A DNA stretch of 64,000 nucleotides from an uncultured Prochlorococcus sp. (lineage in GTDB: Bacteria; Cyanobacteriota; Cyanobacteriia; PCC-6307; Cyanobiaceae). Made by a program: the position numbers and the translations under genes. The notes under the pieces were generated by a model that worked only from the letters and a program-made list of their open reading frames with translations, ran no database searches and was not told the DNA's origin. Location: positions 81,566 through 145,565 of the forward strand of contig CACOCT010000002.1 in assembly GCA_902625845.1 (NCBI GenBank). Direction: 5' to 3'. Below, piece by piece: positions 1 to 64,000 of the stretch (position 1 is the stretch's first letter; each line of letters begins with the position of its first letter).

Positions 1-222
1 AAGGCAACATTTGGTTTGTTATGACCAACAAACATAATAATTTCATTTAGTCCATGCAATTATAAATAAATAAACTCTATTTTTACAAATTAAATAAATA
101 TTATTTCTTTAATCACAAAATATTTAAAGAAATAAACAAAAAATTGATAAACCTATAAACTTTAAATTATTAAAAAATATATCTTTTACGAGAAGGTTAT
201 CTAAAGCTACACATAAAAAAAA

Positions 223-744
223 TTAAAATTGTGGATCAATTTCCTCGTACTCATCTTCTTCATCTTCTTCATCTTTTTCATTAACTTCATACCATCCCCA
301 TTCTTTTGAAGTAACATCCTTATTATTATATTGATCAAAAAATGATTGCTCTTCTTCTCTATATACATAGGTAAAACATTCATTTGCACTAATTCTCTCT
401 GTCTCTTCGACTAACTCCATAGTATCTAAATCTATCTTATAAATCAGAGCACTGAATTCGCAAACTTTTACATCGACTGTATTAAGTTGAATCTCATTTT
501 CTTTTAACCAAAATTCTACATAATTAAAAAGATCTGTAAATCCTTCAAATCTTCCAAATTGGGGTGTAAAAGTAAAATATTCAGTTATTTTATTATTAAA
601 TATTTCTACTGCTGCACTTTCATACTTATTAAAAGATAAAACTTTTTCTTTAATCCATAAATTGCAACAGGCATACTCCCTCATATTTTTCCGTTCACAA
701 AAAATATATTCTCTACCTTTAATATCTTTCTCTAACTTTGACAT
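223..744 (-). CDS. Hypothetical acidic protein
   Basis: This 173-residue protein is not recognised. It has no signal peptide or membrane segment. The middle reads as an ordinary soluble domain, and the last 25 residues are almost entirely Glu/Asp (EKDEEDEEDEYEE). The overlapping 60-residue minus-strand ORF in another frame is a shadow of that acid-rich tail. The gene stands alone at the far end of the tRNA-Asn island, and its upstream 1.4 kb has no intact protein gene. A soluble cytoplasmic accessory protein is the safest reading. Confidence 0.55.
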   Translation of the reverse strand: MSKLEKDIKGREYIFCERKNMREYACCNLWIKEKVLSFNKYESAAVEIFNNKITEYFTFTPQFGRFEGFTDLFNYVEFWLKENEIQLNTVDVKVCEFSALIYKIDLDTMELVEETERISANECFTYVYREEEQSFFDQYNNKDVTSKEWGWYEVNEKDEEDEEDEYEEIDPQF

Positions 745-885
745 CGATAATTATTCTCTAACTTTTGAAAATATAACCCTAATTTTAAGCTAAATTAAGA
801 AGTATGTCTTTTCTCCTTTCTAGTCTTGAAAGACATATCCCAAATAATTCGAAGTATTTTTGCATCTCATATTATGATACAAAAT

Positions 886-955
886 GAACAAGAGAACTAT
901 AGTGTTGAGAGCCACAAAACACCATTTATCTTACAATAACACTCTACAAATTCAA
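886..955 (+). repeat. Island repeat, copy A (diverged)
   Basis: This is the most diverged of three copies of a dispersed repeat. It shares the core ATAGTGYTGAGARCCACAAARCA with copies at 4311-4392 and 9196-9280. As with the 4.3 kb copy, a MKLTxPF peptide reading frame follows within about 60 bp. It may be a promoter/leader block or a non-coding RNA. Confidence 0.45.
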
Positions 956-998
956 TAAAGAATAGGGAGGGCTGATAAGTAGAAAGTTAGGAGTTATT

Positions 999-1097
999 AT
1001 TAAACTTAAAACTCCATTAACTATCATAAGCAAAAACTTTAACAAGATTGATTTAATTAGACACTCAATGAAGTTAAAAGAAAAAATATGCAATTAA
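999..1097 (+). pseudogene. MKLTxPF small-peptide relic
   Basis: The 32-residue frame (IKLKTPLTIISKNF...) matches the N-terminal half of the 4451-4645 protein: KLxTPxTxxxxxFNxIDxIRH followed by a Lys-rich stretch. The initiator position reads ATT instead of ATG, and the frame stops after about half the normal length. The same repeat precedes both copies. It is best read as a dead paralog; translation from ATT is possible but unlikely. Confidence 0.45.
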
Positions 1098-1450
1098 AAA
1101 TTACATAATAATACAAAAAACTTACCAACTCTGATATCTTAATTATCTATTTTGACAAAAACCTTTCACTATAATTTTGGATATTTTGATACACTGATGC
1201 AACTTAATTACTATAACAAGTCCAAATAAAGATTCTGCTATATTTGCTAGTAATTGACAATACATTAAACTTTAAACTTTCCATTTAGATCAATAACTTC
1301 AATATACTTGGTGATTAATTTCTGGTCGCTAAACTCTTCTTTTAAAAGATTTTTTTAATAAATTTTTTTAGAATTGGCACATGTTATAGATAAATAACAT
1401 TCCACTTCAACCTTTCGCAGAAAAAAAATAAATACCTTAATATAAAAGTT

Positions 1451-1542
1451 GTGTGTAGGAGTGGTTTTACTAACAAGTGGAAACAAGGATACACAGAATA
1501 GGTAAAGCCAGAAAAAGATCCTTAGAGATAAGGATCTTTTTT
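1451..1542 (+). ncRNA. Yfr2-family-like small RNA, copy 1
   Basis: The block GTGTGTAGGAG(T)GGTTTTACT...GTGGAAACAAGGATACAC recurs almost unchanged at 8573-8669. Both copies end in a strong intrinsic terminator; here AAAGATCCTT/AAGGATCTTTTTTT closes the transcript. A TATAAA box lies just upstream of the presumed 5' end. Yfr2-family RNAs of marine picocyanobacteria are about 90 nt and carry a conserved GGAAACA element in a loop, which fits this length and core. The upstream region (GGCACAT...ATAG) also resembles that of the second copy. No convincing reading frame is present. The family name is assigned from memory of the motif. Confidence 0.72.
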
Positions 1543-1892
1543 TAATTAATAGTATTCTAAATTTATTTTAATATTAAATTGATATCTTCAGAAAAGTACT
1601 ATAAATCACTTGCTAATCAGAAGATTACAGAGAAGTAAATAATACAAGACCCTATAAAACTAGCTAATCCGTAGAGGATCTTTTCTGGGTTTCTGAATAT
1701 CTCATCTATCTAGTTACAAAAGTTGAATATAATCCAAATAATTTCTCAAAACATAACTATTGGAAATTAATTAAATGAACAATCAAAACTCATAATTTAC
1801 TATATTGACTATTCTTGATACCTAATATCAATTTTTTTAGAAAATTACAATGAATATCTAATTCTCTCTTCAAACCAGTATTAGAAATCAAG
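1543..1892. other. Gene-free AT-rich stretch
   Basis: No gene, clear hairpin or repeat is supported between the small-RNA terminator and the decayed minus-strand copy. All six frames are closed by frequent stops. Confidence 0.4.
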
Positions 1893-1978
1893 AAAGAGCT
1901 TAAGGGATAGAACTCATTCTCTGGATTAGCTAAATCAAGTGTTTTTTTTGTTTCCACTTTTTACTAAAATCGCTCATT
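1893..1978 (-). ncRNA. Decayed Yfr2-like copy
   Basis: Read on the minus strand, this stretch aligns with the 8.6 kb copy across its whole middle: GAGCGATTTTAGTAAAAAGTGGAAAC against GAG-GGTTTTACT-AAAGAGTGGAAAC, then ACACTTGA...TAATCCAGA against ACACTTGA...TAATTCCAGA. The GGATA after GGAAACAA has become an A-run, and the terminator stem is weak with no good T-tract. It looks like a third, inverted and probably non-functional copy. Confidence 0.45.
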
Positions 1979-2042
1979 CAAAAGCATTGTAATTTTTTTA
2001 ATTATTTATTTTCCAAAACATATACAGAATGGAATGTCACGC

Positions 2043-2062
2043 AACTGTCACATGTGACAGTT
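2043..2062. promoter_or_regulatory. Perfect 20-bp palindrome
   Basis: AACTGTCACATGTGACAGTT is its own exact reverse complement. It lies about 90 bp upstream of the secreted-protein gene at 2155, where an operator could sit. The half-site TGTCAC is compatible with many dimeric regulators. It does not match the NtcA consensus GTA-N8-TAC. Confidence 0.5.
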
Positions 2063-2154
2063 CGTAAAGAATAATATTCCAACTTTATATTTTAAATAAA
2101 TAATATAATGTTTAATTGTGTGTGTGAGTTGCTAAAAATAGTTTAATTTTAATT

Positions 2155-2598
2155 ATGAAGAATCTTATTATAACTCTTATATTGGGTATTTCCTTACCTC
2201 TAAATGCTTATGAGAATATAGGAGAGCGCAGTAATCGTGAAGCGTATGAGTCACAAAAAGGGTATGCATATGAAAACAAATGTTTTCGTTATGCATACAG
2301 GGAACAATATGTTCCAGGCAATTCAATATCGCCTGGCTATGTCAGATCTTACAAAGAAAAAGTTTCAATACCATGCAATAGTCCTCGCAATGTATTAAAT
2401 CATAACCTTAATAAGACTGAACACCAAAATGCATATGTAAAATATAGATCTGCACCAAAATGCGCTGGGAGTATGACTTTAGGAGGATTAATTGGAGGTG
2501 GACTGGCTGCATCACTATCAAACAGTGATGCATATAGTTGGAGTATACCTTTAGGTGCAGTTTTAGGGTTAGGTATCGGTAATAGTGGATGCAAATAA
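2155..2598 (+). CDS. Secreted glycine-zipper-like protein
   Basis: The first 18 residues form a classical signal peptide (MKNLIITLILGISLPLNA). The mature part is Tyr- and Arg-rich with three Cys, and ends in a Gly-rich hydrophobic stretch (GGLIGGGLAA, then LGAVLGLGIG) like the glycine-zipper segments of small outer-membrane or envelope proteins. It is probably exported to the periplasm or outer membrane. A perfect palindrome lies upstream. The enzymatic or structural role is unknown, and the overlapping minus-strand ORF is a shadow. Confidence 0.6.
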   Translation: MKNLIITLILGISLPLNAYENIGERSNREAYESQKGYAYENKCFRYAYREQYVPGNSISPGYVRSYKEKVSIPCNSPRNVLNHNLNKTEHQNAYVKYRSAPKCAGSMTLGGLIGGGLAASLSNSDAYSWSIPLGAVLGLGIGNSGCK

Positions 2599-2679
2599 TA
2601 TTAGGTTTAATTTATTAATCCTCTTAATAATAAAATTTCAATTAAAGGAGTATGTGATAATTAAATAGTAGGAGATTTT

Positions 2680-2898
2680 ATGAAAATGATTACTCCATTT
2701 CCTTCTCTAAAAAATGCAACTTCCTATATATGGAGAAGTCATAATTTCAATTACAAATTAGCTAAAGAAGCGAAAGAAGATTACTCTGAAAGAGAATACA
2801 CAAATCAACAAACAAGTTCGTATTGCAAACTTTATTTGATCAAATTAAATTCAGGTAATTCAAAGAAGAGGAGTTTCATTGTCTTTTCTTCTCAGTAA
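2680..2898 (+). CDS. MKLTxPF-family small protein
   Basis: The N-terminal 45 residues follow the island's peptide family: MKMITPFPSLKNATSYIWRS, then FNYKLAKEAKEDYxExEYxNQ, then SSYCKLY. After CKLY, where relatives end, the frame runs on for about 20 unrelated residues, probably because the original stop was lost. The leader AAAGGAG...GATAATTAAATAGTAGGAG resembles those of the 7066 and 8784 copies, so promoter and ribosome binding site were probably copied with the gene. Function unknown. The peptide is basic, with no signal peptide or membrane span. Confidence 0.5.
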   Translation: MKMITPFPSLKNATSYIWRSHNFNYKLAKEAKEDYSEREYTNQQTSSYCKLYLIKLNSGNSKKRSFIVFSSQ

Positions 2899-2932
2899 GA
2901 AGATATTTTTTGATAATCAATCAAAGATAATT

Positions 2933-3535
2933 ATGGCTTTTAATATTTCAATATCTAAAGATTGGCAATACATTTTCAGCGCATTCCTTTTAATTACATT
3001 TTTTATTTTTACTGATTTAATTGGAGTTTTTGACAAAGAATCTTTAATCTTTGTACCAAGATTAATTAGTGATCAACCATATAGAATTTTCACTTCAATT
3101 CTGGTCCATGCAGATTTAAATCATTTACTAAATAATCTTTTTGGAATAATCATAACTAGATATTTTTTAATTAGACTCGGCATTCAAAACAGATTTTTTT
3201 ATTTGAAATTTATTTTAATTTGTTCTTTTTTAAATTTTTTTATTATCTGGATTTACGAAAAGATCTTATCAGAGATTTTTAATATTTATCCTAATTATGC
3301 CACTTTAGGATTTAGTGGCATAATTTATGCTTTATATGGATTTTTACTTCTAACTTCTTTTTATGGAAAGAGTTATTTTTTAGGAAAAAAAGTTGGGCTA
3401 AAATCTAATGATGATGTAAAAGAAATTTTGATTGTAATTTGCTTTATAGGATTTATTTTCTCTTTCTCCCCAGGAGTGAGTTTATTAGGTCATGTAAGTG
3501 GTTTTTTGACTGGATGTTGCTTATTTTTAATCTAA
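2933..3535 (+). CDS. Rhomboid-family intramembrane serine protease
   Basis: This multi-pass membrane protein carries the rhomboid signatures. An HADLNHLLNNLFG stretch corresponds to the HxxxN region of transmembrane helix 2, GFSGIIYA holds the catalytic Ser (GxSG), and GHVSGFLTG holds the catalytic His (HxxGxxxG). Rhomboids cleave membrane-anchored substrates within the bilayer. I start at MAFNIS; the ORF track begins 18 codons earlier, in the tail of the preceding peptide gene. About 200 residues is a minimal rhomboid core. It sits alone in the accessory island and its substrate is unknown. Confidence 0.75.
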   Translation: MAFNISISKDWQYIFSAFLLITFFIFTDLIGVFDKESLIFVPRLISDQPYRIFTSILVHADLNHLLNNLFGIIITRYFLIRLGIQNRFFYLKFILICSFLNFFIIWIYEKILSEIFNIYPNYATLGFSGIIYALYGFLLLTSFYGKSYFLGKKVGLKSNDDVKEILIVICFIGFIFSFSPGVSLLGHVSGFLTGCCLFLI

Positions 3536-3628
3536 ACTTGATTACTTTATCCTTCATCAAATTAATTTAGTGACATTGGTAGCACTCAAACTTTATTCAC
3601 TTACTATTTGCTTTTAAATAAATCAAAC

Positions 3629-3784
3629 TTAATCTCGAGTTAACATTATTCCAATACCTATAAGCAATAATCCAATAGCTATTTGAGTAGAAGTTAAAAT
3701 TATATAAAACTTATTTTCAATGACCCTATCAAATCTATCGAAACTTCCATTAAAGATTGAGTAATATAAAAGTTGAGTATTCAA
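3629..3784 (-). CDS. Possible small single-span membrane protein
   Basis: The frame encodes about 51 residues from a TTG start. It has a charged N-terminal half (FDRFDRVIENKF) and one clear membrane span (YIILTSTQIAIGLLLIGIGIML) ending in TRD. There is no in-frame ATG, and it slightly overlaps the frame on the opposite strand. The well-formed helix argues for a real or recently lost gene; the weak start argues for caution. Confidence 0.35.
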   Translation of the reverse strand: MNTQLLYYSIFNGSFDRFDRVIENKFYIILTSTQIAIGLLLIGIGIMLTRD

Positions 3785-3796
3785 CTAAAATTCAAT

Positions 3797-3991
3797 ATGA
3801 AAGATATAAAAAATGATCTTGATATTTATTACGCAGCAGGAAATGCAAATACGCAAAGGCAAGAAGATGAAATAACAGGAATTATCAAAAAAAGGAATTC
3901 AGCTGGGTGGAGATTAATCGCAACAAGTACAGCAATTGTTGACACTAAAAACAATTTTTCAAATCTTTACTTGTTTTGGGAGAAAGAATAG
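3797..3991 (+). CDS. DUF4177-like small protein
   Basis: The pattern of charged helix, GWRLIATSTAIVD, then LYLFWEK near the end resembles DUF4177-type proteins, small alpha/beta domains with a conserved GWEL-v...FKR layout. I prefer the internal start MKDIKNDL; the ORF track starts eight codons upstream. No signal peptide or membrane span is visible. It is probably a small cytoplasmic protein of unknown role. Confidence 0.5.
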   Translation: MKDIKNDLDIYYAAGNANTQRQEDEITGIIKKRNSAGWRLIATSTAIVDTKNNFSNLYLFWEKE

Positions 3992-4042
3992 TAATTAATA
4001 TATCGGTCATTTGATATTCTTGTAGATTGAAATTACCTGCAA

Positions 4043-4303
4043 ATGAACACACTAAATTGTCCCCTTTTCAAGATCTAGGAATTTTCTAAGTTTCTTGGAG
4101 TTTCTACATCAACAATTAATCTATTGGTCAAGGAAGGAGACTTTCCTCCAAAAGTAAAAATAACGCCCAGAAGAATATTTATTATGAAAAAAGATAGTGA
4201 GGATTGGATAAAAAGTAAAAAAATAATAAATAAATTTCCAAAAAACAAAGGGGTATGCGTTTGCCCCTTTCGATTCTTGAACTTCGTTTCTCTAAATGTT
4301 TGA
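4043..4303 (+). pseudogene. AlpA-like excisionase/regulator relic
   Basis: The frame reads MNTLNCPLFKI, an amber stop at codon 12, then EFSKFLGVSTSTINLLVKEG-FPPKVKITPRRIFIMKKDSEDWIKSKK. The second part has the layout of AlpA/MerR-like phage regulators: a helix-turn-helix starting with LGVSxSTIxxLVKEGxFP, then a wing (PRRIF...) and a closing helix with D/E-WI. Such proteins act as excisionases or activators of integrase expression in integrative elements. The stop breaks the gene, though re-initiation downstream cannot be excluded. It is absent from the ORF track, and the ORF tail contains a terminator-like hairpin. This is the only recombination-associated gene seen in the island. Confidence 0.6.
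4241..4270 (-). terminator. Hairpin resembling tRNA-side terminators
   Basis: AAAGGGG and CCCCTTT form a perfect 7-bp stem, with an A-run on the left that reads as a T-tract on the minus strand. Orientation and composition match the hairpins preceding the four tRNA-Asn remnants. The sequence just right of it (TTGAACTTCG) is only a faint match to the remnant start TTGAACTCCCCGGG. Confidence 0.45.
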
Positions 4304-4310
4304 AGTCCTT

Positions 4311-4392
4311 TTGAATCCTATATTCTCTATACTCCTATCAAACAAAGAAATATAGTCCTGAGAACCATAAAGCATTATTACTTGAGCAAAAA
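4311..4392 (+). repeat. Island repeat, copy B
   Basis: About 82 bp aligns closely with 9196-9280, including TACTCCTATCA, AGAAATATAGT and CTGAGAACCAYAAAGCATTA followed by TTACTTGAGCAAAAAC. It lies 60 bp upstream of a MKLTxPF-type gene. The 9.2 kb copy instead abuts a tRNA remnant. Confidence 0.6.
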
Positions 4393-4450
4393 CACTCTTC
4401 AAATCTTATAGTAATTGAGCGAAAATATAAGTCATAATCTAGTATAATTT

Positions 4451-4645
4451 ATGAAATTAACAACTCCTTTTACCGTTCTCAATAGAAGATTTAATGAGAT
4501 AGATTTTATAAGACATGCTTTGAAATCAAAAGAAAAGTTTGCAACTGAAAGATTGCATGATGACTATAGAAAAATGTTAAAATCTGATCCTTGTATTATG
4601 TATTGTGACGAAGAATCTCCAGCTATCAGTAATGGATATGTTTAA
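4451..4645 (+). CDS. MKLTxPF-family small protein, divergent member
   Basis: The 64-residue protein starts MKLTTPFTVLNRR like the other island peptides. It then carries its own central helix (FNEIDFIRHALKSKEKF) and ends with DPCIMYCDEE, which parallels the SHCKVYC end of the family. A truncated relative lies at 999-1097. A GTATAAT box sits just before the ATG, so the leader would be very short. The gene is intact but of unknown function. Confidence 0.55.
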   Translation: MKLTTPFTVLNRRFNEIDFIRHALKSKEKFATERLHDDYRKMLKSDPCIMYCDEESPAISNGYV

Positions 4646-4678
4646 TTTATTCGAAAGATTTAAATTGATAGAAGTTAA

Positions 4679-5296
4679 TTATTTTAAATAAGAAGTTGAT
4701 TTTATATCGTTAATAAAAACTGCATCTGGTGAATTTTTAGTGGCGATAATATACGCCATATATTTTGTTTTATTCCCATAAGAGTGACCCATCCTTTTTG
4801 TTATTTGACCATTTTCTCTAATATTTGCAATTCCTTCATTTAAATATTGTTCTTCAGTTAGATCAATAACATAATTTCTACATTTAGATTCTAACCACCA
4901 ATGATAATCTCTCATATTTTTATCAAAAGGGCATAAGACTTTATATAAATCAAAATTTTTATGAAAAAATCTATGCATTACTCCTGCGACCAAATAACTC
5001 CATCCTCTAGTTAAATTATCTTTGTTTCTATTTGGAGGACATTCTCCATTAGTATATTTATTACCAATATCTATTTGACTTAGTTCTAAAATTTCTCTAT
5101 GAGAAATATGTAGACCCATCGGTCTTATAAAAATATCCAAAATTGATTGTGATATTGAGTGAATATTTTTAATTGATGCAGGAGTTGTTAAATCTCCCTC
5201 AATATATTTTTCTTTTGGGGTAAAGAGTTTTGTATTTTTTAAAACTTTATTATTTTGAACTAGCTTACCCTTTATTGATGTAATAAATAAATCCAT
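4679..5296 (-). CDS. Hypothetical protein with HWWLES...IDLT motif
   Basis: The C-terminal half contains YHWWLESKCRNYVIDLTEEQYL. This resembles the (H)W-E...IDLT-xQF pattern of YunG-like and phage-associated proteins with a papain/transglutaminase-like fold. A Cys-His-Asp arrangement could be catalytic (candidates C-P-F-D-K upstream, H in YHWW, D in IDLT), but I cannot confirm it. There is no signal peptide. The gene lies in the oldest part of the tRNA island and is intact. The fold assignment is a guess from motif shape. Confidence 0.45.
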   Translation of the reverse strand: MDLFITSIKGKLVQNNKVLKNTKLFTPKEKYIEGDLTTPASIKNIHSISQSILDIFIRPMGLHISHREILELSQIDIGNKYTNGECPPNRNKDNLTRGWSYLVAGVMHRFFHKNFDLYKVLCPFDKNMRDYHWWLESKCRNYVIDLTEEQYLNEGIANIRENGQITKRMGHSYGNKTKYMAYIIATKNSPDAVFINDIKSTSYLK

Positions 5297-5408
5297 TGAT
5301 AAATTATAAAATTAATTTTAAAAATTTAGATTTATTAATTATATTAATCATGAAAGTTAAAATTTAAGATACATTGGATAATTAAAAAGTAGCGATTTAG
5401 TAGTTTTT

Positions 5409-5573
5409 ATGAAACTTACTAATCCGTTGAATGCTTTTAGAAATGCAACTTCAGATATGTGGAGAATGAATAATTTTAATTTGAAATTACCGAAAGAAGC
5501 AAATCAAGATTATTGAGAGAAAGAATTTATAGATCATCCAACTAATATTCATTGTTTAATTTATTGTGAATAA
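5409..5573 (+). pseudogene. MKLTxPF small-peptide gene with nonsense codon
   Basis: The frame reads MKLTNPLNAFRNATSDMWRM, then NLKLPKEANQDY, a TGA stop, and EKEFIDHPTNIHCLIYCE. The 7066 paralog has TGG (Trp) exactly where this copy has TGA, so a single G-to-A change inactivated an otherwise full 54-codon gene. A 35-residue product is still possible. Confidence 0.6.
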
Positions 5574-5741
5574 AAATTAAAAATTAAAAATTGGATTAAT
5601 GAAAGCGGTAGAAAGATATTTGAACATTGATAAATGTTTTAAGCAAGAGATAGACTATTGTCTATATCAATAGAAATTGGAGTATTAAATTTAGTCTATT
5701 AAACCCAGTTTTAGTTGAAAAGATTTTAAAGAATATAATTT

Positions 5742-5767
5742 TAAAACCATAAACAAACCCTTAACAT
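5742..5767. repeat. CATAAACAAACCCTTAACA end repeat
   Basis: This matches the right end of the 16.6-19.0 kb interval (AAAACCATAAACAAACCCCTAACAT) at all but one position. It lies about 190 bp left of the 5951 tRNA remnant, at the corresponding end of its own interval. Confidence 0.55.
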
Positions 5768-5806
5768 AATTATGAAAACCCTTTTCTAATCAATGAAAAA
5801 TTAATT

Positions 5807-5826
5807 TCACGACCATATCACGACCA
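5807..5826. repeat. Tandem TCACGACCA repeat, 11-bp spacing
   Basis: TCACGACCA occurs twice with starts exactly 11 bp apart, about 130 bp left of the 5951 tRNA remnant. The position and spacing parallel the repeat sets beside the other remnants. Confidence 0.5.
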
Positions 5827-5898
5827 GCAAAATGGTGGATTTGAGTTATCCTGAAAACATCTGATCTTCTGATTTCTTCAAAACAGTAGTCAGGGCAT

Positions 5899-5932
5899 TA
5901 AAAAAGACCTCAAGTGAATTAACTTGAAGTTT
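5899..5932 (-). terminator. Terminator-type hairpin beside tRNA remnant
   Basis: ACCTCAAGT/ACTTGAAGT pairs over nine positions with one mismatch, and a run of A on the left gives a T-tract on the minus strand. It would have terminated tRNA-Asn when this junction still abutted the functional gene. Confidence 0.55.
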
Positions 5933-5950
5933 TAAGAATCCGAGATTGAA

Positions 5951-5994
5951 CTCCCCGGGCCGTTGTGCACTTAACAAAATATGTCGTGGTATGA
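5951..5994 (-). repeat. tRNA-Asn 3'-end remnant (att relic)
   Basis: CTCCCCGGGC matches the last ten bases of the tRNA-Asn gene in the same orientation. The remainder of the tRNA is gone. From the first base, ATG occurs at offset 31 and GTATGA at offset 39, exactly as in the 16603 and 19017 remnants. It is read as the distal attachment junction of an integrated element. Confidence 0.65.
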
Positions 5995-6056
5995 AATGAT
6001 TTTTCATGACATAAATGAAATAAATAAGAAAATGGTCTAATATTTTGACGAATAAA

Positions 6057-6365
6057 TTAGTTTTGTATTTTTTCTAAATTCCATTTATCAAATATTAATT
6101 TCATTTCTCTTTCGTAGTTTCTTACTTTCTTTGAGAAAGGTAATGCTTGAAAAATTATCCCAAAGGGAAACTTAAAAAAAGAAGAAACATAAACAATATA
6201 AAATTCGATAAAGGAAGGTTTTTCTGGAAGAGGTAAATTTTTTACATATGCCCAATCTATGCAAGGTTTTAGTTGCTTATCACTAGCGATAATATTTTTT
6301 TTGCATCTCCACCAAGAGAATAGATAAATGCAAATAAAAATAGGTAAAGGAAGAAGTCGCAACAT
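6057..6365 (-). CDS. Hypothetical membrane-anchored protein
   Basis: The 102-residue protein begins with a hydrophobic, Trp-containing segment (LPLPIFICIYLFSWW) and has a second hydrophobic stretch in the middle (FYIVYVSSFFKFPFGIIF). It ends in a charged helix. The family is not recognised. It follows a broken gene on the same strand by about 20 bp and may once have shared its transcript. Confidence 0.4.
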   Translation of the reverse strand: MLRLLPLPIFICIYLFSWWRCKKNIIASDKQLKPCIDWAYVKNLPLPEKPSFIEFYIVYVSSFFKFPFGIIFQALPFSKKVRNYEREMKLIFDKWNLEKIQN

Positions 6366-6385
6366 TAGAAATCTTTTACTTTATT

Positions 6386-6577
6386 TTATTCATCATCTTC
6401 AGGATGATGAGGATCCGAATGTGGAGGAATTGTAGCATTATATTCTTCCGATTTTGCTTCTCCTGTCATCATTTTTGTAATCCATCCTCTATGCCAAACT
6501 TCAAGTTCATCCCTTTGCCAAGGTTATAGATCTGGATACATTTCTTCTAATTCTTCAGGAGTCTTTAGTGGTTGCAT
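6386..6577 (-). pseudogene. Conserved small protein gene with nonsense codon
   Basis: The frame reads MQPLKTPEELEEMYPDL, a TAA stop, then PWQRDELEVWHRGWITKMM and an acidic/His tail. Everything after the stop is protein-like (high Trp, helical, no further stop until the natural end), so one base change, probably CAA to TAA, broke a 63-residue gene. Function unknown. Confidence 0.5.
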
Positions 6578-6651
6578 ATTTTTTAGATTTAATTTTGGCA
6601 GAGATTCCTCAAAAATTAAAGTTTCTATTTTATCCTCATTAGGTTTTTAAT

Positions 6652-6846
6652 TTATTTTCTCTTACCATTCCATTTCCACCCATTCAAATTTTTCAACAAA
6701 TTTATTTCTTCTTTAGAAAGTAAATTTTTATTATATTTTGTTCTCTGAATGCCAACCCATTGACCTAAAGCAGATGACTTAGTAGGAGGGCATGCATGTC
6801 CATTTTCTAAAAAGTAATTTTTTAATTCTTAAATCTTTTTTGCCAT
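6652..6846 (-). pseudogene. Helicase-associated (HA) domain relic
   Basis: The frame reads MAKKI, a TAA stop, then ELKNYFLENGHACPP, LGQWVGIQRTKYNKNLLSKEEINLL and GWKWNGK. This is the layout of the helicase-associated domain: an E-NGH-P start, then LGxWVxxQRxxYxxxxLxxE, ending with FxW. HA domains occur in large accessory helicases of marine cyanobacterial mobile elements. Only one unit survives, interrupted near its start. Together with the fragment at 6867-6950 it suggests a helicase gene that lost its centre. Confidence 0.55.
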
Positions 6847-6866
6847 TTAGATTTACCATCCTATTT

Positions 6867-6950
6867 TCAACCTTCAAATTTTTCAAAATGCTTTCCTCTG
6901 ACCCCGACATAAGGATCTAATGAAGCATAAAATTCATCAAGGGTTGCCAA
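6867..6950 (-). pseudogene. Possible N-terminal helicase fragment
   Basis: The 27-codon frame ends YVGVRGKHFEKFEG. The RGKxFExF pattern resembles the N-terminal restriction-endonuclease-like segment of large DEAD/DEAH helicases that end in HA domains. It lies directly upstream of the HA relic on the same strand, the order expected after an internal deletion. The match is short, so this is tentative. Confidence 0.3.
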
Positions 6951-7065
6951 GATTATTCTTTGATCAAATTAATATAATCATAAAGCTCTTTTACTCAGGT
7001 ATTAATACCCTATGAATTTCAAATTAAAAGGAGGATAATATAAGAGTAGAGATCTAGGAGGTCTT

Positions 7066-7224
7066 ATGAAACTCAAAACTCCGTTCACTGCCCTTAGAAA
7101 TGCAACTTCAGATATGTGGAGAATGCATGATTTTAATTACAAATTACCTAAAGAAGCAAAGCAAGATTATTGGGATAAAGAATGTATAGATCATCCAAGT
7201 AGTTCTCACTGCAAAGTTTATTGA
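7066..7224 (+). CDS. MKLTxPF-family small protein, intact copy
   Basis: This 52-residue gene is the best-preserved member: MKLKTPFTALRNATSDMWRM, HDFNYKLPKEAKQDYWDKE, CIDHPSSSHCKVY. It is too short for the ORF track. The start is supported by AGGAGG seven bases upstream and by a GGAGGATAATATAAGAGTAG promoter/leader that recurs before the 8784 copy. It has two Cys near the C-terminus, no membrane span and mixed charge. Its stop overlaps the end of the convergent membrane-protein frame. Function unknown; the multiplicity points to a mobile or selfish peptide cassette. Confidence 0.6.
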   Translation: MKLKTPFTALRNATSDMWRMHDFNYKLPKEAKQDYWDKECIDHPSSSHCKVY

Positions 7225-7718
7225 TTTAACCTTTTATTTTTACTCTCATAAAATGGGAAAAAAGAACCAATAAATAAAACAAAGATTCCAATTAGATATA
7301 GAAAGGGTTCTATAAATGATGGAATCACATCTCTATATTTCAAAAGGATATCTACAAAGAGATCTTAGGAACTTGCACCCCATAATAGAAATCCTAGAAA
7401 ATATCCAAATACAGTTGATATATCAGAATTGAGATTGTAATTACTCAATAAAAAATGAAATTTAAATGCTCCTTTCCTCTGACAATATTGTTGAGATAAG
7501 AGTGCTATGAATAAGCCAACATTCCATAGTTGACCATATCCACTTTGCCTACCTAAATCACCTATTAAATGAAATACTCCAAAGATAAAAGTTAACCAAG
7601 GTAGATAAGGTAAAAGACTTTTATAAAAGTTGATTTTCAAAATTATTAGCTTTCTACTAATTTTAAAGATCCTGTCAATATCAAAATTTGTAATAACAGA
7701 TACCATCTTTATAAACAA
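7218..7718 (-). pseudogene. Membrane protein gene split by one stop
   Basis: The ORF track gives 117 residues ending in LLWGASS, but the same frame continues past the TAA for 49 codons as protein-like sequence with another membrane span (FLYLIGIFVLFIGSFFPFY). The full reading frame would be about 167 residues with four or more hydrophobic segments. The upstream small gene overlaps its ATG by ten bases, suggesting translational coupling. The family is not recognised. Whether the truncated form functions is unknown. Confidence 0.45.
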
Positions 7719-7822
7719 TAGTAGTTATTACTTGAGTATGCAGAACCCGTTCCAATTCTGTTAGGTCTCGTGGTCTTCCCTACTCTTTCATCTATTAATC
7801 TCCTATTAAAAAAAGACACCAT
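7709..7822 (-). CDS. Small basic peptide, coupled to next gene
   Basis: The 37-residue frame MVSFFNRRLIDERVGKTTRP followed by NRIGTGSAYSSNNYYCL is too short for the ORF track. It is strongly basic in its first half and Ser/Asn/Tyr-rich in its second. Its stop overlaps the start of the membrane-protein frame, a typical coupled arrangement. The even codon pattern and overlap suggest a real gene, but no family is recognised. Confidence 0.4.
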   Translation of the reverse strand: MVSFFNRRLIDERVGKTTRPNRIGTGSAYSSNNYYCL

Positions 7823-7939
7823 TTTTCGGAGCATAGATGAAGAACAAAAGACCTAATATTACTGCCTTGATATCTCATATTTAATTCAATGATTTGAATA
7901 TAATTTTTGCTTTGTGTTCTACAAATATTAAAGACATTA

Positions 7940-7965
7940 AAAAAGACTCCTTTCGGAGTCTTTTT
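7940..7965. terminator. Bidirectional intrinsic terminator
   Basis: AAAAAGACTCC-TTTC-GGAGTCTTTTT is a perfect 11-bp stem with a tetraloop, and is T-rich on either strand. No protein gene ends nearby on the plus strand. A TATAAT-like box about 55 bp upstream could define a short RNA ending here. Confidence 0.7.
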
Positions 7966-8445
7966 TATTAGTGACGACAGAAGGAGATCTATTTGATAAT
8001 CAGATTAAGAATGTTTTTAAAAATTTGTTTTTTTAGTAAAAGTGATAAATCACTTCTTCAGATTTTACTAAAGACTTTATTTTTAAAGTAATTCAAAATT
8101 AATCTCGGAAGTTTAATTTCTGATTACTTAACTTTCTTTCCTGAAAGGTTAGAGAAGTTAATTTACCTTGGTATTGCAGACCATGGATTAGTGAAGATCT
8201 AGTTGGTCAACCTTGGTCGAGTTGATCACCAGAACTGTCGTGTTATTAAGTTAGTCGTTTTAAAAAGTTTTGCATTGTTCCTTTACATTACGTAAGAATT
8301 AAGAAATTTATTTACTTGTCTACCTATTTTCATTGCCCTTTCAATCATAAAAAGATTAATTAGTTATTAATAATGCAATTATTTGATACTTTAACGATTA
8401 GATTATTTACATCAGAAAACTCCTCACACACTAATTTCTGATTAT

Positions 8446-8482
8446 TAAACGCCCCGATTCATAAGAATTAGGGTGTTTTTTA
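8446..8482 (+). terminator. Intrinsic terminator
   Basis: AACGCCC pairs with GGGTGTT and GATTC with GAATT around an ATAA loop, followed by six T. No protein gene lies upstream within 600 bp, so it probably ends an unannotated RNA. Confidence 0.55.
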
Positions 8483-8572
8483 ATAACTTTCGAGGAATTG
8501 GCACATATGATAGTTAAGTTACATACCTCTAACATATGCCACGCATCGAGAATAAATGGCATAAGCTAATCA

Positions 8573-8669
8573 TGTGTGTAGGAGAGGTTTTACTGAAAGA
8601 GTGGAAACAAGGATACACTTGACTCAGTAATTCCAGAAAAAGACCTCTAGAAATAGGGGTCTTTTTTTA
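8573..8669 (+). ncRNA. Yfr2-family-like small RNA, copy 2
   Basis: The core GTGTGTAGGAGAGGTTTTACT, AGTGGAAACAAGGATACAC is nearly identical to the 1451-1542 copy. The terminator stem AGACCTCTAGAAATAGGGGTCTTTTTTT is different in sequence but equivalent in position. Compensated divergence in the terminator with conservation of the single-stranded GGAAACA core is what a functional regulatory RNA would show. A MKLTxPF peptide relic follows 115 bp downstream. Confidence 0.72.
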
Positions 8670-8783
8670 TGAAAGCATTATTATGAAATGTTCAAAGCGA
8701 TACTTTATGATTCCTAAAATCCAACTATAAATTTGATAGTAATAGGAGGATAATAAGGGAGTAGAACAACAATAAGAAGTCTT

Positions 8784-8948
8784 ATGACACTCGCTAATAC
8801 GTTCACAATCCTTCCCAGATTCCTGAATGCTTTCAACTATGTAGATACTTAAGTTTAAACGCCTAAGAAAGAAATCAAGCAAACCTATAGGGGAAAGGAA
8901 TGCTTAGAACATCCAACCAATAATCACTGTTTAATCTATTGCGATTGA
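8784..8948 (+). pseudogene. MKLTxPF small-peptide gene, frameshifted
   Basis: The start frame gives MTLANTFTILPRFLNAFNYV then a stop. A shifted frame downstream gives KKEIKQTYRGKECLEHPTNN then HCLIYCD, which matches the family C-terminus. The promoter/leader (AATAGGAGGATAATAAGGGAGTAG) matches that of the 7066 copy. Coding capacity is lost through an indel. Confidence 0.6.
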
Positions 8949-8979
8949 GGGTAAAAACTTTAATTAATAGATATTAATT

Positions 8980-9035
8980 AAATGACCAAATAAATAACAA
9001 AATGACCAATAAATTGATCAATGCCAGATTGGTCA
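8980..9035. repeat. ATGACCAA direct and inverted repeats
   Basis: AAATGACCAA occurs at 8980 and 9000 (20-bp step), and its inverse ATTGGTCA at 9028. The set sits about 150 bp left of the 9181 tRNA remnant, matching the position of end repeats in the other intervals. Confidence 0.45.
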
Positions 9036-9117
9036 AGATGTCTTATTATGCCTTTAATTATCCTTTCTCTGAACGGCTAAATAGACAAATTAAAACGTGA
9101 CAACTGCCTGTAGGACA

Positions 9118-9147
9118 GAAAAAATGCCCATACGTATAGGCATTTAA
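9118..9147 (-). terminator. Terminator-type hairpin beside tRNA remnant
   Basis: AAATGCC/GGCATTT form a perfect stem, and the preceding A-run is a T-tract on the minus strand. It lies 35 bp left of CTCCCCGGG, like the hairpins at the other junctions. Confidence 0.55.
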
Positions 9148-9180
9148 TAAACATCTTCAGTTTAACTGTTACATAAAAAA

Positions 9181-9189
9181 CTCCCCGGG
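9181..9189 (-). repeat. tRNA-Asn 3'-end remnant (short)
   Basis: CTCCCCGGG is preceded by AA as in the functional gene (AACTCCCCGGG). Only nine tRNA bases remain, so on its own it would be weak. The hairpin on its left, the end repeats beyond that, and its orientation support it. The ATG/GTATGA block of the other remnants is missing; an island repeat begins there instead. Confidence 0.5.
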
Positions 9190-9195
9190 AAGTTA

Positions 9196-9280
9196 CTTTG
9201 ACTCCTGTATCCTTCGTACTCCTATCATATAGAGAAATATAGTGCTGAGAACCACAAAGCATTATTACTTGAGCAAAAAC
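9196..9280 (+). repeat. Island repeat, copy C
   Basis: This is the closest relative of the 4311-4392 copy. It begins within ten bases of the tRNA remnant and is not followed by a MKLTxPF gene. That position suggests the repeat belongs to an element end rather than to the peptide gene. Confidence 0.6.
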
Positions 9281-9326
9281 CATCAACCCTAGTAATAATA
9301 TTCATTTTGCACCTCTTAGAAACGTT

Positions 9327-9752
9327 TCAAGGATTAAAGTCTCTACATTTTGATCTTTCGTTTACATAATCTTTTATAGCATTATCCCATTCTGATAAAT
9401 CTGCTTCTTTTCCAGAAATATATAATTCCATTTGTTTCGAATAGTTTGCTGATTCAATCCGACTATTGAATGAAGCATTGCAAAAAATTATACTTCCAAA
9501 TTTTGAATAGTCCGCATAATCCCTATTCGCAGCAAATTCAGCATTTACCCTTTTCTTATCTAATGCTTTATACTCTAAATCCTCAATACTAGGTTTTGGA
9601 CGGAGTAAGAATGCTTTATATTCCAAACCCTCAATACTAGGTTTTGAAGGTAGTAAGGATGGATTTTTTTGTGAATTTAGATAAGCAATCAGGCAAACAC
9701 AAATAAGAACAGCAGCAAATACTCTAATTAACCAAGTGTTAGTTTTATCCAT
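9327..9752 (-). CDS. Membrane-anchored protein with duplicated segment
   Basis: One N-terminal membrane span (WLIRVFAAVLICVCLIAYL) is followed by two tandem copies of a 16-residue unit, LLPSKPSIEGLEYKAF and LLRPKPSIEDLEYKAL. The duplication is also plain at DNA level (48-bp units). The remaining 80 residues are soluble, charged and carry two Cys. The protein is probably anchored in the inner membrane with most of it outside. Family not recognised. It is the first gene of the nitrite interval, but nothing links it to nitrite use. Confidence 0.5.
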   Translation of the reverse strand: MDKTNTWLIRVFAAVLICVCLIAYLNSQKNPSLLPSKPSIEGLEYKAFLLRPKPSIEDLEYKALDKKRVNAEFAANRDYADYSKFGSIIFCNASFNSRIESANYSKQMELYISGKEADLSEWDNAIKDYVNERSKCRDFNP

Positions 9753-9964
9753 TATTCTCTTACTTATTCAATCCAACCATCAAAGGAAAATTTTTTTTAA
9801 TATTACTCGAAATATTTAATTCTGGTTGTTTTATATGTGTATTTTCAGGGTTTAGATTAAGGCAACATCCATAGCGAACATTTTTAAAAATTTTTAAAAA
9901 GAATGTTTTTAATTTTTAAACTTATTTGTTTGCTTTTTAGTTTGGAAATGAGTTTGATAATAAA

Positions 9965-10369
9965 ATGAATTTATTTGAAAGCATGAATAAATTTTTTCAT
10001 TTCAATGAACTTGTTGAATTAGGAAATATATTCAAGGACTGTGAAGCATATTTACTTGCGGTAGAGCATTTTGATAAGGCATTAGAATTTAGTTACTTGC
10101 CCATTAACAAACATCGCCTTCTAGAGGCATATGATTGCAGAGGTAACGCAAAAATATTCTTAAGTAACTATAGAGGAGCAATTATTGATTACACCAGTGC
10201 AATTAAAATAGACTCTACAGATAGTTATTTATTCTTTTGGAGAGGTTTTGCATATGAAGCACTTCAAAAATACCAAGAGGCAATTGAGGATTTTAAAATA
10301 TCATTAAAAATTGATCCTGAGTTTTGGTTGGCAAAAATAATGCTTGATTATATTAAGAAAAAAATTTAA
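9965..10369 (+). CDS. TPR-repeat protein
   Basis: At least three tetratricopeptide units are visible. The clearest are RLLEAYDCRGNAKIFLSNYRGAI and YLFFWRGFAYEALQKYQEAIEDFKISLKIDPE, with the usual W/Y, G, Y, A and P positions. The protein is 134 residues, soluble, without a signal peptide. TPR domains bind other proteins; the partner is unknown. A small membrane peptide gene follows after 40 bp on the same strand. Confidence 0.65.
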   Translation: MNLFESMNKFFHFNELVELGNIFKDCEAYLLAVEHFDKALEFSYLPINKHRLLEAYDCRGNAKIFLSNYRGAIIDYTSAIKIDSTDSYLFFWRGFAYEALQKYQEAIEDFKISLKIDPEFWLAKIMLDYIKKKI

Positions 10370-10409
10370 ATTAACTTCATGATTTTAAAAAATTAGGAAA
10401 GGTAATAAA

Positions 10410-10556
10410 ATGGGGTTTACAAAATTTATATTTTTAGCCTTTATCTTTCTTGTTTTTATCCTACCTATATTCAGTGGCCTACTCAACGAATTTCTTAAAG
10501 AAGATAAGGAGCAATCATCTCTACAAGAACGAACAAATTTAGTCCATAGATCCTAG
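10410..10556 (+). CDS. Small single-span membrane peptide
   Basis: This 48-residue frame is absent from the ORF track. MGFTKFIFLAFIFLVFILP is one membrane helix, followed by a charged, Gln-rich tail. AGGAAAGG lies at a good ribosome-binding distance from the ATG, which supports translation. It may be co-transcribed with the TPR gene. No family recognised. Confidence 0.45.
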   Translation: MGFTKFIFLAFIFLVFILPIFSGLLNEFLKEDKEQSSLQERTNLVHRS

Positions 10557-10633
10557 ATCAAAGGATTTATAATTGAAATGATTCTCAAAAATTGCAACCT
10601 GATCTAAAATTAAAATAATTAATTATTATCGAT

Positions 10634-11002
10634 TTGATTGTTTTACCTTTTAAGAAATTATTAGTTTCTTTACCTTTAACTTTTTTTATAAATAACGCAG
10701 TTTTTGCTTCAGAATATAAATGTGATTTGACAACTTTTGATGGTAGAGATTCTGAATTAAAAATTATTCCAAAAAATTATAAATATAAAGTAATTAGTGG
10801 TGATGTCAATTTAGGAGAATTTAGAGTTATAGATAACACTATTAATTTTTTACATATTTTTAATTCTTTGGAAGAAGAAAAGTTATCTATGCATATTGGC
10901 ATAAATAAACAAACAAACAAATTAATGTTTAATTTAATGGATTTCAAATTCACAGACAGACCAGCAAATCAAGTTAAGGGTTTTTGTCAAAAATCATACT
11001 AA
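10634..11002 (+). CDS. Small secreted protein
   Basis: A signal peptide (FKKLLVSLPLTFFINNAVFA) precedes about 95 mature residues with two Cys, one near each end, possibly disulfide-bonded. The only upstream start is TTG, four codons before a Lys-Lys pair, and I accept it because no ATG precedes the signal sequence. The middle is rich in beta-prone residues. Family not recognised; it is probably periplasmic. Confidence 0.5.
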   Translation: MIVLPFKKLLVSLPLTFFINNAVFASEYKCDLTTFDGRDSELKIIPKNYKYKVISGDVNLGEFRVIDNTINFLHIFNSLEEEKLSMHIGINKQTNKLMFNLMDFKFTDRPANQVKGFCQKSY

Positions 11003-11060
11003 ATAAAAGTATTGTTTTATATTATGTATTGATAATTTTTATCATCAACATAAATAAATT

Positions 11061-11867
11061 TTATTTAGTGACAAGTTCATGAATTTTTATATCTTCAAAT
11101 TTAAAATTACTTGGTTTTGGAGCACATTTTAAAACTTGATGATTAACAACCTTACCAATTACTACTATTGATGGAGACTTTATTCTATCTCTTGCAATTT
11201 CTTGAGGTAAACTTTCTAGGGTTGTTTTATAACATTTTTGTTGAGATAAAGTGCCTTGATAAATAATCGCTACTGGTGTTTCTTTTTGAAGTCCTCCCAA
11301 TATTAATTCCTCTGAAATAGATCTTAAGTTCTTTATTCCCATATAAATCACAATTCCATCTGAAGTTTTTGCTAAGTTTCTCCACTTCGTTCTGTTTTTC
11401 TCATCAGCAGCATTTTCGTGACCTGTTATGAACGTTATTGATGAACCAACTTTTCTATGAGAAATAGGAATCCCAAAATATGCAGGAGCTGCTATTCCTG
11501 ATGTAACTCCAGGGACAACCTCTATATTTATATTATTTAAGTTTAAATATTCAGCCTCTTCTCCACCTCTGCCAAACATAAATGGATCGCCTCCTTTAAG
11601 CCTAACTATGCATTTATAGTCTCTTGAAAGTTCAACCAAAAGTTTATTTATTTGTTTTTGAGAGAGGATTTTTTGAGATCTTCTTTTTCCCACAAAAAAA
11701 TGTCTGCATTTAATTGTGGTCAAAGATAATAATTCTTTAGGAATTAGAGAATCATAAACAATTGCATCACAATTACAAATTAATTTATAAGCTTTCAATG
11801 TTAGTAATTCAGGATCACCAGGGCCTGCACCAACTAAATAGACTTTAGAATCATGTAATTTATTCAT
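11061..11867 (-). CDS. cobA: Uroporphyrinogen-III C-methyltransferase
   Basis: This SAM-dependent enzyme converts uroporphyrinogen III to precorrin-2, the first committed step to siroheme. The N-terminal VYLVGAGPGDPELLTLKA and the later RLKGGDPFMFGRGGEE and VPGVTSGIAAPAYFGIP are the family's signatures. At 268 residues it is a complete stand-alone SUMT, without CysG fusion. It overlaps the end of the upstream cbiX-like gene by one base (TAATG), so the two are an operon. Siroheme is the cofactor of the divergently encoded nitrite reductase, which explains its presence in this cassette. A core sulfite-reductase pathway would need the same enzyme, so another copy may exist elsewhere. Confidence 0.92.
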   Translation of the reverse strand: MNKLHDSKVYLVGAGPGDPELLTLKAYKLICNCDAIVYDSLIPKELLSLTTIKCRHFFVGKRRSQKILSQKQINKLLVELSRDYKCIVRLKGGDPFMFGRGGEEAEYLNLNNINIEVVPGVTSGIAAPAYFGIPISHRKVGSSITFITGHENAADEKNRTKWRNLAKTSDGIVIYMGIKNLRSISEELILGGLQKETPVAIIYQGTLSQQKCYKTTLESLPQEIARDRIKSPSIVVIGKVVNHQVLKCAPKPSNFKFEDIKIHELVTK

Positions 11868-12739
11868 TAGAGATTTGCTAATTCGTTTATTAGAGTTTTA
11901 TTAAATTGATCAAATTCAATTAGAGAAGTTTTTGAATCTGATCGTAAAATTTTTCTTGTATTAGGGTTAGGTAATAAACAATATGGAATTGGATTAAATT
12001 GATTTATTAAAGTAATATCCTCATATTTATCCCATGATAATAAAGGTGTTTTTAATTTTTTTTGAAGATTATTTAAATAATCAAAACCTATAGAATCAGT
12101 TAGAGGATGATGCAAAATCAAAGAAGGTTTAATATTAATTTCACTGTCAAGAATATTTTGAACAGCCCTAATTATGGGTTGCCATGATCCTATATATGGA
12201 AATAGTTTGACTTTTATACCTTGATCCCTAAGGCGCTTACAAATCCCAGGAATATCGTATCTTATATGTTTGCCAGGCAAAAGGAATAAAGGTACCAAAT
12301 AAACAGACTTAGAATTCGTTTTTTGAGAATTATTATTTGTTAAAATTTCTAACTCAATCTTTGAATTCCTTAGTTTCTTCAATTCTTTTAATAGTTTTAT
12401 AATTTTAGGATTCACAGTGCCATTCTTGGACCCATGAATAATTAATCTTAAATCTATACTTTTTGATACATAATTGCATTTTGGTATAAATTGAGACCTA
12501 AATAAATTACCTTTTATTTTATTAATCTTTAACAAATTAACTATTTTAAGGAAGGTATGAACAGATCCAGAAAAAACTTTTCTAAAAGAAAAACTACAAG
12601 ACCAAATTATTATTTTAGGAGTAAAATTAATACATCTAATAATATACTTGAGAGAGATATTAGAGCAATGATTAAAGTAATAAAAATGCTTAAAGATGGT
12701 ATAATAACTAGCTTGGGAGAGATAGGTCGTCAATATCAT
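11867..12739 (-). CDS. CbiX/SirB-like chelatase, probable siroheme step
   Basis: From about residue 97 the protein shows the class II chelatase pattern: LRLIIHGSKNG with the metal-binding His, then SVYLVPLFLLPGKHIRYDIPGI with a second His. The domain fits sirohydrochlorin chelatases that insert Fe (or Co), which with cobA would give siroheme for NirA. The first 95 residues (MILTTYLSQ...) are low-complexity and unlike the family, and no second in-frame ATG exists before the domain. A TTG near residue 69 is an alternative start, making the early part a leader. A 61-codon ORF on the opposite strand covers the same stretch and is probably a shadow. An NtcA box lies upstream. Confidence 0.68.
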   Translation of the reverse strand: MILTTYLSQASYYTIFKHFYYFNHCSNISLKYIIRCINFTPKIIIWSCSFSFRKVFSGSVHTFLKIVNLLKINKIKGNLFRSQFIPKCNYVSKSIDLRLIIHGSKNGTVNPKIIKLLKELKKLRNSKIELEILTNNNSQKTNSKSVYLVPLFLLPGKHIRYDIPGICKRLRDQGIKVKLFPYIGSWQPIIRAVQNILDSEINIKPSLILHHPLTDSIGFDYLNNLQKKLKTPLLSWDKYEDITLINQFNPIPYCLLPNPNTRKILRSDSKTSLIEFDQFNKTLINELANL

Positions 12740-12784
12740 TAAAGTAATTACTAAAATTTTTAATTTAAATATACAAAATATTAT

Positions 12785-12798
12785 GTATCAAGTAATAC
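12785..12798 (-). promoter_or_regulatory. NtcA box, cbiX-like side
   Basis: GTATCAAGTAATAC is a perfect GTA-N8-TAC. It lies 46 bp upstream of the annotated cbiX-like start, with AT-rich -10-like sequence about 20 bp downstream on the minus strand. NtcA is the nitrogen-control activator of cyanobacteria and uses this site at -41.5. Confidence 0.55.
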
Positions 12799-12831
12799 TA
12801 AATTAAATATCTAAAATATATTTGATATTTA

Positions 12832-12845
12832 GTATTTATAGATAC
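12832..12845 (+). promoter_or_regulatory. NtcA box of nirA
   Basis: GTATTTATAGATAC is a perfect GTA-N8-TAC about 80 bp upstream of the nirA start. A TATTAAT -10 candidate follows 21 bp after the box, the standard spacing for NtcA-activated promoters. This predicts activation of nirA when ammonium is scarce. Confidence 0.7.
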
Positions 12846-12923
12846 AAATTGTATTCATCATTTAAGTATTAATAGATATCGATAATCTTTAAAAATTAAT
12901 CAAATTAATTCTTTATTTAGACC

Positions 12924-14498
12924 ATGAAAACTTATCTTGAAGGTAAAAAACTAAATAAAATAGAACAAAATAAAGCAAAAAAAGATGGCCTAAAAATTTT
13001 TAATGAGATTGAAAAATTTGCCGAGATTGGATGGGAAAATATGGATAAAACTGACTTAGAACTAAGGTTAAAGTGGTTCGGACTATTTTGGAGGCCCAAA
13101 ACACCTGGTAAATTTATGCTCCGTTTAAGAGTGCCCAATGGAATCTTAAACTCCAACCAGTTAAAAGTAATTGCTTCTATTGTTTCTAGATATGGCGAAA
13201 ATGGTCGTTGTGACATCACGACAAGACAAAATCTTCAGTTAAGAGGAGTTTTAATTAATGATTTCCCAGAAATAATTAAGAGATTAAAGAGAGTCGGTAT
13301 ATTTTCAACTCAATCTGGTTTCGACAATCCTAGGAACATAACTGGTAACCCTTTAGCAGGCATTGATCCGAATGAAATAATTGATACACGACCTTACATC
13401 CAAAAATTAAATTCCTATCTGATAGGAGATGGATATGGAAATGAAGACTTCTCCAATCTTCCAAGAAAGTGGAATACAGCAATTGCGGGTTCAACTGATA
13501 ATTTTCTTCTTCATAATGACTTAGTATTTCTTCCCTCATATTTTAGAGGAAGTTTAGGATTTTCTATTTGGGTAGGAGGAATATTATCTTCAGTTCTTAA
13601 TGCATATGCTGAGCCTCTTGATGTGTGGATTGAAGAACACCGAATATGTGAAATAACCTCTTCAATACTAAAAATATGGCGAAATAATGGTGAAAGATCT
13701 ACAAGGCAGAAAGGAAGATTTAGAATTTACTTAAACTCAATAGGAATAAATAATTTTCGAGACTTACTTGTGAATGAGATTGGATTTTTGCATCCTGATC
13801 CAGGCTCTCAGTTCATAGAAAAGCCTAGATCCCTCTACGGAATTCATCCACAAAAGCAAGAAAAAGAGTATTTTGCAGGGATACATATACCTGTTGGGAG
13901 ATTAAATGCTGATGATTTATATGAATTTGCAGATATAAGCGAAAATTTAGGTGATGGTGATATTCGATTAACAGAGGATCAAAATTTAATAATCTCAGGT
14001 ATCCATGAAAAAAATATTCAACAATTTAAATTGCTTGATATCTTTAAAAAATTTTCATTAGAACCAGGTAAATTTTCTGCTGGAACAGTATCATGTACAG
14101 GTAATACTTACTGTAATTTTGCATTAACCAATACTAAAGATCAAGCAATTAAGATTTCTGAAGAGCTTGATAGGGAATTATCAGTACCAGAAGAATTAAA
14201 GATTCATTGGACAGGATGTCCAAATAGCTGTGGTCAAGCTTATATGGGGGCTATTGGTTTAACTGGTAAGAAAGCAAAGAATTCTAATGGTGAAATTATT
14301 GATGCTTACGATATAAGTCTTGGAGGAAGTCAAGGTGCAGTAAATAAAATCGCTGATCTTTACCTCAAAGCTGTTCCAATAAATAAACTAAAAATTACCC
14401 TGAAGAAAATCTTAATAGAACATTTTGATGCAGTTCCAAGAAACTCTCAGAAAGTTGAAAATAAACAAACTATCTATCTTAGTAATTTTAAAACCTAG
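12924..14498 (+). CDS. nirA: Ferredoxin-nitrite reductase
   Basis: NirA reduces nitrite to ammonium with six electrons from reduced ferredoxin, using siroheme and a 4Fe-4S cluster. The cluster ligands are visible as SCTGNTYCNFA and, about 35 residues later, HWTGCPNSCGQAYMG. The N-terminal half holds the substrate/siroheme motif CDITTRQNLQLRGV. The length of 524 residues is typical for the cyanobacterial enzyme. It is divergent from the siroheme genes and followed by a 47-residue peptide gene and a FNT transporter. An NtcA box and -10 element precede it. No nitrate reductase or nitrate transporter is seen here, so the cassette supports nitrite use only. The 95-residue minus-strand ORF is a shadow. 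Confidence 0.96.
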   Translation: MKTYLEGKKLNKIEQNKAKKDGLKIFNEIEKFAEIGWENMDKTDLELRLKWFGLFWRPKTPGKFMLRLRVPNGILNSNQLKVIASIVSRYGENGRCDITTRQNLQLRGVLINDFPEIIKRLKRVGIFSTQSGFDNPRNITGNPLAGIDPNEIIDTRPYIQKLNSYLIGDGYGNEDFSNLPRKWNTAIAGSTDNFLLHNDLVFLPSYFRGSLGFSIWVGGILSSVLNAYAEPLDVWIEEHRICEITSSILKIWRNNGERSTRQKGRFRIYLNSIGINNFRDLLVNEIGFLHPDPGSQFIEKPRSLYGIHPQKQEKEYFAGIHIPVGRLNADDLYEFADISENLGDGDIRLTEDQNLIISGIHEKNIQQFKLLDIFKKFSLEPGKFSAGTVSCTGNTYCNFALTNTKDQAIKISEELDRELSVPEELKIHWTGCPNSCGQAYMGAIGLTGKKAKNSNGEIIDAYDISLGGSQGAVNKIADLYLKAVPINKLKITLKKILIEHFDAVPRNSQKVENKQTIYLSNFKT

Positions 14499-14550
14499 TT
14501 AAATTTTTTAACTTGATAAAAATTACTTAAACTAAAAAATTTTTTTAATT

Positions 14551-14694
14551 ATGAATTCAAAAAATCAATCCAAAGATTTCTTTTCTAATTTTGTAAATTG
14601 GTTTGCATCTCTTGGGAATGACAAACCTGAAGAAATCAAAGAAGAGGGCGGAAAAGATTTTATTTCTCGTCTTATTAATTCTTTTTCAAACTAA
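14551..14694 (+). CDS. Small soluble peptide between nirA and focA
   Basis: This 47-residue frame is too short for the ORF track: MNSKNQSKDFFSNFVNWF, ASLGNDKPEEIKEEGGKDF, ISRLINSFSN. Two amphipathic helices flank a charged Gly-rich turn. It fills the gap between nirA and the transporter exactly, with its stop codon meeting the upstream end of the next frame, so it is probably part of the operon. No family recognised. Confidence 0.5.
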   Translation: MNSKNQSKDFFSNFVNWFASLGNDKPEEIKEEGGKDFISRLINSFSN

Positions 14695-14706
14695 TTGATT
14701 TTCACC

Positions 14707-15618
14707 ATGAACTCTTCTTTATCACAAATGGATTACGTTTTACCAAATGAATTAGTTGACGGAATGATTAAGGCAGGTGGTAAAAAATCGACAGTAAGTA
14801 TTAAAAATCTTATTTTAAGAGGATTTTACTCAGGAGCAATATTAGGGCTAGCTACATGTTTAGCAATAACTATTGGTATTCAATCAAAAATGCCTTGGCT
14901 AGGATCTTTTATTTTCCCATTTGGTTTTGCAAGCATTGTTTTATTTGGGATGGAACTTGTTACTGGCAATTTTGCATTATTACCTATGGCAACTTGGGCT
15001 GGGAGATGCAGTTGGAGGGCAACATTCAGGAATTGGACATGGGTCTGGATTGGGAATTTCCTGGGGACAGTCTTTGTCGCGGTACTTCTCTCTATAAGCC
15101 TTACAAGTGCAGGAACCGTTGCGCCACTCTCTGCTGCAGAAGGCGGAACAGGTTGGTCAGTTATTGCGGCAAAATTAATAGCAATTAATAAAGCAAATGT
15201 TGTGGTGAAATATCAATCTTTAGGGAGTACTGGTTTCTTTTTAGGAATATTGAGAGGCATAATTGCAAACTGGCTAGTTTGTTTAGGAGTCACTCTGGCT
15301 CTAGTTAGTAAAAGTGTGCCAGGAAAAATACTTGCATGTTGGCTACCTATTACTGCTTTTCAAACAATGGGAATGGAACATATTGTCGTAAACATGTTTT
15401 TACACACTATTGGACCACTTTTAGGATCAGGAGTTTCATATACAAATGTCATATTTTGGAATTTCATTCCAGTTACTCTAGGAAATATGATTGGTGGAAT
15501 GATTTTTATTGGAATGCTTTTTTACAGTACTTATAGAACACCTATGGGTAACGTTTTACCAAAGCAACATGATGAAAAATTAGAAAGAGAGTTATCAGCT
15601 GAATTAGGAGCAAGATAA
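14707..15618 (+). CDS. focA: Formate/nitrite transporter family protein
   Basis: This is an inner-membrane FNT-family channel, expected to carry nitrite (and perhaps formate) into the cell. Six hydrophobic segments are visible. The family's re-entrant region is recognisable in FGFASIVLFGMELVTGNF, with later pore-region stretches LRGIIANWLVCLGV and MGMEHIVVNMF. I start at ATG MNSSLSQ; the track's TTG start adds four codons. It sits directly downstream of nirA and completes an uptake-plus-reduction module. The two ORFs reading through it in another frame are shadows. Substrate is inferred from context. Confidence 0.85.
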   Translation: MNSSLSQMDYVLPNELVDGMIKAGGKKSTVSIKNLILRGFYSGAILGLATCLAITIGIQSKMPWLGSFIFPFGFASIVLFGMELVTGNFALLPMATWAGRCSWRATFRNWTWVWIGNFLGTVFVAVLLSISLTSAGTVAPLSAAEGGTGWSVIAAKLIAINKANVVVKYQSLGSTGFFLGILRGIIANWLVCLGVTLALVSKSVPGKILACWLPITAFQTMGMEHIVVNMFLHTIGPLLGSGVSYTNVIFWNFIPVTLGNMIGGMIFIGMLFYSTYRTPMGNVLPKQHDEKLERELSAELGAR

Positions 15619-15619
15619 T

Positions 15620-16366
15620 TTGAATTCTTTGTTAAAAAATAGGGTAATTAAACCTATCTCTGAAACAGAAATTAAAGAGAGATTTAATAAAAAACTTATT
15701 CCTAAAGATCCTCAATGGCTTAAGTATGCCTACTCTAAAAATTTATCAAATGAATTCAAATTCTTAATATGCGAGAGACTTGGCTTCTTAGGGGCTGATG
15801 GTTGGATAATTCTTAGAGAACTAATAGAGGATTATGGATATGAAGATGAAATTATTTATGGGATAGGACTTTGTCATCAAATTGAGGCCAAGGATTATTT
15901 GATTGATTTACTGAATTCAAGTAAAAACTTTAATTTGCCAATTCTTAAAGCATTAAATTGCTGGGGAGCCTTTATACCTAACTATCAATTAAAACTGATA
16001 ATTAAAAATAAATCTGCTGATATAAGATTGGCAGGATTAGATCTTGTAAACTTTAAATCATATTTATTAGATGATCACGAATTAATAGAAATATTGAATA
16101 TTGTTTTAAGTGATTTTCGAGAAGAGATTATTATTAAATGTATAAGCATTCTTCAAAAAAGAAATTCAGATAAAATAATTGACCTAATCAGCAATCTAGT
16201 AATATCTCAATCAAAGAAATCTTCCTTCGCTGCTATTAGAGCATTAGGCTCTATTGGGACAAAAAGGAGTTCTTATCAATTAAAAAAACTTTTAAATAAA
16301 ATCAATGATAAAGAATTATTAGAATTTATAAAAAAGCAAATATCTTTTCAAGAAATATTCAATTAA
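15620..16366 (+). CDS. HEAT-repeat-like protein of nitrite cluster
   Basis: The protein is mainly helical with repeating hydrophobic pairs, for example QSKKSSFAAIRALGSIGTKR and earlier ILKALNCWGAF, which look like HEAT/PBS-lyase-type repeats. Such proteins act as scaffolds or chaperones for cofactor assembly. Its TTG start lies two bases after the focA stop, so translation is likely coupled. The position suggests a helper for nitrite reductase or its transporter, but that is inference. No membrane span is visible. Confidence 0.55.
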   Translation: MNSLLKNRVIKPISETEIKERFNKKLIPKDPQWLKYAYSKNLSNEFKFLICERLGFLGADGWIILRELIEDYGYEDEIIYGIGLCHQIEAKDYLIDLLNSSKNFNLPILKALNCWGAFIPNYQLKLIIKNKSADIRLAGLDLVNFKSYLLDDHELIEILNIVLSDFREEIIIKCISILQKRNSDKIIDLISNLVISQSKKSSFAAIRALGSIGTKRSSYQLKKLLNKINDKELLEFIKKQISFQEIFN

Positions 16367-16434
16367 ATAAATACATAAAAGGAGATAAATTTTCCTAAGT
16401 TTAGATCGGATGTCAACTCGCAATATTCAAAAAT

Positions 16435-16480
16435 AAAAACACATAATTACAAAGAGCTAAAAACACATAAAAAACACATT
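16435..16480. repeat. Triple AAAAACACAT repeat
   Basis: AAAAACACAT starts at 16435, 16459 and 16470, giving steps of 24 and 11 bp. The set is about 125 bp left of the 16603 tRNA remnant, at the right end of the nitrite interval. I found no clear matching copies at the left end near 9.2 kb. Confidence 0.5.
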
Positions 16481-16551
16481 TTCGCCTAAAACCCTGACCT
16501 ATTATGCTTACGTGTAAACGATGGAATTTACAAAAAACTCAGTTATAAGCA

Positions 16552-16582
16552 CAAAAAAAACTCATATAATCGCATATGAGTT
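16552..16582 (-). terminator. Terminator-type hairpin beside tRNA remnant
   Basis: AACTCATAT/ATATGAGTT is a perfect 9-bp stem preceded by an A8 run, which forms the T-tract on the minus strand. It lies 21 bp from the tRNA remnant. Confidence 0.6.
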
Positions 16583-16602
16583 CTTGTGAATTTGACTAAA
16601 GA

Positions 16603-16646
16603 CTCCCCGGGCGGAATCATAAAAAGTCCCAAATGCACTCGTATGA
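16603..16646 (-). repeat. tRNA-Asn 3'-end remnant (att relic)
   Basis: CTCCCCGGGCGG matches the last twelve bases of tRNA-Asn. AAGTCCCAAATG and GTATGA follow at the offsets seen in the 19017 remnant (AAGTCTCTAATG, GTATGA); 17 of 23 positions agree over that block. It marks the junction between the nitrite interval and the secreted-protein interval. Confidence 0.72.
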
Positions 16647-16684
16647 AAGGGTTGGGAAGGTTATTGAATGAGATATAAGATGAT

Positions 16685-16706
16685 ACCCCTAACAAACCCC
16701 TAACAA
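16685..16706. repeat. Tandem ACCCCTAACAA repeat
   Basis: Two perfect ACCCCTAACAA units lie head to tail (11-bp step), about 80 bp right of the tRNA remnant. The same core (ACAAACCCCTAACA) recurs at the opposite end of this interval near 18880 and, with one change, at 5750. Confidence 0.6.
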
Positions 16707-16829
16707 AATTATTAAACCAATTAAATTGATCTTTAAATATTGAGCAAATATTTTTACTTTAAATATCCCCCTCAATCAATATTCTGAAAATAAAAATTAA
16801 TATTAATCTTGGATTTATATATATATTTT

Positions 16830-17360
16830 CTAAAAATCAAGATGTCTTTTATTAAATAAAACTCCAGGGAATTCACATCCATTACTTAAAGTCCAGAATC
16901 CTGAACCTGCTCTTACTAATCTAGGATTATTCCTATATCCAAAATAATAAAGAGTTGAATCCATACCAACAAAAATTACTCTTCTTCTATAAGTAGTATT
17001 AATCTCATCTTTTTTTGGGAAAAAACCTCTAGCAGTTTCATTACCAAAGAAAGTTAATATTTGTTTTGATTGAGGATTAAAATTCTTATCTTCTCGTTTA
17101 AATTTCCACCATTTTGATCCATATCCCTGAGACTCTATCATTTCAATTTTACTTATAAAATTTCCATCAAAAAATAATTCTGCCTGTTTTGGCATACCTC
17201 TTGGAGTAATATATTTTATTTTAATTATCGCTTCATCTATTAAATCGCTCTGCCAGATGCAACCATCATTGTTTGACTTTTTTTCAGATTTTACTTGACT
17301 CATAAAACAAATAAGTAAGCATATTATTAATTTTGGGATTAAATATTTATTCATAATCAT
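16830..17360 (-). CDS. Secreted protein, partner of upstream paralog
   Basis: A signal peptide (YLIPKLIICLLICFMSQVKS) precedes about 150 mature residues rich in aromatic and basic residues, with Cys near each end (GCIWQSDL, NGCEFPG). The start overlaps the end of the upstream gene by 14 bases, so translation is probably coupled. It has no visible similarity to the protein in the matching position of the second pair (17791-18384). Family unknown; probably periplasmic. Confidence 0.55.
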   Translation of the reverse strand: MIMNKYLIPKLIICLLICFMSQVKSEKKSNNDGCIWQSDLIDEAIIKIKYITPRGMPKQAELFFDGNFISKIEMIESQGYGSKWWKFKREDKNFNPQSKQILTFFGNETARGFFPKKDEINTTYRRRVIFVGMDSTLYYFGYRNNPRLVRAGSGFWTLSNGCEFPGVLFNKRHLDF

Positions 17361-17751
17361 TAATTTTATCTATGAATTTACATTTATAATTCCCAATTTT
17401 TAAACCATAATAATTTTTTCTTACATAAAGCGGTAAGTAATCGAAATAAGGAGATCTAATATATGTAATTACATTTCTAGTAGTATTCCAACTTTGAGCA
17501 GTATTCCCTCTATCAATTAACGCATCAAATTCAAGTAATTCATTTCCTGTAGGAACTTTAATATATTCCAATTCGCTTCCCCAGTCTCTTGGGTCTTTCC
17601 TTAGTTTTGCTTCAGTAATAGAAATATTTCCTAATTTAGGACAATGGTAATTATATGTGGGTAATTTAATTTCATGAGATTTAACTTTTTCTTGCAGAGA
17701 TAAAATAATACCAAGAAAAATTATGCTTATTAACTTTATTTGATATGTCAC
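17347..17751 (-). CDS. Secreted protein, tandem paralog 1
   Basis: Signal peptide IKLISIIFLGIILSLQEKVKS, then a mature domain starting HEIKLPTYNYHCPKLG with KLRKDPRDWGSELEYI and ending in YKCKFI. It is nearly identical over the first 60 residues to the 18377-18802 protein, with divergence in the C-terminal half, so the two arose by local duplication. Two conserved Cys (YHCPKL, YKCKF) could pair. It overlaps a different downstream gene in each case. Confidence 0.6.
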   Translation of the reverse strand: MTYQIKLISIIFLGIILSLQEKVKSHEIKLPTYNYHCPKLGNISITEAKLRKDPRDWGSELEYIKVPTGNELLEFDALIDRGNTAQSWNTTRNVITYIRSPYFDYLPLYVRKNYYGLKIGNYKCKFIDKINDYE

Positions 17752-17790
17752 AAAGCAGAGAGAGTACTTAATTGAATAACAATAGATATT

Positions 17791-18384
17791 TTATTTTTCC
17801 ATTCGTCTGTAAATACTTGTTTTTGGAAACATATCTTTAATTCTCTTATCATATTCGCATCTTGAATCACAATTTAATATTACTTCCTCTTTCTCTTTTA
17901 ACCTAAAAAGTTCTTGAGAAATTATCCCATCTATTTGAATAAGTCTCCTTCTTTTCAAATAAAAAGAACATCTTCCTTTCATCGGAGATCCTATATATTT
18001 TATTTGATTCTTGCATTCTCTGGATACCCATTTATTAAATAAGTCCTGACTTTCATTCAGATCATTTTCAAGACTAGACATTCTTGAATAGTAAATATTT
18101 GAACTAAATTTCTCAAGATTCTCCATTGAAACAGAATTAATTTTTTCTTCAATAATTTGATCAATCATTTTTTCTGCAATCATACCGCATGCAATTAATA
18201 GAGAAGTATTGCGAGGCAGTCTTTTTTTTAGACTAAGTTCATTATTCCTAGAAATACAATCATTTTGAAATTGATAAAGTGATTTACTATTTTCAGGTTC
18301 AGAAAAATAACTTAAATGAGCAATTATTTTTGAATTAGAGGAGAATACTAAAATTACTCCAATATAAAAAAATAATTTATTCAT
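17791..18384 (-). CDS. Secreted protein, partner of second paralog
   Basis: The N-terminus (KLFFYIGVILVFSSNSKIIA) is a signal peptide. The mature part is mostly helical and basic with several Cys (NDCISRN, ACGMIAEK, RECKNQ, GRCSFY, NCDSRCEYD), suggesting disulfides in the periplasm. Its start overlaps the upstream paralog by eight bases. No family is recognised. Confidence 0.55.
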   Translation of the reverse strand: MNKLFFYIGVILVFSSNSKIIAHLSYFSEPENSKSLYQFQNDCISRNNELSLKKRLPRNTSLLIACGMIAEKMIDQIIEEKINSVSMENLEKFSSNIYYSRMSSLENDLNESQDLFNKWVSRECKNQIKYIGSPMKGRCSFYLKRRRLIQIDGIISQELFRLKEKEEVILNCDSRCEYDKRIKDMFPKTSIYRRMEK

Positions 18385-18802
18385 GATAATTTATTGTTTC
18401 TATAAATTTGCAAGCATAAATCCCAGATTTCAAACCATCATAATTTCTATGCACTTCAATCAAAAATTCATAATTTTTTTGATATGGATTAGATGGATTA
18501 GGAGATCGATAATATGTAATTATGCGCCAAGCAGTTATCCAAGACTGTGAAGCAATTCCTCTTTTTATCAAGGCATCAAATTCAAGATTGCGATTCCCTC
18601 TCGTAATCCTAATATATTCCAATTCGCTTCCCCAGTCTCTTGGGTCTTTCCTTAGTTTTGTTTCAGTAATGGAAACACTTCCCAATTTAGGACAATGGTA
18701 ATTATGTGTAGGCAATTTAATTTCATGAGATCTAACTTTTTCTTGTAAAGAAAAAATAATTCCAAGTAAAATTATGCTTATTAACTTTATTTGATATGTC
18801 AT
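18377..18802 (-). CDS. Secreted protein, tandem paralog 2
   Basis: This is the close paralog of 17347-17751: same signal peptide, the HEIKLPTHNYHCPKLG start, and the KLRKDPRDWGSELEYI block. The middle differs (a short PNPSNPYQKN insertion), and it ends YACKFIETI. It is the first gene of this interval's minus-strand run. The high DNA-level similarity of the 5' halves implies a recent duplication or gene conversion. Confidence 0.6.
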   Translation of the reverse strand: MTYQIKLISIILLGIIFSLQEKVRSHEIKLPTHNYHCPKLGSVSITETKLRKDPRDWGSELEYIRITRGNRNLEFDALIKRGIASQSWITAWRIITYYRSPNPSNPYQKNYEFLIEVHRNYDGLKSGIYACKFIETINYHE

Positions 18803-18880
18803 AAGGCAGAAATCGTACTTAATAGAATAAATTTCTTAGATATATCAATAGTTTTAAGAAAATTTTCAAAACCATAAACA

Positions 18881-18929
18881 AACCCCTAACATTTTTTTAA
18901 AAGTAGTGCATACTAGTGAAATGTTAGGG
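18881..18929. repeat. CCCTAACATTT inverted repeat
   Basis: CCCTAACATTT (18884-18894) and AAATGTTAGGG (18919-18929) are perfect 11-bp inverted arms around a 24-bp spacer. The left arm belongs to the ACCCCTAACA family found at the other end of the interval. The arrangement suits a dimeric DNA-binding protein or recombinase arm sites. Confidence 0.6.
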
Positions 18930-18965
18930 AAGTCTCTTATTCTCTTAAAACTCTGATATAACCAT

Positions 18966-18991
18966 AAAAAAAGAGACTTGAGAAAGTCTCT
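18966..18991 (-). terminator. Terminator-type hairpin beside tRNA remnant
   Basis: AGAGACTT-GAGA-AAGTCTCT is a perfect 8-bp stem with an A7 run on its left. The AGAGAC/GTCTCT arms are identical to those of the hairpin serving the intact tRNA. Confidence 0.65.
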
Positions 18992-19016
18992 GGAAGTGTT
19001 TGAAACTGTTATGAAA

Positions 19017-19060
19017 CTCCCCGGGCGATTTTCGAACAAGTCTCTAATGACTTGGTATGA
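19017..19060 (-). repeat. tRNA-Asn 3'-end remnant (att relic)
   Basis: CTCCCCGGGCGATTTTCGAAC matches the last 21 bases of tRNA-Asn at 18 positions, reaching the T-loop TTCGAA. It is the best-preserved remnant and the nearest to the functional gene. ATG and GTATGA follow at offsets 31 and 39. Confidence 0.8.
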
Positions 19061-19096
19061 CTACTCTTGAACCCTTATTTATCAATATTTCCTGAA

Positions 19097-19118
19097 TTAC
19101 ACTAACTTTACACTAACT
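19097..19118. repeat. TTACACTAACT repeats, left pair
   Basis: Two perfect 11-mers lie head to tail, 80 bp right of the tRNA remnant and just past the stop of the J-domain gene. They are copies one and two of seven. Confidence 0.7.
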
Positions 19119-19124
19119 ATTTTT

Positions 19125-19970
19125 TTATTTTTTATTTGTTTTTTGTTTTTGTCTTGAATATTCAAGTTTTCTACATGCAAGACAATTACCTTTTAAATCT
19201 CTTAAACTATCGTGCCCATATTTACATTTTCTGCCTTTATAGAATTTTATATTTCTCCTCCTTGCTTCTGCAGGAGAAAGAGGCACTAATCTATTTTTTA
19301 TTCGATATTCCTCCTCTTTAGACTTAAGAATATCTTTCTGTTTCCTTTCATATGCTCTCTTTTCCTTATCTCTTCTTTTTTTCTGTTGTTGATTTGTCTT
19401 TCTAGTTTCTCTTTTAACTCTTCTATACCAAGATGGTTCCCATATTACTTTTTTACCAGAATTATCATAATAATATCCAAGTTTTTTCCTAAGAAATCTT
19501 GAAGGACAACTTTTATATTTTTCGTAATCAATTGAATATTCGGGAAGATGAGTCAACGGATAACCCATGCATCCACAAATACAAATTTCTCGAAAAGTAC
19601 CCCTATTAATATTTGAATCCGTATAGTTTGCTTCTTGACTAGATCTATTATTACTCCTGCTTTGATTACTCCGATATGCTTCTTGATTAGATCTATTCTT
19701 ATTCCACATTTCATGCCACCATGAACTAGACCAATTCTGTTTTTGATTCGTCCCAGTTGCATCATTTGTTGTTGCATAACTGTTATCAAAGTTTGTTTTC
19801 TTTTTTTCATCACTTAAAATCGCCCATGCATTATTGATTAATTTCGTTTTCTCTTCATCTCCTCCAAGATCAGGATGATATCTTTTTATTTGTTGACGAT
19901 ATGCTTTTTTAATTTCTTCGAAGGAAGCATTCCTATTTACACCAAGAATTTTGTAGGGATTATTTGTCAT
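19125..19970 (-). CDS. J-domain protein with C-terminal zinc-finger-like motif
   Basis: Residues 1-65 form a DnaJ domain ([20 protein letters not shown], the HPD motif in [22 protein letters not shown]), which would stimulate an Hsp70. A Ser/Asn/Gln-rich linker with repeated RSNQEA units follows. Then come a Cys-rich patch (ICICGCMGY) and a very basic segment ending in [22 protein letters not shown]. That C-H...C-C arrangement is like small zinc fingers of phage HNH-type and DNA-associated proteins. It is not DnaJ proper (no GF region or CxxCxGxG repeats). Mobile-element cargo; it may recruit Hsp70 to a nucleoprotein complex. Confidence 0.65.
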
Positions 19971-20010
19971 CTCTTTATCTAAAAAATCATGTCATTTAAT
20001 ACTTCTGAAA

Positions 20011-20042
20011 TTACACTAACTATTCTTAAACTTACACTAACT
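20011..20042. repeat. TTACACTAACT repeats, middle pair
   Basis: Two perfect copies start 21 bp apart, just upstream of the J-domain gene and at the 3' end of the next gene. They are copies three and four of seven. Confidence 0.65.
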
Positions 20043-20049
20043 ATTTCCA

Positions 20050-20988
20050 TTAGAATTCTGCTCCATTAATCATTTCAATATTCACTTCTTCAATTTGATT
20101 ATTCTCTAACCTGAAATATTCAGTCTGTGGGATTCTATTCTCCTTAAATTTCTTATGTAAGTCTTTTTCTAAAGTTTCATAGTTAGAGCATCTAACAACA
20201 TTTAGAATCTCATCTGGTTTAAGTTGATTAAATCTTCTTAAAAGATTATCTGTAATACCTATTTTGAAAATATCTTTGTTCCGAATAAAATAAACAAAAC
20301 CTTTCGCTCCAAAATCTTTTACCTCGATAATTTTCTCCTTTGGTTCTTCGCCATTAAGAGTTTTTGTTCTTTCTGAATAAAACCTTAATAGTAATTTTGC
20401 TGCTTTATTAATATCCTCTCTGTTGTAGAAAAATGCTTTTAAATATGATTCCCATCTTTGTTTAATTTCTGGTGTCGAATAATCTCCACCTGTGTATTGA
20501 ATATTTGTCTCATAGAATTTCATAATATCCAAAGGATTTTCATCAATTCCAAAAGCATTCCATAAATAACCAACTATTGGTTTGTTCATTTCGTATTGAA
20601 CTTTGATATATTTCTCATAATTTTCTTTGTTACCAACTGTCCCTGAGTTTCTCCATGAATCAAAACTTTCAAAAATTGGAAAGCAATCATTAAATTCATA
20701 TTCAAAAACTTCATCATCATCCTCATCATCTTCATCTGCCTCAAACTCCAAAACTCCACTAACAATCCCTCTTAAATCACTTGGTTCCATGCCTTTAAAG
20801 ATTTGCTTTACACTATCCAAACAAATTCTTAAATCTAATTTTTCCTCATCAGACATCCATATTTTTTTAGAAGCATTTAACTTTTCCTCTAATTCAATTT
20901 TCATTTCATTAAGAGGTTCAGTAATCTCATGAAAAAAATCAAGAATTTCATCTTCATTCTTTTCCCAAATATTTTTATAAGTATCCAT
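20050..20988 (-). CDS. T5orf172/Mug113-type GIY-YIG-like protein
   Basis: Residues 1-220 are a mostly helical, acidic domain of unknown kind, including a long Asp/Glu run (EADEDDEDDDEVFEYE). The C-terminal 80 residues start GFVYFIRNKDIFKIGITDN and continue LRRFNQLKP, YETLEKDLHKKF, RIPQTEYFRL. That is the T5orf172/Mug113 layout, a GIY-YIG-related nuclease fold found in phages and selfish elements. Tyr in VYFI, Lys-Ile-Gly-IT, Arg in LRRF and Glu in TEYF match the expected catalytic positions. It may be a homing-type or defence nuclease. The 101-residue plus-strand ORF is a shadow of the acidic run. Confidence 0.65.
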   Translation of the reverse strand: MDTYKNIWEKNEDEILDFFHEITEPLNEMKIELEEKLNASKKIWMSDEEKLDLRICLDSVKQIFKGMEPSDLRGIVSGVLEFEADEDDEDDDEVFEYEFNDCFPIFESFDSWRNSGTVGNKENYEKYIKVQYEMNKPIVGYLWNAFGIDENPLDIMKFYETNIQYTGGDYSTPEIKQRWESYLKAFFYNREDINKAAKLLLRFYSERTKTLNGEEPKEKIIEVKDFGAKGFVYFIRNKDIFKIGITDNLLRRFNQLKPDEILNVVRCSNYETLEKDLHKKFKENRIPQTEYFRLENNQIEEVNIEMINGAEF

Positions 20989-21038
20989 TTTTTATGAGCG
21001 ATGATACTATCTTAATCATTACTTGAGTTTCAGAGTAA

Positions 21039-21965
21039 ATGAAAGAATATTACAGGGTAATGCTTGGAAGAAAAAGTATATTTGCGAAGGAATGTAGAGA
21101 GAAAGGGTTTATTTTTGGCAATTTTGATATTGATCAAGATCTAACAGAATCATTAACTGAGGACTTGAGAGATTTTAATAAAGAATTTATTCCGATATAT
21201 CTTCAAAAAAATCCTGAAAAGAGTAAATTTTCTGCTGGTTCAAGTTGTGGATTTCTCTGGACTATTTCTAAAAAAATAAAGAAGGGAGATATTGTATTCT
21301 CACCAGATGGTGAAGGAAATTACTTTGTAGGTGAAGTAACTGGTGATTATCAATATATTCCTGATTCGGATAAACCTCATAGAAGAGAAGTTAAATGGGG
21401 ATTAGAAAAAATTGATAGAGCAGATATGAGTCAAGAATTAAAGTATTCAACAGGTTCTATTGGAACAGTCTGTCAGATAAGCAAATATAAAAAAGAATTA
21501 GAAAAATTAATAAAGGGAGAAGTTTTCAGTCCAGTCATTACAACAACCGATGAGACTATCGAAGACCCAACCGTTTTTGCTCTTGAAAAACATTTAGAGG
21601 ATTTTTTAATCCATAATTGGAATCAAACACCTCTAGGTAAGAAATATGATATCTACAAAGATGAAGAAAATTCTGGGCAACAATTTCCAACTGATACTGG
21701 ACCAATTGATATTCTTGCTATTAGTAAAGATAAGAAAGAAGTATTAGTTGTTGAATTAAAAAAAGGTAGAGCAAGTGATGCTGTTGTTGGACAAATTCAG
21801 AGATATATGGGATATGTCACCGAATGTATTGCTGAAGATACTCAACAAGTAAAAGGGATCATAATTGCTCTTGATGACGATAAAAGGATTAAGTTTGCTC
21901 TTAAGGTTGCTCCAAATATTGATTTCTATCGGTACGAAGTTAAGTTTAATTTGATCAAAGAATGA
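21039..21965 (+). CDS. NucS-like (PD-D/ExK) nuclease with PUA/EVE-like N-domain
   Basis: The N-terminal 140 residues include KIKKGDIVFSPDGEGNYFVG and EVTGDYQYIPD, the pattern of PUA/EVE-like or Mrr-type N-domains that read modified bases. The C-terminal 120 residues contain TGPIDILAISKDKKEVLVVE, then LKKGRASDAVVGQIQRYMGYV, the DUF91/NucS-type PD-(D/E)xK core with D and ExK in place and the QIxRYMGY helix. The combination of a base-sensing domain plus nuclease is typical of modification-dependent restriction. It is divergent from the T5orf172 gene across 50 bp. Likely element-borne defence; the target is unknown. Confidence 0.7.
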   Translation: MKEYYRVMLGRKSIFAKECREKGFIFGNFDIDQDLTESLTEDLRDFNKEFIPIYLQKNPEKSKFSAGSSCGFLWTISKKIKKGDIVFSPDGEGNYFVGEVTGDYQYIPDSDKPHRREVKWGLEKIDRADMSQELKYSTGSIGTVCQISKYKKELEKLIKGEVFSPVITTTDETIEDPTVFALEKHLEDFLIHNWNQTPLGKKYDIYKDEENSGQQFPTDTGPIDILAISKDKKEVLVVELKKGRASDAVVGQIQRYMGYVTECIAEDTQQVKGIIIALDDDKRIKFALKVAPNIDFYRYEVKFNLIKE

Positions 21966-21987
21966 GAGGAAATTAGGATTGATTGGA

Positions 21988-22031
21988 TTACACTAACTAA
22001 TTTTTAAAATTACACTAACTTTACACTAACT
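21988..22031. repeat. TTACACTAACT repeats, right triplet
   Basis: Three perfect copies start at 21988, 22010 and 22021 (steps of 22 and 11 bp), just past the nuclease gene and about 95 bp from the tRNA terminator. They are copies five to seven. Confidence 0.7.
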
Positions 22032-22123
22032 TTTTAAAAAAATTATTTATTTTATAACAAATCTAGTGGATATTATTGGAATGTACTGAATATCTATTTC
22101 TTCCCTAACTCCTTTTATAGAAA

Positions 22124-22149
22124 CAAAAAAAGAGACTTATGAGGTCTCT
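22124..22149 (-). terminator. Terminator of tRNA-Asn
   Basis: AGAGAC/GTCTCT with an A-run on the left forms a T-tract on the minus strand, 28 bp past the tRNA 3' end. It is the functional counterpart of the hairpins at the four remnants. Confidence 0.7.
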
Positions 22150-22176
22150 TGATTGTTCTTGGATTTTGTTAATGAA

Positions 22177-22248
22177 CTCCCCGGGCGGGATTCGAACCTG
22201 CGACCAATCGGTTAACAGCCGATCGCTCTACCGCTGAGCTACCGAGGA
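22177..22248 (-). tRNA. tRNA-Asn (GTT)
   Basis: The 72-nt minus-strand gene folds as a standard cloverleaf. The acceptor stem pairs TCCTCGG with CCGGGGA, the discriminator is G, the D arm contains AGCTCAGCGGTAGAGC, the anticodon stem-loop is ATCGG-CTGTTAA-CCGAT with anticodon GTT, and the T arm contains GGTTCGAATCC. CCA is not encoded. Its 3' end is the repeated target of integration in the island to its left. Confidence 0.97.
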
Positions 22249-22293
22249 ATATTAAGAATTTAGCCCTTACACCCACCAAATGACAAGGGGGGG

Positions 22294-22980
22294 TTAATTA
22301 TATTTTAAATTATTTGGGTTTTGCCAAGTTGATAATTTACCCATATTCATTACAGAAACTTTATCTGCATAAACTAATTCATCTAATCTATGAGTAATCC
22401 ATAACACAGTTATAGGATTGTTTTTGTTTTGAATTAAAGATTTTATGATATCAAGTATTTTTTTTCTACTCAGCTGATCTAAAAGTGCCGTTGGCTCATC
22501 CATTAAAATAAAATTACTTTCACTGATAAGAGCCGATGCTATAGCTAATCTTTGTTTTTGACCACCGCTTAGAGTATGTATAGGTTTTTTCCAAAAACCT
22601 TTTAAACCTACAGAATTTAGGGAATGTTTAACCTTTTTATCAATAATTTTTTTAGTAAAATTACCTTTTATATTTAAAATTAATTCACTCCCACAAGTAG
22701 GCATTAATATTTGATGATCTGGATTTTGAAATACTAGAGATAAATTAGAGGGTCGATTGATATATCCATAAGTTGGCTGCAAAATTCCTTTAATTAGTTT
22801 CAGCAGAGTACTTTTACCACATCCATTTTTTCCAACCAACATCCATAAACCCGGCGCTGATAGAGAGAAGCTACAATTTTTTATAACAAAATCTTTTTTA
22901 TCATGCCAAGTGAAATAGACATCTTCAAAAATTAACTTGTCGCATTTATCTTCCTTTGATATTCCATAAATAGACATCAC
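22294..22980 (-). CDS. ABC transporter ATPase, ECF/CbiO-like
   Basis: A single nucleotide-binding domain with Walker A (GKNGCGKST), a Q-loop (VFQNPDHQI), signature LSGGQKQR, Walker B (FILMDEP) and a switch His (WITHRLDEL). The Q-loop sequence FQNPDxQI and the size suit energy-coupling-factor or CbiO-type importers of metals and vitamins. The membrane partner is not adjacent, as is common for ECF modules. It follows the UPF0367 gene by one base, suggesting an operon. Substrate unknown. Confidence 0.8.
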   Translation of the reverse strand: MMSIYGISKEDKCDKLIFEDVYFTWHDKKDFVIKNCSFSLSAPGLWMLVGKNGCGKSTLLKLIKGILQPTYGYINRPSNLSLVFQNPDHQILMPTCGSELILNIKGNFTKKIIDKKVKHSLNSVGLKGFWKKPIHTLSGGQKQRLAIASALISESNFILMDEPTALLDQLSRKKILDIIKSLIQNKNNPITVLWITHRLDELVYADKVSVMNMGKLSTWQNPNNLKYN

Positions 22981-23247
22981 TTAGCTTTCTAAGGAAAACC
23001 CTGGCCTTTTTGAACCACCAGCTATTGCAGACTTTTCATAAATTTGAACAGCTATAATTTCTTTAGACAATACAGCTATAGATTTACCCTTCATTTTGTC
23101 ACATGTCAAATCAATTAATACAGAATCTGCATTTTCTCTCATCGCGTTTTTAATCTGCTCATAAACCCTTAAGACATCATCATGTTCTTTCTTTTGTATT
23201 GAGATTGGGAATGGTGAATATCTCAGGGATAATTCTAAAGTGAACAT
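22981..23247 (-). CDS. UPF0367 family protein
   Basis: The 88-residue protein has the family layout: MFTLELSLRYSPFPISIQKK, a central SVLIDLTCDK, KSIAVLSKEIIAVQIYEK and a C-terminal GGSKRPGF. It is a small conserved cyanobacterial protein of unknown function, probably cytoplasmic. It is the first gene of a two-gene minus-strand unit with the ABC ATPase. Confidence 0.8.
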   Translation of the reverse strand: MFTLELSLRYSPFPISIQKKEHDDVLRVYEQIKNAMRENADSVLIDLTCDKMKGKSIAVLSKEIIAVQIYEKSAIAGGSKRPGFSLES

Positions 23248-23395
23248 AAAATCTTTTAATCTAATAATAGATTAACTATAGAAACTTCCAATAGAAAAAG
23301 ATATATTTATAAATAAGGTATTTTCTTAAAAATAAGAAATAAGTTTATTATTAAGTAAATATTAATTTCTTTAATAATTTAGAAACTATCATAAT

Positions 23396-24364
23396 ATGGA
23401 TATTGCCAACGATATTACCCACCTTGTCGGTAACACACCATTAGTAAGACTAAATAGAATTAGAAAAGAATATAACTGTTACCCAGAAATAATTGCGAAA
23501 TTAGAAAGTTTTAATCCTTCTGCATCTGTCAAGGATAGAATTGCTTACTCGATGATCTTATCAGCAGAAAATAAAGGCCTCATATCTCCAGAAAAGACAA
23601 CTTTAATAGAAGCTACTAGTGGAAATACTGGAATTGCTCTAGCCATGGTATCAGCTGCTAAAGGTTACAAATTAATACTTACTATGCCAGACACAATGAG
23701 TATCGAGCGGAGAGCAATGTTAAGAGCATACGGAGCTGAATTAAGATTAACGCCAGGATATGAAGGAATGAAAGGTGCACTAAATCTTGCAAAAGAATTA
23801 GCCAACAATATAAATAATAGTTTTCAATTTAATCAATTTGAAAACCTTGCAAATCCTTCAATTCACGCAAAAACAACAGCCAAGGAAATATGGGAGCAAT
23901 CCAATCATAATGTAGATGGTCTAGTTACTGGAGTAGGAACAGGTGGCACTGTTACTGGCTGCGCTAGTTATCTCAAAGAAGTAAATCCAAGATGTAAAAT
24001 CTTTGCTGTTGAACCCGAAAAAAGCGCAGTTTTATCTGGTAAAAGTCCTGGTGCTCATCAAATTCAAGGCATCGGAGCAGGTTTCATTCCAAAAGTTTTA
24101 AAAAAAGATTTAATTGATGAAGTATTAACAATTCAAGACGAGGAGGCATTTTATTTTGGAAGAGTTTTAGCTAAGAAAGAGGGACTCTTATCAGGGATCA
24201 GTAGTGGTGCCGCACTCGCAGCGACAATTCATATAGGGAAGAGAAAAGAATTTAAGGATAAAAGAATTATTGTAATCTTGCCAAGCTTTGGTGAAAGATA
24301 TTTATCTACGGCAATGTTTGATTCTAATACATCTATTCAAGCTAGAAATGATGGATATTTATAA
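23396..24364 (+). CDS. cysK: Cysteine synthase (O-acetylserine sulfhydrylase)
   Basis: This PLP enzyme makes cysteine from O-acetylserine and sulfide. NPSASVKDRIAYSMI holds the PLP Lys, EATSGNTGIALAM the substrate loop, TGVGTGGTVTGC the phosphate-binding Gly loop, and GISSGAALAA the Ser contacting the pyridine N. At 322 residues it is full length. It lies next to a J-domain gene on the same strand, with only eight bases between them. Confidence 0.93.
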   Translation: MDIANDITHLVGNTPLVRLNRIRKEYNCYPEIIAKLESFNPSASVKDRIAYSMILSAENKGLISPEKTTLIEATSGNTGIALAMVSAAKGYKLILTMPDTMSIERRAMLRAYGAELRLTPGYEGMKGALNLAKELANNINNSFQFNQFENLANPSIHAKTTAKEIWEQSNHNVDGLVTGVGTGGTVTGCASYLKEVNPRCKIFAVEPEKSAVLSGKSPGAHQIQGIGAGFIPKVLKKDLIDEVLTIQDEEAFYFGRVLAKKEGLLSGISSGAALAATIHIGKRKEFKDKRIIVILPSFGERYLSTAMFDSNTSIQARNDGYL

Positions 24365-24372
24365 CCAAATTA

Positions 24373-25050
24373 ATGATGAAAAATTTTTATAAAGAACTAG
24401 GTTTAAAGAAAAATGCTAACAGAAATGAAATAAAGTCTGCATATCGTTTATTAGCTAAAAAATACCATCCTGATACTGGAGGCGATAATGAAAGGTTCCT
24501 AGCTTTACAACTCGCTTGGGAGACTTTAAATGATCCTCAAAAAAAAGCCATCTATGACAAATCACTGCTTAATGATGAAAGTTATGCTGTTAGTAAAAAT
24601 AAACATTGGTCATCAGAACTAAAAAATAAAAAAAATAACTCCACAAATAAAGATCAAGATATTAAAGATTGGATAAAGAAAATATATACCCCAATCAATA
24701 GATTCATCTCACAAGTAATAAAACCTTTAAATGATGAAATTAAAAAGCTCTCAGCTGATCCTTACGATGATGAACTAATGGATGCATTCACTTCTTATTT
24801 AATTGAAAGTAGAAAAAAAATTGAAAAAGCCTCATTTCTTTTTAAATCTCAGGCAGTTCCAAGTTCTATTTCCTCTATTGGATTGGACTTGTACCATTGT
24901 TTTTCTCAAGTTCAAGATGCATTAGATGAATTAGATAGATATACACAAGGATATGTTGATGACTATTTATTTGATGGAAAGCAAATGATGAAAGAGGCTA
25001 AAAGAATTCAACTAAAGATGAACATTAACAAGAGAAATATTTCCTTTTAA
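24373..25050 (+). CDS. J-domain protein (DnaJ type III)
   Basis: The N-terminal 65 residues are a J domain (FYKELGLKKNANRNEIKSAY, HPD in KKYHPDTGGD, LNDPQKKAIYD). The remaining 150 residues are charged helices without zinc-finger repeats. It would act as an Hsp70 co-chaperone with a dedicated client. It is unrelated to the island J protein outside the J domain. Start: MMKNF; the second Met is equally possible. Probably co-transcribed with cysK. Confidence 0.8.
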   Translation: MMKNFYKELGLKKNANRNEIKSAYRLLAKKYHPDTGGDNERFLALQLAWETLNDPQKKAIYDKSLLNDESYAVSKNKHWSSELKNKKNNSTNKDQDIKDWIKKIYTPINRFISQVIKPLNDEIKKLSADPYDDELMDAFTSYLIESRKKIEKASFLFKSQAVPSSISSIGLDLYHCFSQVQDALDELDRYTQGYVDDYLFDGKQMMKEAKRIQLKMNINKRNISF

Positions 25051-25053
25051 GTA

Positions 25054-25299
25054 TCAACTCTCAGCAGGAGTATATTCCTTAAGTTGCTCTAATTTAAACC
25101 ATACATCTGGGACTGGTCTTCTCCATCTTACTTGCGCATAATCTTCTTTAATACCAAGTATTTCACCAGGGCCCTCAAATACATAATTTGGTAATTCAAT
25201 ATCACTTGCCAAAGATTCCACACTGTTTGTATATTTTTCCCTATCAAGGACGACTAAACTTCCTTTTTTTAGTGGTTTTTTTTGTATTGATTCCGTCAT
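25054..25299 (-). CDS. ndhO: NAD(P)H-quinone oxidoreductase subunit O
   Basis: The 81-residue protein matches cyanobacterial NdhO. KKGSLVVLDREKYTNSVESLAS is the conserved N-terminal motif, followed by YVFEGPGEILGIKEDYAQVR and a C-terminal PVPDVWFKLEQL. NdhO is a small peripheral subunit of the thylakoid NDH-1 complex, which serves cyclic electron flow and respiration. It converges with the J-domain gene. Confidence 0.88.
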   Translation of the reverse strand: MTESIQKKPLKKGSLVVLDREKYTNSVESLASDIELPNYVFEGPGEILGIKEDYAQVRWRRPVPDVWFKLEQLKEYTPAES

Positions 25300-25438
25300 A
25301 AACTCATAATCAAAACTTAATAATAATCTATTGAATTAGACATAGAAACGCATCTTACAAAATAAAACAAGGAATGTTTTCTAAATGTCTGCAGAAAACA
25401 AAAAAATTATCTAAGGTTTAATAATATTCATTAAAAAA

Positions 25439-26368
25439 ATGCGAATTTTATTGTTAGGTTGCACTGGTTTTATTGGAAAGAGTTTAATCCCAAAATTAAT
25501 ATCTGATGGACATGAATTATGTATAGTTAGTAGAAAAAATATTAATCAGTTAAAAATTAATTATTCTTTTGAAAAGATTGCATTTTTGAAATTGAATTTG
25601 GCTCAAGAGAAAAGTTGGGATGATATTAACCTTTTAAATCAACTTAAAAGTTGCGATGGAATAATCAATCTTATTGGAGAACCTATTACTGACAAGAGAT
25701 GGTCAGACGAACAAAAAGTAGAAATTGAGAAGAGCAGAATAAATACTACTTCTAATTTGATGGAAAATCTTAAAAAAAATAAAATCAATCCAAAAGTTAT
25801 AATAAATGCTTCCGCTATAGGATTTTATGGGACTAGCTTAGATAAGATATTTGATGAGACAAGTCCTGGCGGCAAAGATTTTCTTGCAAATTTATGCAAA
25901 AAGTGGGAAGAAGCTGCTTCTCAAAAACCATTCTTTACAAGATTAGTTATTCTAAGGATTGGGATAGTACTAGGAGTTAATGGTGGAGCTTTAGGTAAAA
26001 TGCTACCAATCTTTAAAGTTGGATTAGGAGGTCCTATTGGGGATGGAAATCAATGGATGAGTTGGATTCACATAGATGACTTATGCAACATTATCGTTAA
26101 TGGAATAAAAGATAAAAAATATTCTGGAATAATTAATGCTGTATCTCCAGAACCTGTCAAGATGAGAGAATTTTCATCGAAATTAGCGCAGTGCCTTCAA
26201 AGACCAAATTTGTTACCCGTTCCAGGTGCAACTTTAAAATTAATTTTAGGAGATGGTTCTAAATTGTTATTAGAAGGTCAAAAGATAAAAAGCATTAAGT
26301 TAAATAATTTTTTTAAATTTAAATATCCTTTTCTTCAGGAAGCACTTTCTTCTTTAACCAAGAAATAA
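25439..26368 (+). CDS. SDR-family nucleoside-sugar epimerase-like (TIGR01777)
   Basis: A Rossmann start (LLGCTGFIGKSLIPKL) is followed by GIINLIGEPITDKRWS, a catalytic-region NASAIGFYGTS, and a C-terminal helical domain with INAVSPEPVKMREF. This is the YfcH/SDR39U1 type of atypical short-chain dehydrogenase, some members of which take part in chlorophyll or cell-division homeostasis in plants and bacteria. Its 3' end overlaps the convergent gene by 50 bases. The substrate is unknown. Confidence 0.8.
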   Translation: MRILLLGCTGFIGKSLIPKLISDGHELCIVSRKNINQLKINYSFEKIAFLKLNLAQEKSWDDINLLNQLKSCDGIINLIGEPITDKRWSDEQKVEIEKSRINTTSNLMENLKKNKINPKVIINASAIGFYGTSLDKIFDETSPGGKDFLANLCKKWEEAASQKPFFTRLVILRIGIVLGVNGGALGKMLPIFKVGLGGPIGDGNQWMSWIHIDDLCNIIVNGIKDKKYSGIINAVSPEPVKMREFSSKLAQCLQRPNLLPVPGATLKLILGDGSKLLLEGQKIKSIKLNNFFKFKYPFLQEALSSLTKK

Positions 26369-26588
26369 ATGCTATTAATAATGTACTAAAGATTAGAATT
26401 GTTATTGCAGGTAATATAAAAGGCTCCCAAATCCTCCTAAAAAAGTCAAGAAAAATAGATTTCCCATTGATGTTCATAATCAATGAAAATATAAAAAATA
26501 ACGCACTAAAAATTACTATAAATAAATTACACAATAAAAAATTATCCAAATATTTTTTAAAATCAAATCTTGAAATAAAATCAATCAT
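26319..26588 (-). CDS. Small two-span membrane protein
   Basis: Two clear membrane helices (NLFIVIFSALFFIFSLIM and PAITILIFSTLLIAFISWL) are separated by a short basic loop, and the protein ends in KKKVLPEEKDI. It starts inside the 3' end of the upstream glycosyltransferase-like gene (8-base overlap), suggesting coupled translation. Its own end overlaps the convergent SDR gene. No family recognised. Confidence 0.55.
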   Translation of the reverse strand: MIDFISRFDFKKYLDNFLLCNLFIVIFSALFFIFSLIMNINGKSIFLDFFRRIWEPFILPAITILIFSTLLIAFISWLKKKVLPEEKDI

Positions 26589-27783
26589 TGATTAAATACT
26601 TTTCTATATCAGATATTATTTTTACAGTAGCATTTTTATTTCCAAGTCTATTTCTAGCATTCTCTTTACAGGACTTCAAAAAAGAATTATCTAACTTCAT
26701 TAGATACATAATTTTGATAATCAAATCTATAGTTCCACTAATCTGCTCATTTTTATTAGAAAAATTTGTAAAGCAATACACATGCTGACCTAATAATCTA
26801 CGCTGAGCTTCTGCAAATCCCTTGGTAAACTGAGGACCCTTCCCTTCTACCTGTATAACTGGTTTTGACATACCTATTACTTGTTCAGCAGCAGTGCCAG
26901 ACATACTTATTGCTAAATCAGATTCAGTTAAAATATCATCAAAAGAATTCCATTTAAAAAAAACTTTAATAGATTTATAACTATATAGAAGTTTAAAATT
27001 ACTAGGTGATATCTCCTCAAATTGCCAATTTCTCATTTTCAATATATTTTGCACATTTTCCATTTTCAGATCTGATGAAAGAGCAAAATTAAATTTTATT
27101 CTTTTAAAGAATTTATAATTAGCAAGTTGTTGAATAATATCTAGCATTAAATTAAAATTATTTATCACTTCAATAATTCTACTTCCAGGTAATAAAGCGA
27201 TATGAAATGAATTATTTGAATCCTTATTCTTATTTTTTAATAATTTATCAATAAATGGATTACCAAAAAATAGAACTTCTTTTTTAAATTGATTACTTAA
27301 ATCAATAGAGGTAAGGAGATCTCTTGCGTAAATTCTTATTGAATTTGGCGATTTTAAAAAATATTTGCATGGCCAAGGAAGATTCAATTTACCCTCATAG
27401 TGACTTGAATATGCGACTAGATATGTAAAATATTTTTTTCTAGATAACCATGCAAAAAAAATTGGGACTATATCACCAACCACAAGGAAATAATCATATT
27501 TTTTTCTTATTTGGACAACAATCCAAATTTTTTTTAAAAAATAATATATTTGACCATTAAATAAATCATATAATCTTCCTTTTAGGGAGTTATAACCTAA
27601 GCCTCCAGTATTAAATTTTCTTGTTTTGCCAATTATATTTATTTTTTCTTTTTTATATGCTTCACCTGAACCAACTATTGGCAAAGCTTCAACTTTATTT
27701 CCAATTGATATTAATCTTCTCGCTAAAATACATCCAGATAAATCTTCACCATGACCATTACTTAATACTAAAATACTTGACAA
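26581..27783 (-). CDS. Lipid-A-disaccharide-synthase-like protein (TIGR03492 type)
   Basis: A GT-B-type protein of 400 residues. LVLSNGHGEDLSGCILARRL opens the N-domain. The C-domain has the donor-site-like PGSRIIEVI and DLAISMSGTAAEQVIGMSKP stretches seen in LpxB relatives. The cyanobacterial family is conserved but lacks a proven reaction. It probably acts at the inner face of the membrane on a lipid or glycan. It forms a minus-strand run with the TPR protein and the small membrane protein. The plus-strand 66-residue ORF is a shadow. Confidence 0.7.
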   Translation of the reverse strand: MSSILVLSNGHGEDLSGCILARRLISIGNKVEALPIVGSGEAYKKEKINIIGKTRKFNTGGLGYNSLKGRLYDLFNGQIYYFLKKIWIVVQIRKKYDYFLVVGDIVPIFFAWLSRKKYFTYLVAYSSHYEGKLNLPWPCKYFLKSPNSIRIYARDLLTSIDLSNQFKKEVLFFGNPFIDKLLKNKNKDSNNSFHIALLPGSRIIEVINNFNLMLDIIQQLANYKFFKRIKFNFALSSDLKMENVQNILKMRNWQFEEISPSNFKLLYSYKSIKVFFKWNSFDDILTESDLAISMSGTAAEQVIGMSKPVIQVEGKGPQFTKGFAEAQRRLLGQHVYCFTNFSNKNEQISGTIDLIIKIMYLMKLDNSFLKSCKENARNRLGNKNATVKIISDIEKYLIND

Positions 27784-27784
27784 A

Positions 27785-28201
27785 TTAAAAATCCAACCAC
27801 TTTTTAACTTTTTTTAATTCTGGCCATTCTGGATATTTTGAGAACCCGTCTTCAACTGATAATTTTAGATCTTTCTCCAAATCAGGAGCCATAATCATGA
27901 TCCTTTTAATTAAATCAATATTTTCTCTAACTCCTTTTGTATCTGTTGCTAATAAAGCTAGAGATAGATTCATACGTGCTTGCAAATCTTGACCATTTAA
28001 TTTAACAGCTTGTTTAGCAGCGAATAGTGCTTCATTATTATTTTTTAGCAACAAATAAAGCCATGCTAGACAAGTCCATGCGGCAAAATGATTAGGAATT
28101 TGATTAATTATTTTTTTAAAATCATCCACTAAAGGTAGTAAATCTTCTCCTGCTTCATATTTAGATAAAGCTGCATTAAATTCCGCTTCAATATCATTCA
28201 T
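27785..28201 (-). CDS. TPR-domain protein
   Basis: Tetratricopeptide helices are visible in NHFAAWTCLAWLYLLLKNNNEALFAAKQAV and LQARMNLSLALLATD, with correct W-LA-L-Y-A spacing. The protein is 138 residues, soluble, and probably a protein-binding adaptor. It is one base from the downstream glycosyltransferase-like gene and 14 from the upstream Fe-S gene, so it is likely part of one transcript. Confidence 0.75.
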   Translation of the reverse strand: MNDIEAEFNAALSKYEAGEDLLPLVDDFKKIINQIPNHFAAWTCLAWLYLLLKNNNEALFAAKQAVKLNGQDLQARMNLSLALLATDTKGVRENIDLIKRIMIMAPDLEKDLKLSVEDGFSKYPEWPELKKVKKWLDF

Positions 28202-28215
28202 ATTTTTAAAATTGT

Positions 28216-28608
28216 TTAAACAGCAAAAGAACTACCACAACCGCATGTTTGCGATGCATTGGGATTAGTAAAGTTAAATCCTCCCCCAATTAGTTCAGTA
28301 CTGAAATCTAACTGCATCCCATAGATATAAAGTAAACTTTTCGGATCACAAACAACTTGAAAAGCGACATCCTCACTCAGTGAATAATCATAAATTTTAT
28401 CATCAGAATTTATCTCATCTTCTCCAATAAAATCCATTGTATAACTCATACCACTGCATCCTCCAGATCTTACTCCAACTCTCAGTGCTTTTTTATCAAC
28501 TTGATTTTTAATCAAATTAGATATTTGTTGTATTGCGGTACCAGTAATAAGTATTCCCTTCCCATCATCAGAATTTTTTAATTTTTCATTAATTTTGGTT
28601 TCTGTCAT
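28216..28608 (-). CDS. Iron-sulfur cluster assembly protein, IscA/SufA/HesB type
   Basis: An A-type carrier with the three conserved Cys in SGGCSGMSY and QTCGCGSSF. The Gly-rich middle (GGGFNFTNPNA) is typical. These proteins hold and deliver Fe-S clusters or iron. At 130 residues it is full length, with a slightly extended N-terminus. It starts the minus-strand run that includes the TPR gene, divergent from zds. Confidence 0.85.
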   Translation of the reverse strand: MTETKINEKLKNSDDGKGILITGTAIQQISNLIKNQVDKKALRVGVRSGGCSGMSYTMDFIGEDEINSDDKIYDYSLSEDVAFQVVCDPKSLLYIYGMQLDFSTELIGGGFNFTNPNASQTCGCGSSFAV

Positions 28609-28726
28609 ATCTGAAGTAACTCATAACCTATATTATAAAAATGATTAGCTTGGTGCATTCCTCATACCCTTAGCATATTCTTTTTGTTATAAATGCGTAT
28701 TATTTTTGTTATAATTAAACGAAAAC

Positions 28727-30184
28727 GTGAAAATTGCGATAGTAGGTTCTGGTTTGGCTGGGTTAACAGCAGCAGTTGATCTAGTTGATTCTGGTCACTC
28801 TGTTGACATATATGAAAGCCGTTCATTTTGGGGAGGTAAAGTTGGAAGTTGGGAAGATAAAGAAGGTAATCATATAGAGATGGGTCTTCATGTGTTTTTT
28901 TATAATTACGCAAACCTCTTTAAATTAATGGAAAAGGTTGGAGCTTTAGAAAATATACTTCCTAAAGAGCACACTCATCTTTTCATAAATAATGGGGGAG
29001 ATCTTAAATCATTGGATTTTAGATTTCCTATTGGAGCACCCTTTAATGGTTTAAAAGCTTTTTTTACAACTGAACAATTAAATATAGTTGATAAAATAAG
29101 AAATGCACTTGCATTAGGAACAAGCCCTATTGTGAGAGGATTAATTGATTATGAAGGGACCATGGTGATAATAAGAGAACTTGATAAAATAAGTTTCAAA
29201 AAATGGTTTATGAATCATGGAGGGAGTGAAAGAAGCTTAAAAAGAATGTGGGACCCAATAGCTTATGCCTTAGGCTTTATAAATTGCAATGATATTTCCG
29301 CACGTTGTATGTTGACGATCTTTATGATGTTTGCAGCCAAGACAGAAGCTTCTAAACTTAATTTATTAAAAGGATCACCCCATAAATGGCTAACAAAGCC
29401 AATCGTAGATTACATAACCAAAAAAGGTGCAAAAATACACCTAAATCATAAAGTTAAAGAGATTAGTTATAAAAAGAATTCTTCATCATTTATTGTTGAT
29501 GAATTATTAATGGATACATTAGAAGGAGAGAAATTAATATCCGCAGATAAATACTTAGCTGCTTGTGATGTACCAGGAATAAAAAAAATAATTCCTAAAG
29601 AATGGTATAAATTAAGTGAATTTCAAGGTATCAGTAAGTTGAGAGCTGTTGCTGTAGCGACAATTCAACTCAGATATGATGGCTGGGTTACAGAATTAAA
29701 TAAAAATAATACAAATGTTAGTACGCCTTCAGGATTAAATAATCTTTTATATTCTGCAGATGCATCATTTAGTTGTTTTGCTGATCTTGCACTAACAAGT
29801 CCTGAAGACTATAGGAAAGAGAATATGGGCTCATTACTGCAGTGCGTACTTACGCCAGGAGATCGCTGGATTGGGAGATCAAAAGAAAAAATTACTGAAG
29901 AAATTGATATAGAAGTGAGAAGATTATTCCCATCATCTAAAAATTTAAATCTTTTATGGAGCAATGTTGTCCAAATACCGCAATCTCTCTATAGAGAATC
30001 ACCTGGGATGGATCCATTTAGACCAAATCAAAAAACTTCGATAGAAAACTTTTATCTTGCAGGAAGTTATACTAAGCAAGACTATATAGATTCAATGGAA
30101 GGTGCTACAATGAGTGGCCATTTAGCAGCTTCAGTTATGCTTAATAAAGAAGTAAAATTAGCGAAAAATCTCGCGGTTAGCTAA
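28727..30184 (+). CDS. zds: Zeta-carotene desaturase
   Basis: This FAD enzyme desaturates zeta-carotene to lycopene in carotenoid synthesis. KIAIVGSGLAGLTAAVDLVD is the dinucleotide-binding start, GGKVGSWEDKEGNHIEMGLH the plant/cyanobacterial CrtP/CrtQ signature, and the C-terminus has FYLAGSYTKQDYIDSMEGA. I accept the GTG start given by the track since the Rossmann motif begins at residue 2. Length 485 residues is typical. It is followed after two bases by a SRPBCC gene on the same strand. Confidence 0.93.
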   Translation: MKIAIVGSGLAGLTAAVDLVDSGHSVDIYESRSFWGGKVGSWEDKEGNHIEMGLHVFFYNYANLFKLMEKVGALENILPKEHTHLFINNGGDLKSLDFRFPIGAPFNGLKAFFTTEQLNIVDKIRNALALGTSPIVRGLIDYEGTMVIIRELDKISFKKWFMNHGGSERSLKRMWDPIAYALGFINCNDISARCMLTIFMMFAAKTEASKLNLLKGSPHKWLTKPIVDYITKKGAKIHLNHKVKEISYKKNSSSFIVDELLMDTLEGEKLISADKYLAACDVPGIKKIIPKEWYKLSEFQGISKLRAVAVATIQLRYDGWVTELNKNNTNVSTPSGLNNLLYSADASFSCFADLALTSPEDYRKENMGSLLQCVLTPGDRWIGRSKEKITEEIDIEVRRLFPSSKNLNLLWSNVVQIPQSLYRESPGMDPFRPNQKTSIENFYLAGSYTKQDYIDSMEGATMSGHLAASVMLNKEVKLAKNLAVS

Positions 30185-30186
30185 TT

Positions 30187-30657
30187 ATGGGAATTTGGCT
30201 TAAGCATGATGTTATAACTACTGTAAATGCTCCATTAGAAAATGTTTGGTATACGTGGAGTGATTTAGATTCCATGCCTCTATGGATGAGTTGGATAGAG
30301 TCCGTTAAAACAATTGATCAAGAGACATCAACACTTCCTGATTTAACTGAGTGGACTCTTGCAGCAAATGGCTTTAGATTTAAATGGAAAGCTCAAATCA
30401 CAGAGAGAATTGAACGACAAAAATTAAAGTGGGAATCAATTGGAGGCTTACCAACGAAAGGTTCAGTAACATTTAGTACAGAAAATACAAACTCAACATC
30501 AGTCAATCTCTCAGTAACTTATGAATTGCCAAAAATGATTGCAAGATTAATGGAAGAAAATATTTTGGGGAAAATGGTTACCAACGAATTACAGGCAAAT
30601 ATAGATAGATTCAAAAATCTTGTCGAAAAAAACTATTCACTTAATATTCCTAACTGA
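30187..30657 (+). CDS. SRPBCC (cyclase/dehydrase) family protein
   Basis: The protein shows the START/Bet v1-like pattern of coenzyme Q-binding or polyketide-cyclase homologs: an early VNAPLENVWYTWSDLDSMPL, WMSWIESVK, and a C-terminal long helix ending NIDRFKNLVEKN. It would form a hydrophobic cavity for a lipid or pigment. Its position after zds suggests a role in carotenoid or quinone handling, which is inference. It overlaps hemD convergently by eight bases. Confidence 0.75.
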   Translation: MGIWLKHDVITTVNAPLENVWYTWSDLDSMPLWMSWIESVKTIDQETSTLPDLTEWTLAANGFRFKWKAQITERIERQKLKWESIGGLPTKGSVTFSTENTNSTSVNLSVTYELPKMIARLMEENILGKMVTNELQANIDRFKNLVEKNYSLNIPN

Positions 30658-31447
30658 AGTAATTTATGGTTGCTTTAAGTAAACCTTCAAAAGTATATTT
30701 ATCAGCTTCTTTATCAACTCTGCCAAAATTTCTGTGACACGCCAAAGTCGTTTGAGGACCAATACTAAATAACCTTACTTCACGAATGATAGATTCCCAG
30801 TCTCTACCAAAATGCTTTTGCAACAAAAAAGCAGTATTTTTAACTGTCTTACCACTCGAGAATAAAATTGCATCAATCGTTCTACTTTGAAAGGCATTTA
30901 TTGTCTCCAAAGGAATTGATTCTGGACACCTTGATTCATATGCAGCTACTTCTTTTACCAAAGCTCCGCGGCTAAGCAAATTATCGATAATAAGATTATT
31001 TCCGCCACTTTGAACCCTTGGAATTAAAATACTCAAATCTTTTAAAGGAGATGGGAAATGTTTTACTAAACTCTCAGCTATAAAGTCTGGAGGGATATAA
31101 TCAGCAACAATACCAGAACTACTTAAATATTGGGCAGTTTTTTCACCTACAACGGCAATCTTAAACTCCTTAGAACATGTTTTTAAAGATAGACCTTTAT
31201 CTAATAATCTTTTGTTTAAATACTTGATCCCATTACTACTTAAAAAAATAATCCAATCAAATTTATTTATTTGATCTATTACCTTATCTAAAAGAGTCAT
31301 ATCATCAGGATAATCAATAACCAATGCTGGCAAATCAAAGATAAAAGCACCTGCATTCTTAAAAATTGTTTTTGCCTCAGAAATTTGACCTTTAGCACGT
31401 GTAATTACAATATTTCTATCTTGCAAAGGTAATTTAATTTCTTTCAT
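30650..31447 (-). CDS. hemD: Uroporphyrinogen-III synthase
   Basis: HemD closes and inverts ring D of hydroxymethylbilane to give uroporphyrinogen III, the precursor of heme, chlorophyll and siroheme. The family is poorly conserved in sequence, but RNIVITRAKGQ, WIIFLSSNGIKYL, VGEKTAQYLSSSGIVADYIP and ILFSSGKTVKNTAF followed later by FSIGPQTT are the characteristic blocks in order. At 265 residues it is full length. It follows rbfA by eight bases on the same strand. Confidence 0.88.
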   Translation of the reverse strand: MKEIKLPLQDRNIVITRAKGQISEAKTIFKNAGAFIFDLPALVIDYPDDMTLLDKVIDQINKFDWIIFLSSNGIKYLNKRLLDKGLSLKTCSKEFKIAVVGEKTAQYLSSSGIVADYIPPDFIAESLVKHFPSPLKDLSILIPRVQSGGNNLIIDNLLSRGALVKEVAAYESRCPESIPLETINAFQSRTIDAILFSSGKTVKNTAFLLQKHFGRDWESIIREVRLFSIGPQTTLACHRNFGRVDKEADKYTFEGLLKATINYFS

Positions 31448-31455
31448 AATTAAAT

Positions 31456-31821
31456 TTATAAGTTATTTTTTTGATCTCTTAATTTATCAAGGACTTTCAA
31501 TACAGCTAAACCTTTTTCTAAAGCTCTATCCATCTTAAATGTTAATTCAGGAATTCTTCTCATTTCAACCCTTTGAGTTAACTTATGTCTAATAAAACTT
31601 TTTAAATTATTCAAGCTATCCACCATTTTATCTTTTTTTTCATCCTCAACTGCACTAGTAATATAGATTTTGCAATAATACAAATCTGGGGAAATCTCAA
31701 TTTTAGATATAGATATAAAATTATCTGAAATTATTGGTTCATCTAGGTCATTATTTAAGATTAAGCTTAATTCTTTTTTTAAAAGAGAAGAAACTTTTTG
31801 TATTCGGCGAGTTTGCGACAT
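31456..31821 (-). CDS. rbfA: Ribosome-binding factor A
   Basis: A KH-type protein needed for 30S maturation and 16S 5'-end processing. RRIQKVSSLLKKELSLIL opens it, ISISKIEISPDLYYCKIYIT is the central strand region, and MRRIPELTFKMDRALEKG contains the family's R-xPELxFxxD motif. Length 121 residues is normal. It is followed by hemD and preceded by a DUF751 gene. Confidence 0.92.
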   Translation of the reverse strand: MSQTRRIQKVSSLLKKELSLILNNDLDEPIISDNFISISKIEISPDLYYCKIYITSAVEDEKKDKMVDSLNNLKSFIRHKLTQRVEMRRIPELTFKMDRALEKGLAVLKVLDKLRDQKNNL

Positions 31822-31825
31822 AAAT

Positions 31826-32038
31826 TTATAATTGGTTAGAATTCGTCATTGCCTGCAAAACAAAAAAGATTGTAATGATTGCACTGATAACAGAAGAGAT
31901 TAAAGCAAAAGCAGTTACAGGATTTGAAATATTCTTAAATAGAGGACCTAATAAAGCGACAATTCCACCAACAATAATTGAAATTAAATATTTAGGGTAT
32001 CTTGCTACGTTAGAAAAGAATTCGCCCATAAACCCCAC
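31826..32038 (-). CDS. DUF751/Ycf33-like small membrane protein
   Basis: The 70-residue protein has FFSNVARYPKYLISIIVGGIV and a second hydrophobic helix (FALISSVISAIITIFFVL), the layout of the cyanobacterial/plastid DUF751 (Ycf33) family. Probably a thylakoid membrane protein of unknown role. The plus-strand ORF across it is a shadow. Confidence 0.75.
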   Translation of the reverse strand: MGFMGEFFSNVARYPKYLISIIVGGIVALLGPLFKNISNPVTAFALISSVISAIITIFFVLQAMTNSNQL

Positions 32039-32082
32039 AAAAAGATTACTTTTTTAGCTAAGTTTTTAAAAACCATAGTTTT

Positions 32083-32814
32083 ATGATTACATTATATCAA
32101 TTTAGGCACAGTGCTTTTTGTCTAAAAGTAAGAATGGTTCTTCATGCAAAAAAAATTCCATATCGTATTGAAGAAGTTAAGCCTGGCATAGGCCAAATTG
32201 AGATTTTCCAAATATCTGGTCAAAAGCAATTACCAGTTATAAAAGATGAGAATGAACAGATCATTAGTGATTCTTCAAATATCTGCGAATATATAGACAA
32301 TAAATATGAATCAAATAAATTATTTCCTGAGGAGCCAATGTTATTAGCTCAATCGAAATTAATTGAAGACTGGGCAGACACAACAATGGCTTCTACTTGT
32401 AAAAAAGTATTAATAAAATCGGCATTAGAAAATCCTCGATTGAGAAGTGCACTAGTTCCAGATGATTTTCCCTCTTCTATAAAAGGTATAATTGATAAAT
32501 TACCTTTTAATAATGTTAGTAAACTATCCAATATTGTTTTATCAAATAAAAGCAATATTGACTTACAAAAGATTTTAGAAGCTTTATCTAAATCATTAAT
32601 AAATAAAGAGTTTTTAATTGGGGATACTTTATCGATAGCTGATATATCAATTGCTGCTCAACTATCCTTATTAAAATTCCCAACCTCCGCCGGCCCAATT
32701 TTAGCGGGGGAAGGATGTCAAGAATTCATAAATAATCCTTACTTAGAAAATATATTCCAGTGGAGAGACAACTTAGAAGAATTAATATTTAGTGCTCAAT
32801 CTCAGAAGATTTAA
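32083..32814 (+). CDS. Glutathione S-transferase family protein
   Basis: The N-terminal thioredoxin-like domain has LYQFRHSAFCLKVRMVLHAK, GQKQLPVIKDENEQIISDS with the cis-Pro, then an all-helical C-domain (KEFLIGDTLSIADISIAAQL). It is a soluble GST of 243 residues, long for the family because of an extension in the helical domain. The true substrate is unknown. Its 3' end overlaps the convergent gene by 26 bases. Confidence 0.85.
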   Translation: MITLYQFRHSAFCLKVRMVLHAKKIPYRIEEVKPGIGQIEIFQISGQKQLPVIKDENEQIISDSSNICEYIDNKYESNKLFPEEPMLLAQSKLIEDWADTTMASTCKKVLIKSALENPRLRSALVPDDFPSSIKGIIDKLPFNNVSKLSNIVLSNKSNIDLQKILEALSKSLINKEFLIGDTLSIADISIAAQLSLLKFPTSAGPILAGEGCQEFINNPYLENIFQWRDNLEELIFSAQSQKI

Positions 32815-33502
32815 AAGTTAATCTATATTTATTTGTAGTTATTGCTTTTATATTTGGTTCCCCTACTCTTGATCCATAAGTTGCCACATATTGGAAGCCA
32901 CAAATATCATCATTTATTTTTTTATCGATAGTATCTTCTGAATTACATTTATAAAACTTACTCATAATTTCTACCTGATTTATACGAGAAATGCCATTTT
33001 TATGGTTTGTTTGAATAAAGAACTCATCTGAAAAAAACATGTCTCTATCAAAGATTTGATTTCTTCCTGTTACTCTAGAATCTATATATTCATTATCTTT
33101 TAAATATATAACTTGGTTATTAAAAGACTTTGGATCAATTTTTACTTTCTGAAGTTGATCCCCAAAGATTTCTTTTCCTATTGACTCTGAATTTTTAGAT
33201 CTATTACCCACAATATTACCTATTTCATTTTTTAGAAAATTGACTTTATAAATAATTGGTTCTTGCAAATTATTATTTAAATCTTCAGATTTTATAATCC
33301 AATTGCCTTCAAACCATTCAGGATAAATTAAATCCTGATTTATATTTGATGATTTTAATTTAGTTAAATTCCAATTAGGCCATGTTTTTTCCCTATTAAT
33401 TAAAAATTGCTCTATATTTTTACTAGGTAATGCATGTACTTCGGTAAAATTAATTACTTGAGAAAAAAACAAGCAAATCAGGCCTAAAAAAAAATTTATC
33501 AT
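32789..33502 (-). CDS. DUF6816-like secreted protein
   Basis: A signal peptide (FFLGLICLFFSQVINFTEVHA) is followed by a domain with LIYPEWFEGNWIIKSEDL and FLKNEIGNIVGNRSKN, resembling the DUF6816 family found in cyanobacteria and in the thylakoid lumen of plastids. It is probably lumenal or periplasmic. Its start abuts the divergent CRR7-like gene (the two ATGs overlap by two bases). Confidence 0.65.
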   Translation of the reverse strand: MINFFLGLICLFFSQVINFTEVHALPSKNIEQFLINREKTWPNWNLTKLKSSNINQDLIYPEWFEGNWIIKSEDLNNNLQEPIIYKVNFLKNEIGNIVGNRSKNSESIGKEIFGDQLQKVKIDPKSFNNQVIYLKDNEYIDSRVTGRNQIFDRDMFFSDEFFIQTNHKNGISRINQVEIMSKFYKCNSEDTIDKKINDDICGFQYVATYGSRVGEPNIKAITTNKYRLTFKSSEIEH

Positions 33503-33758
33503 GTCAAATCCATTAATAAGATCTGAAGATCATTTTGTCTTATTAGAACCTGATAAGAAAGAGAGAATCGTTTCAAGAGAAGAAGCTTTAGAATGGTTAA
33601 GAGATTGGTTTAAAAAGATTGATATTAAAACAATAAATCAAAATGAAAATTTTGAAAAGGAAGAAACTTTATCAAAATTTCTAGAGGACACCTGTGAACT
33701 AGAGGTTAATAGTGGCTATGTTATAAAATGGTTTGCTGTAAGAATTGATCCAAATTAA
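33501..33758 (+). CDS. CRR7-like protein (chlororespiratory reduction 7 family)
   Basis: The 85-residue protein follows the family pattern: MSNPLIRSEDHFVLLEPDKK at the start and CELEVNSGYVIKWFAVRIDP at the end. In plants CRR7 assists assembly of chloroplast NDH; the cyanobacterial homologs are conserved but less studied. Its end overlaps the convergent aroK by four bases. Confidence 0.72.
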   Translation: MSNPLIRSEDHFVLLEPDKKERIVSREEALEWLRDWFKKIDIKTINQNENFEKEETLSKFLEDTCELEVNSGYVIKWFAVRIDPN

Positions 33759-34312
33759 GAAGATATAATTTTATGTAATTCACTAATAATTTTTTTAGTA
33801 ACTTGCTCGATATTTTCATGTTGAACTTTAATTCTTAAATCTGCTTGTTCATATAAGCATTTCCTAGATTTAAAAATCTCAGAATAATTTTCCTCTATAT
33901 CTCTTCCCTTAAGCAAAGGTCTATTATTGATATCATTTTTTAGCCTTTTTATCGCATATTTTTTCTCAAGATCAATCCAGATCACAATACCTTGCCTTAG
34001 GATGCCCCAATTCTCGTTTTTTGTTATTACTCCACCACCAGTTGAAACTACAAGTGAAGGAAATTTAATAATTTCTTGGAGGCATTGCCCCTCATATACT
34101 CTAAATTTATTTTCTCCATCTTCTTCAAAGATTTTTGAAATCGATTTTTTAGCTACTTTTTCAATTAATGAATCTAAATCAATAAATTTATATTTAAGAA
34201 GCTGAGCTAGTTTTGGCCCTGTTTTTGACTTTCCACAAGCCATCATACCTATTAAAAATATACTTCTACCTTTTAAAAGATTAGTAATGTTATTGATAAA
34301 AGTTTCTTCCAT
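33755..34312 (-). CDS. aroK: Shikimate kinase
   Basis: It phosphorylates shikimate in aromatic amino-acid synthesis. The P-loop is GMMACGKSKTG, the shikimate-binding Asp lies in FIDLDSLIEK, the Gly-rich STGGGVITK follows, and NNRPLLKGRD holds the lid Arg. Length 185 residues is usual. The 92-residue plus-strand ORF is a shadow. Confidence 0.9.
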   Translation of the reverse strand: MEETFINNITNLLKGRSIFLIGMMACGKSKTGPKLAQLLKYKFIDLDSLIEKVAKKSISKIFEEDGENKFRVYEGQCLQEIIKFPSLVVSTGGGVITKNENWGILRQGIVIWIDLEKKYAIKRLKNDINNRPLLKGRDIEENYSEIFKSRKCLYEQADLRIKVQHENIEQVTKKIISELHKIISS

Positions 34313-34362
34313 GAAGACAAATTTGTATTTGAGCCCTTAAGATAGTAATAATACAGGCAAAG

Positions 34363-35289
34363 ATGGCACTAAATCATTCCAATTATAAACATGGGGAAGG
34401 ACGTGAATGCGTCATAACTCGCCGTGCCTGCTTTAGTTCTAGTCATCGCTATTGGCTTCCAGAAAAAAGTCCTGAAGAAAACTTTGCTCTTTTTGGAAAA
34501 TGTAGTTTTTCCCCAGGACATGGTCATAATTATGAGCTGGTTGTATCAATGGGAGGTGAATTAGATCCATATGGGATGGTTTTAAATCTTTCTGATGTCA
34601 AACATTCTATTAAAGATAAAGTAACTGGACCATTAGATTTCCGTTTTCTAAATGAAGTTTGGCCAGAATTTGACATGTCTAATGATGCAGGAATCCTTCC
34701 TACAACGGAAGCTCTTGTTAGTATTATTTGGAATCGTCTTAAAAATGATTTACCATTAACATCACTAAGACTATACGAGAGCCCTACTCTTTGGGCAGAT
34801 TATCATGGAAAAAAAATGGAAGCTTTATTAACAGTTCAGACTCATTTTAATGCAGCTCATAGACTCGCTAAAGATGAGATTTCTCTTAGTGAAAATAAAA
34901 AAATTTACGGAAAGTGTGCAAGAATTAATGGCCATGGACATAATTATTTTCTTGATGTAACTGTTCGAGGAGATATAGATCCAAGAACGGGAATGATTTG
35001 TGATTTACCTTCGCTTCAAAATATTATTGATGATCTAATTGTTGAGCAACTTGATCATACATTTTTAAATAAAGATATAGAGTACTTTAAGACTTGTGTA
35101 CCTACTTGTGAAAACATCGCCTTATACATTTCTGATTTATTATCCAATCCTATAAAAAACATAGGCGCAAATCTGCATAAAGTTAGACTTCAAGAAAGTC
35201 CAAATAACGCCGCAGAAATTTATGTTGAACAAAGTTTAAGTAATTCTCTACAAATTAATCTTAAAAACAGTCTTGTAACTCAAGTTTGA
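34363..35289 (+). CDS. Tandem 6-pyruvoyl-tetrahydropterin synthase/QueD-like protein
   Basis: Two PTPS domains are fused in 308 residues. The first has FSSSHRYW and SPGHGHNYEL, the second FNAAHRL and INGHGHNYFLDV, so both retain the zinc His pattern. Each has its own LDFRFLNE / LDHTFLNK block and a C-terminal Glu (LYESPTLW, LQESPNNAAE). Single-domain relatives make pterins or the queuosine precursor. The fused form probably acts as an internal dimer in pterin or deazapurine synthesis. The next gene, a pterin/riboflavin-reductase type, overlaps its stop. Confidence 0.85.
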   Translation: MALNHSNYKHGEGRECVITRRACFSSSHRYWLPEKSPEENFALFGKCSFSPGHGHNYELVVSMGGELDPYGMVLNLSDVKHSIKDKVTGPLDFRFLNEVWPEFDMSNDAGILPTTEALVSIIWNRLKNDLPLTSLRLYESPTLWADYHGKKMEALLTVQTHFNAAHRLAKDEISLSENKKIYGKCARINGHGHNYFLDVTVRGDIDPRTGMICDLPSLQNIIDDLIVEQLDHTFLNKDIEYFKTCVPTCENIALYISDLLSNPIKNIGANLHKVRLQESPNNAAEIYVEQSLSNSLQINLKNSLVTQV

Positions 35290-35945
35290 AAAGACCTGAA
35301 ATAATCCTCGTTATTGCTAGTAGTTTAGATGGGAGAATTGCTTTCCCTCAAGGTGGAGAAACACATCTTGGGAGCAAATTTGATAAACAATTACTAAATA
35401 AATCTCTTACAAAAGTTGATGCAACTTTGTTTGGTTCTGGAACATTAAAAGCGCATCAAAGTACCTTCTTAATCAGAAAAAAGCACTTCTTAAAGAAGAG
35501 AAAAGCAATATCAGTTAAACAACCAATATCCATTATCGCTGGAAATAGTGAAAATTTCTCAAAAAGTTGGAGGTATTTCAATCAACCTATAAGAAGATGG
35601 TTAATAAGCTCAACTAGAAATATAAAAGATTCAAAAGTTAATTTTGATAAAATTCTGTTTTATGAAAATTCATGGCTTCACACATTAAATATTTTAAAAA
35701 AGGAGGGTATAAAAAGAATTGCCTTATTAGGTGGGGCTAAGTTAATAAAATCTTTCTTTACAGAAGATCTGATAGATGAAATTAAAATAACTATTTGTCC
35801 AAAAGTTATTGGAGGCCAATACACATGGATCCCTTTTAAAGCAAAAAATGAAATTTTCAATTTTGATAATAGATGGAAAATTAAAATTACTAAAGTATTA
35901 AAAACAAGCGAAGTCTTCATTCATTACACAAAAAAGATCAATTAA
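35286..35945 (+). CDS. RibD C-terminal-like reductase
   Basis: The fold is that of RibD-C/dihydrofolate reductase-like enzymes: PEIILVIASSLDGRIAFPQG, then TLFGSGTLKAHQST, IALLGGAKLIKSFF and LIDEIKITICPKVIGG. It lacks the deaminase domain of full RibD. It may reduce a pyrimidine or pterin. The TTG start overlaps the stop of the double-PTPS gene (TTGA), which implies coupled translation and a related pathway. Confidence 0.78.
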   Translation: MKRPEIILVIASSLDGRIAFPQGGETHLGSKFDKQLLNKSLTKVDATLFGSGTLKAHQSTFLIRKKHFLKKRKAISVKQPISIIAGNSENFSKSWRYFNQPIRRWLISSTRNIKDSKVNFDKILFYENSWLHTLNILKKEGIKRIALLGGAKLIKSFFTEDLIDEIKITICPKVIGGQYTWIPFKAKNEIFNFDNRWKIKITKVLKTSEVFIHYTKKIN

Positions 35946-35958
35946 AAAATAATTACTC

Positions 35959-37116
35959 ATGATTAATGAAAAATATAATATAGAAATTAAATTAAGGATT
36001 CAAGATGTGGAGAAAGATGTTTGGAATAATCTTGCAAAAAAATTAGATAACCCTTTTTATGAATGGGAATGGCTTTTAAATCTTGAGACCTCAAAAAGTG
36101 TGTCTCAAAAAACAGGATGGCAACCACTATACTTTCTTCTTTATCTTGACAAAGAATTACATGGGATAGCACCTCTTTTTTTGAAGAATCATAGTTACGG
36201 CGAATTCATTTTTGATCAATCATTTGCAAGATTAGCTCAAGATTTAAATTTATCTTATTATCCAAAACTTATTGGTATGAGTCCTTACAGTCCCATAGAG
36301 GGATATCAATTTATATATAAAGAAAATTCAAACAAGCAAGAAATAACTGAAATACTTTTGAATTATATTGAAGTCTTCGCTACAAAAAATAATATACTTA
36401 GCTGTAATTTTTTATATATTGATAAAGAATGGGAGAAACTATTAAATGAATATAATTATCACAAATGGATCAATATAAGAAGCCAATGGGAATCAATTGG
36501 AGAAGAAAATTTTGAAGACTTCTTAAAAAGATTTAATTCAAACCAAAGAAAAAATATCAGAAAAGAAAGAAAATCAATTAATAATCAAAAAATTAAAATA
36601 AAAATTTTTACTGAAAAAAATATTAATGAGGATTTAATGAATATTATGCATTTTTTTTATGAACAACATTGCTTGAGATGGGGGGTATGGGGTAGTAAAT
36701 ATCTTACCAATGATTTCTTTAAAAATAGCCTCAAAACAAAAGAAAATTTAATTATCTTTAGCGCCTTTGAGGAAGAATCAAATAAGCCGATAGCCATGTC
36801 GATGTGTATCAAAAACAAGGAGCATTTATGGGGAAGATATTGGGGTTCCTTAAAAGAAATAAGTTACTTGCATTTTGAATTATGTTACTATCAGCCAATA
36901 GAATGGGCAATTAAAAATAAGATTAAATATTTTGATCCAGGTGCTGGTGGACAGCACAAAAGGAGAAGAGGTTTTTATGCCAAAGGAACAAACAGTTTAC
37001 ATAAATGGTTTAATAATAATATGGAAAATATAATCGTTCAGTGGTTAAACAAAGTAAATAAAGAGACTTTAAATAGCATCCAAGATGAAAATAATTCTAT
37101 TCCTTTTAAAAAATAA
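35959..37116 (+). CDS. FemAB/GNAT-like protein (COG3146, DUF482)
   Basis: A 385-residue acyltransferase-like protein. The N-half has NPFYEWEWLLNLE and the C-half RKNIRKERKSI, then HLWGRYWGS, LCYYQPIEWAIKN and IKYFDPGAGGQHKRRRGF. These are the hallmarks of the DUF482 family, which has the FemAB/GNAT fold and is often labelled peptidoglycan-related without proof. It is third in a co-directional run after the PTPS and reductase genes. Substrate unknown. Confidence 0.8.
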   Translation: MINEKYNIEIKLRIQDVEKDVWNNLAKKLDNPFYEWEWLLNLETSKSVSQKTGWQPLYFLLYLDKELHGIAPLFLKNHSYGEFIFDQSFARLAQDLNLSYYPKLIGMSPYSPIEGYQFIYKENSNKQEITEILLNYIEVFATKNNILSCNFLYIDKEWEKLLNEYNYHKWINIRSQWESIGEENFEDFLKRFNSNQRKNIRKERKSINNQKIKIKIFTEKNINEDLMNIMHFFYEQHCLRWGVWGSKYLTNDFFKNSLKTKENLIIFSAFEEESNKPIAMSMCIKNKEHLWGRYWGSLKEISYLHFELCYYQPIEWAIKNKIKYFDPGAGGQHKRRRGFYAKGTNSLHKWFNNNMENIIVQWLNKVNKETLNSIQDENNSIPFKK

Positions 37117-37269
37117 TTTTTTAATTAATAAACTAAAATTCTAAAGTTTTAGATTTAGAAAAATAATAAAAGAAAATTATAAATATAGAATGATTTCTTT
37201 TTAAGCATCAAAAGAATATTCAAATAAAAATTTGTAAAGAAAGTATAATAAAAATAATTTTTTAATTAC

Positions 37270-37656
37270 ATGGATATTGAGGATTTAAAAAGAAAAAATA
37301 AACTTATTGATAAGAAATTATCTCAAAGAGATATAGTTCTTGACTCATCTGGATATTTTATTGTCAAGATCGATCAAATTAATAAAAAAATAGTTGTTGA
37401 ACATTATCTCAATAATATTGATGACAAGGGAATAGCTTTAGATCCTATTACTAACAAACCGATACAATGTGATAAGCAGAATAAAAGACAATACAATAAA
37501 ATCTTTGAAGGAAATACTGCTAAGGAAATTGGGATTTTAATTACAGAAAAAAATAATAATTTAATTTCAAAATTTGATCACGCTTTGTATCTGGGCAGAG
37601 AATTGCAGAAGGCAGAAGAATGCTTATTGAAAGATCATGAGTATATACAAGATTAA
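37270..37656 (+). CDS. DUF4346 family protein
   Basis: The 128-residue protein contains LSQRDIVLDSSGYFIVKIDQ, KKIVVEHYLNN, YNKIFEGNTAKEIGILI and ALYLGRELQKAEECL, as in the cyanobacterial/archaeal DUF4346 family that is sometimes fused to pterin-related enzymes. Soluble, no signal peptide. Its nearness to the PTPS cluster fits a pterin link but does not prove one. Confidence 0.7.
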   Translation: MDIEDLKRKNKLIDKKLSQRDIVLDSSGYFIVKIDQINKKIVVEHYLNNIDDKGIALDPITNKPIQCDKQNKRQYNKIFEGNTAKEIGILITEKNNNLISKFDHALYLGRELQKAEECLLKDHEYIQD

Positions 37657-37713
37657 GAAATTAAACTAAATTAATCCCTCCATAAAGTAAGTGCTACATT
37701 TAAAAAAAAAGCT

Positions 37714-37806
37714 ATGAACATTATTTTTTATTTAGGTTTTCTTGCCTTTGGCTTTGGAGCAGCATTTGCTTTAGATAAACTGCTTAGAGCCGTCAAATTA
37801 ATTTAA
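37714..37806 (+). CDS. petL: PetL-like cytochrome b6f small subunit
   Basis: This 30-residue frame is too short for the ORF track: MNIIFYLGFLAFGFGAAF, then ALDKLLRAVKLI. One membrane helix followed by a basic end of the type (R/K)xxKLI is the pattern of cyanobacterial PetL, a small subunit stabilising the cytochrome b6f complex in thylakoids. The assignment rests on this short pattern; another one-helix photosynthetic subunit is possible. Confidence 0.55.
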   Translation: MNIIFYLGFLAFGFGAAFALDKLLRAVKLI

Positions 37807-37891
37807 AAAATGAATTGGATAAACAAAAATTTCCAAGAATGTTAAGTGTTTAATATTAAAATAATTTTATAAATATAAATTCTGTCTTTGA

Positions 37892-38830
37892 ATGTCTTTG
37901 AACACTATAAAAATAAAAAATGAAAAAAATTTAAAATGGCCAAAAATACTTATAGCCATTTTAAGTACTATTGGAATTGTTGATACTGGATCAATAACTC
38001 TGAAAAATTGGGGTTTGTTTAATTCATTAAGTTGCCCAGGTGTAAATAAAGGATGTGAGGCAGTTCTAAATAGCCCATGGGGAACATTAATAAAAAATGA
38101 TCAATATGATATACCACTCTCATTTGCAGGCCTTTTAACTTATTCAATAATATTGTTAATAGTATTAATTTTGAGCCTAAAAATAATATCTCCAAAACAA
38201 GAAATTTATAAGTCGTTTTGGTGGCTTTTATATCTAATATCTTGCGGATCCTCAGTATTCAGCATCCTATTAGTAAGTATAATGATTATAAAAATTAAAT
38301 CTTTTTGTTTTTTTTGTTTACTTTCTGCGATTTTATCTTTCTCTATTTTTATTCTTACTATTATTGGAGCAAGGTTTGAGAACAGAGAAACTATGTTTTA
38401 CAGAGGTTTAATTATTGCTTTTACAGTTTTAATTGGGGGCTTAATTTGGTCTAATCAAGTTGATCCAACTAGGGCAAACGAAATTAACTTGACTAGGGAG
38501 AACATATCTCCCCCAATAACGACTGTGAGTTCAATAGAAAAAATAAATTTCGCAAAGTTTCTAAATGATAAGAATATCGTAATGTACAGTGCATATTGGT
38601 GTCCCCATTGCCATGATCAAAAGCAACTTTTTGGAAAAAAAGCAGTGGAAGAATTAATAATTGTTGAATGTGCTAAAGATGGTAAAAATAATCAATATAA
38701 GCTTTGTCAAGAAAAAGGTATTGAAGGATTTCCTTCCTGGGAAATTAATAATGAAATATATAGTGGAACTATGAGTTTAAAAGAACTTGCTGAAATGACT
38801 AATTATGATGGAGATATCAATTTTAAATAG
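37892..38830 (+). CDS. VKOR-thioredoxin fusion protein
   Basis: The first 180 residues are a vitamin K epoxide reductase homolog. It has four to five membrane spans, the loop Cys pair in SCPGVNKGCEAVLNS, the conserved Ser/His-equivalent region, and the quinone-side CFFC motif in IKSFCFFCLLSA. A periplasmic thioredoxin domain follows with CPHC (YSAYWCPHCHDQ) and cis-Pro in GFPSWEI. Cyanobacterial VKOR-Trx proteins oxidise exported cysteines and pass electrons to quinone, replacing DsbA/DsbB. The 3' end overlaps nadB convergently by eight bases. Confidence 0.92.
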   Translation: MSLNTIKIKNEKNLKWPKILIAILSTIGIVDTGSITLKNWGLFNSLSCPGVNKGCEAVLNSPWGTLIKNDQYDIPLSFAGLLTYSIILLIVLILSLKIISPKQEIYKSFWWLLYLISCGSSVFSILLVSIMIIKIKSFCFFCLLSAILSFSIFILTIIGARFENRETMFYRGLIIAFTVLIGGLIWSNQVDPTRANEINLTRENISPPITTVSSIEKINFAKFLNDKNIVMYSAYWCPHCHDQKQLFGKKAVEELIIVECAKDGKNNQYKLCQEKGIEGFPSWEINNEIYSGTMSLKELAEMTNYDGDINFK

Positions 38831-40481
38831 GAGTTCTTTTTATTTCTTGATTTCTTTTTTGATTTGAGTGGCATTTCCAAATATCATTTTTATTTGGATA
38901 ATCATTTCTATAATGTCCACCTCTACTCTCCTCTCTAAAAAGACATGCATTCATTAAAAGTCGAGTCGTAATTTGCCTATTTTGTAAATCGATCAACAAA
39001 TTAAGTGCTCTTCTGTGTTCCTCATCAAAGGATAATATCTGATCTAACTCAACTTGTTTAACAAGATTTAAAAGCGAGTTATCAATTAGATCAGATTTAC
39101 CGTTATCCAAATGATAGGAAAATAATTCCATTTTATTTTTAGAACGAGATACACCAATATTTTCCCAGCAAGATTTTCTCAATTCTTCAATGTGAATTGA
39201 TATTTTACCAAACAAATCTTTATCAACATCACATATCTGAAAACTCGTATTTATGCGTTCAATAGATTTAGTTAAACCCATATCTAATTCTATCGATGCC
39301 ATTTTTTTAGCAAATACAAGGCATTCCATAAGTGAATTACTTGCTAATCTATTAGCTCCATGGACTCCTGTTGAGGCAACTTCACCAACAGCATATAAGT
39401 TTTTAATAGTTGTCGCAGCGTTTAGATCTGTATAGACTCCACCCATCCAATAATGTGCAGCTGGGGCGACTGGAATTACCTCATTTAATGGATTTACTCC
39501 ATATTCTTGGCATCTATTTAATATTGTTGGAAATCTTTTAACGATTTTATCTGGATCAATAAATCGTAAATCTAAACCAACATGATCAGTATTATTCTTA
39601 ATCATATTATTTATAATCGCTCTACTGACTTGATCTCTAGAGGATAATTCTTTATCTTTTAGATGATCGACTGGACTATTCCCATATTTATCAACTAGAA
39701 CAGCGCCTTCTCCTCTCAAAGCTTCAGAAATCAAAAAACAAGGAGCTCCATAAAACTTTAAGGCCGTGGGATGAAACTGTATAAATTCCAAATCTTGAAT
39801 CAAAGCACCTGCTTTCCAAGCGAGTGAAATTCCCTCCCCCGCTGACTGGGATGGATTTGTTGTATTTGTGAACAAATGTCCACCCCCTCCTGTCGCTAAT
39901 ACAACTGCCTTAGAAGAAATCCAATATAAATTTGATCCATCTAACACTTGTACACCTCTACAGATTTTATTTTCGACTAATAATTCTGTTACCCTTACAC
40001 CTCTGCAGTGCAAAATATTATCCTTAGATTCAACATGATCTTCGAGAACTTCAACAAGAGCTCTTCCTGTTCGATCTTTTACGTGTAGTACTCTTCTACA
40101 AGAATGAGCCGCTTCTAAAGTTGTTGATAATTGATCTAAATTCTTATCAAAAATCATTCCTAGCCTTTGTAAATTATCAACACAATTTGGCGCCTCTCTA
40201 ACTAGCATTTCAACAGCTTTAATATCACATAATCCATCCCCTGCTTTTAATGTATCCTCAATATGCAATTCAAAGGAATCATCAGGCCTAATAACAGATG
40301 CTATTCCACCTTGAGCCCATCTACTTGAAGATACTTTACTAGTATTTCTATTTAAAAGGAGAACATTTAAATTATCTGGCAGTTCTAGTGAGGCCATTAA
40401 ACCTGCTGCTCCAGCACCAATAACAATGACGTCCCAATTATTAAATTCAATCGGATTTTTGGAGAATGGGGGCCTTAACAT
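38823..40481 (-). CDS. nadB: L-aspartate oxidase
   Basis: This FAD enzyme oxidises aspartate to iminoaspartate, the first step of de novo NAD synthesis. DVIVIGAGAAGLMASLEL is the FAD-binding start, SSRWAQGGIASV the succinate-dehydrogenase-type active region, followed by VLATGGGGHLF and HGANRLASNSLMECLVF. At 552 residues it is complete with the C-terminal helical domain. The upstream DUF3120 gene overlaps its start (TAATG). Confidence 0.93.
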   Translation of the reverse strand: MLRPPFSKNPIEFNNWDVIVIGAGAAGLMASLELPDNLNVLLLNRNTSKVSSSRWAQGGIASVIRPDDSFELHIEDTLKAGDGLCDIKAVEMLVREAPNCVDNLQRLGMIFDKNLDQLSTTLEAAHSCRRVLHVKDRTGRALVEVLEDHVESKDNILHCRGVRVTELLVENKICRGVQVLDGSNLYWISSKAVVLATGGGGHLFTNTTNPSQSAGEGISLAWKAGALIQDLEFIQFHPTALKFYGAPCFLISEALRGEGAVLVDKYGNSPVDHLKDKELSSRDQVSRAIINNMIKNNTDHVGLDLRFIDPDKIVKRFPTILNRCQEYGVNPLNEVIPVAPAAHYWMGGVYTDLNAATTIKNLYAVGEVASTGVHGANRLASNSLMECLVFAKKMASIELDMGLTKSIERINTSFQICDVDKDLFGKISIHIEELRKSCWENIGVSRSKNKMELFSYHLDNGKSDLIDNSLLNLVKQVELDQILSFDEEHRRALNLLIDLQNRQITTRLLMNACLFREESRGGHYRNDYPNKNDIWKCHSNQKRNQEIKRTPI

Positions 40482-41248
40482 TAAACCAATCCACTTAAAT
40501 TTGGCTGAATTATTGCAAGCAAGATAAAAATGCCATCAACTATTAATGTCGTTTGCAAAACATAACTAGATACTAAAATAGATCTACCATTCGAAGCATT
40601 GATAGAAGAATATTCAGCAATTTTTCTGGAAAGTAACCATAGAGAAAAACCAGTAATAAAAATAATAGATAAAGGCTTAATACTAATAAGATTTTCAGAA
40701 GTTTTTTGGAGTATTAAAGGAGCAATTTCAGAGTCAGCATTTATCACATCCATCCATCTATCCATTAAACCAGTAAAAAATATAGTTAAGTCAGTAATTG
40801 CTGTGCCAACCAAAGATGCTATATAAAAGCTTGATCCTATCTTCCACTTTGTCCCTAATCCAATTAAAGCGAGAGGAAGAGCTACAGCCTCAACAGGAAT
40901 ATGAAGGATAGGATGAGCACTTAACCAACCCCAAAAAAGTGACCCACCAAGCCAACTACCTGCAACACCTAACAATAATGATCCAATAATAAAGAATTTT
41001 TTTGAAGGCTCACTAGATAAAAATATTCCTGTTGCTAAAATAAAAAATGTAAATATTAAAGCACTATTTGGCTGAAATCTTACCCAAGGAGCTTGTAAAA
41101 ATATAGGTAATATTACAAAAAAAGATGACCAGAATCTTAAAGTTTTTGCTTGTGTCAGATAAGTACCTTCAACGATATGAACATCTTCAATAAACATCGA
41201 TTTATAATGATTTTCTTTACTCAAATTTTTAGAGACTACTTCTTTCAA
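40481..41248 (-). CDS. DUF3120 membrane protein
   Basis: A 255-residue protein with six to seven hydrophobic segments (FWSSFFVILPIFLQAPWVRF, LGVAGSWLGGSLFWGWLS, VEAVALPLALIGLG, ITDLTIFFTGLMDRWM), matching the cyanobacteria-specific DUF3120 family. Likely an inner- or thylakoid-membrane protein of unknown role. It overlaps nadB at the stop/start and is probably co-transcribed with it. Confidence 0.8.
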   Translation of the reverse strand: MKEVVSKNLSKENHYKSMFIEDVHIVEGTYLTQAKTLRFWSSFFVILPIFLQAPWVRFQPNSALIFTFFILATGIFLSSEPSKKFFIIGSLLLGVAGSWLGGSLFWGWLSAHPILHIPVEAVALPLALIGLGTKWKIGSSFYIASLVGTAITDLTIFFTGLMDRWMDVINADSEIAPLILQKTSENLISIKPLSIIFITGFSLWLLSRKIAEYSSINASNGRSILVSSYVLQTTLIVDGIFILLAIIQPNLSGLV

Positions 41249-41434
41249 TGAACTAATAATGAAAAATGAAACTTTTGTTTAATTTTGACTTAAGTTAGAT
41301 AAATCTGATGTTCATATTCTTTAGAATTGAACTACAAAAAACCAAATATATTAAATATATTAAAAGTATTTAATAGGCTTTGAGTCTTTTATAGGTTTAG
41401 AATATGAATATTACAGCAATCTAGCATTTGTACT

Positions 41435-42847
41435 GTGTGGCAAGAAACTAATTATCTAGAAAATTCAAATGATGTATTAATTTCAGAAAATAGTCACAAA
41501 ATAAATCCTGCTTTAATAGAAAGTATTGAAAACAATTCAATAGCAGATGAGGTAGGGTTCGAATCTGGAGATGCTATTTTAAGTATCAATGGCATCAAAC
41601 CAAGAGATTTAATTGACTATCAAATATTAATATGCGATGAAATCTTAGAAATAACAGTTTTGGATAAAAATAATAAAGTTCACAACATTACAATTGAAAA
41701 AGATCAAGATTCCAGTTTAGGTATAAATTTTACAGAGGCTTTATTTGATTCTCTAAAAGAATGTAATAATCAATGTCCATTTTGTTTTATTGATCAACAA
41801 CCTTCAGGCAAAAGAAAAAGCTTATATCTTAAGGATGATGATTATAGACTAAGTTTTTTATATGGATCATATCTAACATTAACTAATTTAAAGGAAAAAG
41901 ATTGGAACAGAATATCTACTCAAAATCTTTCGCCTCTCTTCATATCTATTCATGCAACTAATCCTGATATCAGAGAAAAACTACTTAAAAACAAAAATGC
42001 CAGAGAAATTTTAAATCAGATAAAGTGGTTCGAAAAACACGCTCTTCAAATACATGCACAAATAGTTGTATGTCCAGAAATAAATGATAATGAAATACTT
42101 GAAAAATCAATTCTAGATCTTTCACAGTTTTGGTCTAAAGAAAAACAAACAGTATTATCTGTAGCTATTGTTCCAGTAGGTTTAACAAGATTTAGACCAG
42201 AAGATGATGGCTTAATAGCTATTGATAAATGCTATGCAAAAAAAACAATTATCCAAGTAGAAAATATACAAGAAATGATGCAGAAAAAACTTGGGACAAG
42301 ATTCTGTTGGTTATCTGACGAATGGTACTTGATTGCAGGTGAAAAATTACCCCAGTATAAAACTTATGAAAATATGCCACAAGAATCAAACGGTGTGGGA
42401 ACAATTCGTAGCTTTTTAACAATGTTAGAAACTGAGACAAAATCTCTACCAAAAAAATTGGCTCAGAAAAGAAATGTGAGTTGGATCGTTGGTAAACTAG
42501 TTTATGAAGCTCTTATCCCAACTCGAGAAAAATTAAATAAGATAGAAAACTTAAAAATTAATCTTTATGGATTACCAAGTAAATATTGGGGTCAAGAACA
42601 AGTAGTAACAGGACTTTTAACTGGAGAAGACTTAATTTTAGGTTTAAAGGATAAAGCTCTTGGAGAAGCAATTTATATACCTTCGATGATGTTAAAGGTA
42701 GGCAGTGATCTGTTTTTAGATGATAAAAAAATAGAAGACGTAGAAAAAGAATTGAGTACTAAAATTCACGTTGTATATGAAGCAAATGATATTATTAAAG
42801 ATCTAGTTGGACAAAGTTCTAGTAAAAATTTAGTTAATCATGTTTAA
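41435..42847 (+). CDS. PDZ/radical-SAM-like cyanobacterial Fe-S protein (TIGR03279, DUF512)
   Basis: An N-terminal PDZ-like segment (ADEVGFESGDAILSINGIKP) precedes a Cys cluster CNNQCPFCFIDQQPSGKRKS with the C-x3-C-x2-C spacing of radical SAM enzymes, followed by the DUF512 region. The family is annotated as a putative FeS-containing cyanobacterial oxidoreductase, without a proven reaction. I accept the GTG start since the frame opens just upstream. The stop overlaps the TolC start by eight bases. Confidence 0.85.
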   Translation: MWQETNYLENSNDVLISENSHKINPALIESIENNSIADEVGFESGDAILSINGIKPRDLIDYQILICDEILEITVLDKNNKVHNITIEKDQDSSLGINFTEALFDSLKECNNQCPFCFIDQQPSGKRKSLYLKDDDYRLSFLYGSYLTLTNLKEKDWNRISTQNLSPLFISIHATNPDIREKLLKNKNAREILNQIKWFEKHALQIHAQIVVCPEINDNEILEKSILDLSQFWSKEKQTVLSVAIVPVGLTRFRPEDDGLIAIDKCYAKKTIIQVENIQEMMQKKLGTRFCWLSDEWYLIAGEKLPQYKTYENMPQESNGVGTIRSFLTMLETETKSLPKKLAQKRNVSWIVGKLVYEALIPTREKLNKIENLKINLYGLPSKYWGQEQVVTGLLTGEDLILGLKDKALGEAIYIPSMMLKVGSDLFLDDKKIEDVEKELSTKIHVVYEANDIIKDLVGQSSSKNLVNHV

Positions 42848-44273
42848 AACGTTAATTAATTATTGTTTACTAATACCTATCTTGTTGATAATGACTCCAA
42901 AAAGTATCGCGCAAGCTGAAATATTAGACAAAGAAACAACAGAAAAAAAATTACTAAAACAAAGACATATAAAGTTTGATGATATTCCCAATATTATATC
43001 AAACAGAAATTTGGAACTTAAATCTTTAGAGAAATTAGTGCAAGCATCATCTTTCGATTTATCAAGCAAAATATCCCAAAGATATCCCAAGCTAAATTTA
43101 AATGCTAGCGGCTTTCCACAATATCTTTACTCAGAAAGTTTTAATAACAATTCTAATGATACTAAAACTTCTCAATATCAAATTAATCCATCCCTTAATT
43201 TAAGGTGGGATATCATTGATCCTACAAGAAAACTTGAGATTATATCTTTTAAAAATAGATATGAAATAGCAAGAAATAACTATAAAATAAAAAAACAAGA
43301 TTTAATTCAAGAGGCAAAATCTCGATATCATAAATATCAAAAATCGATACAAGACGAAAAAAATGCTCAAATAGCTGTTGAATTATCAAAGACAAGCTTA
43401 CAGGATGCTAACGCTAAATTAGAAGTTGGCATAGGAACTAAATTTGAAGTATTAGAAGCTAATTCTCAATTAGAGAGAGATATACAGCTTCTTAAAGAAA
43501 AGACTATCGCGAAAGAGATAAATTTAATATCTCTCAAAGAAATTTTTAATATTGATCCTGAAGAGGATTTTACTATCGATGAGAAACAAAAATTAATTGG
43601 ATTTTGGTTTCACCCTTTAGAAAAAATTTTAAAAAGTGGATTAAATAATAGTTATTCTTTAAAAAATTTAACTCTTCAAGATTCAATCAAAAGGAATCAA
43701 GCTCAAAACTTTAAGAATGCAAATTTACCGATTATTTATATAAGTAATAGTCTTTCAAGTTCATTCTCTAAAGGAAGCGCTCTTACTGGACAAATAGATC
43801 CTGACAGAACCTCTTCAACTTACTCCAATAAAATAAGCCTAAACTTAACGTGGAATTTTTTTAATGCAGGTCAAAATAATAATTCTTTTAAAGCCAAACA
43901 AGCTGAAGCTGAATCTGAGAAGTTAAAGTTTCTAAATTTGCAGAATATTATTAAAACAAATATTAATCGGGCATATTTGAATTTATTAAAAAATAAAGAT
44001 AAATTAATATCCACTAAACAAGAAATTATTGCAAGTAAAGAGGCATTAAGGTTAGCAAGATTAAGGTATGATGTCGGAGTATCTACTTTAAAAGATGTTT
44101 TAATAAGGCAAAAAGAATTAACTCTTTCTCAATCTAAAAATATTGATGCAATTTATAATTACAACATTAACTTAGATAAATTAGAAAGGTTAACTTTTCT
44201 TCTAAAAGATAAAGAGTGTAATAGTGACATTAATACAAATGAAGATTTTAAAGATTCCATTTGTGATTATTAA
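42840..44273 (+). CDS. TolC-like outer-membrane efflux protein
   Basis: A signal peptide (FKTLINYCLLIPILLIMTPKSIA) is followed by two long helical/beta modules of the TolC type, each with periodic coiled-coil (RYHKYQKSIQDEKNAQIAVE; RLRYDVGVSTLKDVLIRQKE). It would form the trimeric outer-membrane tunnel for efflux or type I secretion. Length 477 residues is standard. Its start overlaps the radical-SAM gene and its stop is contiguous with the ATG of the next gene. Confidence 0.88.
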   Translation: MFKTLINYCLLIPILLIMTPKSIAQAEILDKETTEKKLLKQRHIKFDDIPNIISNRNLELKSLEKLVQASSFDLSSKISQRYPKLNLNASGFPQYLYSESFNNNSNDTKTSQYQINPSLNLRWDIIDPTRKLEIISFKNRYEIARNNYKIKKQDLIQEAKSRYHKYQKSIQDEKNAQIAVELSKTSLQDANAKLEVGIGTKFEVLEANSQLERDIQLLKEKTIAKEINLISLKEIFNIDPEEDFTIDEKQKLIGFWFHPLEKILKSGLNNSYSLKNLTLQDSIKRNQAQNFKNANLPIIYISNSLSSSFSKGSALTGQIDPDRTSSTYSNKISLNLTWNFFNAGQNNNSFKAKQAEAESEKLKFLNLQNIIKTNINRAYLNLLKNKDKLISTKQEIIASKEALRLARLRYDVGVSTLKDVLIRQKELTLSQSKNIDAIYNYNINLDKLERLTFLLKDKECNSDINTNEDFKDSICDY

Positions 44274-45092
44274 ATGCATAATAAGGAAATGAATAATTCA
44301 TCAAATCAATTAAACGAAGAACAATTAAGTGAATTAAATAATCTTTTTAATTCTATAAGTGAAAGGCAGCTTAATGATTTTGGTAATATTACTGCCAGTA
44401 ATAAAGCGGATGGATCACTTATTACAAGTTGCGACATATGGAGTGATCAAACAATTGTAGAGGGTCTCTCAAAAATTGCTCCCAATGAAGGTGTTCTGAG
44501 TGAAGAAGGAGACAAAATTGTTCCTCAAAATGAGGCATATTGGGTAGTAGATCCTTTAGATGGCACCACAAATTTTGCTGCAGGGATACCATATTGGTCT
44601 ATTTCAATAGCAAGATTCGTCCAAGGCAAACCACAAGCCTCATTTCTCATAATTCCAACATTACAGAAAAAAATATTAGCAATTCAAGGTGAAGGAGTTT
44701 GGATGAATGATAAAAAAATAATTAGAAGTAATAATGATCAAAGAAGCCAATGTGTTTCTTTATGTAGTAGATCTATAAAAATACTTCAGAAAAAACCTAA
44801 TGAGATTTTTCCTGGAAAAATAAGACTGCTTGGTGTATCAAGCCTAAATTTAACAAGTGTTGCAATGGGACAAACATTTGGAGCAATTGAATCAACTCCT
44901 AAAATATGGGATATCGCAGCAGCATGGTTAATCCTTGAAGAATTAAATTGTAAGATTGATTGGTTAGTCATCAATCCCGGAAATTTAAGTGCAGGAATGG
45001 ATCTTACGAATGTAAACTTTCCTCTGATAGCAGGGAGGACAGAAAGTAATATAAAAGATTTGAAGGAGTGGGGAAATCTTCTTTTAAATTAA
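44274..45092 (+). CDS. Inositol monophosphatase family protein
   Basis: The Mg-dependent sugar-phosphatase fold is seen in GVLSEEGDKI, VVDPLDGTTNFAAGIPYWSI (the DPLDGTTNF metal site) and WDIAAAWLILEE (C-terminal metal Asp). Members hydrolyse inositol phosphates, histidinol phosphate or PAP; the substrate here is not clear. Length 272 residues is normal. The ATG directly follows the TolC stop; a second Met five codons later is possible. Confidence 0.85.
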   Translation: MHNKEMNNSSNQLNEEQLSELNNLFNSISERQLNDFGNITASNKADGSLITSCDIWSDQTIVEGLSKIAPNEGVLSEEGDKIVPQNEAYWVVDPLDGTTNFAAGIPYWSISIARFVQGKPQASFLIIPTLQKKILAIQGEGVWMNDKKIIRSNNDQRSQCVSLCSRSIKILQKKPNEIFPGKIRLLGVSSLNLTSVAMGQTFGAIESTPKIWDIAAAWLILEELNCKIDWLVINPGNLSAGMDLTNVNFPLIAGRTESNIKDLKEWGNLLLN

Positions 45093-45179
45093 AATCTATA
45101 AAGAGATATATCACTTGCAAAATATACTTTTTAGTTAAAATAAATAAGATCTAAAAATAAATATTTGCAAGGAATTAAT

Positions 45180-46112
45180 ATGAAGAACAGCACTAAATGG
45201 ATTCTCAAGAGTTTATGGGGTGCTTGTAAAAGATGGAGTAAATCAGATTGTATAGATTTAAGTGCAGCCTTTGCTTATTATGCATTACAATCTTTTTTTC
45301 CAATTTTGCTAATATCTTTGTCGGTAGCATCTTGGTTCCTTGGCAAACAAGAAGGGTTAGATGAGCAAATCATTGAGGTTGCGGCACAGATTTTACCTCC
45401 ATCAGTCGTAGAACTAGTAGAGACAACATTATTTAAATTAATTGATCAAGGTTTTGGAGCAGGTATATTAGGTGCAATGTTTTTATTATTCACAGCAGGA
45501 AATGCATATTTATCATTACAAAGAGGTTCAGAAAGGCTATGGGAGGATGCTTTACCATCAAAAAAAAGTTATTTACCTTGGCGAGAACAAGCATCAAAGT
45601 TTTTAAGAAATAGGATAGAAGCATTCTTGATAGTGTTCTTTATAGGTTTTCTTATGGTTTTGGATCAAATAAGTGCTAATCTAAGGATGATTCCAGGTGA
45701 AGTGTTAAAAGATATTTCTACTTCAAGTAATTGGCTATCAGAAATTATTTTAAGATTACCTGTACTTCAAGTTGGGCAATTTGTAGTGCCTTTAATTGGT
45801 TTTTCTTTAATGGCTTTACTATTACAAGCTCTTTTGCCGAGCAGAAAAGTACCTTTAAAGCCATTAATACCTGGAGCAATATTGATAGGTATTTTACTAA
45901 CAACGTTAAATTTAGCTGTGAGTAAGAGCATCTTATCCCTTGGGGTAAGATTTCAGGCTTATGGATTTATAGGTGGTTTTTTAGTCTTAACTCTATGGGT
46001 ATGGCTTTTAGGAGTGATTATATATTTTGGTCAATGCTGGAGCGTAGTTATTACAAGTATGTCTATAGTGGAAATGCAAAAAAATAAATATAGAAAACAA
46101 TTTTTTCGTTAG
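45180..46112 (+). CDS. YihY/virulence factor BrkB family membrane protein
   Basis: Six hydrophobic segments occur in the family order, with DLSAAFAYYALQSFFPILLI near the N-terminus, AGNAYLSLQRGSERLWE in the middle and GGFLVLTLWVWLLGVIIYFG near the end. I start at MKNSTKW, which has AAGGAA upstream; the track's TTG start adds five codons. It is an inner-membrane protein of uncertain function, once misannotated as RNase BN. The 64-residue ORF inside it is a shadow. Confidence 0.82.
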   Translation: MKNSTKWILKSLWGACKRWSKSDCIDLSAAFAYYALQSFFPILLISLSVASWFLGKQEGLDEQIIEVAAQILPPSVVELVETTLFKLIDQGFGAGILGAMFLLFTAGNAYLSLQRGSERLWEDALPSKKSYLPWREQASKFLRNRIEAFLIVFFIGFLMVLDQISANLRMIPGEVLKDISTSSNWLSEIILRLPVLQVGQFVVPLIGFSLMALLLQALLPSRKVPLKPLIPGAILIGILLTTLNLAVSKSILSLGVRFQAYGFIGGFLVLTLWVWLLGVIIYFGQCWSVVITSMSIVEMQKNKYRKQFFR

Positions 46113-46126
46113 GTAAATATACATCT

Positions 46127-46450
46127 ATGAATAAAAGTCTTTTTACTTATAGTATTATTTCTTTTCTAATAATTTTCTTTTTTGGATTTAACTTCTTATT
46201 TAGCTTATTGGGAAATATTTTAATTTTATTATTTTTAACTCCCATTTTATTAATAGGATTAGCTTTTTTAAAAATTAACTCTTTTAAATCAAAATTTAAA
46301 GTTTGCACAAATTGCGGCTCAACAATGATGGGAGATAGTAAAAGTTGCCTATATTGTGGATCAAATTTTAGTGAATTTGAAAATAATAAAACTTACTCTG
46401 AAAATGCTAGTAGTGAAACTATTGAAATCGAAGCTGAAGAAATTAATTAA
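46127..46450 (+). CDS. Membrane-anchored zinc-ribbon-like protein
   Basis: Two N-terminal membrane spans (YSIISFLIIFFFGFNFLF, NILILLFLTPILLIGLAFL) are followed by a cytoplasmic CTNCGSTMMGDSKSCLYCG zinc ribbon (CxxC...CxxC) and an acidic tail. Probably a small conserved membrane protein of unknown role. It follows the YihY gene by 15 bases. Confidence 0.6.
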   Translation: MNKSLFTYSIISFLIIFFFGFNFLFSLLGNILILLFLTPILLIGLAFLKINSFKSKFKVCTNCGSTMMGDSKSCLYCGSNFSEFENNKTYSENASSETIEIEAEEIN

Positions 46451-46475
46451 GTTTATTTAAATGTAAGTATAAATA

Positions 46476-46622
46476 TTAACCAATACCAATTTGTCTAAGA
46501 ATGCTTTGTCCAGTAATTAATTCAGTTCCTAAACCAATAAGTATACCCATCATTGCTAAACGACCATTCCAGGTTTCTGCGAAATTTACAAATCCAAATC
46601 TTGTTTGATTTTCCTGGTTCAT
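46476..46622 (-). CDS. hli: High-light-inducible protein (HLIP)
   Basis: This 48-residue gene is missing from the ORF track. MNQENQTRFGFVNFAETWNG precedes the chlorophyll-binding helix (ETWNGRLAMMGILIGLGTEL), with the ExxNGRLAM motif that defines the LHC/HLIP superfamily, and the short tail GQSILRQIGIG. HLIPs are one-helix thylakoid proteins that protect photosystems under high light and stress. Prochlorococcus carries many copies. Confidence 0.9.
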   Translation of the reverse strand: MNQENQTRFGFVNFAETWNGRLAMMGILIGLGTELITGQSILRQIGIG

Positions 46623-46685
46623 GACATAAAAAATTTCTTTTATTTTAGCGTCTTATTGATCAATCTATGAATTTAAGTTATTTTT

Positions 46686-47069
46686 TTATTTAATGTGCTT
46701 GATTCCATCAACGGGTTTATATTCATCACCAGTAAGTTCTTCATATATGATCGCAGGTAAGCCTGTTTCAAACATTGTTTGTAAGGCTTCCTTTAAGAAA
46801 GGATTCCAACCACCAGTACTTACTTTGCCGTGTCTAACCGTCCAATCCCATGTTCCCTGTAAATCTCTGGGAATTCTTCCCTCTCTATCTCTACGCGCAA
46901 CTAAATCTAAAGATTCAACTAAACCAACAACGACAGGATTTTTTCCATAAGAAGGAGTTAAACTTAATTCTAACCTTACTGGATCCTCTTTTAACATTTT
47001 CAATCTAAATCTAGGTGGTAGTTTAAGGTTCCTTATCACAGAAGCTACTATTTTTGTTCTTTGTTCCAA
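46686..47069 (-). CDS. Conserved hypothetical protein
   Basis: A 127-residue soluble, basic protein. It contains RNLKLPPRFRLKMLKEDPVR, DLVARRDREGRIPRDLQGTW and TGLPAIIYEELTGDEYKPVD. The strongly patterned, well-conserved look is typical of a cyanobacterial core gene, but I do not recognise the family. It lies between an HLIP gene and a small membrane-protein gene, all on the minus strand. Confidence 0.65.
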   Translation of the reverse strand: MEQRTKIVASVIRNLKLPPRFRLKMLKEDPVRLELSLTPSYGKNPVVVGLVESLDLVARRDREGRIPRDLQGTWDWTVRHGKVSTGGWNPFLKEALQTMFETGLPAIIYEELTGDEYKPVDGIKHIK

Positions 47070-47099
47070 TTTGTTCTCCTTTTAAAAAATACAGAAAGG

Positions 47100-47357
47100 T
47101 TAGTCAGATGTTGTTCCTTTCTCTACAGCAGAATCACTATCATTAGAGAATCTTACAGTTAATAATTCCTCATCTGTTATATTTCCAGATTTATCAAGTA
47201 ATTCAGGATGTATTGTATATTTCCTTTGATTATTAGAGGTAAATGTATTTTTTCTATCTTTATCATAAGCACTCCATCCATTTGACATTACAGTAAAAGC
47301 TTTCCAAATCAGGAAAATAAGAGCTGCTGAATAGATTAAGGGGAATAAAAAAGTCAT
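47100..47357 (-). CDS. DUF2973-like small membrane protein
   Basis: An N-terminal membrane span (FLFPLIYSAALIFLIWKAF) is followed by a soluble tail with KYTIHPELLDKSGNITDEEL and LLTVRFS. The HPELLDxxGxxxxEELLxVRF pattern is that of the cyanobacterial DUF2973 family. Role unknown, membrane-anchored. Confidence 0.72.
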   Translation of the reverse strand: MTFLFPLIYSAALIFLIWKAFTVMSNGWSAYDKDRKNTFTSNNQRKYTIHPELLDKSGNITDEELLTVRFSNDSDSAVEKGTTSD

Positions 47358-47509
47358 TAGGGATTTATAGTACTATTATTGTAAATCCATGTTAGCCATA
47401 ATAGTTAGAAAAAATAAGAAATTCGCCAAATTTAATTAATTAGTTATTTTGAGTATTATATGATCAACCTTCAAAATAAAATCACAAGTTTTTAATATGT
47501 TGAAAAATT

Positions 47510-48646
47510 ATGTTTTATTTGGCTAAAAAAAATTTAAAAATCAACAAGCTACTTTGTATCTCAGCAATAATTTTAGGCTTATCATTAAATCCTAAATCAT
47601 TTTCTTCTACCTATAAAAAAAAAATTGATAATTCATTGATTGCAAATGACAGTAAATCTTTCATAACAAAAGCCATTGAAAAGGCTGGTCCTGCTGTAGT
47701 AACTATTGATACTCAGAGACTTGTAAAATCCAATGTTTTAAGAAATTCAAAAATACTGATAGATCCTTATTTTGATAGATTTTTTGGTTTAACAATACCC
47801 TATGAACCTCAAGAAAGGATAGAGCAAGGTCAAGGTAGTGGTGTAATAATCGATAATGGCATTGTGCTTACCAATGCACATGTAGTAAATCAATCTGAAA
47901 AATTAATAGTAGGTTTACAGGATGGTAGAAAATTTTCTGGAAAAGTTTTAGGTCTAGATATGCTTACAGACTTAGCAGTTATAAAACTAGAAGGCAAAGG
48001 ACCATGGCCTAAAGCTAGTTTAGGTAATTCTGATGATATCAACGTTGGAGACTGGGCAATTGCGGTTGGCAATCCCTATGGATTAGAAAACACAGTAACA
48101 CTTGGAATAATAAGTAATCTCAATCGAAATGTTTCCCAATTAGGGATTTATGACAAAAAGATTGACCTCATTCAAACCGATGCAGCTATTAATCCAGGAA
48201 ACTCAGGAGGTCCTTTACTTAACAGTAAAGGAGAAGTAATTGGTATAAATACTTTAATTAGATCTGGGCCAGGAGCTGGATTAAGTTTTGCTATCCCTAT
48301 AAATAAAGTAAAAGCGATAGTTAATGAATTGTTAGTAAACGGTAAAGTTATTCATCCTATGATAGGAATCAGTTTAATAAATGAAACTTCATTAGAAACA
48401 AATAATATAAAGGTCAAAGTTGGTTATGTAGTTCCTAAAAGTCCAGCTGCTAAAAGCGGAATTTTAGTAAATGATATTATTTTAAAAGTAGAAAAAAAAT
48501 ATATTTACAAATCATCAGATGTCGTTGATGCTATAAATCAAAATGGAATAAATAAATTTGCTGATATTTTAATCAAAAGAAATAATAAAGTAATCAATAT
48601 TAAAGTAAAGCCAATTGATATAAGAGTTCTTTCTAAAAATAAATAA
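47510..48646 (+). CDS. HtrA/Deg-type serine protease with PDZ domain
   Basis: A signal or membrane anchor (KLLCISAIILGLSLNPKSFS) precedes a trypsin-like domain with the triad His (LTNAHVVNQ), Asp (MLTDLAVIKL) and Ser (NPGNSGGPLLNS), then one PDZ domain (VGYVVPKSPAAKSGILVNDII). It is a periplasmic or lumenal quality-control protease of 378 residues. Which of the cyanobacterial HtrA/HhoA/HhoB trio it matches cannot be told. The minus-strand 60-residue ORF is a shadow. Confidence 0.9.
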   Translation: MFYLAKKNLKINKLLCISAIILGLSLNPKSFSSTYKKKIDNSLIANDSKSFITKAIEKAGPAVVTIDTQRLVKSNVLRNSKILIDPYFDRFFGLTIPYEPQERIEQGQGSGVIIDNGIVLTNAHVVNQSEKLIVGLQDGRKFSGKVLGLDMLTDLAVIKLEGKGPWPKASLGNSDDINVGDWAIAVGNPYGLENTVTLGIISNLNRNVSQLGIYDKKIDLIQTDAAINPGNSGGPLLNSKGEVIGINTLIRSGPGAGLSFAIPINKVKAIVNELLVNGKVIHPMIGISLINETSLETNNIKVKVGYVVPKSPAAKSGILVNDIILKVEKKYIYKSSDVVDAINQNGINKFADILIKRNNKVINIKVKPIDIRVLSKNK

Positions 48647-48648
48647 TT

Positions 48649-48798
48649 TCATCTTTCATGATCTTTAAGTATTTCTACGCATTTAGAGATACATTTGCCA
48701 TCTGAAATATCGCAAGAAGAAATACATTCAAAATAATTATCAATTTGATCAACATGTAAATTATTCAAACTAGAAAAATCATCCTTTTCTTTATACAT
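48649..48798 (-). CDS. Small Cys-containing conserved peptide
   Basis: A 49-residue frame below the track cutoff: MYKEKDDFSSLNNLHVDQID, NYFECISSCDISDGKCISKC, VEILKDHER. Four Cys in a C-x3-C, C-x3-C arrangement suggest metal binding or two disulfides between short helices. It lies convergent with the protease gene, with no overlap. No named family recognised. Confidence 0.5.
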   Translation of the reverse strand: MYKEKDDFSSLNNLHVDQIDNYFECISSCDISDGKCISKCVEILKDHER

Positions 48799-48939
48799 TG
48801 AACTTTTTTAAATAGGTAGTAATAAGATTAAACAAAGAGCAAGAATAATGTAAAGATAAATGAGTGATCTTGCCTATCTAAATGTAAAGATTTTTTAAAA
48901 AAATTTAATTTAAATATAAATAATAAGAATTAATACTTA

Positions 48940-50571
48940 TCAATTAATTTTCCTATTCTTACCCTTTTTTTCTAAATAATATTCATAGCCACCATCAAAG
49001 GATTTAAAATTTAAATTATTAATTTCAACAATTCTATTTGCTACTTTTGATATAAAAAATCTATCATGTGAAATAATCAAAACTGTTCCTTTATAGGAAC
49101 GTAAGGCAAGTTCTAAATTTGCCTTAGATTGGAGATCAAGATGATTAGTTGGTTCATCAAGAAGTAAAAAATTACTTGGTTTCAAAATTATTAACGCCAT
49201 TGCTAATCTCGCTTTCTCTCCTCCACTCAATTGATTAACATTTTTAAAAACAGTTTCCTTATAAAAACCAAACCCCCCTAAAAATGTTCTAACTTTTTTT
49301 TGTGGCCAATCTGGCACGATTTCAAAAATTAACTCAATAATAATTTTTTCTGGATTAAGTGCCTCAGATTGATTTTGCTCATAATAACTTGTTATTAAAT
49401 TATGCTTACCTAAATAGATTTCTCCAATATCAGGATTAATTTTCTTCATTATTAACTTAAATAATGTAGATTTACCTACACCATTCGGACCTAAAAATGC
49501 AACTTTCTCTCCTCTATTAATCTTGAGATTTGATTCAAAAAAAATTATCTTATCAGAGAAACCATGGCATAAATTTTTAATTTCTAAAACAGATTTACCT
49601 GAGGGTGAGCATTCAGGAAATTTAAAAATAGGACTTTTTGTCCTCTTTAAAACATTATCAATTTTAATAGTCTTACTAATTTGTTTTTCTCTACTTTTAG
49701 CTTGAGTACTTCTTGTTGCACTTGCTCTAAATCTCTCGATATATCTTTTTTGAGTTTCGAGTTCTTTCTGTTGTAATTGATATGCTTTATTTTGAGATTG
49801 TTCATCTAATAATTTTTGTTTAATAAAAAAAGAGTAATTTCCTTGATATGTTTTTGATATACCATTTTCTATAAAAACAATTTTTTTACATAATTTATCT
49901 ATAAAATAGCGGTCATGGCTTATTACTATAATTGAAGTTTTAAGAGGTAATAAATATTCTTCCAGCCAGGATATTGTATCTAGATCAAGATGATTAGTTG
50001 GTTCATCAAGTAAGAGTAAATCTGGTTGTAACAACATTATTTTTCCTAATGCAATTTTCATTTGCCAACCACATGAAAAATTTGAAACCAACTCATCAGC
50101 TTCTCCTTCAGAGAAACCAAGTACTGGCAAAATCTTATCAACTTTTGCTGGTATTAAATAACCGCCTAAATCTTCAAACTTTCTCTGATAATTTCCTATC
50201 TTATTAATTAAAGTATTTAAATTCTCTGGGTCTCTTGAATCTTTTTTATTGAGCATCTCAACTTCCAATGCATTTATTTTCTGTTTAATTATTTGAATTT
50301 CTTCAAAGGCTCCGATCAATTCATCTCTAACAGAATTATTCATATTTAAATCAAATTCCTGCTTTAAATACGAAATTCTTGGATTACCTTCCTTAATAAT
50401 TGAACCACTAGTTTGCTCTTCTTCGCCGGTTAAAATTTTTAGTTGCGTTGTTTTACCGGCGCCATTAGAGCCAATTAAACCAATTTTCTCGCCTTTTTTA
50501 ATTTCCCAATTTATATTTTTCAATACTAAATCAGTAGAAAAAATTTTAGTTATATTTTCTAGTCTTAACAC
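48940..50571 (-). CDS. ABC-F ATPase
   Basis: Two ABC domains occur in one chain without membrane spans: Walker A GSNGAGKTT and GPNGVGKST, signatures NFSCGWQMKIAL and QLSGGEKARLAM, Walker B LLLLDEPTNHLD twice. The linker is the charged coiled P-site tRNA-interaction motif (AYQLQQKELETQKRYIER...). ABC-F proteins act on the ribosome to relieve stalls or control translation. It is full length at 543 residues. Plus-strand ORFs inside it are shadows. Confidence 0.9.
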   Translation of the reverse strand: MLRLENITKIFSTDLVLKNINWEIKKGEKIGLIGSNGAGKTTQLKILTGEEEQTSGSIIKEGNPRISYLKQEFDLNMNNSVRDELIGAFEEIQIIKQKINALEVEMLNKKDSRDPENLNTLINKIGNYQRKFEDLGGYLIPAKVDKILPVLGFSEGEADELVSNFSCGWQMKIALGKIMLLQPDLLLLDEPTNHLDLDTISWLEEYLLPLKTSIIVISHDRYFIDKLCKKIVFIENGISKTYQGNYSFFIKQKLLDEQSQNKAYQLQQKELETQKRYIERFRASATRSTQAKSREKQISKTIKIDNVLKRTKSPIFKFPECSPSGKSVLEIKNLCHGFSDKIIFFESNLKINRGEKVAFLGPNGVGKSTLFKLIMKKINPDIGEIYLGKHNLITSYYEQNQSEALNPEKIIIELIFEIVPDWPQKKVRTFLGGFGFYKETVFKNVNQLSGGEKARLAMALIILKPSNFLLLDEPTNHLDLQSKANLELALRSYKGTVLIISHDRFFISKVANRIVEINNLNFKSFDGGYEYYLEKKGKNRKIN

Positions 50572-50639
50572 TTTAAAAATTAATTTACATAAGAAGTTTT
50601 TTTGCTTCCAAAAAATAATTCGTGGAATAAAATTATGAT

Positions 50640-50816
50640 ATGAAGAGAATTGAACAAATTGTGGCTATTTTCATAGCGGCAGGATTGTCGATACCAAGTT
50701 ATTGGTTCTTCTGGACTTTAGCTGGTGGCGGCGGCTATGAAAAAAGAGTAAAACCGGTTAAAGAAGAAAATTCACCAAAAGTATTAAAGTCCACCTCTAA
50801 CTTTAATAAGCCATAA
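50640..50816 (+). CDS. Small single-span membrane protein
   Basis: The 58-residue frame is under the track cutoff. MKRIEQIVAIFIAAGLSIPS begins one membrane helix (AIFIAAGLSIPSYWFFWTLAG), then GGGGYEKRVKPVKEEN and a basic tail. The short Gly loop and the divergence from the ABC-F gene suggest a genuine conserved gene. Its end overlaps the convergent Nif11-like gene by 33 bases. Function unknown. Confidence 0.55.
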   Translation: MKRIEQIVAIFIAAGLSIPSYWFFWTLAGGGGYEKRVKPVKEENSPKVLKSTSNFNKP

Positions 50817-51014
50817 TTTTGTTTGCACATCATCTAAAGTACTTAAATGTTCAATCACCTCCTCTTTGGATACTTTAATATTTAAATCTTCACCTATTTT
50901 GCAAATTTCCTCTAATGCAGATTTAGGGTTTGTTAGAGCAGTACGAAATAAACTTTGTTTTTTCTCCTTATCCTTAGAAATAATTTTATAAAGTTTTTCG
51001 GCGTTGTTCTTCAT
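50784..51014 (-). CDS. Nif11-like leader-type protein without core
   Basis: The 76-residue protein has the Nif11 layout: AEKLYKIISKDKEKKQSLF, a helix with ALTNPKSALEEICKIGEDLN, and IKVSKEEVIEHL. It ends in VRGGL. Nif11-type leaders of ribosomal peptides are cut after a Gly-Gly pair. Here the GG is two residues from the end, so no core peptide follows. It may be a stand-alone regulatory Nif11 protein or a relic of a peptide precursor. No modification enzyme is nearby. Confidence 0.55.
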   Translation of the reverse strand: MKNNAEKLYKIISKDKEKKQSLFRTALTNPKSALEEICKIGEDLNIKVSKEEVIEHLSTLDDVQTKLWLIKVRGGL

Positions 51015-51047
51015 TTAATAAAAAATATCTTATTAATAGGATATTGT

Positions 51048-51386
51048 TTAAGCTACATTTTGTGTATTTTTTGTATTAAAAAATAAGTCACTTTCAGAAT
51101 CTCTCATTTCTTTTGCAGATGCATCTTCCATACTCCTTGCATCAAGACATAAAACTTTCCTTAATTTTCCATAGTTAGCAGCGTGCGATAATCTTCCATC
51201 TCTCTTAGCATTCACTTCAGATTTTTGAAGGATTTGATGTAAATGAGTCAATAAATATGGACTAATCACAGCAGAAACCAAAACATCACTACTTTGCTTG
51301 AGTGTATTCTTTTTATTTAACAACCTTTTTTTTCTTTGGCTATTGATTGCGCCTTTCCTAGAATTTACATTTGCTGGATTTTTCAT
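51048..51386 (-). CDS. Conserved hypothetical basic protein
   Basis: I start at MKNPANVNSRKG, 16 codons inside the track ORF. The product of about 112 residues is very basic early (NSQRKKRLLNKKNTLKQ), has a central helix (VLVSAVISPYLLTHLHQILQ) and a Cys in LRKVLCLDARSM. It is divergent from the ribbon-helix-helix gene across a dyad-containing region. Family not recognised. Confidence 0.5.
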   Translation of the reverse strand: MKNPANVNSRKGAINSQRKKRLLNKKNTLKQSSDVLVSAVISPYLLTHLHQILQKSEVNAKRDGRLSHAANYGKLRKVLCLDARSMEDASAKEMRDSESDLFFNTKNTQNVA

Positions 51387-51427
51387 GATCAAATCATTAA
51401 GAAAGTAATGAACGTCTACACAAGTAT

Positions 51428-51464
51428 TATACACAAAGATACTATCCTTGACTCACTGTGTATA
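51428..51464. promoter_or_regulatory. TATACACA/TGTGTATA dyad
   Basis: Perfect 8-bp inverted arms lie 21 bp apart in the divergent region between the two genes. A TTGACT hexamer lies between the arms on the plus strand, with TATAAG 13 bp after it. It is a plausible operator for the adjacent ribbon-helix-helix regulator. Confidence 0.4.
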
Positions 51465-51494
51465 CTTATAAGTAACAGTTATTATTTGTTATTC

Positions 51495-51800
51495 ATGGCC
51501 ACGAGGCAAAATTCAACAAATGGAAAGCCAAAGTCTCCAAGAATTCAAGTAGTGCTTCCAGAGTTCCTATGTGAACAATTAGCACAATTAGCAGAAGAAG
51601 AATCGAGAACTATAAGTAATATGGCAAAAGTCTTGATTCAGCAAGGAATAAATAACTATATTAATAAAACGACTGAGTTGGCTAAATCAAATTTAAATGC
51701 TGATACAGATACTTTTAGAGATAAATTAGAGAAACAAAGTATTAAAAGGCTAAAAGGTCCACCAAAAAGAATACGTTATTTTAAAAATCTGGATAATTAA
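51495..51800 (+). CDS. CopG/RHH-type DNA-binding protein
   Basis: I start at MATRQNSTNGK, 53 codons inside the track ORF, because the upstream part is unlike protein and overlaps the divergent promoter. SPRIQVVLPEFLCEQLAQLA is the ribbon plus first helix, EEESRTISNMAKVLIQQGIN the second helix, as in CopG/MetJ-fold repressors. About 101 residues. A dyad in the upstream region could be its operator. Confidence 0.7.
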   Translation: MATRQNSTNGKPKSPRIQVVLPEFLCEQLAQLAEEESRTISNMAKVLIQQGINNYINKTTELAKSNLNADTDTFRDKLEKQSIKRLKGPPKRIRYFKNLDN

Positions 51801-51802
51801 TT

Positions 51803-52507
51803 TTAGGTTTGAGGCAATTTTTGGAGAGCGTCCATAGACCCCATTACAACTAATACATTTCCTCTCTCTAATATATATTTGGCAGGAGGATTAACTGTTA
51901 AATTATCGGCAGGACCCGCAGCAAGTACATTAACAAAATAATTTTTCCTTAGATTCAGATCCCTTAGAGATCTGCCAATAAAATCTTCTGGCACAGTTAT
52001 TTCATCTATACCCGTTTGATTATCTAATTCTAATCTCTCAATAAGATTAGGTCGTACAAGCTCTAAACCCAACCTTTCTCCTTGCATCCTTGAGGGGAAA
52101 ACAACTTTATCAGCACCAACTCTGATTAACATCTTTTCATGTAAATCACTTGTAGCTCTCGCAATGACCCTTTTTACTTTGGTACCATTACTATCTTTTG
52201 CAATTAAAGTTGTTGTAATACTTGCTTCTATAGGCTCACTTATTCCAACAACTAATGTATTCATTTCCAATATTCCAGATTCCTTCATAGATTCTTCATC
52301 GGTACAATCTACAACTCTTGCTTCAATAGTTGGCTCTAACTGTCTTAAATCATCGATAGCCTTTTCTGAAGAATCAGCAGCTAAAACATCTGCACCATTA
52401 TTAATGAGCTCTCGACAAACCGCCGTTCCAAACCTCCCAACTCCAACAACTGCAAATGTTAAGGATTCATTTCCTTTTTGCGGAGACCATTGCCACCAGT
52501 CTGCCAT
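51803..52507 (-). CDS. KtrA/TrkA-type potassium channel regulator
   Basis: An RCK-N domain (FAVVGVGRFGTAVCRELINN with the GxGxxG dinucleotide site, ADVLAADSSEKAIDDLR) is followed by a TrkA-C domain (IDEITVPEDFIGRSLRDLNL). It binds NAD/ATP and gates the adjacent membrane subunit. The gene sits 18 bases downstream of the KtrB-like gene on the same strand. Length 234 residues is normal. Confidence 0.88.
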   Translation of the reverse strand: MADWWQWSPQKGNESLTFAVVGVGRFGTAVCRELINNGADVLAADSSEKAIDDLRQLEPTIEARVVDCTDEESMKESGILEMNTLVVGISEPIEASITTTLIAKDSNGTKVKRVIARATSDLHEKMLIRVGADKVVFPSRMQGERLGLELVRPNLIERLELDNQTGIDEITVPEDFIGRSLRDLNLRKNYFVNVLAAGPADNLTVNPPAKYILERGNVLVVMGSMDALQKLPQT

Positions 52508-52525
52508 AATAAAATTCAGTAATTA

Positions 52526-53929
52526 CTAAACATAAAGGTCAGCTTTAGGGTAACCAATACGTTTTTGTTTATTTATTCTACTCTTATAAAGAGCCTCCCA
52601 AAGAGCGCTTAAAAATAAAAGTATTCCAAGTCTTCCTACAAACATTCCAACTATGAGGATAAATTGACCAAAATGATTCAGTTTTATTGTGAGTCCTATA
52701 TCAAATCCCACTGTTGCAAAAGCAGAAATGCATGTAAAAAGCATCTCTAAAAATGTGAATTTTTCTTTATTAATAAATGTATTTGTGGTACTTAACAACA
52801 TTGCCATCAATAAGACAAATAATAAAGAACCTACTGTTATACCTACAGCTTTGAGTATTACTTTATCTGAAATTAATCGATTACTAATGATTACGTCCTT
52901 TTGCCCTCGCAAAGTTGATCTTGTCGCAGCCATTAATGCAATAAAAGTTGTTGTTTTAATTCCACCTCCTGTTCCACCAGTACTTGCACCAATGAACATT
53001 AATGTCATTAATAGCAAAATACCCGTATCTGAAATCGTATTTAAGGATATTGGATAATTTGTAAATCCTGCAGTTCTTGCACTTACTGTTTCAAATAAGG
53101 AGGCTAATATTCTCTCCCCAAAATTTAAATCAGCAAAGAATTGACCATTTAAGAGTGATTCTGTAATTAAAAAACCAAAAGACCCAAAAATTATTAAATT
53201 TAAAGTTGTTCTTAATACCAACTTACTGTGCAAACTTAGTGTTTTATAGCTCAGATTTTTTCTATTGTTCCAAACATCATCTATAACTCTCCATCCCAGG
53301 CCTCCAAGAATTATTAAAACAATAAATACAAAATTTACTAAGATATTTGTTCTATATGCGTATACACTAGAAGACCATATTGAGAAACCAGCATTGTTAT
53401 AAGCAGAAATACTATGAAATATTGAGGCCCATAGTCTTTCCCACTTGTTTGAAATATCAATAAATCCAAAACTATATAAAATTAAAGAGCCTGAAGAAAT
53501 TATAATTGTGGCAGTAATAGTTATACTCTTAAAAGTTCTTCCAATACCTCCTACTCCAAACTCATCAAGAGTATTACCTTTATCTAGTCTTGTTCTTAAC
53601 TTGGCTCCTTTAACTACGAAACCTTGAAGAAAAGTAGTTATTGCCATTAAACCTAAGCCTCCTGACAAAAGCATAAATGCTAAAAATATTTGACCTAAAA
53701 CTGTTAAATCTTTTCCAATATCAATAACTGTTAAACCAGTGACAGTAATTGCTGATGCAGAAGTAAAAAAAGCCTCCCAAATACCAACATCACTACTAGA
53801 ACATAAAGGTGAACTGAGTACTAAAGTCCCAAAGCAAATTATTATAAAACCAGTAATAATTGTAAACTGAGGTATTGTCAGCTTCCTATAAAAATCTTTT
53901 AATTTTACTATTAAAATTTCAAATTTCAC
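52526..53929 (-). CDS. KtrB/TrkH-type potassium transporter
   Basis: A potassium channel-like transporter with four P-loop repeats. The selectivity-filter segments are visible as ASAITVTGLTVIDIG, NAGFSIWSSS, ARTAGFTNYPIS and FATVGFDIGLTI, each with the conserved Gly. About ten membrane spans, 467 residues. It forms an operon with its RCK regulator, presumably for K+ (Na+-coupled) uptake and osmotic balance. Confidence 0.88.
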   Translation of the reverse strand: MKFEILIVKLKDFYRKLTIPQFTIITGFIIICFGTLVLSSPLCSSSDVGIWEAFFTSASAITVTGLTVIDIGKDLTVLGQIFLAFMLLSGGLGLMAITTFLQGFVVKGAKLRTRLDKGNTLDEFGVGGIGRTFKSITITATIIISSGSLILYSFGFIDISNKWERLWASIFHSISAYNNAGFSIWSSSVYAYRTNILVNFVFIVLIILGGLGWRVIDDVWNNRKNLSYKTLSLHSKLVLRTTLNLIIFGSFGFLITESLLNGQFFADLNFGERILASLFETVSARTAGFTNYPISLNTISDTGILLLMTLMFIGASTGGTGGGIKTTTFIALMAATRSTLRGQKDVIISNRLISDKVILKAVGITVGSLLFVLLMAMLLSTTNTFINKEKFTFLEMLFTCISAFATVGFDIGLTIKLNHFGQFILIVGMFVGRLGILLFLSALWEALYKSRINKQKRIGYPKADLYV

Positions 53930-53942
53930 TTTTAAAAAATTA

Positions 53943-55751
53943 TTAACTGTAATTGATTATTATCAAGGCAGGAATGATTAATGACATAATAATAGTTAAT
54001 CCCAGCCCATATTTTGCGATATCAAAGAATTGATAACGTCCTGGACCATAAACCATTAAATTAGTTTGATATCCCATTGGAGTTAAAAAAGATTGGCTCG
54101 CGGCAAATAAAACAGTTATTATTATCGCGTTTGGCGAGATTCCAAGATTAGGAGAAAATTGAATTGCAACAGGCAAAATCAAGGCCACTGAAGCTGCATT
54201 ACTTAGAAATTGTGTAATAATCACAGTAAATATAAAAATAACAAGCAAAGAAACATATAAAGAAAGCCCTGCTAATAAAAAATTTAATTTCAAAACGATT
54301 AAATCAGCCAATCCTGAGGTCTGAATCGCTACGCTGAAACTTGATAATGATCCTAATAATAAAAGGACATCTAATCTGATAGATCTTTTAATTTCAGATG
54401 GACGTAAACATCCGAAAACAACCATAGCAATTACAGCTAAAAGAACAGATCCAACGAGAGGAATATTAGTAGTAGTTGGCAAAATGATCATCAATAATGC
54501 AATAGCTATGGCTATTGGTTTTTTTCTCAATACAGGTAGATCATCTTCAACTTGATCTAACACAAGTAAGTCATTACTTGCTTGCAAACCCCTAATAGAG
54601 TCTAAGGGGGCTTGTATCAACAATACATCTCCGGCTCTAAGAATACATTGACCTAGCCTCTCTTGAATCGTCTGTTGTCCCCTCCTTAATGCCAAAACGG
54701 TCGCATTGTATCTCTGCCTAAATCTTAATTCTCTTAAACTCGCACCTGCTAAAGTTGAGCCTGCAGGAAGCAAAGATTCAAAAGTTTTTGTTCCCTCAGA
54801 AGAATCTATAAAATTATCATTTCTGTTGGTTTCTCTCTTTTCAGCTAATAAGATAGTTCTCTCTTGTTCTAATCTTAATAAATCTAAACGAGTAACTCTT
54901 ATTAATAACCTATCATCAGGTTCAATTTTCCTATCAGCGAGAGGAGGAAGAATCGTCTTATCATTCCTCTGCAATTGTATGACATCTACATCAAATCTTC
55001 TTTGTAACCTACTATTACGAATTGATTGACCAACCAACTTTGAATCTGCAGGAATAGTAACTTCAGTACAATAATTATTTAAATTAACATTATTTGTAAG
55101 AGAAGGACTCATCCCTCTGTCAGGAAGTAAAGAATCAGAAACAAGTAATAAATAAGCTGAACCGATAATCCAAACTGGAATACCAACCTTGGTTATACTG
55201 AATAATTCTAAAGTTCCATAATCTAATTGTTCACTAATATCACTAACAAGAAGATTTACTGAACTCCCTAGAAGAGTTATTGTTCCTCCAAGTAACACTG
55301 AAAACGATAAGGGTAAAAGTACTTTTGAAGGTGAAATATTTCGTTTTATACACCAACCTTCAGCCAGTGGCAAAAGCGAGGCAACTAATGGAGTATTTGG
55401 AACGATTCCTGAGATAGGTGCAACTACTAAAGCTAATATTGTGATGAAACTCTTAGAGGTCTTAATACTCTCAGAAGCTAATAATTCCCTCACTCTATCA
55501 AAAGAGCCGCTCTTAACTAATGCAGATGAGATTGAAAATAATCCCATCAGTGTGATTAAGGAAGGACTTCCAAATCCAGACAATGCTTTTTGAGGTGATA
55601 AAACACCAGTCACAATAAAAATTGCGACACATAACAAACCGGTCAATTCAGGAACTATTGTATTCTTTATAAATAAAAATATAGATAAACATAAAACTAT
55701 TACAGTTACAAGGGCTTCATAGTTTTCATTTAAAAAAATAAGAAGATTCAT
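53943..55751 (-). CDS. SLC13/DASS-type transporter with two TrkA-C domains
   Basis: Membrane halves of the sodium/sulfate-dicarboxylate symporter type (LLCVAIFIVTGVLSPQKALSGF at the start, FLSNAASVALILPVAIQF near the end with the SNAAS-like binding loop) flank two cytoplasmic RCK-C domains (EVTIPADSKLVGQSIRNSRL; LLPAGSTLAGASLRELRFRQ). Cyanobacterial members are thought to move sulfate. It lies just upstream of the Ktr genes (13-base gap), so it may be co-transcribed with them. 602 residues. Confidence 0.85.
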   Translation of the reverse strand: MNLLIFLNENYEALVTVIVLCLSIFLFIKNTIVPELTGLLCVAIFIVTGVLSPQKALSGFGSPSLITLMGLFSISSALVKSGSFDRVRELLASESIKTSKSFITILALVVAPISGIVPNTPLVASLLPLAEGWCIKRNISPSKVLLPLSFSVLLGGTITLLGSSVNLLVSDISEQLDYGTLELFSITKVGIPVWIIGSAYLLLVSDSLLPDRGMSPSLTNNVNLNNYCTEVTIPADSKLVGQSIRNSRLQRRFDVDVIQLQRNDKTILPPLADRKIEPDDRLLIRVTRLDLLRLEQERTILLAEKRETNRNDNFIDSSEGTKTFESLLPAGSTLAGASLRELRFRQRYNATVLALRRGQQTIQERLGQCILRAGDVLLIQAPLDSIRGLQASNDLLVLDQVEDDLPVLRKKPIAIAIALLMIILPTTTNIPLVGSVLLAVIAMVVFGCLRPSEIKRSIRLDVLLLLGSLSSFSVAIQTSGLADLIVLKLNFLLAGLSLYVSLLVIFIFTVIITQFLSNAASVALILPVAIQFSPNLGISPNAIIITVLFAASQSFLTPMGYQTNLMVYGPGRYQFFDIAKYGLGLTIIMSLIIPALIIINYS

Positions 55752-55817
55752 ATTTTTGGCGTTTGACTAAACATAGCTTTAAGAATATAAAAAGAATTAT
55801 TTAAATTTATACTCTTT

Positions 55818-56993
55818 TTACAATATACTCTTAAAGATTGATTTCTTCTCTAAAAACCATGAAGCTGTTGACTTTAAACCCCTCCCAATCTTTGGCATTT
55901 TAGAAGCATAAATTATTCTTCTAATATCGAATGCAAACTTCCCTGAGAGAGTTAAACCAATACCAGAGATAGAGGCCTTACCAATCCCTAAACTCATCAT
56001 CTCTCCATTATCGTTGAATTTAAATGGTAGTAATTTTTCATTATTAATAATTAATTTTATATTATGAGCTACATGCTCGCCCTGTTGCATAGCGACTTGA
56101 GCCGTCACAGGAAACCCATTATTGCTGTCTGTTTGCGATATATCTCCAATCGCGAAAACATTTGGAAAATCTTGTAATTGAAGATTATTATTAATTAAAA
56201 TCTTGTTATTAATTTTTTGAATTTGCTTATTAAATTCAGGCAAGTTAGGTTTTATACCAGCAGTCCAAATCACTTCAAAATATGGAATTTTTTCGATATC
56301 ATTGAAATTATTAGATAATAGGATTTGTTCATCGGTAATTTCAAGAACTGAGCAATTTTTCATTAAATTAATATTCTTTTTGTTTATAGATTTTTCAGCC
56401 TCTTCTTTATTAAAAATCTTACTGTTATTAAGAATTTCTGAAGTTTTTTCCACAATTATAACCTCAAACTTTGATTTATATAAATCACTTACTTTACATG
56501 CAAGTTCGACTCCAGAGGGTCCTGCTCCAATAATAAAAATTTTATTATTTTCACCAACAGAAATGGGTTTATCTAAAAGTTTTTTTAAACTGAATTGATC
56601 GTTATTCGTACTAAAAAAGGAACAATGTTCTTTAACTCCTTTAATTGAAAAATCATTTGGAGATGAACCTGTGGATAGAACTAAATATTCAAATTCAATT
56701 TTTAAGTCATCTTTAAGAAACAATAATTTTTTATCGAAATCAATAAAATTAACGTGATTTTGTATAAAAGTAATTCCAGAATTTGCATATATAGAATTAA
56801 AACTTGGATTCACTTCCCATGATTTAATTTCATTGCTAAAAACTTCGTATAAAAGCGGTTTAAATTCAAATTTTGTTTTTGAATCAATAACTAATATTGA
56901 AAAATCAGCATTATTTTTTCTTAAATGCAAAGCAGCATTTACTCCTCCGAAACCACTACCAACTATTACTATTGGTTTTTTTATATTATTCAT
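55818..56993 (-). CDS. Type II NADH dehydrogenase-like flavoprotein
   Basis: FAD site IVIVGSGFGGVNAALHLRKN, a second dinucleotide site FIIGAGPSGVELACKVSDLY, and the FAD-closing VFAIGDISQ, as in NDH-2. The tail has a basic region (RRIIYASKMPKIGRG) that could dock on membranes. It would pass electrons from NAD(P)H to quinone without pumping. 391 residues. Divergent from cysH across a 97-bp gap. Confidence 0.85.
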   Translation of the reverse strand: MNNIKKPIVIVGSGFGGVNAALHLRKNNADFSILVIDSKTKFEFKPLLYEVFSNEIKSWEVNPSFNSIYANSGITFIQNHVNFIDFDKKLLFLKDDLKIEFEYLVLSTGSSPNDFSIKGVKEHCSFFSTNNDQFSLKKLLDKPISVGENNKIFIIGAGPSGVELACKVSDLYKSKFEVIIVEKTSEILNNSKIFNKEEAEKSINKKNINLMKNCSVLEITDEQILLSNNFNDIEKIPYFEVIWTAGIKPNLPEFNKQIQKINNKILINNNLQLQDFPNVFAIGDISQTDSNNGFPVTAQVAMQQGEHVAHNIKLIINNEKLLPFKFNDNGEMMSLGIGKASISGIGLTLSGKFAFDIRRIIYASKMPKIGRGLKSTASWFLEKKSIFKSIL

Positions 56994-57090
56994 TTAATTA
57001 ATATAAATGGACTTGTATGTATTATTAAAGTAAACGAATATGTTTTAATTTGAGTGTTATTTCTTAAAAAATTAAAATTCTACTGGAAAA

Positions 57091-57822
57091 ATGGATACTA
57101 AACCTATAAAAAAAACAAAATATAATTTAGAAAAATTTAACGAAAAACTTATACAGTTAAGCACCTCAGAAATGCTTGAATGGAGTTTACAAAAATTTGG
57201 GAATAATTTAGCTTTTACAACAAGTTTTGGAATTCAATCCTCAGTTTTACTACATTTAATCCAAAGTTCATCATTAAAAAATAAAGTTAAAATTTTTTGG
57301 ATAGATACTGGATATTTACCAAAAGAAACTTATTTATATGCCAATACACTTATTAAAAAATTATCATTAAATATTACGATTCTACAAAGCGATATCTCAC
57401 CTGCTCATATGGAGGCATTGCATGGCAAACTATGGGAAAGTAATAGAGTAGAAGATATTAATAAATACCACCAAATTAGAAAAGTTGATCCTTTGGATAA
57501 AGCCCTGAAAAAATATTCTATAAATTGCTGGGGGAGCGGAGTAAGAGCACAACAAACTACAAATAGAGGTAATATGAAGTTTATAGAATTAATCAGAGAT
57601 ACTCTCTCTCTAAGACCATTACTTGGATGGAGTCAAAAAGATATATTTTATTACATGAAAGAAAAAAACTTACCGCAACATCCTCTCTTCTTACAAGGTT
57701 ATTCTACTGTTGGAGATTGGCATTCAAGTTCTGCTGAATCACACAATACAAAAGGTAGATCAACACGTTTTGGGGGGATAAAGCAGGAATGTGGGTTACA
57801 TGTAAATGATTATCAAATTTAA
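57091..57822 (+). CDS. cysH: PAPS/APS reductase
   Basis: It reduces activated sulfate to sulfite with thioredoxin. LAFTTSFGIQSSVLLHLI is the P-loop-like PP-motif, WIDTGYLPKETY the substrate region, RPLLGWSQKDIFYY the late motif. The conserved ECGLH near the C-terminus is the catalytic Cys. No second Cys pair of the plant-type Fe-S APS reductase is apparent, suggesting a PAPS-type enzyme. 243 residues. Confidence 0.9.
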   Translation: MDTKPIKKTKYNLEKFNEKLIQLSTSEMLEWSLQKFGNNLAFTTSFGIQSSVLLHLIQSSSLKNKVKIFWIDTGYLPKETYLYANTLIKKLSLNITILQSDISPAHMEALHGKLWESNRVEDINKYHQIRKVDPLDKALKKYSINCWGSGVRAQQTTNRGNMKFIELIRDTLSLRPLLGWSQKDIFYYMKEKNLPQHPLFLQGYSTVGDWHSSSAESHNTKGRSTRFGGIKQECGLHVNDYQI

Positions 57823-57830
57823 AAGCAACT

Positions 57831-58511
57831 ATGACTAATATTGTTGATTATTTACTTATCGGCAATACGAGACTTCACTGGGCTTTTTATAAAAACAATT
57901 CATATGATTTTTGCCATACATTAGTTAATGAGTCATTACCAAAAAATATTGATTTTAAAAAGTTAATTTGGGCTTCAGTTGGAAAATATCCTACGAATAA
58001 GTTATTGAAAAAAAATCAAGTAACTCTTAGAGATATAAATTTAAAAAATATGCCTAATTTCATAGGGATTGATAGAGCATTAGTTTGTTTTGCAGCGTTA
58101 AGTATGATTAAAAATAAATTTAGCAAAAATTTATTAATAGTTGATTTAGGGACAACAGTATCAATGACAAAAATAGATAATCAAGGAAATATCTTAGGAG
58201 GACAATTATTTCCAGGTTTTACAACCCAATTAAAATCTATGGAACAAAATACTAAAAATCTTGTTTTCCCAAAGAAACTTTTTATTCCTAAGAATAAATT
58301 TGAAATATCAACAATGAATGCGATGCTGAGAGGAGTTTATAATTCAATAATAGGAGCTATTAAGTTATCATTTGATTGCACAAAAGATATACTAATTCTT
58401 TGTGGAGGGGATGCAAATTTAATAGGAGATTTATTAAAAGAAGAAATCAAAAACTTTATAGTAAAACCAGATTTGGCTATGTATGGATTGATATTTTTAA
58501 ATAAAAAATAA
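57831..58511 (+). CDS. coaX: Type III pantothenate kinase
   Basis: An ASKHA-fold kinase for the first step of CoA synthesis. LLIGNTRLHWAFY is the N-terminal phosphate motif (DxGN-type, here with IGNT), LLIVDLGTTVSMTKID the second phosphate loop, GGQLFPGFTTQLKSM the family signature, ILILCGGDANLI the adenosine motif. The first motif lacks the usual Asp, and the protein is short at 226 residues, as in other Prochlorococcus. It follows cysH by eight bases. Confidence 0.8.
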   Translation: MTNIVDYLLIGNTRLHWAFYKNNSYDFCHTLVNESLPKNIDFKKLIWASVGKYPTNKLLKKNQVTLRDINLKNMPNFIGIDRALVCFAALSMIKNKFSKNLLIVDLGTTVSMTKIDNQGNILGGQLFPGFTTQLKSMEQNTKNLVFPKKLFIPKNKFEISTMNAMLRGVYNSIIGAIKLSFDCTKDILILCGGDANLIGDLLKEEIKNFIVKPDLAMYGLIFLNKK

Positions 58512-58531
58512 ATTATGTTAAAAAAATTAAT

Positions 58532-58999
58532 TCAAGATAATTGCAAATCATTAATAATATGATCAGCCATAATTGCTGCTTTTACCTTTGAATATATCTT
58601 CTCAATATTTCCGCTAGCATCAATTACAAATGTATTTCTGAACATACCCATATATTCTTTCCCCATAAATTTTTTTAAACCATAACTCTCATAATCAGAT
58701 GCGACTTTACAGGGTACTGCATCTGTTAGAAGTATAAATGGAAGTTTAAATTTATCTATAAATTTTTGATGAGATGAAGAGCTATCCTTACTGATTCCTA
58801 GGACAATTATATTATTTCTTTTAAGAATATCCCAATTATCTTTAAAATTGCATGCCTCTTTCGTACATCCTGGTGTATTATCCTTAGGATAAAAATAGAT
58901 TATTACTCTTTTACCTTGAAAATCACTTAAAGATATTTCTTTTTCAAAAGCATCCTTTAAAGTAAATTGAGGTGCCTTATTGCCAATTTGAAGAACCAT
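58532..58999 (-). CDS. bcp: Peroxiredoxin, BCP/PrxQ type
   Basis: The real start is probably MVLQIGNKAPQFTL, 48 codons inside the track ORF, since the early part is the antisense of the next gene. NTPGCTKEACNFKDNWD holds the peroxidatic Cys and, five residues later, the resolving Cys, the atypical 2-Cys PrxQ pattern. It removes hydroperoxides using thioredoxin. 155 residues is normal. Confidence 0.88.
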   Translation of the reverse strand: MVLQIGNKAPQFTLKDAFEKEISLSDFQGKRVIIYFYPKDNTPGCTKEACNFKDNWDILKRNNIIVLGISKDSSSSHQKFIDKFKLPFILLTDAVPCKVASDYESYGLKKFMGKEYMGMFRNTFVIDASGNIEKIYSKVKAAIMADHIINDLQLS

Positions 59000-59646
59000 T
59001 GAATCTAATAGATAACTATTCGAATAGATTACCAAAAATTTGGTTATATAAGCTGGGTCGCGTAACACATGATTCAACTTCAGTAGAATTGAAAGTTGCC
59101 TCAACTCTATCTCAAGCAAGAGCAAAAATATTTTTAGAAACAAGATATTACATAAGAGATGCCTTATCAGCTCTTTTTAAAATTAATCCTATTGAAATTC
59201 CCATTACTGCTAACCCAGGGGAACCACCAAAACTACCTAAAGGCATGGGATACATAAGTATTAGTCATTGTAAAGATGCTTTTATAATTGGCTGGCATCA
59301 AAATAATATTGGTATTGATATTGAAAGATCTGATAGAGATTTCAATTATCAAAAATTAGCAAAAAAGTATTTTCGAGAAAAAAATATAATAAAGTATAAC
59401 TTGAATAAATATTCAATCCTTAAAGAATGGAGCGCTATTGAAGCAGCAATAAAATGCGATAGAGGAAAATTATCAAAAGATTTAAAGGAATGGAAATTTC
59501 AAATCAATGAAGAGATTTTATACCACAAAAGTAAAAATATAAAATTAAATTTAATACAATTACCCTTTTTAGATTGGACTATTTCAATAGCCTATAGAAA
59601 AAAAATTTCATATGACCTACCAAAAATAATTTGTAGTAATTTATAA
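58972..59646 (+). CDS. 4'-phosphopantetheinyl transferase
   Basis: It transfers phosphopantetheine from CoA to carrier proteins. The family blocks are present in order: PPKLPKGMGYISISHCKDA, then IGIDIERSDRDFNYQKLAKK with the metal-binding Asp/Glu, then KEWSAIEAAIKC. The start is uncertain: the track uses GTG overlapping bcp by 28 bases, and a TTG ten codons in would give a one-base overlap with bcp. About 215-224 residues. It lies near the CoA-pathway kinase gene. Confidence 0.85.
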   Translation: MPYCQFEEPLNLIDNYSNRLPKIWLYKLGRVTHDSTSVELKVASTLSQARAKIFLETRYYIRDALSALFKINPIEIPITANPGEPPKLPKGMGYISISHCKDAFIIGWHQNNIGIDIERSDRDFNYQKLAKKYFREKNIIKYNLNKYSILKEWSAIEAAIKCDRGKLSKDLKEWKFQINEEILYHKSKNIKLNLIQLPFLDWTISIAYRKKISYDLPKIICSNL

Positions 59647-59655
59647 AATATTAAT

Positions 59656-60921
59656 TTAATAATTTTTATCGTATTCCCAACCACATTTATTAGGATGCCA
59701 TATTTTATGATCAATAAGATTATTTGGCATATATGTTTGAACTAGATCATCATTTATATAATTATGAGGATTTTTATAAGTTGTTGATTTATATTTCAAA
59801 TGATCTGGTACTAAAGATACTTTGTTTGATTTTACTTTTTCAATAGCATTAAAAATATATTTAGTGCTATTACTTTTTGGAGAAATTGCTAGGAATAATG
59901 ATGCTTGTGAAAGAAAATAATACCCCTCTGGATAACCAACCTTCTCAAAAGCTCCGTAACATGAATTTACAACCACTATTGCATTAGGGTCAGCCAAACC
60001 AATATCTTCACTTGCTGAAATCAATAATCTTCTGAAAATATAGTTTGGATCCTCACCTGCTTCAATCATATTTGCTAACCAATATAGAGTAGCATGAGGA
60101 TCAGAACCTCTTATAGACTTAATAAAAGCACTTACTACATCAAAATGATTATCTCCGTATTTATCATAAATAATATTTTTATTTTGAATTGAATCTTTAG
60201 CAATAGATAGATTTATTTCTATAATCCTGTCTTCGTTTTCAGCTGTAGTATCAACCGCTAATTCCAATGCATTAATAAGATTTCTAGCATCTCCACTTGA
60301 AAAGTTGATTAAATGATCGAGTGCTTCTTGGGTAATATTTATATTTTTTTTAATATCAGAATTTTGATAATGATAAATGACCTTATCAACTATTTTCTTA
60401 AGATCAAATTCACTTAATGGAGACAATTTAAAAACTCTTGACCTACTTAATAGAGCTTTATTAACTGCATATATCGGGTTTTCTGTAGTTGCTCCAATAA
60501 AAATGATTGTACCATTTTCGATTGAGGGTAATAATGCATCTTGCTGAACAGAAGTAAATCTATGAACCTCATCAATAAATAAAATTGTTTTTCTTTTTGT
60601 TTTTTTCCATCTTTCTTCAGCTAACAATATTTCATTTCTAAGATCCTTAACACCAGATAAAACAGCATTTAATTTAATCATTGCTGCTCTTGTATATGAA
60701 GAAATGATTTCTATTAAAGTTGTTTTCCCCACGCCTGGAGGACCTGAAAAAATTATATTACCAACCTTGTCATTTAATATCGCATTACGTAGTAGAGAAT
60801 CTTTTGAAAGGATATTGTGTTGTCCATAGAATTCTTCTATAGATTTTGGTCTTAGTCTATCTGCTAATGGTGCCTGGTTTAAAGTAGGCTGATGATTATC
60901 AAATAAATTATCAGATTGCAT
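59656..60921 (-). CDS. rarA: Replication-associated recombination protein A (RarA/MgsA)
   Basis: An AAA+ clamp-loader-like ATPase. Walker A GPPGVGKTT, Walker B ILFIDEVHRF, sensor GATTENPIYAVN, and the C-terminal YPEGYYFLSQASLFLA region of the tetramerisation domain. RarA acts at stalled replication forks. At 421 residues it is the plain form, without the extra domain fused to it in some marine Synechococcus. It follows the phosphoglucomutase gene on the same strand. Confidence 0.9.
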   Translation of the reverse strand: MQSDNLFDNHQPTLNQAPLADRLRPKSIEEFYGQHNILSKDSLLRNAILNDKVGNIIFSGPPGVGKTTLIEIISSYTRAAMIKLNAVLSGVKDLRNEILLAEERWKKTKRKTILFIDEVHRFTSVQQDALLPSIENGTIIFIGATTENPIYAVNKALLSRSRVFKLSPLSEFDLKKIVDKVIYHYQNSDIKKNINITQEALDHLINFSSGDARNLINALELAVDTTAENEDRIIEINLSIAKDSIQNKNIIYDKYGDNHFDVVSAFIKSIRGSDPHATLYWLANMIEAGEDPNYIFRRLLISASEDIGLADPNAIVVVNSCYGAFEKVGYPEGYYFLSQASLFLAISPKSNSTKYIFNAIEKVKSNKVSLVPDHLKYKSTTYKNPHNYINDDLVQTYMPNNLIDHKIWHPNKCGWEYDKNY

Positions 60922-60943
60922 TTTAAGAATCCTAAATTGAAAA

Positions 60944-62581
60944 TTAAGTTATTACTGTAGGCCGATCCATTTTTGTAAGTTTTGATATATTTAATAAATC
61001 ATCCAAACTTGTTATTAAATCCTGTAAAGCTATTTGAGGATTTAGATCAAGTTTTCCTTTTGATAGAGATGATTTTTCGAAGTATAATCTTAAAGTAGAA
61101 CCCTTCGTACCAGTGCCAGATAATCGCAATATTATTCTTGAATTATTTTCTAATATTATTCTCAGACCTTGATTAGTGCTAATGCTTTTATCGATAGGAT
61201 CTTCATAAGAAAAATTATCTGCATTTAAAACTAAACTATTAGAAAATCTCTCATCCTTTAACTTAGGTAAAAGTGACTCTAAATTTTCATAAATCTGATT
61301 AGCTATATCAGAAGGTATAGCTTCATAATCATGTCTTGAATAGTAATTCCGTCCAAATTTTGACCAATGCTGATTCATTAAATCCATCACTGAGCATTTT
61401 TTAGCTGCTAAAATTTGCAACCAAAACAATACTGCCCATAGTCCATCTTTTTCTCTTACATGATTGCTGCCTGTTCCAAAACTTTCTTCCCCGCATATAG
61501 TTATTTTATCTGAATCTAAAAGATTACCAAAAAACTTCCAACCTGTGGGAGTCTCGTAACAAGGAATATTTAATTCTTTGGCAACAGAATCAACCGCCAT
61601 ACTTGTAGGCATCGACCTCGCGACTCCAGACATAGCATCTTTGTAACCAGGAATGAGATTTGTATTAGCAGTTATCACTGCTAGACTATCACTTGGATTT
61701 ACAAAGCAACTTCTACCAAGAATCATATTTCTATCTCCATCTCCATCACATGCTGCACCAAAATCAAAGGATCTTTTATTAAGGAGTAAATCAGCTAATT
61801 TATCAGCATAGGTTAAATTTGGATCTGGATGTAAATTGCCAAAGTTTTGTAGAGGGGTTGAATTTATGAGACAACTCTCAGGAAGGCCAATTTTATTTAC
61901 AAATAATTCTCTTGCATACGGCCCCGTGACAGCATTCATTGCATCAAACACTATAGAAAAATTATTTTGTAAATAATCTCCTATTTGATCTAAATCAAAG
62001 ATTTTTTCCATTAAAGTTACATAATCTTCAACACCATTAATAATTTCAACAATCATATCTTTTATTTTGAAAGATCCTTCATTCTTGAAATCCGGGACAG
62101 GATAATCATAAAATTTATAATCTAATAATGATTGACTACATCTATATATTTGATTTGTAAGTTTTTCTGGAGCAGGCCCTCCATTTGAAATATTAACTTT
62201 TACTCCAAAATCTCCATCCAATCCACCTGGGTTATGACTTGCAGAAAGAATAATTCCTAAAAGAGCATTTCTTTTTCTAATCAGGTGTGACGCCGCAGGA
62301 GTTGATAAAAATCCATCCTTAGTAATAATAATTTTTCCTACATTATGTGCAGCACAAATCTGAATAATTTTTTGTATTGCTTTTTTATTCCCATATCTAC
62401 CGTCTCCACCAACTATCAAAGTGCTCCCTGTTAAATTATCCAGTTGAAGCAAAACTGACTCTATAAATATTTCCAAATAATGAGGCTCTTGAAATTGCAC
62501 AGTACTTTTTCTGAGGCCAGAAGTTCCCGGCTTCTGATCTTTGAAAGGTTTTGCTATATTGATATGTTTGATTTTATTCAT
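60944..62581 (-). CDS. pgm: Phosphoglucomutase
   Basis: It interconverts glucose-1- and glucose-6-phosphate for glycogen and polysaccharide metabolism. The phospho-Ser loop is ILSASHNPGG, the Mg site AACDGDGDRNM, the sugar-binding loop CGEESFGTGSNHV, and the phosphate-binding end RLSGTGTKGSTLRLY. The length of 545 residues matches the alpha-D-phosphoglucomutase of cyanobacteria and eukaryotes. Confidence 0.93.
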   Translation of the reverse strand: MNKIKHINIAKPFKDQKPGTSGLRKSTVQFQEPHYLEIFIESVLLQLDNLTGSTLIVGGDGRYGNKKAIQKIIQICAAHNVGKIIITKDGFLSTPAASHLIRKRNALLGIILSASHNPGGLDGDFGVKVNISNGGPAPEKLTNQIYRCSQSLLDYKFYDYPVPDFKNEGSFKIKDMIVEIINGVEDYVTLMEKIFDLDQIGDYLQNNFSIVFDAMNAVTGPYARELFVNKIGLPESCLINSTPLQNFGNLHPDPNLTYADKLADLLLNKRSFDFGAACDGDGDRNMILGRSCFVNPSDSLAVITANTNLIPGYKDAMSGVARSMPTSMAVDSVAKELNIPCYETPTGWKFFGNLLDSDKITICGEESFGTGSNHVREKDGLWAVLFWLQILAAKKCSVMDLMNQHWSKFGRNYYSRHDYEAIPSDIANQIYENLESLLPKLKDERFSNSLVLNADNFSYEDPIDKSISTNQGLRIILENNSRIILRLSGTGTKGSTLRLYFEKSSLSKGKLDLNPQIALQDLITSLDDLLNISKLTKMDRPTVIT

Positions 62582-62612
62582 CTCAAAATAATTTTTTGCA
62601 AATCTAACTAAT

Positions 62613-62783
62613 TTAATGAGGCATTTCGGAAGTTCTTAACATAGCGATAAACCATAAAGAACTAATAAATAAAGCCATTAATATGCCATAATTAATTCCA
62701 AATTTTGAAATTGTTATAGGGACCAGGAGTGGAAAAGTTAATGCTCCTATCAGGGGAGTAAAAGCAATAAATTTTTTTTTCAT
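62613..62783 (-). CDS. Small two-span membrane protein
   Basis: A 56-residue frame under the cutoff. MKKKFIAFTPLIGALTFPLL begins the first helix, GILMALFISSLWFIAMLR is the second, with the tail TSEMPH. Its ATG lies three bases after the upstream DUF4912 stop, so it is probably in the same transcript. The hydrophobic pattern is clean; no family is recognised. Confidence 0.6.
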   Translation of the reverse strand: MKKKFIAFTPLIGALTFPLLVPITISKFGINYGILMALFISSLWFIAMLRTSEMPH

Positions 62784-62786
62784 AAA

Positions 62787-63932
62787 TTATTCAAACCATT
62801 CAGTTTCAGCATTAGATTTTTCATTCGTATTATCCACTGGTGTATCCCTATCAAATCGCATGGTAATAGATCTGTCTTGAACACCCGTTGAGTCTGTTGC
62901 TTTTATCTCATAATTCTGTGAGCCATCACGAAAAGGAACTTGAAGCCTAAATGTACCATCAGAAGCTAATGGAACATTTTCATCTCCAATTGTTAAGGTC
63001 GCAGATGGATCAGTTGCGCCATAAACAATAAGTTCTGCATCAGCCACTAACCAGAAAGATCTATTAGAAATTCCTACTCCTGAATCATTTAGCCCGGAAG
63101 ACCATGTACCAGCGCCTGAATCATTCTGATAAGAATTTGGTTTAAATGTTTTAGTATTCTCCATAAATTCTTCAGACCCGACTCTAGAGCGTTTTGAGTA
63201 AGTAGTAGCAACCTGATATAAACGCTCATGTAATCCATTTATCTCACTATCGTCTGTATTTGTTATGGCCAAATTAGTTTCTGATGGTGAATCAAGATTG
63301 AAAGGAACAAATTTATCTAAGATTTGTTCTGATGGCTGGGAATTAGGTACATGTCCCGCAGAAGAGAAAGCTAAAGAAACCCAATTAAATCCATACCTAT
63401 AGCCCAATTCAACTTTATAATCCCTATCAGGAATTGGTATAGGTAGATACCATTCAGTACTATAACTATCAACTGCAATTTCTCGTAATGTACCTTGATT
63501 GAAATCTCCATCTTTTGCACCTGTAACGTCATAAAGCCTTAGACATAATTTATTAGCACCAAGAGATTTTGCCTTTTCTCTATCAATCTCAGAAATCTGC
63601 CAAAAGACATAAGCCCAATCAGGATCTCTAGGCAAGAAAACTAAATTTGTTTTTGTCTCTACAGTAGTCGGTGTAGCAGTTAGTTTCTTATCAAGAAGGG
63701 TCTTATCATCTTTAAGGATATTCCTGTCATCTTTTTGAATATTATTATCTTCTTTAATTGGTGAAATATTTTTTGAATTATCTGCTTTAGTCTGGTAAGA
63801 AACTATTAAATCAACTAGTACAGCCTTAGTTTTACGACTGTAGAGGGGAACAGATAATTTACTCGCTACTTGTCGTAATTGTCTGAGGGTTAGACTAAGC
63901 AATTCATCCTTACCTTTAATCCCATCAGCCAC
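62787..63932 (-). CDS. DUF4912 protein with SAP/Rho-N-like N-domain
   Basis: The N-terminal 50 residues look like a Rho-N/SAP motif (LTLRQLRQVASKLSVPLYSR, TKAVLVDLIVSYQ). After an Asp/Lys-rich linker comes the DUF4912 region (LVFLPRDPDWAYVFWQISEI, LCLRLYDVTG, WVSLAFSSAGHVPNSQPS). The C-terminus has a beta-domain (TIGDENVPLASDGTFRLQVP). A cyanobacterial core protein of unknown role, possibly nucleic-acid-binding. 381 residues. Confidence 0.8.
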   Translation of the reverse strand: MADGIKGKDELLSLTLRQLRQVASKLSVPLYSRKTKAVLVDLIVSYQTKADNSKNISPIKEDNNIQKDDRNILKDDKTLLDKKLTATPTTVETKTNLVFLPRDPDWAYVFWQISEIDREKAKSLGANKLCLRLYDVTGAKDGDFNQGTLREIAVDSYSTEWYLPIPIPDRDYKVELGYRYGFNWVSLAFSSAGHVPNSQPSEQILDKFVPFNLDSPSETNLAITNTDDSEINGLHERLYQVATTYSKRSRVGSEEFMENTKTFKPNSYQNDSGAGTWSSGLNDSGVGISNRSFWLVADAELIVYGATDPSATLTIGDENVPLASDGTFRLQVPFRDGSQNYEIKATDSTGVQDRSITMRFDRDTPVDNTNEKSNAETEWFE

Positions 63933-64000
63933 TTTAAAATCTCCGTTTTTGTTTGGGATCAGTATGTTCTTTTTTTTGCCAAACTGCGTGATATTTTCCA

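What the first reader, a model, noticed from the sequence alone, without database searches (positions are those of the whole stretch)
5951..22248. Four fossil copies of the tRNA-Asn 3' end mark successive integrations at one tRNA gene
Seen directly: CTCCCCGGG starts at 5951, 9181, 16603 and 19017 in the same orientation as the tRNA-Asn gene whose 3' end is at 22177. Each has a minus-strand terminator-type hairpin 15-36 bp to its left, as the intact tRNA does. Similarity to the tRNA declines with distance: 18 of 21 bases at 19017, 12 contiguous at 16603, 9-10 at the two oldest. Inference: elements inserted one after another between the tRNA and earlier elements, each bringing a new 3' end and terminator. 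This fits the tRNA-targeting integrative elements (tycheposons) described in Prochlorococcus. The five junctions date cargo blocks relative to one another, and no integrase remains in the window.
Basis: partly seen in the sequence, partly recalled or inferred. Interest (0 to 1): 0.9.

Follow-up and report, generated by a model that had tools for sequence, protein, structure and literature searches.

The report
Stacked mobile elements beside tRNA-Asn
In this Prochlorococcus genome, mobile DNA elements have inserted one after another at the end of a single tRNA gene, each leaving a displaced scrap of the tRNA behind, and one of them brought in a rare nitrite-use gene set that is also found at the same tRNA in a distantly related cell.

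Summary
Confirmed, and the predicted breakpoint test passes. CTCCCCGGG occurs five times in the whole 1.18 Mb genome, all in this 16 kb, all one orientation: the tRNA-Asn 3' end plus four displaced copies, each followed by a terminator. In close relatives G136 and G104 the intact tRNA-Asn runs straight into the sequence left of the 9181 copy. The 12,985 bp between (nitrite cluster included) are absent and the joint is exactly the shared 11 bp. Across 101 Prochlorococcus genomes, 28 of 29 same-contig extra copies lie downstream of tRNA-Asn on its strand. Four such elements elsewhere carry a divergent tyrosine recombinase beside the displaced end. The nitrite cluster (95-97% nt identity per gene) also sits beside the intact tRNA-Asn of AG-363-P06, whose neighbouring core genes are only 67-72% identical; a 2019 paper left that transfer mechanism open. 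New here: element ends share an anatomy of TCA at -15/-25/-35/-45 and element-specific 11-bp repeats at both ends, which pair the ends of the two youngest elements exactly. Corrections: similarity to the tRNA is not an age clock, the two older blocks are probably composite, and a fossil AlpA-type gene at about 4.1 kb marks an older insertion.

The parts
22176..22249 (-). tRNA-Asn(gtt), the integration target; 3' end at 22176-22188
22130..22150 (-). terminator hairpin now serving tRNA-Asn, brought by the youngest element; the 200 bp after the tRNA are 89.5% identical to those after tRNA-Asn in G011
19026..22176 (.). youngest element (core-to-core spacing 3,160 bp): DnaJ-domain protein, T5orf172/GIY-YIG protein, candidate defence protein PDC-S02
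   Evidence: ends carry the same 24-bp repeat pair; cargo
19015..19027 (-). displaced tRNA-Asn 3' end (13-bp core), youngest
19028..19118 (-). right-end arm of the youngest element: TCA at -25, -35 and -45, paired 11-bp repeats TTACACTAACT at 19097 and 19108; 91% identical over 114 bp to G035 contig 71
21988..22031 (-). left-end copies of the same 11-bp repeat (21988, 22010, 22021)
16612..19016 (.). second element (2,414 bp): four small proteins without Pfam hits; repeat ACCCCTAACA at 16685 and 16696 (right end) and 18882 (left end)
16601..16613 (-). displaced tRNA-Asn 3' end with terminator at about 16556-16585
9190..16602 (.). third block with the nitrite cassette; probably composite (left end of an AAAAACACAT-type element, right end deleted and fused to another element's remainder)
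11027..16375 (.). nitrite cassette shared with AG-363-P06: siroheme methylase, CbiX-like, nirA (12924-14498), focA (14695-15618), HEAT-repeat protein taken as nirX (15620-16366)
16435..16479 (-). three AAAAACACAT repeats at the left end of the nitrite element; same repeat type at both ends of the AG-363-P06 element
9179..9191 (-). displaced tRNA-Asn 3' end; its far side follows the intact tRNA-Asn directly in G136 and G104 (empty site); terminator at about 9122-9145
5960..9180 (.). fourth block (3,230 bp), ends only weakly paired; contains Yfr10 and Cyano-1 RNAs and an ORF (6057-6365) that is 94-95% identical in 1-kb elements of G001 and G004
5949..5961 (-). displaced tRNA-Asn 3' end, oldest recognisable; arm 88-90% identical over about 430-446 bp to displaced ends in four other genomes; terminator at about 5907-5930
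4043..4300 (+). fossil AlpA-like gene with an in-frame stop, trace of an older element whose core is gone
   Evidence: (profile E 1.8e-16)

Best explanation
The island left of tRNA-Asn was built by repeated site-specific insertion of tycheposon-like integrative elements at the tRNA 3' end. An element carries a copy of the last ~11-13 bp of the tRNA gene plus its own terminator. Recombination at that core restores the tRNA with the element's 3' end and terminator, and pushes the previous 3' end and terminator to the far side, so the newest element always lies next to the tRNA. SHOWN: core-bounded presence/absence, exchange of terminators, shared element ends in different genomes, a tyrosine recombinase beside the displaced end in four relatives' elements, matched end repeats on two window blocks, and near-identity of the nitrite cassette at the same tRNA in two distant lineages. 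INFERRED: that such a recombinase catalysed the window insertions (in cis before loss, or in trans), that the phased TCA sites and 11-bp repeats are binding sites of it or of its AlpA-type directionality factor, and that AG-363-P06 and this lineage each gained the nitrite cassette as such an element.
For: Only five copies in the genome. Empty site with an exact 11-bp joint in G136 and G104. 28 of 29 same-contig extra copies downstream on the tRNA's strand. Arms and far sides recombine freely between genomes with the switch at the core. Terminators follow 33 of 37 displaced ends against 4.2% of random places. Recombinase beside the displaced end, with AlpA-like genes, in G035, G021, G073 and (recombinase only) G105. 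Paired end repeats: 15 of 22 matched against 16 of 462 mismatched blocks. Nitrite cassette genes 95-97% identical against 67-72% for flanking core genes.
Against: No recombinase in the window island, and none over the PF00589 cut-off in the incomplete assembly (that model misses these recombinases). Blocks 9181-16603 and 5951-9181 lack convincing paired ends. In AG-363-P06 the left-end sequence next to the cassette differs from the window's, and the displaced core there is degenerate. The G136/G104 comparison alone cannot tell insertion here from excision there.
Confidence: 0.93

Rival explanations
1. The blocks were lost from G136 and G104 by precise excision or by deletion between tRNA ends, so distance from the tRNA does not equal age.
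For: Excision by the same recombination gives an identical joint, and no state has been polarised by an outgroup tree.
Against: It still requires prior insertion at the core, so only the timing changes. focA is otherwise confined to AG-363-P06 in the genus and is at most 85% identical in other genera of the family, which points to a gain.
Confidence: 0.2
2. The nitrite cassette reached the two genomes by homologous exchange between islands rather than by tRNA-targeted insertion; the shared tRNA address only reflects a shared flank.
For: Homology to AG-363-P06 stops about 9 bp beyond the last cassette gene and the left-end sequences differ.
Against: Flanking core genes are only 67-72% identical, too diverged for easy exchange. 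Both carriers keep tRNA 3'-end cores around the block and the same AAAAACACAT-type end repeats.
Confidence: 0.25
3. The copies are a dispersed repeat or terminator-associated motif and not tRNA fragments left by insertion.
For: Each copy is short and coupled to a terminator.
Against: Absent from the rest of the genome; orientation and position locked to tRNA-Asn genus-wide; empty sites join exactly at the copy.
Confidence: 0.01

Closest known systems
Tycheposons of Prochlorococcus (Hackl et al. 2023, Cell; known to me from memory and through PMC10872708)
   Same: tRNA 3'-end target, displaced tRNA ends, divergent tyrosine recombinase in elements of relatives, nutrient-gene cargo, remodelling of genomic islands.
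   Different: Window elements have no recombinase and the two youngest are only 2.4-3.2 kb; cargo is a nitrite-only cassette; paired element-specific 11-bp end repeats and 10-bp-phased TCA are described here. I could not read the original paper to see whether the ends or tRNA-Asn were reported there.
Nitrite cassette of AG-363-P06 (HLVI single cell; Berube et al. 2019, PMC6370341)
   Same: Same siroheme, nirA, focA and HEAT-protein gene set, 95-97% identical in DNA, at tRNA-Asn.
   Different: The paper reports the transfer and proposes non-homologous recombination without a mechanism ('tRNA' does not occur in its text); here it lies in a stacked array with two later insertions.
Additive genomic islands marked by repeated tRNA 3' ends (for example tRNA-Lys repeats in 'Ca. 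Methylopumilus', PMC10872708)
   Same: Serial copies of the last ~20 bp of a tRNA gene mark an island.
   Different: Here junctions were matched to empty sites and to element ends in other genomes.
Lambda-type attP with core and arm-type sites (general knowledge)
   Same: Short core, arm repeats on both sides, directionality-factor-like gene near the recombinase.
   Different: Protein binding untested; the repeat sequence varies between elements inside a fixed frame.

Membership tests
Tycheposon | Insertion at a tRNA gene with regeneration and displacement of its 3' end | tested here: met
Tycheposon | Divergent site-specific tyrosine recombinase encoded by the element | tested here: not met
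   Not in the window elements; present in four elements at the same tRNA in relatives. The window elements therefore work like tycheposons but are at most recombinase-less members.
Tycheposon | Recombinase belongs to the deep-branching tycheposon clade | not tested
   No reference sequence was identified; the relatives' proteins match PHROG integrase and give no PF00589 hit.
Tycheposon | Size 4-200 kb (as quoted in PMC10872708) | tested here: inconclusive
   Window blocks are 2.4, 3.2, 3.2 and 7.4 kb; relatives' recombinase-bearing elements are 7.1-14.6 kb.
Tycheposon | Nutrient-acquisition cargo | tested here: met
   nirA and focA
Tycheposon | Excision and transfer in vesicles or phage particles | not testable with these tools
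   No relative of the recombinase was found in viral contigs.
AG-363-P06 nitrite cassette | Same genes in the same order at the same tRNA, with identity far above that of the flanking core | tested here: met

The most novel reading that the evidence does not exclude
The tRNA-Asn elements carry an end code: a fixed frame (13-bp core, TCA every 10 bp, then paired 11-bp repeats at both ends) in which the middle bases of the repeat differ between element types and specify which recombinase can act. Elements without a recombinase, down to end-only blocks of about 200-260 bp, and the nitrite cassette, would then be non-autonomous and mobilised in trans by recombinases reading the same code.
Probability: 0.35. 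Interest if true: 0.8.

Novelty: new variant of a known kind. Interest (0 to 1): 0.64.

Why it matters
It turns one tRNA locus into a readable stratigraphy of gene gain in the most abundant photosynthetic genus. It supplies a concrete route for a transfer (the high-light nitrite cassette) whose mechanism was left open in 2019, with a second carrier. The end anatomy gives a sequence test for pairing the two ends of an element even when its recombinase has gone, so integrase-less cargo in other genomes can be found and a trans-mobilisation hypothesis tested.

Tried and rejected
PF00589 as an integrase detector: the element recombinase L044:13889-15199 has no PF00589 hit at E<=0.1, so absence claims rest on a profile built from four elements' recombinases plus two from contig 11. 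Degenerate copies of the core elsewhere in the 28-kb island: none above background. Ancestral tRNA-Asn terminator near the core side of the island in this genome: not found convincingly. Viral contigs for the element recombinase: no relatives found. Displaced tRNA-Ser ends on contig 11: none found. Similarity to the tRNA as a clock: rejected. Matching end repeats for blocks 9181-16603 and 5951-9181: not found or weak.
Full report
CHECKING THE OBSERVATION. They are the only five in the 1,175,750-base assembly, all on one strand. The tRNA-Asn is 22249..22176 on the minus strand. Read on the tRNA strand, each site is CCCGGGGAG followed by TT (TC at 16603), and then a hairpin with a T-run. Genus-wide, 33 of 37 displaced ends and 46 of 49 intact tRNA-Asn genes have a terminator-like site within 90 bases, against 4.2% of random places in the same islands.

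THE LOCUS IN THE GENUS. The window is AT-rich Prochlorococcus-like DNA (contig 2 of a 66% complete assembly). In many relatives tRNA-Asn is followed within about 0.7 kb by a conserved core block that here begins at about -5,700. The island here is therefore about 28 kb, of which the finding covers the right part. In 101 genus genomes CGCCCGGGGAG is found at about 119 places, against at most one control hit in any genome. Comparing with the tRNA positions, I count by hand 37 copies that are not the tRNA. Of these, 29 share a contig with an exact tRNA copy, and 28 of the 29 lie downstream on the tRNA's strand at 188-14,637 bp. The exception (G021:C15:23182, inverted, on the other side) nearly duplicates that genome's own junction and may be an amplification chimera.

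BREAKPOINT TEST. The five closest relatives found are G136, G104, G101, G286 and G120 (86-92% at the tRNA region). In G136 and G104 the tRNA side (window 22175-23247) and the far side of the 9181 remnant (window 8353-9189 in G136, 87%; 8711-9189 in G104, 79%) are contiguous, overlapping by exactly CCCGGGGAGTT. The 12,985 bp between are missing there, and nirA was not found in any of the five assemblies (four of the five are 59-77% complete).

OTHER JUNCTIONS. The element-side arm of 19017 is 91% identical over 114 bp to G035 contig 71 and stops at the core, where G035 continues into the terminator type seen after tRNA-Asn in near-empty genomes. The arm of 5951 is 88-90% identical over about 430-446 bp to displaced ends in G001, G004, G115 and G117, with differing far sides. 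The arm of 16603 resembles those of G071, G073 and G090. Far sides of 5951 (in G035, G022, G030) and of 19017 (in G071, G090) lie directly after intact tRNA-Asn genes. In G120 the far side of 9181 reappears at a displaced end with a different element side.

ELEMENT ANATOMY. Four elements in relatives carry a divergent tyrosine recombinase beside the displaced end: 14.6 kb in G035, 10.3 kb in G021, 7.1 kb in G073 and 8.0 kb in G105. In the first three an AlpA-like gene lies between recombinase and end, and AlpA-like genes occur near displaced ends or in the islands of further loci. The window has no recombinase by profile, but a broken AlpA-like gene at 4043-4300 in the corresponding orientation, with no core left beside it.

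END ARCHITECTURE. In 37 arms the core common to displaced ends is CGCCCGGGGAGTT. TCA occurs at -15, -25, -35 and -45 in 12, 14, 30 and 21 arms, with none at the immediately neighbouring positions; none of 500 rotated-arm controls reaches the periodic signal. The pattern holds in 21 arms that differ by more than 25%. At about -70 to -95 there is a pair of 11-bp repeats whose sequence differs between element types (lag-11 identity 0.52 against 0.23-0.33 at other lags). The same repeat recurs at the other end of the same block: 15 of 22 distinct blocks score at least 12, against 16 of 462 mismatched pairs, and no permutation in 20,000 reaches the total. In the window the 19017-22177 block matches over 24/24 bases and 16603-19017 over 15/15. 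TTACACTAACT, ACCCCTAACA and AAAAACACAT each occur in the first 23 kb only within their own block. The AAAAACACAT left end of the nitrite block has no partner at 9181, and the 9181 arm looks deleted: in G120 an AlpA gene and an arm lie between sequences that are adjacent in the window, and in G286 the matching sequence continues into AlpA and an arm. I therefore read 9190-16602 as the nitrite element fused to the remainder of another element. Block 5951-9181 is likewise only weakly paired.

THE NITRITE CASSETTE. focA was found in 2 of 266 genus genomes, this one and G212, whose coordinates fit the named record AG-363-P06 (QCGD01000002.1). There the cassette sits 211 bp from the intact tRNA-Asn (228 bp from the displaced end here). 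Cassette genes are 95-97% identical in DNA, flanking core genes 67-72%. Its far end there is a degenerate core with an arm like that of a mini-element in G064. FocA of other genera in the family is at most 85% identical. Berube et al. 2019 (PMC6370341) recognised AG-363-P06 as the only high-light cell with focA and inferred non-homologous acquisition without naming a mechanism. These data point to a tRNA-Asn element, and show a second carrier in which two more insertions followed.

WHAT IS SHOWN AND WHAT IS INFERRED. Shown: core-bounded presence/absence, terminator displacement, reuse of ends, paired end repeats and the shared cassette. Inferred: catalysis by a tycheposon-type recombinase, the proteins that bind the repeats, and the direction of transfer. 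The finer age order rests on position and on G136/G104, not on similarity to the tRNA. I could not read the original tycheposon paper, so whether its authors saw the same ends or this tRNA is unknown to me, and the novelty rating carries that caveat.

Noticed in passing
window 20011-20042: A third cluster of the youngest element's TTACACTAACT repeat lies inside the element between two genes, which might mark an internal fusion of two related elements.
   Followed up: no
L050:1056-1313, L084:3911-4122, L083:1345-1543, L090 (188 bp): Blocks of about 190-260 bp between two tRNA 3' ends consist of little more than a left and a right element end, without cargo. Internal deletion after insertion is not excluded.
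   Followed up: partly
L099:3551-4853 and 7187-8425 (own contig 11): Two further tyrosine recombinases lie near tRNA-Ser in the same genome; one has an 11-bp repeat pair (TCGCACCCAAA/CCGCACCCAAA) just before its start codon, like the tRNA-Asn element ends.
   Followed up: partly
window 2680, 4450, 5410, 7070, 8780: Five copies of a family of small ORFs (MKL..TPF..LRN.TSDMWR..) and a neighbouring ~90-bp repeat recur through the older island and at tRNA-Asn islands of relatives.
   Followed up: no
window 8411-8639 and 1449-1514: Yfr10 and two Cyano-1 small RNAs lie inside the island; that stretch directly follows tRNA-Asn in G136.
   Followed up: no
G136 contig 1, 1094936-1214935: The core block that bounds the island elsewhere is not within about 119 kb downstream of tRNA-Asn in this single-contig relative, so the locus is rearranged there.
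   Followed up: partly
G021:C15:23182: Inverted near-duplicate of a junction on the other side of tRNA-Asn, possibly an amplification chimera.
   Followed up: no
window 21039-21965: Youngest element carries a protein matching the candidate defence family PDC-S02 (E 9.3e-150).
   Followed up: no
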